DNA of 32,131 nucleotides. It comes from Ruminococcus sp. GTDB lineage: Bacteria; Bacillota; Clostridia; Oscillospirales; Ruminococcaceae. The stretch lies in NCBI GenBank assembly GCA_017441505.1, contig JAFRXL010000021.1, positions 1 through 32,131 of the forward strand, given 5' to 3'. Below the pieces are notes generated by a model, which saw nothing but the letters and a program-made list of their open reading frames with translations, did not search any database and was not told where the DNA came from. The position numbers and the translations under genes are program-made. Shown piece by piece: positions 1 to 32,131 of this stretch. Position 1 is the stretch's first letter. Each line of letters starts with the position of its first letter.

Positions 1-7
1 CTTTTAT

Positions 8-1096
8 TTATTTTTCCGGACTTTCGTTAACTGTCTGAGTTATATTCGGAGCTTCCCCCTGCTGCTCCGGAGCCGGAACTATCATCTTGGCATTCGGATC
101 ATATTTCAGGATAAGCTCCTTGATCTTGTCATCAAGCGTAAGATTATAAGTAAGTTTAAGAGCCTGCAAAGCATTAGGAATATCCTTACGGGCAAGGAAC
201 ACAGAAGCAAGCTCGGCAGCTACACTTATAACGTCCTTATCCGGACCAAATGTTATATCATACTTTTCCATAGTCTCGATGATCTTTTCCCTGCCCGGAT
301 ATGTCACAGGCTTGCCTGTAGCGTCAGCTATATGCTGGAGCTCACGAGGAATAGCAGGGTTAGGTGACATCATGGCACTTGCACTGTAGAAAGCGACAGC
401 ATCGTCATATTCATTGAAAGCTGTGAGGATATATCCAACGTTAGCATAGCATCTTGCGATCGCTATAGGTGATGAAGCTATCTTCATAGTCGCTCTTGTA
501 ATTTCGAGTAGACGTGACTTGTTGTGGAGTATCTTATATACCTCAGCAAGTTCAAATTTAGGCGAAACGTCTATAGGGTTGTACTCCTGAGCCTTTTCCA
601 GTATCGGGATTGCGTCCAGAGGAGAGCCTGTTTCAGTGAGTATATAGGCGTATACAGTGATAAATTTACAGAAGTCAAAAGGAGTGCGGTTCAGAGCTTT
701 CTCCGGCTTATAGAGGAAGTGATACATATTGTCCTCGAAAGGGTTGCGGAGCGAAACGAACTTTGAATTTTCAGTCTCCTTGAATTCCAGAATTATCTTC
801 TTATAGAGCTTTTCAGCGAGAGGCTTAGCTTCTACAGCCTTGCTCTCATTGAGAAGAGCGTCTATTTCGTCATAGATCTCGTCGAGTCTTTTGCCGTCGA
901 TATAGGTAAGACGCTTTATTTCCTCACGCTGCTCCTCCGGCATATTCTCCATAAGAAGAGCACCGGCAGCATTCACGCCGGTCTGATCGCCGTTTTTTAT
1001 GAACTGCTCGACCTCTTTTTTCAGCATAGCCTCATTAGCAGCCTTATCATCGGTCATTGCAGCTTTAAGCCTGTTATATATCTCATTATAAGCCAT
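8..1096 (-). CDS. Tetratricopeptide-repeat (TPR-like) cytoplasmic protein
   Basis: The gene encodes 362 residues with no signal peptide or membrane segment. The middle (about residues 145-260) reads as helical TPR-like pairs: one segment contains ILEKAQEYNP and a later one has YANVGYILTAFNEYDDAVAFY, the alternating small/aromatic pattern typical of TPRs. Such domains act as protein-protein scaffolds, so no enzymatic role is suggested. The start ATG is preceded by GAGG at a 9-base gap. It lies 77 bases downstream of the large Pro/Gln-rich gene on the same strand, with a hairpin between them, so the two are probably one transcription unit and may work together. The C-terminal 30 residues are Pro/Gln/Glu-rich and likely disordered. 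The TPR assignment is fairly secure, but the biological role is unknown. Confidence 0.75.
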   Translation of the reverse strand: MAYNEIYNRLKAAMTDDKAANEAMLKKEVEQFIKNGDQTGVNAAGALLMENMPEEQREEIKRLTYIDGKRLDEIYDEIDALLNESKAVEAKPLAEKLYKKIILEFKETENSKFVSLRNPFEDNMYHFLYKPEKALNRTPFDFCKFITVYAYILTETGSPLDAIPILEKAQEYNPIDVSPKFELAEVYKILHNKSRLLEITRATMKIASSPIAIARCYANVGYILTAFNEYDDAVAFYSASAMMSPNPAIPRELQHIADATGKPVTYPGREKIIETMEKYDITFGPDKDVISVAAELASVFLARKDIPNALQALKLTYNLTLDDKIKELILKYDPNAKMIVPAPEQQGEAPNITQTVNESPEK

Positions 1097-1122
1097 GTAA
1101 TTTTTCCTCGTTTCTCTAATTT

Positions 1123-1155
1123 AATGCACTGACAACCGGAGGCTGCCAGTGCATT
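1123..1155 (-). terminator. Intercistronic hairpin between the repeat-rich gene and the TPR gene
   Basis: A 15-pair stem with a 3-base loop lies here; its outer 9 pairs (AATGCACTG/CAGTGCATT) are perfect and the inner part includes two G-T pairs. On the minus strand it is followed by AAATTAG, not a T-tract, so it is a poor terminator for the minus-strand operon. It could be an attenuator or RNA-processing site that sets the ratio of the two genes. Confidence 0.4.
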
Positions 1156-1173
1156 TTAATGATTTTCTGTTTA

Positions 1174-4026
1174 TTAAAGACCTCTCTTAGCCATATCCTT
1201 TCTGAATTTGGCATCGATCTTATCCTGCTTCTTTTTAGCTTTAAGTTCAGACTTTGTCATGAAGCGTATATCCTTTTCCTCCGGAGCAGAAGGCATACTG
1301 CTTCCGCCTGTCGGACGTGATGGTGAGCTTGAAGTAGGACCTTTATACTCCTTGAATCCTGAAACTGTAGTCTGAGCGTTCTTCTGCTGTTCTCTGAGCA
1401 TTTTTTCCTTAGCGGAGTTATCGCCCATAGTAGAGAGAACGTCCTCAACAGATGTAAGGATAGGACTGTTAGCGTGAAGTCCCTGAGTTTCGATAAGGTT
1501 CTTATTAGCATAGTCCTTAGAGCTTGCGATAGCATTGATAAAGGACTGTGATGTAGACTTTGAATGCGGATTTACTGCTATCTTTGAGATATTTGCAGTA
1601 GGGGTTGTATATGGAGCATTCGGGTCCTGAGGACCGAATTTCGGCTTCTTTGGAACAGGTGAATTCACAGGAGCTGCCTGTGGAGCTGCTGCCTGAGGTG
1701 CAGGAGCAGGGATTTTCTGTCCCGGAAGCGGAGCAAATATCGGCTGACCATTCTGGTCGAGACCTGTCATCTGCATCTGAACGTAATTGTAAACAGGCTG
1801 ACCGTTCTGGTCGTATCCTGCGAACTGCGGAACACTTATAACCTGCGGCTTTGGCATCTGAGGAGCGACCTTTGGCTGTGATGCCGGAGCAGTTGGCTGA
1901 GCCTGAGCAGTTCTTGCCTGAGGCTGTGCCGGAGCTGCCTGCTGCGGTACTGGCTGAGCCTGAACAGGACGTGCCTGAGGCTGTACCGGAGCTGCCTGCT
2001 GCTGTATCGGCTGAGCCTGAACAGGACGTACCTGAGGCTGCACCGGAGCTGCCTGCTGCGGTATCGGCTGTGCCTGAGCAGGTCTTGCCTGTGCTTGTAC
2101 AGCAGCTGATGCCGGAGCAAAAGTCTGCTGTCTTATCTCGTCTGCAAAAACTGGTGTACTATATCTATACTTATTCATATCATCTTCAACGCCCTCAACG
2201 GTAGATTCATTCAAAACTGTAGTTTCTTCGTAATCGTCATCCATAGACTCATCTGTGCCTATCAGAGAAGCTTCAGGAGATGAAATATCTTCAAGTACCG
2301 GAGCTGCCGGTGCTTCATTTACAGGAGCAATATCCTCCAAAACAGGAGCTGCCGGTGCTTCGTATGCAGGAGCTATGTCCTCTAAAACTGGTGCTGCCGG
2401 TGCTTCGTTTACAGGAGCGATGTCCTCTAAGACCGGAGCTGCCGGTGCTTCGTTTACAGGAGCAATGTCCTCCAAGACCGGAGCTGCCGGTGCTTCATAT
2501 GCAGGAGCAATGTCCTCCAAAACAGGAGCTGCCGGTGCTTCGTTTACAGGAGCAATGTCCTCTAAAACTGGTGGTACAGGTGCTATATCTTCTAAGACTG
2601 GAGCCGCCTGAACTCCCTGCTGTCCGAAGACCTGAGAAGCAACGTTTTCCCACTCGTTTTCATTCTGTGCATTTGGCTGTTCATAGACCGGCTGACCGTA
2701 CTGCGGCTGTACCGGCTGTTCATAGACCGGCTGACCGTACTGCGGCTGTACCGGCTGTTCGTAGACCGGCTGACCATACTGCGGCTGCATCGGCTGTTCA
2801 TAGACCGGCTGACCATACTGCGGCTGCACCGGCTGTTCGTAGACCGGCTGACCGTACTGCGGCTGCATCGGCTGTTCATAAACCGGCTGACCATACTGTG
2901 GCTGTACCGGCTGTTCGTAAGCTGGCTGACCGTACTGCGGCTGCACCGGCTGTTCATTGATATAAGGATTGTTAGCGGCATAGTATGGATTCTGTGCCGG
3001 AGCAAGCTCGTTTTCTTCAACGTCGATAACGCTTGTGTCATCAGCGTACTGACTTACAGGCTCTGTCGCATAGCCGCTGTATGCAGGCTCGGCAGGCTGA
3101 TTGTTGACAGAGAACATTTTGAGAAGTTCTTCCTCTGTTCTTATATCCTGGACCGGTGGCTGCTCGTAGGTATTATTTGCGTAATTCTGCTCGTATGGAG
3201 CTGCCTGCTGCTGATTGCCGCCGAGTGAAATGTCAGCCATTTCCTCCGGTTCTTCGTAAGCAGGCTGAGGAGTTTCAAAAATGTTCTGCTGTTCCGGTGA
3301 AGGGATAGCGAACTGAGCGAGGAAATCGTCGCTCTGCGGAGCATTCTGCTTTACAGGAACTTCTTCCTCAACAGTTTCTTCCGGCTTCTGTACAGCGAAC
3401 TGAGCAAGGAAATCATCCTGAGCTTCCGGTTCCGGCTCGGGTTCTTCCTTTTGAACATTTATTGCAAAAGCAGCAAGGCTGTCATCCATAGGAACACCTG
3501 TTCCGGGGATAGTTCTCTGTACAGGTGCCGGTTCGGGTGCAGGTGCGGGCTGAGAGAGGACTTCTGTCTCGGCAGTTTCCTGATTAGCAGCTTCAGCGGC
3601 TTTGCGTGCTTCCTCAGCCTCTCTTGCAGCTCTTTCAGCATCTGCTCTTCTTCTCTCTTCAGCTTCTCTTGCAGCTTCTTCCTCACGTCTTTTTTCTTCA
3701 GGTGATTTAGTTATCTTAGCCTGAGTATTTCCAAGCGGAACGATCCCCTCATCTTCAAGACCTCTTTTAGCTCTTGCTTTTTCCTCCTTGAGGATACGTG
3801 CCATTTCTTTTTTATCCGCCTTGATTATCATTTTAGCGAGCTTTTCTTTACATTTTTCGCAGGTGATCTCCTTCAAGTCGGTCATAGTGCTTCCACGGCG
3901 GTATTTTGTAACGTTTTCCGGTTTAAGGAGGTTTATGCCGCAGCCGGTCTTTTTATCGTCACTTGTACCATGAACTTCATCGTTGAACGAAGATGTTACG
4001 AGTGTAATATCCATAATGCTCTCCAT
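1174..4026 (-). CDS. Large Pro/Gln/Ala-rich repeat protein with N-terminal His/Cys motif
   Basis: The gene encodes 950 residues; I do not recognise a named family. The N-terminal 60 residues are compact and contain H19, C29, C56 and C59 (HGT, TGCGINL, then CEKC), a spacing that could bind one zinc ion. A charged Glu/Arg/Ala helix (about residues 105-150, coiled-coil-like) follows. Then comes a long disordered region with three tandem-repeat blocks: seven 13-residue units (QPQYGQPVYE core), eight VLEDI motifs mostly 15 residues apart, and 19-residue Gln/Ala/Pro units. The last 60 residues are basic (KSELKAKKKQDK). No signal peptide is visible. Two starts are possible, 4026 and 4014 (M5), each with a GGAG at 6-7 bases; the second keeps the whole conserved-looking core. 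It is transcribed from the promoter at 4200-4172 and leads into the TPR gene. It could be a cytoplasmic scaffold. Confidence 0.7.
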   Translation of the reverse strand: MESIMDITLVTSSFNDEVHGTSDDKKTGCGINLLKPENVTKYRRGSTMTDLKEITCEKCKEKLAKMIIKADKKEMARILKEEKARAKRGLEDEGIVPLGNTQAKITKSPEEKRREEEAAREAEERRRADAERAAREAEEARKAAEAANQETAETEVLSQPAPAPEPAPVQRTIPGTGVPMDDSLAAFAINVQKEEPEPEPEAQDDFLAQFAVQKPEETVEEEVPVKQNAPQSDDFLAQFAIPSPEQQNIFETPQPAYEEPEEMADISLGGNQQQAAPYEQNYANNTYEQPPVQDIRTEEELLKMFSVNNQPAEPAYSGYATEPVSQYADDTSVIDVEENELAPAQNPYYAANNPYINEQPVQPQYGQPAYEQPVQPQYGQPVYEQPMQPQYGQPVYEQPVQPQYGQPVYEQPMQPQYGQPVYEQPVQPQYGQPVYEQPVQPQYGQPVYEQPNAQNENEWENVASQVFGQQGVQAAPVLEDIAPVPPVLEDIAPVNEAPAAPVLEDIAPAYEAPAAPVLEDIAPVNEAPAAPVLEDIAPVNEAPAAPVLEDIAPAYEAPAAPVLEDIAPVNEAPAAPVLEDISSPEASLIGTDESMDDDYEETTVLNESTVEGVEDDMNKYRYSTPVFADEIRQQTFAPASAAVQAQARPAQAQPIPQQAAPVQPQVRPVQAQPIQQQAAPVQPQARPVQAQPVPQQAAPAQPQARTAQAQPTAPASQPKVAPQMPKPQVISVPQFAGYDQNGQPVYNYVQMQMTGLDQNGQPIFAPLPGQKIPAPAPQAAAPQAAPVNSPVPKKPKFGPQDPNAPYTTPTANISKIAVNPHSKSTSQSFINAIASSKDYANKNLIETQGLHANSPILTSVEDVLSTMGDNSAKEKMLREQQKNAQTTVSGFKEYKGPTSSSPSRPTGGSSMPSAPEEKDIRFMTKSELKAKKKQDKIDAKFRKDMAKRGL
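1890..2102 (-). repeat. 57-bp tandem repeat inside the large repeat protein
   Basis: The phrase GAGCTGCCTGCTG recurs at 1932, 1989 and 2046, exactly 57 bases apart, with degenerate flanking units. It encodes 19-residue units around AQPIPQQAAP. The period is a multiple of three, so copy-number change keeps the frame. Confidence 0.85.
2281..2605 (-). repeat. 45-bp tandem repeat (VLEDI units) inside the large repeat protein
   Basis: Eight VLEDI motifs are encoded, most separated by 15 residues (45 bp) with alternating APVNEAPA and APAYEAPA spacers. The first two are closer together. Units differ mainly at third codon positions (aaaaca, aaaact, aagacc), which suggests selection on the peptide rather than a very recent expansion. 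Confidence 0.85.
2681..2960 (-). repeat. 39-bp tandem repeat (QPQYGQP units) inside the large repeat protein
   Basis: GCTGACC recurs at 2691, 2730, 2769, 2808, 2847, 2886 and 2925 (the first copy lacks the initial G offset by one base), a strict 39-bp period. Seven QPQYGQPVY units result, with V/M alternation before QPQYG. The copies are nearly identical in DNA, suggesting recent slippage expansion. Confidence 0.88.
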
Positions 4027-4171
4027 CTCTCTCTCCGTATATCGGTGAGTGCCGCTTTACGGCAGCGGCAGCCGATTTCCCAAAGACCCGCACACAGAAA
4101 CGAGAAGTCTGAAAGTGAGTATGAATAAATGTCACAGACTAAAGATGTACGGATCGTATCAATACACTTAT

Positions 4172-4200
4172 ATTATACCTTATGCGAAAATAAAAATCAA
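4172..4200 (-). promoter_or_regulatory. Sigma-A-type promoter for the repeat-protein/TPR operon
   Basis: Read on the minus strand there is TTGATT, a 17-base spacer, then TATAAT. The predicted transcription start is near 4165, giving a leader of roughly 140 bases before the gene start. Confidence 0.65.
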
Positions 4201-4377
4201 CACTTTATTTGAAATTTCCATGAAAAATTATACGATTTTCAATTTTTTTGGAGAAAATAACAAATCGTTATCTGGTTTTTTGTCCATATTTTTGGTTGCT
4301 GACCCCATATAAAATTATGCACTTTTTAGTCAAAAACACAAATCGTGACTATATATTGCTATATTATGGGTGATCGG

Positions 4378-4406
4378 TTGACAAAAATATGTGTAAATGT
4401 TATACT
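4378..4406 (+). promoter_or_regulatory. Sigma-A-type promoter for the CotH-dockerin gene
   Basis: TTGACA and TATACT are separated by exactly 17 bases, a near-consensus promoter. Transcription would begin near 4413, leaving an 84-base leader. Together with the minus-strand promoter at 4172-4200 it forms a divergent promoter region; the rest of the 4027-4496 gap is AT-rich and I see no gene in it. Confidence 0.75.
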
Positions 4407-4496
4407 ATGGTTGATTATCGGTGAAAAAATACAGATACAGAAGGGGTCGCCGGTACATAAAATTATTACAATTGGTCATAAATGGAGGTAATGATC

Positions 4497-7184
4497 ATGA
4501 GAAAATTTTACAAACGCACTGCGGCCGGCATCATGAGCCTTGCACTCGCTCTGAACGCCGCAGGCTATACGCCAGCACCTAAAGCAGATGCTGCCGGAAA
4601 CGGCGTTACTATTAATGAGGTATGCCCGAAAAACACTGTTTACCCTGCTCCGGACGGCGGTCTGTATGACTGGGTCGAGCTCTATAACAGCTCGTCATCG
4701 TCTATGGACATAAGCGGCTGGGGACTTTCAGACAAAGCTGCCAAGCCTTACCGCTACACTTTCCCGTCAGGTACAGTCATCGGTGCAGGACAGAAACTGA
4801 CTGTCTTCTGCGATGCTGATGCCGGAGCTGTGAATACTTCTATAGTTCCTTTCGGACTTTCAACTTCCGGAGAAACACTCACCCTCACTGATACTTCCGG
4901 AGCAGCAGTCAGCACTATCACTTTTGAAGCTATGGCATCCGATACTTCTTACGGACAATACCCCGACGGAAGCGGAGATTATTTCGTTTTAAGCTGCACT
5001 CCCAATAGTGCAAATACCGCTCCTGAAGGTTCAAACGCTATTAAGACTCCTGAATTTTCAGCTGAAAGCGGATTCTACGATAACGAATTCCAGCTCAATA
5101 TCTCAGCTCCTTCGGGAACTACAGTATATTATACTATCGACGGAAGCGACCCGACTTCTGCTTCCGAACGCTATACAAACGGCATCCGTATATACGACCG
5201 TACAAACGAACCTAACGTTTACAGTGCAAAAACTGATATAAGTGCAAGTAATGTCGCAGCACCTACTAAGCTCGTTGATAAGGCTATGGTGGTACGTGCG
5301 GTAGCTGTAGACGGTCAGGGAAGAACAAGCGACATAATCACAAAGACTTATTTTGTCGGAACTACTAATGGCTCTTACTATAAAAATATGAAGGTAGTTT
5401 CTCTTGTTACCGACCCTGATAACCTTTTCGATTACGAAAAAGGTATCTACGTAAAAGGTAAGATATTCGACGAAAAAAATCAGACTCAGCAGAATCCCGG
5501 CGGTCCCGGAGGTCAGGGCGGTCCCGGAGGCTGGGGCGGCATCGGCGGCTGGGGCGACTTCGGCGGCTTCGGCTGGGGAATGGCAAACCCTTGGGAAATG
5601 GAAGCAAACTATACTCAGCACGGCAAGGAATGGGAAAGACCTGCTTCATTCGAGCTTTTTGAAAACGGCAAGAGCATACTTTCTCAGGGCGTAGGAATCC
5701 GCATAAAAGGTGCAGCTTCAAGGTCTTCCGCTCAGAAGAGCTTTAACATCTACGCTCGTGCAGATTACGGTAAGGCTGAGCTTGAATACGATTTCTTCGA
5801 CGGCACTTCCACTAAGAAGAAAAACGGCAAGACCGTTAAGAAATACGAGGGAATAACCGTAAGAAACGGCGGCAACGATTGCAGCTACGCTTTCTTCCGT
5901 GACTCTATAAACCAGAACCTTGTTGCTGACAGAAATATGGCTGTAGAAGCTACAAACCAGTGCATGGTATTTCTGGACGGCGAATTCTGGGGTATCTATC
6001 AGATAATCGAGCGTGTAAGTGACGACTACATAAGCAGTCACTATGATATAAAGAAGAGCGATGTTGCTATCATCAAGAACTTTGAAGTCGAGGAGGGCAC
6101 TGAACAAGACCTCAACGACTGGAATGCCCTCATGAAGAGCTGCACCGAGCAGGATATGAGCAACGATCAGAATTATCGTCAGCTCTGCGAAAAGCTCGAT
6201 ATACAGAGCTATATCGACTACTTTGCAGCTCAGATCTACTGGAACAATACCGACTGGCCGCAGAATAACTTTGCTGCATGGAGATCAAATGCGATCGATG
6301 AATCCAACCCTTACGCTGACGGAAAATGGAGAATGTTCCTCTTCGATACTGAGTACTCAACAGGTCTTTACGGCAACGGTACTACTGCGGATGCCAATGC
6401 ATTCCAAAGAATAACTTCATCTCAGACAAGCGAGGGCAGGATGTTCTCAGCACTCCTCAAAAACAGCGAGTTCAAGGCTCAGTTCGAGCGTACTATGATG
6501 GACTTGTATAACTACAATTTCACTCAGGAAAAGACTGAAAAGGTAATCAAATACTACAGCGAGAACTTCCGTCAGCAGATACTCGATACCTTCGAGAGAT
6601 TCTACTCTGATTCATATTCAGGTCAGAAGGGCGTTCAGCAGCTCGAAAAGGAGTACAGGGCTGTCACTAATTTCTATCAGTCCCGTGGAAGCTATATACA
6701 GCGTCAGATGAAGAGTGCACTTTCACTCACAGGCGACCTCAAAACTGTCAATATTTCTCAGGATACCAACAAGGGTAAGGTTCGTGTGAACACTGTCACT
6801 CTTGGTAAAGATTATTCAACATGGAGCGGTCAATATTACAGCGACTATAATATAACCGTTTCTGCATTGCCTGAAGAGGGCTATACCTTCGACCACTGGG
6901 AAGTAAGCGGAGCTGATCTCTCCGGTCAGCAGCTGAAGAGTAAGGAACTGACTGTAAAGCTCGATTCAGATGTTACTCTCACTCCTGTATATACGGCTGA
7001 AAGCAGTACCGATAAGGGTGATTACAACAACGACGGCAGTCTCAATGTCGCTGACGCTGTTGTGCTCCAGCAGTATCTTTTAGGCAAGAAAGTCCAGATA
7101 AATTTTGTCGACATGAATAACGACGGCAGTTTGGATTCATATGATTTGGTGCTGCTCAGAAGAGCTTTGATAAAGAAAAAATAA
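4497..7184 (+). CDS. Secreted CotH-kinase-family protein with LTD and C-terminal dockerin
   Basis: The start is ATG 4497, 8 bases after GGAGG; upstream in-frame ATGs at 4482 and 4491 overlap or crowd that site. The product has 895 residues. A signal peptide covers about residues 1-32. A lamin-tail-like domain (about 37-172, with DWVELYN and DISGWGLSD) is followed by a chitobiase C-terminal-like beta domain (about 185-290, YYTIDGSDPT). The CotH-like domain runs from about 300 to 720, with IRIKGAASRSSAQKSF, RNGGND and WRMFLFDTEY, and a Gly/Trp-rich insert at 333-366. A beta-repeat-like segment and a dockerin (842-895) follow; the dockerin has two calcium loops, DYNNDGSLNVAD and DMNNDGSLDSYD. 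CotH proteins of spore formers are protein kinases; in cellulosome bacteria dockerin-CotH proteins are known but their substrates are unclear. It should be secreted and docked to a scaffoldin cohesin. Confidence 0.9.
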   Translation: MRKFYKRTAAGIMSLALALNAAGYTPAPKADAAGNGVTINEVCPKNTVYPAPDGGLYDWVELYNSSSSSMDISGWGLSDKAAKPYRYTFPSGTVIGAGQKLTVFCDADAGAVNTSIVPFGLSTSGETLTLTDTSGAAVSTITFEAMASDTSYGQYPDGSGDYFVLSCTPNSANTAPEGSNAIKTPEFSAESGFYDNEFQLNISAPSGTTVYYTIDGSDPTSASERYTNGIRIYDRTNEPNVYSAKTDISASNVAAPTKLVDKAMVVRAVAVDGQGRTSDIITKTYFVGTTNGSYYKNMKVVSLVTDPDNLFDYEKGIYVKGKIFDEKNQTQQNPGGPGGQGGPGGWGGIGGWGDFGGFGWGMANPWEMEANYTQHGKEWERPASFELFENGKSILSQGVGIRIKGAASRSSAQKSFNIYARADYGKAELEYDFFDGTSTKKKNGKTVKKYEGITVRNGGNDCSYAFFRDSINQNLVADRNMAVEATNQCMVFLDGEFWGIYQIIERVSDDYISSHYDIKKSDVAIIKNFEVEEGTEQDLNDWNALMKSCTEQDMSNDQNYRQLCEKLDIQSYIDYFAAQIYWNNTDWPQNNFAAWRSNAIDESNPYADGKWRMFLFDTEYSTGLYGNGTTADANAFQRITSSQTSEGRMFSALLKNSEFKAQFERTMMDLYNYNFTQEKTEKVIKYYSENFRQQILDTFERFYSDSYSGQKGVQQLEKEYRAVTNFYQSRGSYIQRQMKSALSLTGDLKTVNISQDTNKGKVRVNTVTLGKDYSTWSGQYYSDYNITVSALPEEGYTFDHWEVSGADLSGQQLKSKELTVKLDSDVTLTPVYTAESSTDKGDYNNDGSLNVADAVVLQQYLLGKKVQINFVDMNNDGSLDSYDLVLLRRALIKKK

Positions 7185-7434
7185 ATAAAAAAACGCCGAA
7201 GGCGGCGATAACGGGATTCCAAAGGGATTATTATCCCTTTGGCGGGAAGGTGTACGAGGTTACCCCTACCAGCGGTAGGGGATGTCAGCTTGCTGACAGG
7301 GGTGGCTGGACCCGATTAGGGTGGGCAGAGCCCTTCCTAAAAAGCAGTCCAGCAAGCAAAGCTACGCTGGACGGACGGCTCGTATCACTCCCCCCGGCTT
7401 GACCGGCGTAATAACTAAAGGCGAACCGTATTAG
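7185..7434 (-). repeat. Hairpin-string intergenic element, copy A (long form)
   Basis: Read on the minus strand it begins near GCCGGTCAAGCCGG and ends in the GC hairpin GCCGCCTTCGGC followed by a T-rich tract that abuts the CotH stop codon. In between are stems TCCAGC/GCTGGA, a GGAAGGGC/GCCC arm, the two-hairpin cassette (TGTCAGCAAGCTGACA and CCCTACCGCTGGTAGGG) and CCAAAGGGAT/ATCCCTTTGG. It is the reverse-oriented relative of copy B, with which it shares the cassette almost exactly. Confidence 0.85.
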
Positions 7435-7440
7435 AGGTTC

Positions 7441-7690
7441 GCCTCAGCTTGTCGAAAAAGTATTATTTTTTAGGGGACGCTCTCTCGTGCAGAGCGTCCC
7501 CTCTTCAAAAACAGTCCACCGGACTGTTTTGGTATTCACCCCTTGCAGAGCGTTTTGCGACTATATGTGGGGCTTTGCCCCACGCCCCACAATGGCTTTC
7601 AGCCCTTGACCTGACCAAAGGGTTGAAAACCCTTTGGAATCCCATTATTATGGTCATTCTTCTATTTATAGTTTTTCAACAGACTGAGGC
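7441..7690. repeat. 250-bp MITE-like element with terminal inverted repeats
   Basis: Positions 7441-7461 and 7670-7690 are inverted repeats matching at 17 of 21 bases (tips GCCTCAG / CTGAGGC). Inside are hairpins: AGGGGACGCTCT/AGAGCGTCCCCT (7472-7502), ACAGTCC/GGACTGT, GTGGGGC/GCCCCAC and CAAAGGGTT/AACCCTTTG. The last stem and the GGAATCCC that follows it are shared with copies A-G, so the two element families appear to exchange modules. No transposase is encoded; an open frame of 91 codons here has no coding character. Confidence 0.7.
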
Positions 7691-7731
7691 AACACCGCAC
7701 AAAGCTTGTGCGGTGTTGCCTTAATATTTTA
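7687..7731 (+). terminator. Strong hairpin terminator
   Basis: GGCAACACCGCACAA pairs perfectly with TTGTGCGGTGTTGCC around an AGC loop (7688-7720), followed by TTAATATTTT. It overlaps the right inverted repeat of the preceding element. It would insulate the glycosyltransferase operon from transcription arriving from the left. Confidence 0.65.
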
Positions 7732-7790
7732 CAATATTCCACACAACATTCAGTAATATTTTATGCAGCCATAAAAATTTCAAATATCTC

Positions 7791-7819
7791 TTGCATTATG
7801 TTCAGTTTTGTAGTATTAT
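7791..7819 (+). promoter_or_regulatory. Promoter of the glycosyltransferase operon
   Basis: TTGCAT and TATTAT are separated by 17 bases, giving a start near 7826 and a leader of about 53 bases ending in AAAGGAGG. It lies just after the strong hairpin at 7687-7731, so this is a clean operon start. Confidence 0.6.
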
Positions 7820-7878
7820 TAATAGTGTATTGGTAGTTTTATTTCTGCCAGATCATTACTTCTTAAAGGAGGCTTTTT

Positions 7879-8877
7879 GTGAAACTTCTTTCTATTGTCG
7901 TTCCCTGCTATAACGAGCAGGAGGTGCTTCCGATGTTCTACGACGAAATAACCAAGGTCACAGACAATATGGCTAAGACCTACCCCGAACTTGAATTCGA
8001 GTACCTCTTCATCAACGACGGCTCTAAAGATAATACACTCAATATTCTCCGTACCCTTTCGGACAGAGATAAAAGAGTAAGATATATTTCATTTTCAAGA
8101 AACTTCGGCAAGGAATCCGGTATGTATGCCGGTCTTCAGAACGCTAAGGGCGATTTCATCGTCGTTATGGATGCCGACCTTCAGCATCCTCCGGCTTTCC
8201 TTCCGGAAATGTACAGCTATGTCCGTGACGGCGAGTACGATTGTGCTACCACAAGAAGAGTGAGCCGTAAGGGTGAATCCAAGATACGCTCGTGGTTCGC
8301 AAGAAAGTTCTATAAGATAATGAATAAAATATCACAGACCGAGATCGTCGACGGTGCTCAGGATTTCCGATTCATGTCAAGACAAATGGTCGACGCTATT
8401 CTCGATATGAGCGAGTATAACCGCTTCTCAAAGGGAATTTTCAGCTGGGTAGGCTTCAATACAAGATACATCGAATACGAGAACGTCGAGCGTCCTGCCG
8501 GTACAAGCTCGTGGTCTTTCTGGGGACTTTTCAAATACTCCCTCGAAGGTATCATGGCATTCTCGACCGCTCCGCTCGCTATAAGCTCCCTGCTCGGTAT
8601 CGTGAGCTGCATCATTGCTTTCATACTTATGATAATAACCGTCATCAAAACTCTCGCTTTCGGAGAGGACGTTGCAGGTTATCCGACCACTATCTGCGTT
8701 ATATTCCTGCTCAGCGGTCTTCAGCTCTTCTGCACAGGTATCCTCGGACAGTATCTCTCTAAAACTTATCTTGAAACCAAGAACCGTCCGATATACATCA
8801 CTAAAGAGACAGAAGAGATATACCGCAGCCGTAAAAACAACAAGGCTGAAAACAATAAGTCGGAAACTGAAAAGTAA
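7879..8877 (+). CDS. Family 2 glycosyltransferase with two C-terminal membrane helices (GtrB/DPM-like)
   Basis: The gene starts with GTG, 6 bases after AAAGGAGG, and encodes 332 residues. The fold signature is clear: the N-terminal LSIVVPCYNE strand-loop, D47 in FINDGSKDN and the metal-binding D98-A-D100 followed by LQHPP. Near the C-terminus are two long hydrophobic helices (about residues 235-262 and 270-295). This is the arrangement of polyprenyl-phosphate glycosyltransferases such as GtrB/YfdH and bacterial DPM1 homologues, which load a sugar from a nucleotide donor onto a membrane lipid carrier. The sugar cannot be told from sequence. It is first in an operon with a membrane-anchored WG-like protein and a lipoprotein (18- and 21-base gaps), so an envelope-polymer role is likely. 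Confidence 0.9.
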   Translation: MKLLSIVVPCYNEQEVLPMFYDEITKVTDNMAKTYPELEFEYLFINDGSKDNTLNILRTLSDRDKRVRYISFSRNFGKESGMYAGLQNAKGDFIVVMDADLQHPPAFLPEMYSYVRDGEYDCATTRRVSRKGESKIRSWFARKFYKIMNKISQTEIVDGAQDFRFMSRQMVDAILDMSEYNRFSKGIFSWVGFNTRYIEYENVERPAGTSSWSFWGLFKYSLEGIMAFSTAPLAISSLLGIVSCIIAFILMIITVIKTLAFGEDVAGYPTTICVIFLLSGLQLFCTGILGQYLSKTYLETKNRPIYITKETEEIYRSRKNNKAENNKSETEK

Positions 8878-8895
8878 CATGGGAGGTGCTGAGAT

Positions 8896-10011
8896 TTGTC
8901 AAAACGTATGGGATTTGTAGTCTCAGTACTATTCATCGTAGTCATAGTACTCGCTCTGGCTATCACAAGATTCCAGTCTGATACCTCTAAATCTACAGGC
9001 TCGAAAAGTACAAGAACAGATATTGAACGCCGCCTCGGCAGCGACAGCAGCGGAAATACCATTTTTGAGGACAAAAGCGGTCTTTACGGAGTCGCTGACA
9101 GCTCCGACAGAATAATAATCGCTCCGGAATGGCTCGAACTGAACTTCGCCGGAAAAGACCACTGTATCGCCTCAAAACGTATAAGCGGCAAGCTGCTCTT
9201 CGGCTGTCTGGACTATGAGGGTAATCTCGTAGTCCCCCTTATCTACAGAAATATCGCTCCGCATACTTTCGGAAACTTCCTCTTCTTCTCAGCTGAGCCG
9301 TATTCAGATCAATCCTGTGTGCTCTATGACGAGGATATGAAACCGATGTTCAACCGCTCATGGGAGAAAATGTCGCTCAACGGTGACGAGCTCATCCTTC
9401 ACAGCTCATCGGGAACTTATTTCTATCAGGTGAGCAATTCCGGTCTTGAACTAAGAAATGCGGTCATATCCGGAAATATCCTCGATTGCTCATATACTAT
9501 GGATATGGACAGCAGGCATATGCTCGAAAACCTCGACCCGAATATGCTCGAAGAAATGTGCAGTATGGCTGAAAGATACATTTCGTTCGCCTTCACGGGC
9601 AGCGGTGAGTATCTCTCGGATATAAAGGCTGTCAGCAAGCCTTCTTTTACAACACTTTTTCCGGATGAAAAAAACATCCTTTCAAAAAAACTTACGGATA
9701 TATCAAATATATACATCTATCCGATGCTTTCGGATAACGGTAATCCAAGATATGCGGCAGCTATAACTGTCAAAACCGAACTTGTGTATACCGATGATGA
9801 GGACAAGCCGCTCACGCTCACGGATACCTGCAAGGCTATCGTTGAGTTTTCAGGCGGTTCGGTCAACGACCTTGCTGCGGTATCAGGTTCATTCCTCAGC
9901 AAAGCCCCGAATTATCCTAAACCGGAAATAAAAGAAGAACCTACAACTCAGCCCGAATCTTACGACGATACAAACTACAGCGACTACGATAATTACGGGA
10001 TATTCGCCTGA
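8896..10011 (+). CDS. Membrane-anchored WG-repeat-like protein, TTG start
   Basis: The product has 371 residues. The start is TTG at 8896, 9 bases after GGGAGG; the next in-frame ATG (8908) is too far from that site. An N-terminal hydrophobic segment (about residues 5-24) should act as a signal anchor with the rest outside. Residues about 60-115 contain two WG-like beta units (GLYGVADSSDRIIIAPEWLEL and, later, FGCLDYEGNLVVPLIYRNI; the family pattern is GxxGxxDxxGxxVIPxxY). The remainder is a mixed domain I do not recognise, ending in a Tyr/Asp-rich tail. WG repeats are common in envelope and secreted proteins of Firmicutes and Bacteroidetes, with no enzymatic role known. It lies 18 bases after the glycosyltransferase gene in the same operon. 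Confidence 0.65.
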   Translation: MSKRMGFVVSVLFIVVIVLALAITRFQSDTSKSTGSKSTRTDIERRLGSDSSGNTIFEDKSGLYGVADSSDRIIIAPEWLELNFAGKDHCIASKRISGKLLFGCLDYEGNLVVPLIYRNIAPHTFGNFLFFSAEPYSDQSCVLYDEDMKPMFNRSWEKMSLNGDELILHSSSGTYFYQVSNSGLELRNAVISGNILDCSYTMDMDSRHMLENLDPNMLEEMCSMAERYISFAFTGSGEYLSDIKAVSKPSFTTLFPDEKNILSKKLTDISNIYIYPMLSDNGNPRYAAAITVKTELVYTDDEDKPLTLTDTCKAIVEFSGGSVNDLAAVSGSFLSKAPNYPKPEIKEEPTTQPESYDDTNYSDYDNYGIFA

Positions 10012-10032
10012 CCACTAACGGAGGATTATACT

Positions 10033-10842
10033 ATGAAACACAGCAAACTCGCACTTATCGCAGCTGTCTCGCTTATGCTGACAGGCTGCGGAAAAGATGA
10101 CCCCGCTGATGAAAATATCAGCTCCAGTGACGTTGTTGTTACTGTCGCTGAAGAAGTGACAGAGACTTCCACCGTTTCGGAGGAAACCACCGAAGCCGTA
10201 ACAACTGAGGTTTTGACAACGGAAGAGGTCACAACTGAGATGTTAACGACTGAGCCGGTCACTGAGACTGAAACTGCTGCGTCTGACAGCAAGAGCAATC
10301 TTATAATCGAAAATTTCGGTGACGAAAACGAAGGGTCATCCCTGTGCTACATCGACGGTCTTGAACTTGGTATGACTAAGGAGGAAGTCTTTAGCATACT
10401 CGGCGATGACTATGATAACATGGTCGAAAAATCCACCAGACCTTCGGTGGAATATGAATATAAAACAAAAACAGATACCGATTACGGCACAGACCTGCCC
10501 GGGTATATCTTCGCTGAATTCGATACGGAAAATAAACTCATCTGCTTCGGATGCCACCTTGGTCCTATAGGCGATATTAATGACCCCGTTTATCCCTACG
10601 GTGAGGGTGAGCTCGAAAGAGCCTATAACAGACTTTTGCAGGAAATAGAGCTTCGTTTCGGTGCTCCTACCAGCTCTGAGAACCAGTACTCCGACAGCGG
10701 CGTGCGAGCTCAGAACACATGGGATACCGATGAGGGGCAGGTATGGGCGATATACGGTATAAATCTGTGGGCAGCAGATGCTCCGGTCTCATACGAAAAA
10801 GGTATTAATGAGGTAGTAGTTTCGTACTCTATCAATTATTAA
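10033..10842 (+). CDS. Lipoprotein with Thr/Glu/Val-rich linker
   Basis: The product has 269 residues. The signal peptide ends in the lipobox LMLTGC, so Cys19 should be lipidated and the protein anchored outside the membrane. A repetitive linker (about residues 36-80; many TTE and VTE steps) separates the anchor from a globular C-terminal half. That half begins at YIDGLELGMTKEEVFSIL, which resembles the GMTKEEV start of BamE/SmpA-like small beta domains; this is a weak resemblance only. GGAGG sits 8-9 bases upstream of the ATG. It is the third gene of the glycosyltransferase operon. Its TAA stop codon overlaps the left inverted repeat of element B, so the element abuts the gene exactly. The linker resembles those of the lipoproteins at 21514 and 29952. 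Confidence 0.75.
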   Translation: MKHSKLALIAAVSLMLTGCGKDDPADENISSSDVVVTVAEEVTETSTVSEETTEAVTTEVLTTEEVTTEMLTTEPVTETETAASDSKSNLIIENFGDENEGSSLCYIDGLELGMTKEEVFSILGDDYDNMVEKSTRPSVEYEYKTKTDTDYGTDLPGYIFAEFDTENKLICFGCHLGPIGDINDPVYPYGEGELERAYNRLLQEIELRFGAPTSSENQYSDSGVRAQNTWDTDEGQVWAIYGINLWAADAPVSYEKGINEVVVSYSINY

Positions 10843-11112
10843 TACGGCAATAAAATATTAATAAAACTCACGTCGGTCAAGCCGAGGGAAGAAATTCTGA
10901 ACGTCCGTAAAACTTTGCTTCGCTGGTTTTACTGTTTCTTAGGAAGGGCTCTGCCCACCCTAATCGGGTCCAGCCACCCCTGTCAGCAAGCTGACATCCC
11001 CTACCGCTGGTAGGGGTAACCTCGCACACCTTCCCGCCAAAGGGTTGGGAACCCTTTGGAATCCCTTTTTGCCGACTTCGTCGATTTATTAATATTTAAT
11101 TGCCAGAGTAAT
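10838..11112 (+). repeat. Hairpin-string intergenic element, copy B (long form, with terminal inverted repeats)
   Basis: Positions 10838-10865 and 11085-11112 are inverted repeats identical at 24 of 28 bases. Inside, in order: GTCGGTCAAGCCGAGG, stem TAAAAC/GTTTTA, arm GGAAGGGC/GCCC, the cassette with TGTCAGCAAGCTGACA and CCCTACCGCTGGTAGGG, stem CCAAAGGGTT/AACCCTTTGG, then GACTTCGTC. It lies between the lipoprotein stop codon and purE, ending 23 bases before the purE ATG. Confidence 0.88.
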
Positions 11113-11135
11113 AAAAATATATAGGAGAATAGAAT

Positions 11136-11636
11136 ATGTCTAAAAAAGTTGCAGTTATCATGGGAAGCGACAGCGATTTCCCTGTTGTAAAATCAGCTCT
11201 TACAGAGCTTAAAAAGTACGGCGTTGAATTTGAATGCCGTGTTATGAGTGCTCACCGCACTCCTGCTGAAGCCTGCGAATTTGCTTCAAATGCAAGAGCA
11301 AACGGCTTCGGTGCTATCATTTGTGCCGCAGGTATGGCTGCTCACCTTGCCGGTGTTGTCGCAGGTCATACCACACTTCCTGTTATCGGCATCCCGATGA
11401 AATCCAAGGCTCTTGAGGGCGTTGACGCTCTCCTCGCTACTGTTATGATGCCTCCGGGAGTACCTGTTGCTACTGTCGGTATCGACGGTGCTAAAAATGC
11501 TGCTGTACTCGCTGTACAGATGCTCTCTCTGGCTGATGCCGAGCTCGCTGCCAAGCTTGCTGACGAAAAGAAGAAAATGGCTGAGGGCGTTATCGCTAAG
11601 GATAAGGCTTTACAGGAGCAGATAGCTGCACTTTGA
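11136..11636 (+). CDS. purE: N5-carboxyaminoimidazole ribonucleotide mutase (PurE)
   Basis: The product has 166 residues, normal for bacterial PurE. It shows the N-terminal GSDSDFPV phosphate-binding motif and the SAHRTP motif (about residues 39-44). Class I PurE rearranges N5-CAIR to CAIR in IMP synthesis and normally needs PurK to supply N5-CAIR; no purK is visible in the window, so either it lies elsewhere or this enzyme uses CO2 and AIR directly, which the sequence cannot decide. AGGAG precedes the ATG. It is immediately downstream of element B, and its stop codon overlaps (ATGA) the start of a broken HAD gene. It heads the purE-purC-purF-purM run. Confidence 0.95.
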   Translation: MSKKVAVIMGSDSDFPVVKSALTELKKYGVEFECRVMSAHRTPAEACEFASNARANGFGAIICAAGMAAHLAGVVAGHTTLPVIGIPMKSKALEGVDALLATVMMPPGVPVATVGIDGAKNAAVLAVQMLSLADAELAAKLADEKKKMAEGVIAKDKALQEQIAAL

Positions 11637-11734
11637 TGAACAGTTACAAGTACCTTTTATTTGACCTTGACGGCACTCTTAACGCTTGGATCAGCAGATA
11701 TGCTGCTGAAAATATAATATACAGGAGAAAATAA
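11636..11734 (+). pseudogene. Remnant of a HAD-superfamily phosphatase (N-terminus only)
   Basis: A 32-codon frame starts at the ATG overlapping the purE stop (ATGA). It begins MNSYKYLLFDLDGTLNAW, which is the hallmark first strand and motif I (DxDGTL) of HAD phosphatases of the phosphoglycolate phosphatase type. After DGTL the family sequence (usually TDP and a helical cap) is lost, and the frame ends at TAA after about 17 unrelated residues. Intact members are about 210-220 residues. I infer that a HAD gene once followed purE with translational coupling and was removed by an internal deletion, leaving its start and the SD of the next gene. Confidence 0.7.
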
Positions 11735-11735
11735 T

Positions 11736-11945
11736 ATGCTAAACAATTTACCACAACTGCCGCCTCGTTTCGACCTTCTGTCAGCACAGCGTGTATGTAA
11801 TTCGACCTACATCACGCTCGTAGACAAGATCACAGGTGTTACATACGTCAGCGTCACAAACACTGTGGATTCTTCTACTGTCATGCAGCCCCTCCTCGAC
11901 AGGGACGGCAACCCCTATGTTGATCCACGATACAGCGGAAAATAA
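11736..11945 (+). CDS. Small DUF6440-like protein
   Basis: The product has 69 residues and no signal peptide or membrane segment. The central run with ITLVDKITGVTYV, then a hydrophilic turn, then PLLDRDGNPY matches the pattern I associate with the DUF6440 family (a short beta protein with a DKxTGVxY strand and a PLLDxDGxP strand). The family's function is not known. AGGAG lies 8 bases before the ATG, inside the HAD remnant. It sits between purE and purC, both on the same strand, but there is no reason beyond position to link it to purine synthesis. Confidence 0.6.
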   Translation: MLNNLPQLPPRFDLLSAQRVCNSTYITLVDKITGVTYVSVTNTVDSSTVMQPLLDRDGNPYVDPRYSGK

Positions 11946-12026
11946 TCCAATCATACCTACAATTTCCGTAATGATGCGGAATTGCATATATAATCATTTA
12001 CATAATTCTCAAGGAGGAATTTTAAA

Positions 12027-12746
12027 ATGGCAAACATTGAAAAGAAGGAACAGCTCTATGAAGGAAAGGCTAAGAAGGTCTTCGCTACTAACGATCCGGA
12101 CCTCGTTATCGTTGACTACAAGGATGACGCTACAGCTTTCAACGGCGAAAAGAAGGGAACTATCGCAGGTAAGGGCGTTATCAATAACAAGATGACAAAC
12201 TTCATGTTCAAGATGCTCGAAAAGGAAGGCGTTCCTACTCATCTCGTAGAGGAGATCAGCGACCGTGAAACTATCGTTAAAAAGGTTTCTATCGTTCCCC
12301 TTGAGGTTATCATCAGAAACGTTGCCGCAGGCAGCTTCTCAAAGAGAATGGGCGTTGAAGAAGGCAAGAAGCTCCTCTGCCCTATCCTCGAATTCAGCTA
12401 TAAGAACGACGACCTCGGCGACCCATTCATAAACGATTACTATGCTCTCGCTCTCGGTCTCGCTACAAAGGAAGAGATCGACACTATCGCTAAGTACGCT
12501 TTCAAAGTTAACGAGTTCATGGTAAACTTCTTCAAGAAGCTCAACATCGACCTCATCGACTTCAAGATCGAGTTCGGTAAAACTTCCGACGGCACTATCA
12601 TCCTCGCTGACGAGATCTCTCCTGATACCTGCCGTTTCTGGGACAGCACAACTCACGAAAAGCTCGATAAAGACCGTTTCCGTCGTGATATGGGCGGCGT
12701 TGAAGAAGCTTATCAGGAAATCATGAAGAGACTTATGGGTGAATAA
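12027..12746 (+). CDS. purC: Phosphoribosylaminoimidazole-succinocarboxamide synthase (SAICAR synthetase, PurC)
   Basis: The product has 239 residues, the usual bacterial length. The start region carries YEGKAKKVF and the centre IPLEVIIRN-type and RNVAAGS motifs (here [18 protein letters not shown]), both diagnostic; [12 protein letters not shown] near the C-terminus is the expected nucleotide/substrate segment. The enzyme joins aspartate to CAIR using ATP, the step after PurE. AAGGAGG lies 8 bases upstream of the ATG. A TATAAT at 11989-11994 with a poor -35 could give it its own transcription, but this is weak. The purF start codon lies only 2 bases after its stop codon, so the two are translationally coupled. 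Confidence 0.97.
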
Positions 12747-12748
12747 GC

Positions 12749-14173
12749 ATGGGCGGATTCTTTGGTGCAGCTTCAAAAAATGACTGTGTTACCGATGTTT
12801 TCTTTGGTACAGACTACCACTCACATCTCGGTACAAGACGTGGCGGTATGACCTCGTATACCGATACTCTCGGTTTCCAGAGAAATATCCACAGTATTGA
12901 AAACTCCCCTTTCAGGACAAAATTCGAGAATGACGTTGTTAAGATGAAGGGAAAACTCTGTATCGGATGTATAAGCGATACAGACCCACAGCCGATACTC
13001 GTCCGCTCTAAGCTCGGACTATATGCAGTTTGTTCTGTAGGCATTATCCGCAACGCTGAGGCTCTTACTCAGGAGCTTCTCGATAACGGCTGTGCTAACT
13101 TCGAGACTATGAGCAGCGGTGCTATCAACTCCGGCGACCTCATAGGTGCTCTTATCGCTCAGAAAGATTCATTCGTTGAGGGTATCCGCTACGCTCAGGA
13201 AAAGATAGAGGGTACTATGTCCCTTATCATCCTCACCAAGACCGGCATCATCGCTGCAAGAGATCAGTTCGGCAGACTTCCTATCGTTATCGGCAAGAGA
13301 AGCGACGGCTTCTGCCTCTCTACTGAATCTTTCGCTTTCCAGAAGCTCGGCTATACCACTTACAAGGAGCTTGAAGCAGGTGAGATCGTTGAGATAACTG
13401 CTGATGAGTGCAAACAACTCTCTGCCGGCGATCCCGACAAGATGAAAATATGCACCTTCCTCTGGACCTACTACGGCTATCCTAATGCTGTATATGAGGG
13501 TGTGAATGTCGAGGTAATGCGTACTCGCAACGGCGAGATAATGGCTGAAAACGACATCGCTAACGGCTGTCTGCCGGATGTTGACTACGTCTGCGGAGTT
13601 CCTGATTCCGGTACTCCTCACGCTATCGGCTACGCTAACCGCAGCGGTATCCCGTTCGCAAGACCTTTCATCAAATATACCCCTACATGGCCAAGAAGCT
13701 TCATGCCTACTAACCAGAGCATGAGAAATCAGGTGGCTAAAATGAAGCTCATTCCGGTACACGAGCTTATCGAGGGCAAGCGTCTTCTCTTCGTCGATGA
13801 CAGTATCGTAAGAGGTACTCAGATGAGAGAGACTGTTGAATTCCTCTATGAGAACGGTGCAAAGGAAGTTCATATGCGTTCTGCCTGTCCGCCTATCATG
13901 TACGGATGCAAGTACCTCAACTTCTCAAGAAGCCACTCTGAGCTTGAGCTTATCGCAAGACAGATAATCGACGAGTTCGAGGGTGCTGAGGGTGTTAAGT
14001 ATATCGCAGAATACAGCGATACAAGCACTGAAAGAGGAAGACGTATGCGTGATGAGATATGCCGCCGTCTGAAACTCACTTCACTTGAATTCCAGTCACT
14101 CCCGGGCAAGGTAAAGGCAGTTGGTCTGCCTGAGTGCAAGCTCTGCACATACTGCTGGAGCGGCAAAGAATAA
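12749..14173 (+). CDS. purF: PurF-type amidophosphoribosyltransferase lacking the glutaminase catalytic cysteine
   Basis: The product has 474 residues and the full PurF layout: N-terminal Ntn-hydrolase-type domain, then a phosphoribosyltransferase domain with the PRPP motif RLLFVDDSIVRGT (about 345-357). The glutaminase site is altered. Mature PurF begins with a nucleophilic Cys followed by GxFG; here the start is MGGFFG with Gly at that place. The Gln-binding Arg segment (GHxRY in E. coli) reads GCISD (73-77), and the oxyanion-hole HNG reads SVG (96-98). PRPP binding looks intact. C235, C387, C463 and C466 fit the four iron-sulfur cluster ligands of Bacillus PurF. I infer an ammonia-dependent or ammonia-channelled enzyme. 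I recall similar MGGxFG proteins in other anaerobes, so this is a lineage rather than a mutation. Confidence 0.9.
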   Translation: MGGFFGAASKNDCVTDVFFGTDYHSHLGTRRGGMTSYTDTLGFQRNIHSIENSPFRTKFENDVVKMKGKLCIGCISDTDPQPILVRSKLGLYAVCSVGIIRNAEALTQELLDNGCANFETMSSGAINSGDLIGALIAQKDSFVEGIRYAQEKIEGTMSLIILTKTGIIAARDQFGRLPIVIGKRSDGFCLSTESFAFQKLGYTTYKELEAGEIVEITADECKQLSAGDPDKMKICTFLWTYYGYPNAVYEGVNVEVMRTRNGEIMAENDIANGCLPDVDYVCGVPDSGTPHAIGYANRSGIPFARPFIKYTPTWPRSFMPTNQSMRNQVAKMKLIPVHELIEGKRLLFVDDSIVRGTQMRETVEFLYENGAKEVHMRSACPPIMYGCKYLNFSRSHSELELIARQIIDEFEGAEGVKYIAEYSDTSTERGRRMRDEICRRLKLTSLEFQSLPGKVKAVGLPECKLCTYCWSGKE

Positions 14174-14178
14174 TAAGT

Positions 14179-14196
14179 CTCTGTCAAAAAACAGAG
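14179..14196. other. Small hairpin after purF
   Basis: CTCTGT pairs with ACAGAG across a 6-base A-rich loop a few bases after the purF stop. No T-tract follows, so it is at most a weak terminator or mRNA 3-prime stabiliser. Confidence 0.35.
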
Positions 14197-14211
14197 CATA
14201 AACATACAAAC

Positions 14212-14306
14212 GGAAATTGTCCGGCACACCATTCCGTAGGGCGGATACTATCCGCCCGTTAAGGCTTTTGCTGAATGGGCGAATGGTATCCGCCATTACA
14301 ATTTCC
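14212..14306. repeat. 95-bp MITE-like palindromic repeat between purF and purM
   Basis: GGAAATTGT (14212-14220) is exactly inverted as ACAATTTCC (14298-14306). Nested inside are ACCATTC/GAATGGT and a perfect central palindrome GGGCGGATACTATCCGCCC (14239-14257), part of which recurs inverted as GGTATCCGCC (14284-14293). The whole unit can fold as one long hairpin. It carries no gene. Confidence 0.7.
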
Positions 14307-14342
14307 CCCATATTTCCAAAAAATATTTACGGAGGATTTATC

Positions 14343-15380
14343 ATGAACAACAGTTTTTCCGAAAGCTATAAAAAAGCAGGCGTTGACGTTACTGCCGGCT
14401 ATAAGGCTGTAGAGCTTATGAAGTCACACATCGCTCGTACTATGACAAAGGGTGCTCTTTCCGGTATAGGCGGATTCGGCGGTCTTTTCGAGCTTGATAT
14501 GACAGGTATCCAGAAGCCTGTTCTCGTTTCCGGTACAGACGGTGTTGGTACTAAAATAAAAATAGCTTTCATCCTTGATAAGCATGATACAGTCGGCATC
14601 GACTGCGTTGCTATGTGTGTAAACGATATTATCTGCTGCGGTGCAAAGCCACAGTTCTTCCTTGACTACATTGCCTGCGGAAAGAATATCCCTGAGAAGA
14701 TAGCACAGATAGTATCCGGTGTTGCAGAGGGCTGTGTACAGGCTGAGTGTGCTCTTATAGGCGGAGAAACTGCTGAGCATCCTGGTCTTATGCCAGAGGA
14801 TGAATACGACCTTGCAGGTTTCTCTGTAGGTGTTGTTGATAAGTCCAAGATACTTCAGCCTGATACTCAGAAGGCAGGGGATGTGCTCATTGCTATAAAG
14901 TCCAGCGGTGTGCACTCAAACGGATTCTCACTCGTAAGAAACGTTTTCGATGTTAACGAGAAGAACCTTTCTGTTCATTTCGACGACCTCGGAGCTACTC
15001 TCGGTGAGACACTTCTTACTCCTACACGTATCTATGTTAAGGCTATAATGAAGCTTATCGATACTGTTACTGTAAAGTCTATCTCTCACATCACAGGCGG
15101 CGGATTCTATGAGAACATCCCAAGAGCTCTTCCAAAGAACCTCGCAGCTAAGATCGAGAGAAATGCAGTACAGGTACTTCCTATATTCGACCTCATCGCA
15201 AGAACAGGCAATATCCCTGAGAGAGATATGTTCAATACTTTCAACATGGGTGTTGGTATGATAGTTTCTGTTGATAAGAATGATGCGGACAAGGCTATTG
15301 CTGCTATAAAGGCAGCCGGTGAGGACGCATATGTTCTCGGTGAGCTTGTTGAATCGGAAGACGGAGTAATTATTTGCTAA
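14343..15380 (+). CDS. purM: Phosphoribosylformylglycinamidine cyclo-ligase (AIR synthetase, PurM)
   Basis: The start is ATG 14343, 7 bases after GGAGG; an open frame continues upstream through the palindromic repeat but has no ribosome site. The product has 345 residues, normal for PurM. It carries GTDGVGTK (64-71), the ATP-binding loop of the PurM superfamily, and later [22 protein letters not shown] and [12 protein letters not shown], all diagnostic. The enzyme converts FGAM to AIR with ATP. It is the fourth purine gene in the run, and is followed directly by an AT-rich stretch and the head-to-head elements C and D. Confidence 0.97.
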
Positions 15381-15397
15381 GCAAATAAAAAAAGAAA

Positions 15398-15564
15398 AAT
15401 AAAAACGCCGCAGGCGGCAGAAAAGGGATTCCAAAGGGTTCACAACCCTTTGGCGGGAAGGTGTACGAGGAAGGGCAGAGCCCTTCCTCAAGAATAGTCC
15501 AGCGAGCAAAGCAATGCTGGACGGACGGCTCGCATCGCTCGCCCCAGCTTGACTGGCATAATAT
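15398..15564 (-). repeat. Hairpin-string intergenic element, copy C (short form)
   Basis: Read on the minus strand: GCCAGTCAAGCTGGGG, stem TCCAGC/GCTGGA, arm GGAAGGGC/GCCCTTCC, stem CCAAAGGGTT/AACCCTTTGG, then GCCGCCTGCGGCG followed by a long T-rich tract, a textbook intrinsic terminator pointing at the 3-prime end of purM. The two-hairpin cassette is absent. It lies head-to-head with copy D. Confidence 0.85.
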
Positions 15565-15738
15565 TTTTCGTCGGTCAAGCCGAGGAAAGCAATGCGGACG
15601 GTCCGTAAAAACTCGCTACGCTGTTTTTACTGCTTCTGAGGGGAGGCTCTGCCTCCCCTCGCACACCCTACCGCCAGAGAGAGAACCTCTCTCTGGACTC
15701 TCATTATATCGCCTTCGGCTCACCTTTATTATTTTGAA
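15565..15738 (+). repeat. Hairpin-string intergenic element, copy D (short form)
   Basis: In order: GTCGGTCAAGCCGAGG, stem TAAAAA/TTTTTA, arm GGGGAGGC/GCCTCCCC, stem CCAGAGAGAG/CTCTCTCTGG, GCCTTCGGC. Its stems differ in sequence from the other copies yet remain fully paired. It ends about 24 bases before the expansin ATG and appears to occupy the place of that gene's ribosome-binding and promoter region. Confidence 0.85.
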
Positions 15739-15746
15739 ATGTAATT

Positions 15747-16631
15747 ATGAAAAAATTTGTATTTTCTCTCTTAGCTGCTTCCCTCGCAGCTCTTAATGCA
15801 GTCTCTTCTCCGGTATTCTCAGCCGGCGGCTTCCATAAGTATGACCTCAATAAAGACGGTGTCATCGACGGTTTCGATATGTCTCTCGCACGCCGCAGTC
15901 TGCCTGAAAATGAGCTCTCTGCTCTCCAGAAATACCTGCTTTGCAGCGGTACTCTGCCAAAATCTCAGTCGGACTTTACTACCGAATTTACCATTGATGA
16001 GTCCTGCATCCTCGAACCTAAAGGCACTATCCATACCGGTGAGGGTACTTTCTACGGCGGCGGATACGAGGGCGGATGTGCTATGCTCGACCCCGTTTCC
16101 CGTGATTACTGGATAGTAGCTATGAACCTCGCCGACTATAACGAAGCTCAGCTCGCAGGTGCTTACCTCGAAGTTACAGGTGAACTGGGTACTATAAATA
16201 TGCTCGTCACAGACCTTCTGCCGGAAGGCAAAAAAGGTGACCTCGACCTGTATACCGACGCTTTTCCGCTTATCGCTCCCGTTGAAAAAGGCAGAGTTCC
16301 GGTAAGCTGGAAGATAGTTCCGCTGGATTCAGCCGAGAACGCTCCGATGTCGTATAAGTTCAAAGAGGGTACATCTGAATACTGGTGTGCCGTTCAGGTG
16401 AGAAACCACCGCTACCCTATAACTAAGCTCGAATACCTCAACGCAGACGGCGAATTCGTGGAGCTCCCACGCCGCCGGTTCAACTACTTTGAAGCTCAGA
16501 GCGGTTTAGGTGCAGGTCCTTTCACCTTCCGCATAACCGATATTTACGGTCAGCAAGTCATCGACAGGGATATACCGCTCTCTAAGGACGATTCCGTGAT
16601 ATACGAGGGACACGCTCAGCTTCCGCTGTGA
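15747..16631 (+). CDS. Bacterial expansin (EXLX-type) with N-terminal dockerin-like module
   Basis: The product has 294 residues. A signal peptide ends near residue 26. Residues 31-50 hold one dockerin-type calcium loop (D33, N35, D37, D41, D44), but no second full loop, so it is a half dockerin or a divergent one. From about residue 93 the protein follows Bacillus subtilis EXLX1: HTGEGTFYGGGYEGG, then VTDLLPEG and DLDL. D156 and D167 align with EXLX1 D71 and the essential D82. The CBM63-like second domain has QVRNHRYPITKLEY; the cellulose-binding aromatic row W125-W126-Y157 becomes Y212-W213-F245. Expansins loosen cellulose networks without hydrolysis. No Shine-Dalgarno is visible before the ATG; element D lies directly upstream. 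Confidence 0.9.
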   Translation: MKKFVFSLLAASLAALNAVSSPVFSAGGFHKYDLNKDGVIDGFDMSLARRSLPENELSALQKYLLCSGTLPKSQSDFTTEFTIDESCILEPKGTIHTGEGTFYGGGYEGGCAMLDPVSRDYWIVAMNLADYNEAQLAGAYLEVTGELGTINMLVTDLLPEGKKGDLDLYTDAFPLIAPVEKGRVPVSWKIVPLDSAENAPMSYKFKEGTSEYWCAVQVRNHRYPITKLEYLNADGEFVELPRRRFNYFEAQSGLGAGPFTFRITDIYGQQVIDRDIPLSKDDSVIYEGHAQLPL

Positions 16632-16656
16632 CGCAGATGCTCAAACGGAGTATTTT

Positions 16657-17127
16657 ATGAAAGTAACTAAAGCTGATCTTTTATGGGCGGCTCTCTCTAT
16701 GGTCATCGTGGGTGTTTCCTACAAACATGGAGCTCTGCCCAAAGGAATAATACTTATATATCTGATAATGGTATGTCTCTTTGTATGGCATATCGTCAGT
16801 ATCAAAAAAAGACTTAAAAACGGTATCGCAGTTTACGGTACTGTTGTGGACTACCACGAAAACAAGTTAAAGAAAAAACACGGCTGGTTTCCGGTCGTGA
16901 AGTATACGACAGAGTCCGGACGTGAGATAACTTCTGTGTATTCGATCGAAGAGTGGGAGCAGAGTTTCAGCATCGGTGACGATGTTCTGGTCTGCTATGA
17001 CCCCGATGATCCGCTGTTCTTCTATTTCTCAAATCGTCAGGACGATATGTTCAGGGACTATTACCGGTTCATCCTCTTCGGCGGTATTTTAGCTGTGCCG
17101 CTCACAATCATAGCGTCATATGTATAG
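16657..17127 (+). CDS. DUF3592-like membrane protein
   Basis: The product has 156 residues, with two membrane helices near the N-terminus (about 8-25 and 30-48) and one near the C-terminus (about 137-155). Between them is a soluble beta segment with AVYGTVVDYHENK, VVKYTTESGREI and VLVCYDPDDP, which is the DUF3592 pattern (GTVVxxxxxxxxxxxxYxxxxG, then VxVxYxPxxP). The family's function is unknown. GGAG lies 7 bases before the ATG and the gene begins 25 bases after the expansin stop, so it may be cotranscribed with it. It is followed by a 9-codon frame and element E. Confidence 0.75.
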   Translation: MKVTKADLLWAALSMVIVGVSYKHGALPKGIILIYLIMVCLFVWHIVSIKKRLKNGIAVYGTVVDYHENKLKKKHGWFPVVKYTTESGREITSVYSIEEWEQSFSIGDDVLVCYDPDDPLFFYFSNRQDDMFRDYYRFILFGGILAVPLTIIASYV

Positions 17128-17150
17128 ATCAGCACGAAAGGAGATTGGAT

Positions 17151-17180
17151 ATGATCTTCGCTTTGACTATGCTGGCTTAG
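17151..17180 (+). other. Nine-codon frame with strong ribosome site, possibly a truncated gene start
   Basis: AAAGGAG lies 7 bases before ATG 17151, but the frame (MIFALTMLA) stops at TAG exactly where element E begins. A good ribosome site with almost no coding sequence suggests a gene beheaded by insertion of the element; a functional leader peptide is the alternative. Confidence 0.3.
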
Positions 17181-17519
17181 TTATTTTGCCAGTCAAGCTG
17201 GGGGAAGTAATGCGAACGATCCGTAAAACTTTGCTTCGCTCGTTTTACTACTTCTTAGGGGGAACTCTGTACCCTAATCGGGTTCAGCCACCCCTGTCAG
17301 CAAGCTGACATCCCCTACCGCTGGTAGGGGTAACCCCTCGGACACCCCCTTGCCAAAGGGATAATAGGCTAACCGCCACGTCCCCTCTGTCACTTCGTGA
17401 CATCTCCCCACACTGTGGGGTTACTCCCTGTAGTACAGGGAGATGTCCGTAAGGACATAGGGTCATCGCTCCTGTCAGGAGTCACTCTTTGGAATCTCAT
17501 TATTGCCGCCTTCGGCGGT
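17179..17519 (+). repeat. Hairpin-string intergenic element, copy E (expanded form)
   Basis: It begins GCCAGTCAAGCTGGGG, has stem TAAAAC/GTTTTA, a decayed GGGGAACTCTGTACCC arm and the same cassette as A and B. It then adds a further series of short palindromes: GTCACTTCGTGAC, CCCCACACTGTGGGG, CTCCCTGTAGTACAGGGAG, ATGTCCGTAAGGACAT and CTCCTGTCAGGAG, before TTTGGAATC and GCCGCCTTCGGCGG. Only the left half of the usual CCAAAGGG stem remains before the added block, the partner TTTGG lying after it, so the additions sit in that stem's loop. It ends 35 bases before purN. Confidence 0.85.
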
Positions 17520-17554
17520 ACTTGTTTATTTCTTTTAATACGGAGGTATTACCA

Positions 17555-18178
17555 ATGAAGAATATAGTCGTACTGGTCTCCGGCGGCGGAACTAATTTGC
17601 AGGCTCTTATAGATGCAGAACGCTCCGGTGAAATAAAGGGCGGCAGGATAACTTGCGTCATCTCCTCTAAAGAGGGTGCTTACGCTCTCGAAAGAGCTGC
17701 TAAAGCCGATATTCCTACAAGAGTTATCCCACGCAAAGAATACAGCGACAGTCTCAGCTACAGCAAGGCTGTTCTTGAAGCTCTCAACGAGGAAAAAGCT
17801 GACCTCGTTGTGCTCGCAGGCTTCATGACTATCCTCGATGAATGCGTGACTTCCGCTTACGCTTACAAAATAATAAACGTTCACCCTGCTCTTATCCCGT
17901 CTTTCTGCGGAGAAGGCTTCTATGGACTTAAAGTTCACGAAGCGGCTCTTGCTTACGGAGTAAAGGTCAGCGGTGCTACTATACACTTTGTCAACGAAAA
18001 AGCCGATGCCGGTGCGATAATATTGCAGGGAACTGTAGATGTTCAGCGTGACGACACTCCGGAAGTGCTCCAGAAGCGAATCATGGAGAACGTCGAGTGG
18101 AAACTGCTCCCTAAGGCTGTATCGCTGTTCTGTCAGGACAGAATAGACATCGTGGACGGCAAGGCTTACGTAAAGTGA
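17555..18178 (+). CDS. purN: Phosphoribosylglycinamide formyltransferase (PurN)
   Basis: The start is ATG 17555, 8 bases after GGAGG; an upstream in-frame ATG lies inside element E and is not used. The product has 207 residues, normal for PurN. Diagnostic features are VLVSGGGTNLQALI at the N-terminus (phosphate loop), NVHPALIPSF (catalytic Asn and His), and GATIHFVNEKADAGAII with the catalytic Asp. The enzyme transfers a formyl group from 10-formyl-THF to GAR. It lies apart from the purE-purM run, separated by the expansin, a DUF3592 protein and element E. Confidence 0.97.
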   Translation: MKNIVVLVSGGGTNLQALIDAERSGEIKGGRITCVISSKEGAYALERAAKADIPTRVIPRKEYSDSLSYSKAVLEALNEEKADLVVLAGFMTILDECVTSAYAYKIINVHPALIPSFCGEGFYGLKVHEAALAYGVKVSGATIHFVNEKADAGAIILQGTVDVQRDDTPEVLQKRIMENVEWKLLPKAVSLFCQDRIDIVDGKAYVK

Positions 18179-18199
18179 CCGGAAACGAGGTACATTACC

Positions 18200-18712
18200 A
18201 TGATAATAGGATTACAGGACAGCAGGTTCTGGCGTGAGGGCAAATTTATGAACACCTTCTTCCGCAAAGCTATGCAGATACTCATCTATAACGGTGCGGA
18301 TGTGGACTATGCGGAAAAGTGCGTCAGGGACTTTAATTCCCCCTCCGATGAACTGCTGGATAAGATATACTCCGGACTCCTCCTACACTGTATCGACTCG
18401 CTCAATAAGTGGGCTGAGATAGATAAGCGTGACGAGATAGAAGCCAAGCTCAATATGGAGATAAGTCCGTTTATGGACGCTTCAAAGCTCGTAAAATGCC
18501 TTACTCCGGCGAATCTCTCTGTAAGGGAGTCTCCGGACGGCGAGATCGGCTGGCAGGCAGAGTTCGACTGCCTCTGGGAGCCGGAAAAGGGTATCGAGAT
18601 AGTCGTGCTCGGCGGTGAACTGCTGTATCTGGGCAGCTTCTGCGACAATTCCCCGTGGGATGAGTTTCCGGCTGACGATATGTCAAATTACGTAAACCGT
18701 ATCTGTAAATAA
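18200..18712 (+). CDS. Hypothetical cytoplasmic protein
   Basis: The product has 170 residues, acidic, with no signal peptide or membrane segment. The first 90 residues look helical; the last 70 are beta-rich with FDCLWEPEKGIEIVVLGGELLYLG. That WxPEKGxxIVxxGGxL pattern faintly recalls DUF6985-type C-termini, but I am not confident. GAGG lies 9 bases before the ATG, and the gene starts 21 bases after purN, so the two are probably cotranscribed. An alternative start at the in-frame ATG near residue 17 (MNTFFRK) is possible but has a poorer ribosome site. Confidence 0.6.
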   Translation: MIIGLQDSRFWREGKFMNTFFRKAMQILIYNGADVDYAEKCVRDFNSPSDELLDKIYSGLLLHCIDSLNKWAEIDKRDEIEAKLNMEISPFMDASKLVKCLTPANLSVRESPDGEIGWQAEFDCLWEPEKGIEIVVLGGELLYLGSFCDNSPWDEFPADDMSNYVNRICK

Positions 18713-18720
18713 TTAAAGCT

Positions 18721-19281
18721 ATGAATATAAAAGGGATAAAAGAAAATCAGACTGTTCAGAAGCTCTTTCTCTGCTTCTGGATGTATGCCGTAGTGGGCTG
18801 GTGCTATGAGGTATTCCTTGAAGTAGTGGTATACCGTTGGGGATTCTCAAACCGTGGTGTCCTATTCGGACCCTACTGTCCGGTCTACGGTGTGGGAGCA
18901 CTCTGCTTCCTGTTCTGCTTTGGCAGAATAATGAAGAAAAAAGACGTGAAATGGCTGAATATAGCTAAACCGTTTATCATTTTCCTCGGATGTATGACTG
19001 CTGCTACACTGATAGAGCTGGTCGCAAGCTACATCCTTGAAGCCACGACAGGAAAATGGCCGTGGCAGACCTATGCAGACTACAAATACAATTTTCAGGC
19101 GAGAATAGCCCTTTCCACATCTATAAGATTCGGTCTGGGCGGTGCAGTCTTTATGTACATTATACAGCCGCTGTTCAACATGATACTCGCTAAGCCTTCA
19201 AGAAAAGTGCTGAATTACATCGCCGCCGCAGTCCTTGTGACCGTGACAGCAGATGTGATATATACATTCTTTATCAAATAA
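18721..19281 (+). CDS. Putative ABC-transporter type IV (CmpB-like) membrane protein
   Basis: The product has 186 residues and about four or five membrane helices. The opening LFLCFWMYAVVGWCYEV, followed by RGVLFGPYCPVYGVGAL, is characteristic of the family annotated as putative ABC-transporter type IV (CmpB), widespread in Firmicutes. The name is historical; transport activity has not been shown for most members and no ATPase gene is next to it. It begins 8 bases after the preceding stop with no clear Shine-Dalgarno, so translation may depend on coupling to the gene before it. It precedes purO by 19 bases. Confidence 0.8.
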   Translation: MNIKGIKENQTVQKLFLCFWMYAVVGWCYEVFLEVVVYRWGFSNRGVLFGPYCPVYGVGALCFLFCFGRIMKKKDVKWLNIAKPFIIFLGCMTAATLIELVASYILEATTGKWPWQTYADYKYNFQARIALSTSIRFGLGGAVFMYIIQPLFNMILAKPSRKVLNYIAAAVLVTVTADVIYTFFIK

Positions 19282-19300
19282 TCCAAAAGGAGAAATCACA

Positions 19301-20014
19301 ATGAAAAAGCTTGATATTGCTCAGGAACTCAGCTCAAACGCATACCCGGGAAGAGGTATCGTTATCGGTAAATCAGACTGCGGAAAATACGCTGTGACCG
19401 CTTACTTCATTATGGGAAGAAGCGTCAACAGCCGCAACCGTGTTTTCGTTGAGGACGGCGACGGTATCCGCACTCAGGCTTTTGACCCTTCAAAGCTTGA
19501 AGATCCACATCTCATCATCTACGCTCCGGTAAGAGTGCTCGGCAATAAGCTCATCGTTACAAACGGCGACCAGACTGACACTATCTACGAGCTTATGGAC
19601 AGACAGCAGACTTTTGAACAGTCTCTCCGCACCCGTGAATTCGAGGACGATGCTCCGAACTATACTCCTCGTATCTCCGGTATCCTCCACTTCGAGGACG
19701 GCGGCTTCAACTATGCAATGTCCATTCTCAAAAGTGCTAACGGCAACCCTGATTCCTGCCAGAGATACACTTTCTCTTTCACAAATCCTATCGCCGGCGA
19801 AGGAAGATTCATCCACACATATATGGGCGACGGAAATCCGCTCCCAAGCTTCGAGGGCGAGCCTAAGCTCGTTGGCATCAGCGGCAATATCGACGACTTC
19901 ACAGATATGCTCTGGACTAACCTCAACGAGGATAACAAGGTCTCTCTCTTCGTTCGCTATGTGGACCTGGAGACAGGTGCTGTTGAAACTCGTATAATCA
20001 ACAAAAATAAGTAA
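19301..20014 (+). CDS. purO: Archaeal-type IMP cyclohydrolase (PurO)
   Basis: The product has 237 residues. It has the PurO signature: GRGIVIGKS near residue 18, SVNSRNRVF (41-49), VTNGDQTDTI (86-95), and a C-terminal half with PRISG and YTFSFTNP. PurO closes the ring of FAICAR to give IMP, the last step of the pathway, and was first described in methanogens. Here it supplies the activity missing from the transformylase-only PurH at 25870. AAGGAG precedes the ATG at a normal distance. It lies in the purN-hypothetical-CmpB-purO run on one strand and is likely cotranscribed with purN. Confidence 0.9.
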   Translation: MKKLDIAQELSSNAYPGRGIVIGKSDCGKYAVTAYFIMGRSVNSRNRVFVEDGDGIRTQAFDPSKLEDPHLIIYAPVRVLGNKLIVTNGDQTDTIYELMDRQQTFEQSLRTREFEDDAPNYTPRISGILHFEDGGFNYAMSILKSANGNPDSCQRYTFSFTNPIAGEGRFIHTYMGDGNPLPSFEGEPKLVGISGNIDDFTDMLWTNLNEDNKVSLFVRYVDLETGAVETRIINKNK

Positions 20015-20112
20015 TATTTTATGGACGGCGTTTTCGGAGACCTGTACGCACTTATTGCGGTCAACGGAAACGCCTGCCCTGCATAATAAAGACAACTTTA
20101 CAAGGAGATACC

Positions 20113-20634
20113 ATGGAGATCACAGAATTAAAATGCCCCTGCTGCGGTGCAGATATACCTAACGTTGACGGCATGGACGGTATACGTTTCTGCCTTTTCT
20201 GCGGAACGAAACTAAGCCTTGATTACGGTGCTCAGGAAGTTCATATCGTTGATGAAGCAAAACTCGCTGAAATACAGCTTCAGAACAAACTTATGGATGA
20301 AAAACAAGCCGCTAAACATGAATATATCCGGAACAGAAGAAGCTGGAATATTATAACTACTCTTATATACATCATATGCTTTTCGCTTATTGCATACGGC
20401 TTTTACGATGTAGATGTCAATGACGAGATGATCGGGATCGTATTCTTTTTATTTCCTGCGATCATGCTGCTGATACTGCCCCCTGTACTCGCATTCAAGC
20501 ACCCTATACCGCCAAAAGATTTTGATGAATTAAAAGCTCCGAAACGTGGAGCTGTGATCGCTCTGCTTTATTTTATCAGCTTTGTAACTTTCTGGTTTGC
20601 CGTATTTCTGCCGGTAGCTATTGTTGAGGGATGA
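20113..20634 (+). CDS. Zinc-ribbon membrane protein (paralogue 1)
   Basis: The product has 173 residues. The N-terminus is a rubredoxin-like zinc ribbon: C8-x2-C11 and C27-x2-C30. A charged helical stretch (about 45-75) follows, then two to three membrane helices (about 77-92, 103-122 and 145-168). A short PPKDF loop links the last two. Proteins of this plan are common in Firmicutes, and their roles are largely unknown. AAGGAG lies 5 bases before the ATG. The next gene is a close structural paralogue, and the two probably arose by tandem duplication. No link to purine synthesis is apparent beyond location. Confidence 0.7.
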   Translation: MEITELKCPCCGADIPNVDGMDGIRFCLFCGTKLSLDYGAQEVHIVDEAKLAEIQLQNKLMDEKQAAKHEYIRNRRSWNIITTLIYIICFSLIAYGFYDVDVNDEMIGIVFFLFPAIMLLILPPVLAFKHPIPPKDFDELKAPKRGAVIALLYFISFVTFWFAVFLPVAIVEG

Positions 20635-20640
20635 TAAATT

Positions 20641-21141
20641 ATGAAGATAATCGTTCTTAAATACCCGAACTGCGGACAGAATATTGAAGGCATTACTGAC
20701 CTTTCAAAAGTCAAATTCTGCACAAACTGCGGTTCAAAGGTGGAGATAAATAACTATATCCATATTGAAAACGAGTCGAAACTGAACCATGTTGAGGAGC
20801 AGCTCCGAAATATCGAGGATATAAAACGTGCCAAGGCAGAGTATAAAAGAAAGACTCCGATATGGTTTTTTAAGGTTATACTGACCTATTTGCTCACCGC
20901 TGCTATACTTTTTATCACCTGCGAATCCGCTTATACCGACAAGGAAGTTATTCCGATGATACTTGCTTTGCTTGCCGATGCAGCATTTTTTATTTATCCA
21001 TGTATATTTACTCCCAAACGTCCGCTGCCGCCGAAAGGTGCAGAGGGATTATCCAAAGTAAATCAGGTTGTTACCGCACTGACGCTTCTTGCTGTCGGAA
21101 GTATTGCTGTGTTCACCTCACTCTTTATCGGGCTTGAATGA
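20641..21141 (+). CDS. Zinc-ribbon-like membrane protein (paralogue 2) with one ligand lost
   Basis: The product has 166 residues and the same plan as the gene before it: N-terminal ribbon, charged helix, then membrane helices and a RPLPPKGAEGL loop matching HPIPPKDFDEL of paralogue 1. Residues align without gaps at the ribbon: C11, C27 and C30 are kept but residue 8 is Tyr (TAC) where paralogue 1 has Cys (TGC). One ligand is therefore missing and zinc binding is doubtful. GAGGG lies 10 bases upstream of the ATG, inside the end of the preceding gene. The two genes are 6 bases apart. Confidence 0.65.
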   Translation: MKIIVLKYPNCGQNIEGITDLSKVKFCTNCGSKVEINNYIHIENESKLNHVEEQLRNIEDIKRAKAEYKRKTPIWFFKVILTYLLTAAILFITCESAYTDKEVIPMILALLADAAFFIYPCIFTPKRPLPPKGAEGLSKVNQVVTALTLLAVGSIAVFTSLFIGLE

Positions 21142-21157
21142 TAATGGTGATATAAAT

Positions 21158-21505
21158 ATGAAAAGAAAAAAACAAAACTGGAATTATGACCCAAAAGTCC
21201 TTAAAGTCCCAAAGGACAAAGCTAACAGGAATTACCGCATTATATTCTGGGTAATACTCGGTTCGGCACTGCTCATCCTTACTCTTGGACTGCTGTTTAT
21301 ACTTAAACTGCAAAAGGACAGCAGCACTATATTCTATGCCATTATTTACGGCACTTTAATGAGCATTACTTCTATTGGAATGCTAAGGATATTCCCATAT
21401 CGTGACGAAAATGACGAAAAGAAAAATAAATTCAAGCTCCACGCTTTTACTCTCGGCTACTCCCTGCTGGTGACTGCTGCAACAATTATTTATATATTAT
21501 CATGA
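21158..21505 (+). CDS. Small two-helix membrane protein
   Basis: The product has 115 residues from ATG 21158; an upstream in-frame ATG overlaps the preceding gene and gives a poor N-terminus. It has a basic start (MKRKKQNW), about three hydrophobic helices (near 25-45, 53-72 and 92-113) and a charged loop DENDEKKNKFK. I do not recognise a family. The ribosome site is weak (GGTGA). Its stop codon overlaps an ATG (ATGA) just before the next lipoprotein gene, so it is probably in one operon with the genes on both sides. Confidence 0.6.
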   Translation: MKRKKQNWNYDPKVLKVPKDKANRNYRIIFWVILGSALLILTLGLLFILKLQKDSSTIFYAIIYGTLMSITSIGMLRIFPYRDENDEKKNKFKLHAFTLGYSLLVTAATIIYILS

Positions 21506-21513
21506 GGTGGAAT

Positions 21514-22548
21514 ATGAAAAAATATCTGCTCATTCCCCTGCTATGCGGACTTACGCTGACAGGATGCGGCATGATAAACGAAAGCTCGGATACAGCTGCA
21601 TCTCCGGCAGATGAAACGGTCGCTTCCGAGACTGAGGCTCATACAGATACAGATGAAGGAACGTCCGGCGAGAGTGAAACTGTTACCGCTGAGGAAACAG
21701 AAGTGACCTCCGCTGAAACCGTAACTGTTGAGACACAGTCAGAGATAGTCCCCGCCGACTGGGACATTCCCGACGACATCCTACAGCCGGACAGAGAACC
21801 TTTTGAAGCTGAAATGAGCGGCGAGACTGTCACTATAATCCCCGAAACTCCGGCATATTACATGGTCACTTCTTCCGACAGTCTGAAAATGGTGTATGTA
21901 GGCTATTTCGACGAAAACGGCAGTTCCATTAAAACCAATATATACACGGGCGGTCCCGAAACTACTGTACACAAGTACAATGAGAACGGCAAGCCTGTAT
22001 CTTCACTTGTATTCAAGTTTGACGACGGCAAGTACAATTTCAAAGAAGAATACAGCATCAGCTATCGTCCGGACGGCACTCTTGAAAGCTCGGAACTAAA
22101 AAAAGCTGACGGAACATCCAGCATATCCTACTTTGACGAGCATGAAAACTTTCTTTACGAAACCAACAGACCCAATTATATAAATGAGTACGAATATGCT
22201 CCGGACGGCAGGTCATATAAGAAATACCACTATAAAAAAGGCGGAGACACACCTATCTTTTTAAATGAATATACACTCAATGACAACGGCGATCCGCTCA
22301 CAGAAACCCACGTTATATCTGACTCTTACAAAACCGTCACTGAATACACCTATGATGATGACGGAAAATGCCTGAAAGAAGTTGGAAAGACTATAAACGA
22401 AGGCTCTGAAAGTATTGATTACGTGTCCGTTTATACCTACGACAGGCAAGGTCGCAAACTCAGAGAGGAAATAACCGAATACTCGGATGATGAAGAAAAA
22501 ACATCTGCCGTTGATTACTATTACTATGATAATGGAGAGAGAAAATGA
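21514..22548 (+). CDS. Lipoprotein with YD/RHS-like repeats (tandem paralogue 1)
   Basis: The start is ATG 21514, 5 bases after GAGG; the ATG at 21502 overlaps the preceding stop and lies before that site. The product has 344 residues with lipobox LTLTGC (Cys18). An acidic Thr/Glu linker follows, then a conserved segment starting EIVPADWDIPDDILQPDREP, then tyrosine-rich beta repeats such as YTYDDDGKCLKE and YTYDRQGRKLREE that resemble YD/RHS units. It is an exported, membrane-anchored beta-repeat protein. The 43-residue EIVPADWDIP segment is almost the same in the next gene, indicating recent tandem duplication. The stop codon overlaps the next start by 4 bases. Confidence 0.75.
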   Translation: MKKYLLIPLLCGLTLTGCGMINESSDTAASPADETVASETEAHTDTDEGTSGESETVTAEETEVTSAETVTVETQSEIVPADWDIPDDILQPDREPFEAEMSGETVTIIPETPAYYMVTSSDSLKMVYVGYFDENGSSIKTNIYTGGPETTVHKYNENGKPVSSLVFKFDDGKYNFKEEYSISYRPDGTLESSELKKADGTSSISYFDEHENFLYETNRPNYINEYEYAPDGRSYKKYHYKKGGDTPIFLNEYTLNDNGDPLTETHVISDSYKTVTEYTYDDDGKCLKEVGKTINEGSESIDYVSVYTYDRQGRKLREEITEYSDDEEKTSAVDYYYYDNGERK

Positions 22549-23483
22549 AAAGAATAATACCTATCGCTCTGTTATGCGGACTTCTGCTTGCAGGATGCGG
22601 AAAAACTGACGACAGCAGCTTTGGGACAAGCAGTGCTCCGGCAGAAAAAGTCACTTCCGGTGAAACTGCGACTGAGACTGCTCCGGCAGAGATAGTCCCT
22701 GCCGACTGGGACATACCTGAGGACATCCTACAGCCGGACAGAGAACCCTTTGAAGTAGAAATGAACGGCGAGACTGTCACTATAGTTCCCGAAACTCCGG
22801 CATACTATATGGTATCATCCTCGGACGCTCTGAAAAAGAAGTTCGTTACCTACTTCGATGCCAACGACAATCCCATAAAGAACAATCTGCTCGGTTCAAG
22901 CTCTGAAAGCATCGTATATAAGTGTGACGAAAACGGAAAGATACTCTCTACGCTCCGCTTTGAGTATGACGACGGAGAGTACTCATTTGAGGGCGAGGAA
23001 ACTCACAATTACCGCAGTGACGGTACTCTCGAATCAATCGTAGTCACCAAAGACGGCGAGGTAACCAACACAGGTTACTATGACGAGCACGAAAACTGGC
23101 TGTATAACGACGAAGATACGCTCGGTATCAGCACCAGAATGGAGTATGAATACGCTGAGGACGGAAAGTCCTATAAGGAAAAATACTACTCCTCCAAAGA
23201 CGGCTCCAAACCAACCATGGTTTATGAGTACACTCTCAACGATAAAGGCGACCCTATCACTAAAACTGCCGACATTGGCACGGTGACCGAATTCACCTAC
23301 GATGCCGACGGAAAATGCCTTAAATCAGAAGAAAAATACGTTAAGGACGACGGCAGCGAAAATATTTTTTCCTCTACTGTATACTCCTATGACCAGCAGG
23401 GACGTAAGCTCAAAGAGGAAACAACGTCGACTTTGCTCGAAGAAGAAAACAAGAGCGTTATCGAATATCACTACTATAAATGA
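22545..23483 (+). CDS. Lipoprotein with YD/RHS-like repeats (tandem paralogue 2)
   Basis: The product has 312 residues with lipobox LLLAGC. Its start overlaps the previous stop (ATGA), with GGAG about 8 bases upstream. The region from EIVPADWDIP through SSDALK differs from paralogue 1 at only about six of some 43 positions, while the Thr/Glu linker is shorter. The C-terminal two-thirds has the same tyrosine-rich units (FTYDADGKCLKSE, YSYDQQGRKLKEE). It ends 14 bases before the third paralogue. Function is unknown; the units resemble those of YD-repeat proteins but lack a toxin or protease domain. Confidence 0.75.
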   Translation: MKRIIPIALLCGLLLAGCGKTDDSSFGTSSAPAEKVTSGETATETAPAEIVPADWDIPEDILQPDREPFEVEMNGETVTIVPETPAYYMVSSSDALKKKFVTYFDANDNPIKNNLLGSSSESIVYKCDENGKILSTLRFEYDDGEYSFEGEETHNYRSDGTLESIVVTKDGEVTNTGYYDEHENWLYNDEDTLGISTRMEYEYAEDGKSYKEKYYSSKDGSKPTMVYEYTLNDKGDPITKTADIGTVTEFTYDADGKCLKSEEKYVKDDGSENIFSSTVYSYDQQGRKLKEETTSTLLEEENKSVIEYHYYK

Positions 23484-23497
23484 TAGGAAGTCATTAA

Positions 23498-24367
23498 ATG
23501 AAAAAATTGCTATCAATTTCCCTTTTATGCGGACTTCTGCTCACAGGATGCGGAAGTAATACTGCGAAAAGATCAGGTTCTTCGGAACTCCCCCCACTTG
23601 CACCGCCGGAACGTCAGGAGTTCAGTCAGCCGCTTCCGGAAACCGCTTCTTATACACGCTATGTCCGCAGATTCAAGAACAATCAGTTCGAGTCCAAAAC
23701 TGCCGAGACCTTTGACGACCACGATAATATCATCCGCACCGCTGATGTAAATGTTACTACCAACTCTGAAACTCCGACAAGGCAGTACGCATACACATAC
23801 AATGAGGACGGCACTGTTGCTGAGGTCTGCGACTACGGCTATGTGTCCACAAGAACTGTCTACACCTATAACGAGGACGGTAAACCGCTGACTATAGAAA
23901 TTTTCGATGTCGATTCCGGAGTCCTTAAAAGCACCGACTCCTGCACCTACAACGAACACGGCGACCTTACAAAACAGACCCGTATCACAGGCAGTAAAGA
24001 GACTTTCATAAGTGCCTATAAGTACGAATACGATGACAATGGCACTATGACAGTACGTTATGAGCTCTGGAGCGACGACACTGAAAAGTCCAAAGAGGAA
24101 TTCACTTACAACGGCGGCCTTATTTCCGATACCGTTAAGTACATCTACGGGAGCAATGAGCTTTACTGCTCTAAATTCCACTATGAGTATGACCCCGAAG
24201 GCAGAGAGCTGCTCACGGAACAGACTGATATGACTGACGAAAACACGGTCAAGGAGACCTATGCTACTGTGAATACCTATGACAGCACGGGAAGACTTAT
24301 AAAGCGTGAGAAAAAAATAAACGGTATAGTAAGCGTATATGAGCTTTACGACTACCAGCAGGGATGA
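23498..24367 (+). CDS. Lipoprotein with YD/RHS-like repeats (tandem paralogue 3)
   Basis: The product has 289 residues. The signal peptide LLSISLLCGLLLTGC is like those of paralogues 1 and 2. The linker is short and Pro-rich, and the EIVPADWDIP segment is missing. The rest is made of YTYNEDGK and YEYDDNGTM-type units, about every 20-25 residues, ending in VNTYDSTGRLIKRE. AGGAAG precedes the ATG. It closes the lipoprotein array; element F begins 28 bases after its stop. Confidence 0.72.
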   Translation: MKKLLSISLLCGLLLTGCGSNTAKRSGSSELPPLAPPERQEFSQPLPETASYTRYVRRFKNNQFESKTAETFDDHDNIIRTADVNVTTNSETPTRQYAYTYNEDGTVAEVCDYGYVSTRTVYTYNEDGKPLTIEIFDVDSGVLKSTDSCTYNEHGDLTKQTRITGSKETFISAYKYEYDDNGTMTVRYELWSDDTEKSKEEFTYNGGLISDTVKYIYGSNELYCSKFHYEYDPEGRELLTEQTDMTDENTVKETYATVNTYDSTGRLIKREKKINGIVSVYELYDYQQG

Positions 24368-24394
24368 CATCTTTATCAGGTAATTTCAATATTT

Positions 24395-24602
24395 ATTAAT
24401 ACGGCAATAGATAAAATATAGGTCGGTCAAGCCGAGGAAAGTGATGCGAACGGTCCGTCCAGCGTTGCTTTGCTTGCTGGACTGCTCTTTAGGAAGGGCT
24501 CTGCCCTTCCTCGTACACCTTCCCGCCAAAGGGTTGAATAACCCTTTGGAATCCCTTAATGTCGCCTTCGGCGTTTTAAATATATTTAATTTCCGGAGTA
24601 AT
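24395..24602 (+). repeat. Hairpin-string intergenic element, copy F (short form, with terminal inverted repeats)
   Basis: The left tip ATTAATACGGCAAT (24395-24408) matches the inverted right tip at 24589-24602 in 11 of 14 bases. It holds GTCGGTCAAGCCGAGG, stem TCCAGC/GCTGGA, arm GGAAGGGC/GCCCTTCC, stem CCAAAGGGTT/AACCCTTTGG and CGCCTTCGGCG followed by TTTT. It lies between the lipoprotein array and the lipoprotein at 24662. Confidence 0.85.
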
Positions 24603-24661
24603 TGATTATCGTCACACCGCCGGATCGACCGGCAAAAGAACTTATAAACGAGGTAAAAACT

Positions 24662-25186
24662 ATGAAAAAAATATTGACCGCTATTCTTTCCGCTGCCATT
24701 TTTATGGGAGCTTACGGCTGCGGAAACAGCAAAAGCAGCTCCGAAACTTCAAGACCTGAACCGTCAACTCCGCAGGAGAAAGTTGCCTATGAATGGACAG
24801 ACAGCTATACATACAAGTCCGACGGCTCTGTGTTCTACAGCTATTTACAGCCCGAAAGCTACATCCAGCAAATGAAAGACAACGGCTCATGGGAAAAGTC
24901 AGTCATTGCTTTCAATCAGAAAGAAAGATTCTGGGACGAGGCTGACTATACCCTATCGCAAACTGCCGTACTCAACGAAGCTCAGCTGAAAGGTGCTGAA
25001 AAGAACTTCTGCGATTTTTATGACCTTGAATCCGCAAAAGTTACAGAGGGATATGAATTCACAGCTGATATAGACTACTCAGAAAAAGGCTCTAAAAAAT
25101 ATGACGAGGACAAGGTCTTCTGCGTTGTCATGCTTGAAGGCGAGGGCTGGAAAGTCATAAACAGTACATCAGCTGAATTGCAGTGA
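24662..25186 (+). CDS. Lipoprotein
   Basis: The start is ATG 24662, 8 bases after GAGG; an earlier TTG in the same frame lies in the element F tip and would hide the signal peptide. The product has 174 residues. The signal peptide ends in FMGAYGC, a loose lipobox, with a Ser-rich linker after it. The remaining 130 residues form a mixed domain (WTDSYTYKSDGSVFYSY, then YALSQTAVL-like text and VMLEGEGWKVINST) that I do not recognise. Terminator 25205-25247 follows its stop codon directly. Confidence 0.7.
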   Translation: MKKILTAILSAAIFMGAYGCGNSKSSSETSRPEPSTPQEKVAYEWTDSYTYKSDGSVFYSYLQPESYIQQMKDNGSWEKSVIAFNQKERFWDEADYTLSQTAVLNEAQLKGAEKNFCDFYDLESAKVTEGYEFTADIDYSEKGSKKYDEDKVFCVVMLEGEGWKVINSTSAELQ

Positions 25187-25204
25187 AATAATAAAATAAT
25201 GACA

Positions 25205-25247
25205 ATAAGCAGTGAGGAGTCTGCCGCTCTTCACTGCTTATCTTTAT
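25205..25247 (+). terminator. Intrinsic terminator after the lipoprotein gene
   Basis: ATAAGCAGTGA (25205-25215) pairs with TCACTGCTTAT (25231-25241), followed by CTTTATAT. It ends the lipoprotein transcript before the HAD/purH promoter. Confidence 0.75.
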
Positions 25248-25272
25248 ATAGTCACATTTCAGCATATCAATA

Positions 25273-25301
25273 TTGACATTCCCCCTGTATCATGGTAAAA
25301 T
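25273..25301 (+). promoter_or_regulatory. Promoter of the HAD-purH operon
   Basis: A perfect TTGACA is followed after exactly 17 bases by TAAAAT. Transcription would start near 25308, giving a leader of about 75 bases before the HAD ATG. This also rules out a start codon at 25308 for that gene. Confidence 0.8.
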
Positions 25302-25382
25302 ATTAATGTGTATGCTTTTACGGCTGCACATCAGCAAGATCCAAAGCAAACGTCCCATTACAATGTACCGGAGGATATGAAA

Positions 25383-25829
25383 ATGCGTATTTCATTCGAT
25401 CTCGACAAAACGCTCTTTGTTGATCCCGAGAGCATCCCTGTTGAACCGGAACTGCAATTCCCATTTAATAAGATCTACAAAGACAGACTAAGACTTGGAG
25501 CAGCTTCTTTTCTCAAAGAATTGAGCAATTCTACCGTTGAGCTCTGGTTATATACCGTTTCTGACCGGAGTGAACGCTATATCCGCTCCTATTTCAATCA
25601 CTACGATGTGAAGATAGACAGACTGGTATTTCCCAGAAAAGAACCGGAACTGTCTCCCGCAAACACTACGACAGATATACACGTCGACGACAAAATGACG
25701 GTATACCACAACGGCGATTCTTTCGTCTATGACATCAATGGCAGCGAAAAAAGCTGGACAGACATAATAAGATCTGAGCTTGAAAATGTAAGGATCACAA
25801 AGCTCATTGAAAAGTACGGACAAGCCTGA
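25383..25829 (+). CDS. HAD-superfamily hydrolase-like protein
   Basis: The start is ATG 25383, 8 bases after GGAGG; ATG 25377 is only 2 bases from that site. The product has 148 residues, short for a HAD protein and without a cap domain. Motif I is DLDKTL near the N-terminus (nucleophile Asp6 and acid Asp8), motif II is the Thr/Ser in LYTVSDRS, and motif III/IV is the HVDDKM segment. These fit a small phosphatase, but the substrate cannot be inferred. It is transcribed from the 25273 promoter and lies 40 bases upstream of purH. A short CCTGA/TCAGG hairpin followed by TTTT overlaps its stop codon and could partly terminate before purH. Confidence 0.75.
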   Translation: MRISFDLDKTLFVDPESIPVEPELQFPFNKIYKDRLRLGAASFLKELSNSTVELWLYTVSDRSERYIRSYFNHYDVKIDRLVFPRKEPELSPANTTTDIHVDDKMTVYHNGDSFVYDINGSEKSWTDIIRSELENVRITKLIEKYGQA

Positions 25830-25869
25830 AATTCAGGTTTTCCATATAGTCAAAAAGGAGGACATTACT

Positions 25870-27051
25870 ATGTCAAATGAAATGCAGTTAAAATACGGAT
25901 GCAACCCTAATCAGAAGCCTTCAAGAGTTTATATGGCTGACGGAAGCGAGCTCCCTATCGAGGTACTCTGCGGCCGTCCGGGATATATAAATCTCCTTGA
26001 CGCTCTCAACGGCTGGCAGCTCGTTAAGGAGCTCAAAGCTGCTACAGGTGTGTGTGCAGCTACTTCCTTCAAGCACGTTTCACCTGCCGGTGCTGCTATC
26101 GGAAGACCTCTTTCCGATGACCTCAAAAAGATATACTGGGTAGATGACCTCGGTGAACTCTCCCCACTCGCAAGTGCTTACGCAAGAGCAAGAGGTGCTG
26201 ACAGAATGTCCTCTTACGGCGACTTCATCGCTCTCTCTGATAAGGTAGACGTTTGCACCGCTAAAATGATACAGCGTGAGGTAAGCGACGGCGTTATCGC
26301 TCCTGACTATGACCCTGAGGCTCTTGAGATACTCAAATCAAAGAGAAATGGTACTTACTGCATACTCAAAATAGATGAAAACTACAAGCCTGCTCCCATC
26401 GAGACAAAGCAGGTATACGGCGTTTCCATCGAGCAGGGACGCAATGAGCTCGACATCAACCGTGAGCTCCTCGCTAATGTCGTTACTGACAACAAGGACA
26501 TTCCGGACGATAAGAAGGACGACCTCCTCATTTCACTTATCACTCTTAAATATACACAGTCAAACTCTGTTTGCTACGTTAAGGACGGTCAGGCTATCGG
26601 TATAGGTGCAGGACAGCAGTCCCGTATCCACTGCACTCGTCTTGCAGGTCAGAAGGCTGACAACTGGTGGCTCAGACAGTCTCCAAAGGTCATGGGACTT
26701 CAGTTCGTTGACGACATACGCAGAGCTGACCGTGATAACGCTATCGATGTTTATATCGGTGACGAGTACGAGGACGTTCTCCGTGAGGGCGAGTGGCAGA
26801 GAATCTTCAAGGTAAAGCCTGAGGTATTCACTGTTGAAGAAAAGAAAGCTTGGCTCGCTAAGAATACAGGAGTTTGTCTCGGTTCTGACGCTTTCTTCCC
26901 ATTCGGTGATAATATCGAGAGAGCTAAGAAGTCCGGCGTTGAGTACATCGCTGAGCCCGGCGGTTCTATCCGTGATGATAACGTTATCGAGACTTGCAAC
27001 AAGTACAATATCGCTATGGCATTTACCGGAATTCGTCTTTTCCACCACTAA
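25870..27051 (+). CDS. purH: AICAR transformylase, stand-alone (PurH formyltransferase domain only)
   Basis: The start is ATG 25870, 8 bases after AAGGAG. The product has 393 residues, against about 510-525 for bifunctional PurH. It begins directly with the transformylase fold: LKYGCNPNQKPSR, then FKHVSPAGAAIG (K68-H69), GQQSRIHCTRLAGQKADNWW and EPGGSIRDDNVIETC. The roughly 200-residue N-terminal IMP cyclohydrolase (MGS-like) domain is absent rather than truncated, since start, ribosome site and core are all in order. The enzyme formylates AICAR using 10-formyl-THF. PurO at 19301 would carry out the following cyclisation. Second gene in the HAD-purH operon. Confidence 0.92.
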   Translation: MSNEMQLKYGCNPNQKPSRVYMADGSELPIEVLCGRPGYINLLDALNGWQLVKELKAATGVCAATSFKHVSPAGAAIGRPLSDDLKKIYWVDDLGELSPLASAYARARGADRMSSYGDFIALSDKVDVCTAKMIQREVSDGVIAPDYDPEALEILKSKRNGTYCILKIDENYKPAPIETKQVYGVSIEQGRNELDINRELLANVVTDNKDIPDDKKDDLLISLITLKYTQSNSVCYVKDGQAIGIGAGQQSRIHCTRLAGQKADNWWLRQSPKVMGLQFVDDIRRADRDNAIDVYIGDEYEDVLREGEWQRIFKVKPEVFTVEEKKAWLAKNTGVCLGSDAFFPFGDNIERAKKSGVEYIAEPGGSIRDDNVIETCNKYNIAMAFTGIRLFHH

Positions 27052-27278
27052 GCAGGGACGAAGTCCCTGCACCCGTTTCACGCTTCGCTCGTAAACTCGC
27101 TTACTCTCTGCGAGACTTTTAATCTGCTTTCGCATACAGAAGAAATGCGTAAAGGTAATTACCAGATACAGACTTATCTGCGTATGCGAAAGCAAACTTC
27201 TCTACTCGGACAGAGCAACGAGCAAAGCGAGTGAAAGCGTGAACTGGGTGCAGCGTCACGCTGCCGGCTTGCCCGGCG
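27052..27278. repeat. Nested palindromic element after purH
   Basis: It begins with GCAGGGAC-GAA-GTCCCTGC just after the purH stop codon and ends with GCAGCG-TCA-CGCTGC and GCCGGCTTGCCCGGC. A 13-base perfect inverted repeat (TGCTTTCGCATAC at 27125-27137, GTATGCGAAAGCA at 27182-27194) lies inside an imperfect outer pair (GTTTCACGCTTCGCTCG near 27075 and CGAGTGAAAGCGTGAAC near 27228). No coding character. It is a different family from copies A-G, though it has the same hairpin-rich style. The following 27279-27341 shows nothing. Confidence 0.65.
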
Positions 27279-27341
27279 AATTCACTTCATAAATGCAACA
27301 ATATCGAACTAATTCAAACTATGGATAAATGGGGAAACAAT

Positions 27342-27947
27342 ATGAAAATAATTTTCTACGGAATAGATGACTGCGAATATGCAATGATAACCGGAAGACC
27401 AGCTATCATCGCTCCTATACTGGTTCCAGAAGAATATCTGAAAAGTCTGGACTTTGTTCAGCTTATAGACGGTCGGTGGTGTCATTTCATGACTAAAACC
27501 GAAAACGAATACTACATAAAAAACAGCAATACCGATCCCTTGGTTATGGATAATTATAAAATTTCAGGGATAACTGACGAACCTAAAAATTACCTCAACT
27601 ATTATGGCATAGAATACTGCGAATATGAAATTATAGCCGGTAGAACAGCTATCGTCGCTCCGAATGGGATCGACGAGGAAAAGCTCAAAGAATGCAGCTT
27701 CATACAGCTTGCGGACGGTCGGTGGTGTCACTTCATGGATAAATATGAGTATAATGCTTATATTTCAGGCAGACATCATTTTGATGGTATTAATCTATAC
27801 CCGTGCAACGTCAAAAAAACATCTACGCTCACTAAAGCGATAATAGTATGTGTATCAATTTTACTGTTATTCTTTTATCTGCTGCTACTTTTTAAGAAAT
27901 ACGAAGATGAAATAATATTTATTCTTTTTTTAATTATGGTTTTATAA
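27342..27947 (+). CDS. Membrane protein with two GRWCHFM modules (family member 1)
   Basis: The start ATG 27342 follows GGGG by 7 bases and matches the N-termini of the two paralogues downstream. The product has 201 residues. It has two tandem copies of a roughly 50-residue module (about 1-55 and 85-140): each has Y/FGI, C-E-Y at the start, then GRxAIxAP, a short helix, FxQLxDGRWCHFM and an aromatic tail. A single long hydrophobic C-terminal segment (about 163-200, perhaps two helices) anchors it. I do not recognise the module. Two cysteines (CEY and WCH) recur in every copy, so a metal or disulfide role is possible. No signal peptide. Confidence 0.65.
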   Translation: MKIIFYGIDDCEYAMITGRPAIIAPILVPEEYLKSLDFVQLIDGRWCHFMTKTENEYYIKNSNTDPLVMDNYKISGITDEPKNYLNYYGIEYCEYEIIAGRTAIVAPNGIDEEKLKECSFIQLADGRWCHFMDKYEYNAYISGRHHFDGINLYPCNVKKTSTLTKAIIVCVSILLLFFYLLLLFKKYEDEIIFILFLIMVL

Positions 27948-27992
27948 GTCACAGATCAGCATTAAATTTTTATTTTTGCAGGAGTAACGATC

Positions 27993-28592
27993 ATGAAAAT
28001 AACCTATTTTACTATTGAAAACTGCGAATACGAATTAATAGACGGAAAACCAGCAATAATCGCTCCCGAAGGAATTGACGAGGAAAAGCTCAAAAAATAC
28101 AGCTTTATACAGCTTGTTGACGGACGTTGGTGTCACTATATGGACGATGCTGAAAAAGCGTACTATAAAGCTCAAAACGATACCAGAGCATTGACATTTT
28201 CTCAGCAGAATATGCTGCCATATCAGCAAAAATACGACCGCAAAAGAAAAATAGATTTTTATATTACATTTACTTTAGTATTATTATTGTTAATAGGAAT
28301 AATCTTCTTATTTATAGACTTTAAAATCGGCTCAATTGTAATAATTGTAGGTTTTTGGGGGATATTTATAAGCACTCTTCTTCATAACAAATCAGCAGAA
28401 AAAGCTCTTATAGCAATTGTTGTTATTGTACCTATATTATACCTTGCTTTTATAATCTATGTAATGTACCGTGTCAACAAAGAGCTTACATTTGATACCT
28501 GTGATAGCACCTCAAAAGCAGGCGATGAAGCCTGCGATACTGCTGAGGATATAGGTGAAATGGGAGCTCAACACATCTACTATTGGGAGTAA
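27993..28592 (+). CDS. Membrane protein with one GRWCHFM module (family member 2)
   Basis: The product has 199 residues: one module (about 1-55, with CEYELIDGKPAIIAP and FIQLVDGRWCHYM), a Gln-rich linker, then three or four membrane helices (about 86-165) and a short acidic Cys-containing tail. The module should be cytoplasmic if the helices insert in the usual way, but topology is not certain. AGGAG lies 8 bases upstream of the ATG. It has fewer modules than member 1. The stop is only 6 bases before the next family gene. Confidence 0.65.
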   Translation: MKITYFTIENCEYELIDGKPAIIAPEGIDEEKLKKYSFIQLVDGRWCHYMDDAEKAYYKAQNDTRALTFSQQNMLPYQQKYDRKRKIDFYITFTLVLLLLIGIIFLFIDFKIGSIVIIVGFWGIFISTLLHNKSAEKALIAIVVIVPILYLAFIIYVMYRVNKELTFDTCDSTSKAGDEACDTAEDIGEMGAQHIYYWE

Positions 28593-28598
28593 AAAAAC

Positions 28599-29126
28599 AT
28601 GAAAATAACATACTTTGGAATAAAAAACTGCGAATACGAGCAGATAGATAACAGACCTGCAATAATCGCTCCGGCAAGAGTAAGTGAGGTATTACTGAAG
28701 TCAAACGGATTCATACAGCTTGTGGACGGTCGGTGGTGTCATTTTATGGCTGACTACGAGATAAAATACTTTAATGAATCCGGTCAGGCGGACACATTGG
28801 AATTTCCTCCTACTCCGTCGGAATATCAGTCCCCGGAACCCGAACCGCAAGACCAGAAAAAAGCCGATATTCTGACTATAATTTCCGTAATATCAGCTGC
28901 TGCCGGACTTACCTTCCGCTTCATCGACAAAGAATCTTTCGGATTCATTTTGGTACCGGTCGGAGTTGTGCTGATAATAATCACACGCATACTCTATCCT
29001 TACCATAAACCTTCAAAGGTTATCGCATGGATCTACGCTGCGTTAGCTATACTATACATTATCATGCTTATGATGGCATTTTTCTTGGTTATGCACGCTA
29101 TAGAGACTGCCTGCGACTCTTTATAA
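28599..29126 (+). CDS. Membrane protein with one GRWCHFM module (family member 3)
   Basis: The product has 175 residues: one module (CEYEQIDNRPAIIAP, then FIQLVDGRWCHFM, about 1-52), a Pro/Glu-rich linker (about 68-88) and three membrane helices with no signal peptide. The tail contains IETACDSL, similar to the DTAEDIGE/ACDTA tail of member 2. GGGAG lies about 9 bases before the ATG, in the end of member 2. It lies 3 bases before the Lgt-like gene. Confidence 0.65.
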   Translation: MKITYFGIKNCEYEQIDNRPAIIAPARVSEVLLKSNGFIQLVDGRWCHFMADYEIKYFNESGQADTLEFPPTPSEYQSPEPEPQDQKKADILTIISVISAAAGLTFRFIDKESFGFILVPVGVVLIIITRILYPYHKPSKVIAWIYAALAILYIIMLMMAFFLVMHAIETACDSL

Positions 29127-29129
29127 AAT

Positions 29130-29732
29130 ATGACCATACACATAGATACCGACCACCTTATACTGCCGTTTTACCGGATATTCATACTTTCAGCCATTCT
29201 TGCCGGTATGGGAGTTATATTCCGGCTGTGCAGAAAGCGTGGTATACCGACTAAAAAGAACTTGCTCCTGCTTGCACTGATACCCACATCGAGCTGGTCC
29301 TGTGCTTTTCTCTACACCTTTATTCGGTCGGGAGGAAAAAATCTCGGACTTTCCTCAGTGGGAGCGGCTATCGGAGTTTACCTTGCTGCAATAGCTGTAT
29401 CACTGCTCCTTCCACGTATCGGAGACCGCAATGTGCTCCTGCAAAACTGTACCTTTGCCATGCCGCTGATGTACAGCATCGCTAAGCTTGGCTGTTTATT
29501 TGCAGGGTGCTGTCATGGGGTAGAATATGACGGCATATTCCACATTGAATACTCCGGAGAAAAAAACGGGAATATCTGCGTTTTTCCGGTACAGCTTCTG
29601 GAATCGGCAGTATTTCTGGCAATATTCATTGCGGGGATGATAATGCTGAAAAAGCGAAACAAGTATTCAGTAAAAATAGTGCTGATAGCATCGGTATGTG
29701 CAAAGTTTTCTTTGAGCTTTTTAAGAGCCTGA
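29130..29732 (+). CDS. Lgt-like membrane protein, possibly shortened at the C-terminus
   Basis: The product has 200 residues with about six membrane helices. The segment SIAKLGCLFAGCCHGVEYDG, followed by FPVQLLESAVFLAIF, is typical of proteins annotated as prolipoprotein diacylglyceryl transferase family (Lgt-like). True Lgt attaches diacylglycerol to lipobox cysteines. The classical Arg-rich and HGGL-type motifs of E. coli Lgt are not obvious, so activity is uncertain. Family members usually run on for some 20-50 residues past the FLR that is the last motif here. The stop codon is directly followed by element G, so a truncation by insertion is possible. It follows the three GRWCHFM genes in one operon and is surrounded by lipoprotein genes. 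Confidence 0.6.
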   Translation: MTIHIDTDHLILPFYRIFILSAILAGMGVIFRLCRKRGIPTKKNLLLLALIPTSSWSCAFLYTFIRSGGKNLGLSSVGAAIGVYLAAIAVSLLLPRIGDRNVLLQNCTFAMPLMYSIAKLGCLFAGCCHGVEYDGIFHIEYSGEKNGNICVFPVQLLESAVFLAIFIAGMIMLKKRNKYSVKIVLIASVCAKFSLSFLRA

Positions 29733-29925
29733 TAATACGGCAATACTGTACTGATAGAATTTCGTCGGTCAAGCCGAGGGAAGAAATTCGGACGGTTCGT
29801 ACAGCATTGCGTTGCTCGCTGTACTGCTTCTCAGGGGGAACGCTGTTCCCCCTCGTACACCCCTTTGCCAAAGGGTTAATAAACCCTTTGGAATCCCTTC
29901 TTTGCCGACTTCGTCGTATTTATTT
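29732..29925 (+). repeat. Hairpin-string intergenic element, copy G (short form)
   Basis: The left tip ATAATACGGCAATA is shared with copies B and F. It then has GTCGGTCAAGCCGAGG, stem TACAGC/GCTGTA, arm GGGGGAAC/GTTCCCCC, stem CCAAAGGGTT/AACCCTTTGG and GACTTCGTC. The right tip does not match the left, so its terminal repeat appears lost. It lies exactly between the Lgt-like stop codon and the lipoprotein at 29952. Confidence 0.85.
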
Positions 29926-29951
29926 ATAAATAAATGATATAGGAGAACGCC

Positions 29952-31061
29952 ATGAAAAAACTAAGACTTTTCGCCATGATACTTGGATTATCAATGTCGC
30001 TCTGGAGCTGTGGTGACAAAGAAAGCTCCTCAACATCAGAACCCGTCAGCGAGCCGACCACTGAAAAGGTCGTCACCGAGGTCACAACAGCTGAGGAAGT
30101 TACAACCGAAGCGGTCACAGAACCGGAACTCCCTGTCTGCATTTCCAATGACAGTGCATTCATATTTCACCCTCAAGAGGGAAGTCCATTTGTTCAGGAC
30201 AGAGACTATATCGGCTATGACAAAGTCAGCTTTGTGCTGAGATACTCACGCACAGAAGAAAAACAGGATGCTGAGATAATCGCTATGGACTATACCGACA
30301 CGGATATGGATATTGACGAATTTTCGGATACTATGCTTGCCATATTCTATGAAAAAGATGCCGCCGATAAGCTCGTGATAGACGATCTTGAATTTAACGG
30401 TCACAAAGCTAAATCAATTAAAGGCGACAGCAAGGCTAATTTCAAAAGCTTCTTCATACTTGAAGGCAGCGAGGGCTGTTTCATAGTATTTATGATATAT
30501 CCGGAAGAAAACGCTGATATGTCCAGCTTTGAAAGTGACCTTGCGGAATTCCTCGGCACTGTCGAGTACGTTGACCCCAAAGGCGACTACAAAACTATGC
30601 GGTCGGCAGACGATATGTTCACATACCTGCTGTATTCTCACAATCATCTCTTCGAGACACGCTATGATGACTATATCACTCTGAGTTTAGATTCTCCGAA
30701 TGGCAAGCAGGCAATTGTAATGAGGTCTGTGAAGTGGAGCAATCTTGATGCCGACAAAATGGAAAAGGAGCTCCGCAGCACTTATTCAATAGGTGACGAT
30801 GTTGAAACTAAGTACGGCGAAATAAACGACATACCTACCATGTGCTTCCTCGATATGCCGGCAAATATCACCAATAAGTACAAAGACATCATCCTGCTTT
30901 ACGGCGGGTCCTCATGCCTTATCATCGAGACAACTCACCTTGTAAGCAAGGATATTGTGGATACAGCAATTAACGAAATACTAAAAGACATAAAGTACAA
31001 TGGATTTGAAAAGGACGAGTACATTTCATCCGAAAAAGACAAGATCAAATCTGAAATTTAA
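29952..31061 (+). CDS. Lipoprotein with Thr/Glu/Val-rich linker (paralogue of next gene)
   Basis: The product has 369 residues. The signal peptide ends in SLWSC (loose lipobox, Cys20) and is followed by a Ser/Thr/Glu/Val-rich linker (about 25-55; VTTAEEVTTEAVTE) like that of the lipoprotein at 10033. The rest holds two similar halves, each ending in a strand such as FLGTVEYVDPKG or EILKDIKYNGFEK; this suggests two copies of one roughly 150-residue alpha/beta domain. I do not recognise it. AGGAG lies about 8 bases before the ATG, 27 bases after the end of element G. A second lipoprotein of the same layout begins 21 bases after it. Confidence 0.72.
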   Translation: MKKLRLFAMILGLSMSLWSCGDKESSSTSEPVSEPTTEKVVTEVTTAEEVTTEAVTEPELPVCISNDSAFIFHPQEGSPFVQDRDYIGYDKVSFVLRYSRTEEKQDAEIIAMDYTDTDMDIDEFSDTMLAIFYEKDAADKLVIDDLEFNGHKAKSIKGDSKANFKSFFILEGSEGCFIVFMIYPEENADMSSFESDLAEFLGTVEYVDPKGDYKTMRSADDMFTYLLYSHNHLFETRYDDYITLSLDSPNGKQAIVMRSVKWSNLDADKMEKELRSTYSIGDDVETKYGEINDIPTMCFLDMPANITNKYKDIILLYGGSSCLIIETTHLVSKDIVDTAINEILKDIKYNGFEKDEYISSEKDKIKSEI

Positions 31062-31082
31062 TTTATGATATAGGAGAAAACC

Positions 31083-32131
31083 ATGAAAAACAAAATTTTA
31101 CTAATTTCACTTATCGCTTCTCTCTCACTTTCAGCAGTAAGCTGCGGCAGCAAGGACAGCTCATCTGAAAGCAAAAATACCGGCAGCTCATCTGTTTCCG
31201 CAGCAGAAGAGACTGCACCGGACGAGAATTCCGGCGAGCCTGACTCCGAGGAAGTCACGGCAGAAAATACGAAAGCTGCCGATCTCACTGATATACCTCA
31301 GCCAACACCGATACCGGACCTTTTTTCCTACGACCTTCCGGAAAATGCTGTGGAAAAAACTGAGTTTGCTGACTCCGACAGGAATTATAAAGCTTACGAA
31401 ATAGGAGAAAATGCATTTATAACATTTTGCCCTATGATCGATTATCACCAGTCTGCTCACTATGCAGGAAATTCTATAATGGAAGACCACATAGCCGATG
31501 AAGAAAAACAGTATAAGGACGTTGCCGGCAGTGACCTCGAATTAAACGGAGTTCCTGCATTCAAATTCACTGCCAAATGCAATGATAATAACGTCGATTG
31601 TGACTATAGCGGCGTATTCCTGCAATACGGCAACGGCGATATTTTTACTATGCTGTCTATTTATCCTTCCGCAGAAAAAGATAAGTACGAACCTATTTGC
31701 GAACAGATAATAAGCTCCGTAAAATACCTCGGTGAGCCTTTAAAAACCGAGGACGAACAGTACAGCTCCGATATATGCTCGATGACCGTAGGCAAGGATT
31801 TCTATTCCGTTGAAAAAAATAACGGAGTAGCAGTTCAGCTCAATATTACCAACAGCATGAAGGAATATATGAGCCGTATCACTGTAAAACCGGCTGAAAA
31901 AACAATTGAAGAACTCCAAAAGTCTTGGGAAGAAAAGGGCAAGTCCGAACATATTGAATCCGGTGAGGCTGCTATTGGAAATTATAACGCAAAATATCTC
32001 AAACGTGACTTTACCGCAATTGATATGTCACTTGAACACCGCAGCTATTTTGTTGACACTCCTAACGGCAGCTACCAGATAGATGTTGTCTGCTCAGATG
32101 ACCTAATTGAAGAATTTATGGAACGTGCAAA
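31083..32131 (+). CDS. Lipoprotein, cut by the window end
   Basis: The frame is open from ATG 31083 to the last base (349 codons visible, no stop). AGGAG lies upstream of the ATG. The signal peptide ends LSLSAVSC, and a Ser/Glu-rich linker follows. It then has the same plan as the preceding gene: a domain with ENAFITFCP, LELNGVPAFKF, FLQYGNGDIFTML and IISSVKYLGEP, and a second similar domain with ICSMTVGKDFYSV and VDTPNGSYQIDVV. The order of strands matches the 29952 product, so the two are probably tandem paralogues. The C-terminus is outside the window. Confidence 0.75.
   Translation, partial: MKNKILLISLIASLSLSAVSCGSKDSSSESKNTGSSSVSAAEETAPDENSGEPDSEEVTAENTKAADLTDIPQPTPIPDLFSYDLPENAVEKTEFADSDRNYKAYEIGENAFITFCPMIDYHQSAHYAGNSIMEDHIADEEKQYKDVAGSDLELNGVPAFKFTAKCNDNNVDCDYSGVFLQYGNGDIFTMLSIYPSAEKDKYEPICEQIISSVKYLGEPLKTEDEQYSSDICSMTVGKDFYSVEKNNGVAVQLNITNSMKEYMSRITVKPAEKTIEELQKSWEEKGKSEHIESGEAAIGNYNAKYLKRDFTAIDMSLEHRSYFVDTPNGSYQIDVVCSDDLIEEFMERA

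Follow-up and report, generated by a model that had tools for sequence, protein, structure and literature searches.

Mosaic hairpin repeats of Ruminococcus with a putative intrastrand-triplex cassette

The seven repeats in the window (the whole 32,131-nt stretch analyzed here, from a rumen Ruminococcus) are on the best reading recombination-prone mosaic DNA, akin to the E. coli BoxC/PIT repeats. We propose, with a probability of about 0.58, that they are mosaic palindromic DNA elements made of interchangeable hairpin cassettes, in which the hairpin H2 and an 8-nt segment, X, would together form a putative intrastrand-triplex cassette. The modules themselves, the coupling of the H2 strands R and Y with X in parallel register, and the differences between strains in which modules are exchanged, inverted or lost were directly observed.

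Architecture and distribution of the elements

A copy consists of five consecutive hairpins, H0-H4, and spans about 160 nt. X lies 26 nt beyond R, the 5′ arm of H2. All seven copies given in a preliminary description of this DNA were found at their places, together with the stem sequences listed there, and they are part of a larger family. A 63-nt hairpin module inside the H2 3′ arm of copies A, B and E (insert 1) and the modules in the H3 loop of copy E had not been separated from the core in that description. The features are as follows.

7185..7434, minus strand: copy A, single, with CCGG-type H0, H1 TCCAGC and, within the 3′ arm of H2, insert 1; a terminator-like hairpin adjoins its 5′ end
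7260..7322, minus strand: insert 1 of copy A, 63-nt nested hairpin module ACCCTAATCGGGT...GTAA
10837..11113, plus strand: copy B, single, framed by imperfect terminal inverted repeats (TIRs) TATTAATACGGCAAT ... ATTGCCAGAGTAATA
10957-11019: insert 1 of copy B
15398..15564, minus strand: copy C, paired head to head with D as the left arm, CCAG-type H0; its T-rich 3′ end faces the stop codon of a plus-strand frame ending at 15380
15468..15488, minus strand: H2 of copy C, R AGGAAGGGC / Y GCCCTTCCT
15454..15461, minus strand: X of copy C, CCTTCCCG, complementary to R in parallel at 8/8
15565..15738, plus strand: copy D, right arm of the head-to-head pair with C, TCGG-type H0
15639..15659, plus strand: H2 of copy D, AGGGGAGGC / GCCTCCCCT
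15666..15673, plus strand: X of copy D, CCCTACCG, complementary in parallel at 6/8
17184..17519, plus strand: copy E, a single of CCAG type that holds insert 1 (17271-17333) and, in the loop of H3, nested inserts (17366-17483)
17345..17352, plus strand: X of copy E, CCCCCTTG, complementary in parallel to R GGGGGAAC at 8/8 although an insert separates them
24394..24602, plus strand: copy F, single, imperfect TIRs at both sides
24491..24511, plus strand: H2 of copy F
24518..24525, plus strand: X of copy F, CCTTCCCG, parallel 8/8
29731..29925, plus strand: copy G, single, its sole TIR on the 5′ side (GATAATACGGCAAT)
29833..29853, plus strand: H2 of copy G, AGGGGGAAC / GTTCCCCCT
29860..29867, plus strand: X of copy G, CCCCTTTG, parallel 7/8 with R GGGGGAAC

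The genome of the window (G000) contained at least 85 repeat matches with 150 of 720 candidates scored, at least 66 of them at 80 bits or more and at least 19 weaker; those inspected among the 19 were fragments or other hairpin strings. Fifty strong matches (≥80 bits) were found in a near relative, and the range of the repeat is almost exclusively the genus Ruminococcus. The Rfam search that the preliminary description had proposed gave no match within the window at the gathering threshold, and at E ≤ 1 the two sub-threshold hits in the region 7000-30000 did not overlap any of the seven copies. Among the papers listed by literature searches on Ruminococcus palindromic or hairpin repeats and on triplex covariation, none dealt with the family.

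The stems were evaluated in 37 insert-free copies from the same genome against 500 shuffles. Standard pairs made up 96.5% of the 1326 pair cells compared with 82.3% after shuffling, and 222 cells were changed on both sides compared with 74.2, with no shuffle as high in either case (0/500). Two-sided changes were seen in 21 of the 36 pairs, and shifting the partner by 1-3 columns lowered pairing to 38-55%. The sole measure of five that ran in the opposite direction was the number of further pair types (29 against 38.5, with 500/500 shuffles as high), which is expected of few alternative, cassette-like stem versions. Fold stability also exceeded that of shuffles, with z -4.5 for copy F as RNA and z -8.0 for C/D as DNA. 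A kept fold with two-sided stem changes was strongly upheld. As to whether the fold acts as RNA or as a DNA cruciform, alignment A1 had G-U in only 12 of its roughly 1280 paired cells, favoring DNA over RNA. The parallel covariation described below is predicted by neither a plain RNA helix nor a plain cruciform.

Parallel coupling of the H2 hairpin and X

Strong coupling was observed in two module pairs, one of them R with X. The R/X parser kept 146 elements and left out 6 of 152 copies. Parallel complementarity of R and X in fixed register was 6.64 of 8 compared with 5.54 when permuted within genomes (z 13, 0/2000). Counted by R type, the parallel relation was found over 31 types in 11 genomes (z 8.4), in the relatives alone (24 R types, z 7.2, 0/20000) and in the own species (10 R types, z 3.9, 1/20000), and it was below significance in G019 alone and in G030 alone. 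Watson-Crick pairing fails to account for these parallel sequences; an intrastrand triplex would.

In a column covariation scan of 80 distinct aligned copies from two strains, the pairs 76-102, 77-103, 78-104, 79-105 and 80-106 reached z 4.5-7.1, and their constant offset of 26 indicates a parallel relation, with offsets 25 and 27 equaling or exceeding these values (80-105, z 9.4; 79-106, z 7.8). Columns upstream of H2 did not rise above z 2.8 against X. When R was compared with 8-mers at other offsets, the best likeness was at -12 (z 7.5), overlapping the 3′ arm. The fold of copy F hinted that X might pair within the H0-H1 linker instead, which was rejected for want of covariation (best z 2.4). 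The parallel covariation of R and X is the most informative relation in these repeats, and the preliminary description had missed it.

If X were instead an alternative antiparallel partner of R, the two could form a two-hairpin switch. The antiparallel score was raised too at the best shift (5.16 against 4.89, z 5.9), as was the longest antiparallel run including G-U (5.08 against 4.93, z 3.2), but in fixed register it was below the permuted level (3.22 against 3.40). Because of this fixed-register result and the parallel diagonal of the column covariation, we consider such a switch highly improbable.

X adjoins H3 and yet was not linked to it in G000 (z 0.6; z 3.5 in RGIG7061), while the R-X link reached z 14.9 in G000 and z 11.3 in RGIG7061. 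These linkages bear on another explanation, a selfish MITE- or REP-like mosaic with an unselected fold, in which template switching and gene conversion match the arms and the R-X relation comes solely from one contiguous block being exchanged. R, Y and X do lie side by side, copy number is high, the singles bear terminal inverted repeats, and module exchange and internal deletions occur between strains. However, block exchange yields association without direction, so that an X which is the parallel and not the reverse complement of R, across 31 R types and 11 genomes, counts against it. Copying processes yield reverse complements, not parallel complements. Moreover, by linkage score R was not linked to the X-adjoining H3 while R and X stayed linked across the conserved linker. 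A purely selfish mosaic is therefore unlikely.

In the proposed triplex cassette, the complementary strand would have the order third strand-R-Y, a class I purine motif with G.GC, A.AT and T.AT triads, and the element strand the order R-Y-third strand (class III). Six or more of the 7 positions agree with purine-motif triads in 49 of the 54 own elements, in all 17 from RGIG7061 and in 57 of 75 from relatives; under the triad rules 7 of the 146 elements score 4/7 or less, L011:1362-1582 being an example of a clear mismatch. X=A was opposite R=A 38 times compared with 4 times opposite R=G, an excess expected from T.AT triads on the complementary strand, and 16 of the 38 cases were at position 1, the stem edge. 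G:T mismatches, which occupy 34 of the 469 positions of 67 unique R-X pairs, are compatible with neither motif, and the z values leave the choice of motif undistinguished (14.0 strict, 14.9 with A:A, 14.7 with G:T). H3 and the following 6 nt may form a second intrastrand-triplex cassette, on weaker evidence. The H3/Z test, which leaves out 19 of the 146 elements, covered few types and gave z 3.7 for unique pairs in parallel; the antiparallel score was likewise elevated (z 8.9 for elements, z 2.7 for unique pairs). The H1 control, intended as a null, gave z 1.9 (109/3000).

Changes between strains

At orthologous loci of a strain about 95% identical, modules were exchanged, pair centers inverted, and inserts or arms gained or lost. 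The elements were rearranged, and the flanks, which alone served as comparison, had identities of 93.6-98.2% in 14 of the 15 long alignments and of 89.9% in the other. Where both strains had a pair at a locus (10 loci), the center was inverted by module type in 5, two of which were checked by alignment. Insert 1 was variably present or absent at other orthologous loci. Two losses, one of an arm and one of a whole core, terminated in the short direct repeats GTCGG/CGTCG. In the RGIG7061 ortholog of copy F, R, Y and X were exchanged (GGAAGGGC/CCTTCCCG to GGGGGAAC/CCCCTTTG) and the H0, H1, H3 and H4 types were unchanged.

Wherever R was changed at two or more positions at orthologous loci, X was changed too (17/17 arms, a count that leaves out arms with unparsed R or X and one duplicate locus). 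The parallel score of these arms was 6.1/7 when matched and 3.6 when crossed, and in 4 of the 17 an inversion had moved R and X jointly.

Within the species, the two-sided changes are whole stems swapped as units and not compensatory mutations picked singly. Of the earlier proposal that selection keeps the fold, the fold itself thus stands, and one-by-one compensation within the species does not. Since stems here travel as cassettes between copies, two-sided stem changes can mislead in repeats.

The three strands could pair in single-stranded DNA, for example during replication. Such pairing would stall replication, and stalled replication might in turn drive module exchange and deletions. We tentatively suggest, as somewhat less likely than not, that the repeats bear the evolutionary mark of intrastrand DNA triplexes at work in living cells. 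In this reading the three strands would co-evolve in Hoogsteen register over many species-specific types, and the cassette may drive a self-shuffling, invertible gene-end repeat.

Genomic placement

All 30 pairs in two strains, many at shared loci, were head to head with one CCAG and one TCGG arm, the combination arising via one-base variants in 2 of the 30. A facing stop codon was 0-29 nt away for 14 of 15 own pairs (one of 16 having been removed by a score filter) and within 40 nt for 14 of 33 singles. Singles were also found between divergent genes, in either orientation. The paired form has an outward hairpin and a T-rich run on each side, and because pairs with this layout lie at gene 3′ ends, they probably end transcripts arriving from both sides.

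Such placement could also be explained by an RNA element, a terminator and stabilizer of mRNA 3′ ends whose stems are kept by selection at the RNA level. The position of the pairs at stop codons, the terminator-like H4 and T-run of copy C and the stability of the fold all agree with it, and a class III triplex is possible in RNA according to Holder et al. (PMC4666352). On the other hand, G-U pairs were few, the singles between divergent genes lay in either orientation, the X=A over R=A cases suit a DNA purine motif, and an Rfam match was absent. A terminator scan gave 2 sites against 0.8 expected and none on copy D. We therefore regard an RNA element as unlikely and retain the DNA cassette as the preferred reading.

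The singles of the TIR-framed type carry imperfect 15-bp TIRs around a non-coding core, and the pairs are without TIRs. The 28-nt 5′ end had 10 matches in G000 at up to 3 mismatches, 9 beside an element 5′ end and 1 at a 3′ end. Among the loci inspected, no clean empty site for TIR singles was found, and two candidates were internal deletions. For a Y1 (REP-type) transposase as the mover, the PF01797 scan of a 79.6% complete genome gave a single marginal partial match, which scored 23.6 bits (cut-off 23) and lay within a very long open frame.

Significance

Whether intrastrand DNA triplexes form in bacteria, and with what relevance, is an open question. With dozens of copies per genome in several species, and a third strand that varies in step with the hairpin, the family supplies matched variants from nature and makes crossed controls easy to obtain, so that the question can be tested. 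The joint change of hairpin and third strand is a rare evolutionary test of three-stranded DNA in bacteria.

Comparison with known systems

The repeat resembles REP/BIME in its mosaic palindromic motifs, inverted pairs and location at gene 3′ ends (in part after PMC4666352), and differs in being longer and multi-hairpin, with nested inserts and a single marginal Y1 transposase match. The TIR singles share with MITEs the imperfect 15-bp TIRs around a non-coding core; unlike a MITE, the core also occurs as TIR-less pairs. No target-site duplication was identified at the loci inspected, and no parent transposase in a search that covered PF01797.

The closest likeness is to BoxC/PIT/TM_ECO of E. 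coli. As described by Holder et al. (2015, PMC4666352), who also cite the earlier Hoyne/Maher papers, the E. coli motif folds in vitro, footprinting gave no in vivo support for a stable triplex, and inverted pairs occur at times, with two types combined in all five cases. Both repeats are intergenic and GC-rich, carry a third-strand domain together with purine and pyrimidine domains on a single strand, form inverted pairs joining two types, and occupy loci that change between strains, judged here against the flanks. The adjacent domains obeying triad rules that define PIT are present in the Ruminococcus repeat. The two differ in polarity, which is class I/class III here and class II (Y-R-third strand, 37-nt consensus) in BoxC/TM_ECO. 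The Ruminococcus repeat also differs in that it is nearly genus-restricted, has pair centers in both orientations and TIR-framed singles, and holds its triplex cassette as one part of a five-hairpin string of about 160 nt, with a third strand that covaries with the hairpin over many types.

Architecture and covariation of the elements

All seven copies (A-G) listed in the preliminary description were confirmed, and they share one module order: H0, a linker, H1, H2, the conserved linker TCGYACA, X (8 nt), H3, Z (6 nt), H4 and T-rich DNA. H0 to H4 are the five hairpins, R and Y are the 5' and 3' arms of H2, and X lies 26 nt beyond R. H0 occurs as TCGG/CCGA, CCAG/CTGG or CCGG/CCGG. The paired stems with two-sided changes also held up in 37 copies: 96.5% of 1326 pair cells were standard, 21 of the 36 pairs were changed on both sides (222 cells), and neither the standard-pair nor the two-sided-change values were reached in any of 500 shuffles. 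Further pair types were fewer than in shuffled data (29 vs 38.5), as expected when few stem versions circulate. RNAalifold without guidance recovered the same five helices plus a few extra pairs, and G-U was rare (12 of about 1280 paired cells).

Distribution of the family

The window corresponds to contig C52 of the 2.24-Mb genome G000 (57 contigs, 79.6% complete). In the collection of named genomes, an exact pattern specific to the family matched six stretches, all from RGIG7061, a Ruminococcus sp. MAG of sheep rumen. Of 15 long flank alignments between this MAG and the window's genome, 14 show 93.6-98.2% identity and the remaining one 89.9%. A covariance model built from 37 insert-free copies, with 150 of 720 candidates scored, found at least 85 matches in the window's genome, 66 of them scoring no less than 80 bits; in RGIG7061, where 150 of 736 candidates were scored, it found at least 75, of which 50 reached 80 bits. 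Under stricter filters, with 48 candidates scored per genome, 22 of 60 genomes including our own had a match, 21 of 36 within the genus vs 1 of 24 outside. The single outside match was weak (2.6e-4), as were many within the genus; strong matches (E < 1e-15) came from the window's genome, G008, G011, G016, G019, G023, G030 and G035. The genomes are draft MAGs, and contig ends often fall in elements.

Several other features were observed. A different, second hairpin-string repeat (GGGGACGC...GCGTCCCC, AACAGTCCACCGGACTGTT, TGTGGGGC...GCCCCACA), ending in the same CCAAAGGG/CCCTTTGG-AATCCC unit, lies at window 7449-7730 and G000:C10:134203-134342, and another palindromic string (GCAGGGACGAAGTCCCTGC...) occupies window 27055-27286, where RGIG7061 carries a family copy. 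Window 1874-2999, within a 950-aa minus-strand frame (1174-4026), contains several tandem repeats of 39, 45 and about 57 bp. A marginal Y1 transposase match was found at G000:C50:31745 within an oddly long open frame of 4124 codons. The gene adjoining copy A (window 4482-7184) encodes a CotH kinase-like protein whose lamin-tail and dockerin domains are suggestive of a cellulosome component.

Exchange of modules between two strains

Orthologous loci of the window's genome and RGIG7061 were compared. The core of the head-to-head pair C (15398-15564, minus) and D (15565-15738) is nearly identical in both strains, but RGIG7061 additionally carries insert 1, a 63-nt nested hairpin module, in both of the H2 arms, with insert 2 present in one of the H3 loops. 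The pair centre was inverted in two pairs by alignment, and by module type in 5 of 10 loci paired in both strains. At the copy F locus, R, Y and X were exchanged while the types of H0, H1, H3 and H4 were unchanged. Four loci hold a pair in one strain vs a single copy in the other; at the one that was aligned, GTCGG repeats mark the ends of the absent arm, and we infer loss rather than gain. In RGIG7061 (G060:C49:15657, L197) solo terminal inverted repeats remain, the whole hairpin core being gone between CGTCG repeats, and the counterpart in the window's genome (L192) is a partial copy. Because modules are swapped or inverted and inserts, arms and cores come and go, the two-sided stem changes within the species largely reflect cassette exchange. 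Nested modules found at a locus in one strain can be missing from its ortholog in the other, so these modules either move or are lost precisely, independently of the rest.

In the window, nested hairpin modules with CTAATNG ends, TGTCA-loop-TGACA and CCCC...GGGG lie at 10957-11019, 17271-17333 and 17366-17483, inserted either into the 3' arm of H2 or into the loop of H3. Strain rearrangement junctions (L040 2348-2739; L038 3792-3798) were seen at an element or joining flanks that border elements of the window's genome (L021, L023, L016); the L040 junction falls on an element, connecting the flank of L021 with that of L023.

Head-to-head pairs and gene ends

The 30 pairs of the two strains are without exception head-to-head. 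Their centres measure 4-5 nt, 34-36 nt (these contain a terminator-like hairpin) or, once, 14 nt. Every pair joins a CCAG arm with a TCGG arm (28 plainly, 2 via one-base variants). Since a perfect palindrome would be unstable, this two-type rule may shield the pair. With frames placed by ORF length rather than by a gene caller, a facing stop codon was found 0-29 nt away in 14 of 15 pairs of the window's genome. Each arm ends outward in H4 and T-rich DNA; a simple terminator scan made a call on C and not on D (2 sites vs 0.8 expected).

Parallel complementarity of R and X

Many module pairs were near independence in 63 copies of the window's genome (R-H3 z -0.1, R-H1 0.8, X-H3 0.6). Two prominent couplings were repeated in 48 RGIG7061 copies, H0-H1 (z 16.4 and 10.1, respectively) and R-X (14.9 and 11.3). 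Lesser linkages were H1-H4 (z 4.9), H0-H4 (3.6) and H3-H4 (3.4) in the window's genome, and X-H3 (3.5) and H1-R (3.0) in RGIG7061.

X resembles the unreversed complement of R (GGAAGGGC-CCTTCCCG, GGGGGAAC-CCTCCTTG, GGAGAGGC-CCTCTCCG). R and X were parsed in 146 of 152 copies, and the parallel score was 6.64 of 8 vs 5.54 permuted (z 13, or 8.5 when unique pairs per genome were used). The antiparallel score fell below permutation in the fixed register (3.22 vs 3.40) and was raised at the best shift (z 5.9). The idea was drawn from the window's genome, and the relatives are the independent test: with R types as units, z was 8.4 for all 31 types, 7.2 for the 24 types of the relatives only and 3.9 for the 10 of the own species. 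By genome, the observed score was reached in 24 (G016), 241 (G023), 2647 (G019) and 3299 (G030) of 20000 permutations.

A column scan of 80 distinct copies gave five R-X pairs at offset 26 (z 4.5-7.1); where letters repeat, offsets 25 and 27 gave high values as well (80-105, z 9.4; 79-106, z 7.8), and X against H3/Z columns reached z 4.6, but with just 13% of copies paired. In an 8-mer scan against R, X scored best (6.58, z 11.5), followed by offsets -12, which overlaps the 3' arm (4.58, z 7.5), -19 (z 5.9) and -27 (z 4.0). A parallel complement (at least 6 of 7) followed 1 of 41 purine-5'-arm hairpins outside the elements vs 40 of the 206 hairpins, whatever their kind, inside; the antiparallel counterpart followed 1 of 41 and 1 of 206. 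The same parallel tendency, based on fewer types, was seen for H3 and the following 6 nt (z 10.4 over 127 elements and 3.7 over 27 unique pairs), and their antiparallel score was also raised (z 8.9 and 2.7); the H1 control gave z 1.9. At orthologous arms where R had changed at two or more positions, X had changed and fitted the new R better in 17 of 17, whole-centre inversion accounting for 4. X differed in 3 of 11 arms with the same R and in 0 of 2 with R differing by one. In L110 and L111, two stretches of G017, we observed three hairpins in a row; after each comes a short segment that in part complements the 5' arm in parallel, e.g. ATGGGAC...GTCCCAT-ACCCTG.

A putative triplex

Watson-Crick pairing is antiparallel and copying yields reverse complements; a parallel complement therefore points to X as a third strand in Hoogsteen register, in a putative triplex. 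Read on the opposite strand, the 67 unique pairs (469 positions) comprised 279 G.GC, 75 A.AT and 38 T.AT combinations; among the exceptions, A stood opposite G-C in 34, G opposite A-T in 15 and T opposite G-C in 4, with 24 others. The motifs could not be distinguished by permutation z (strict 14.0; 14.9 with A:A; 14.7 with G:T). X=A occurs in excess opposite R=A, with 16 of the 38 cases at position 1, which fits purine-motif T.AT triads; according to Holder et al. (PMC4666352), these cannot form in RNA. The opposite strand carries the order third strand-R-Y, class I in that paper's scheme of intrastrand triplexes.
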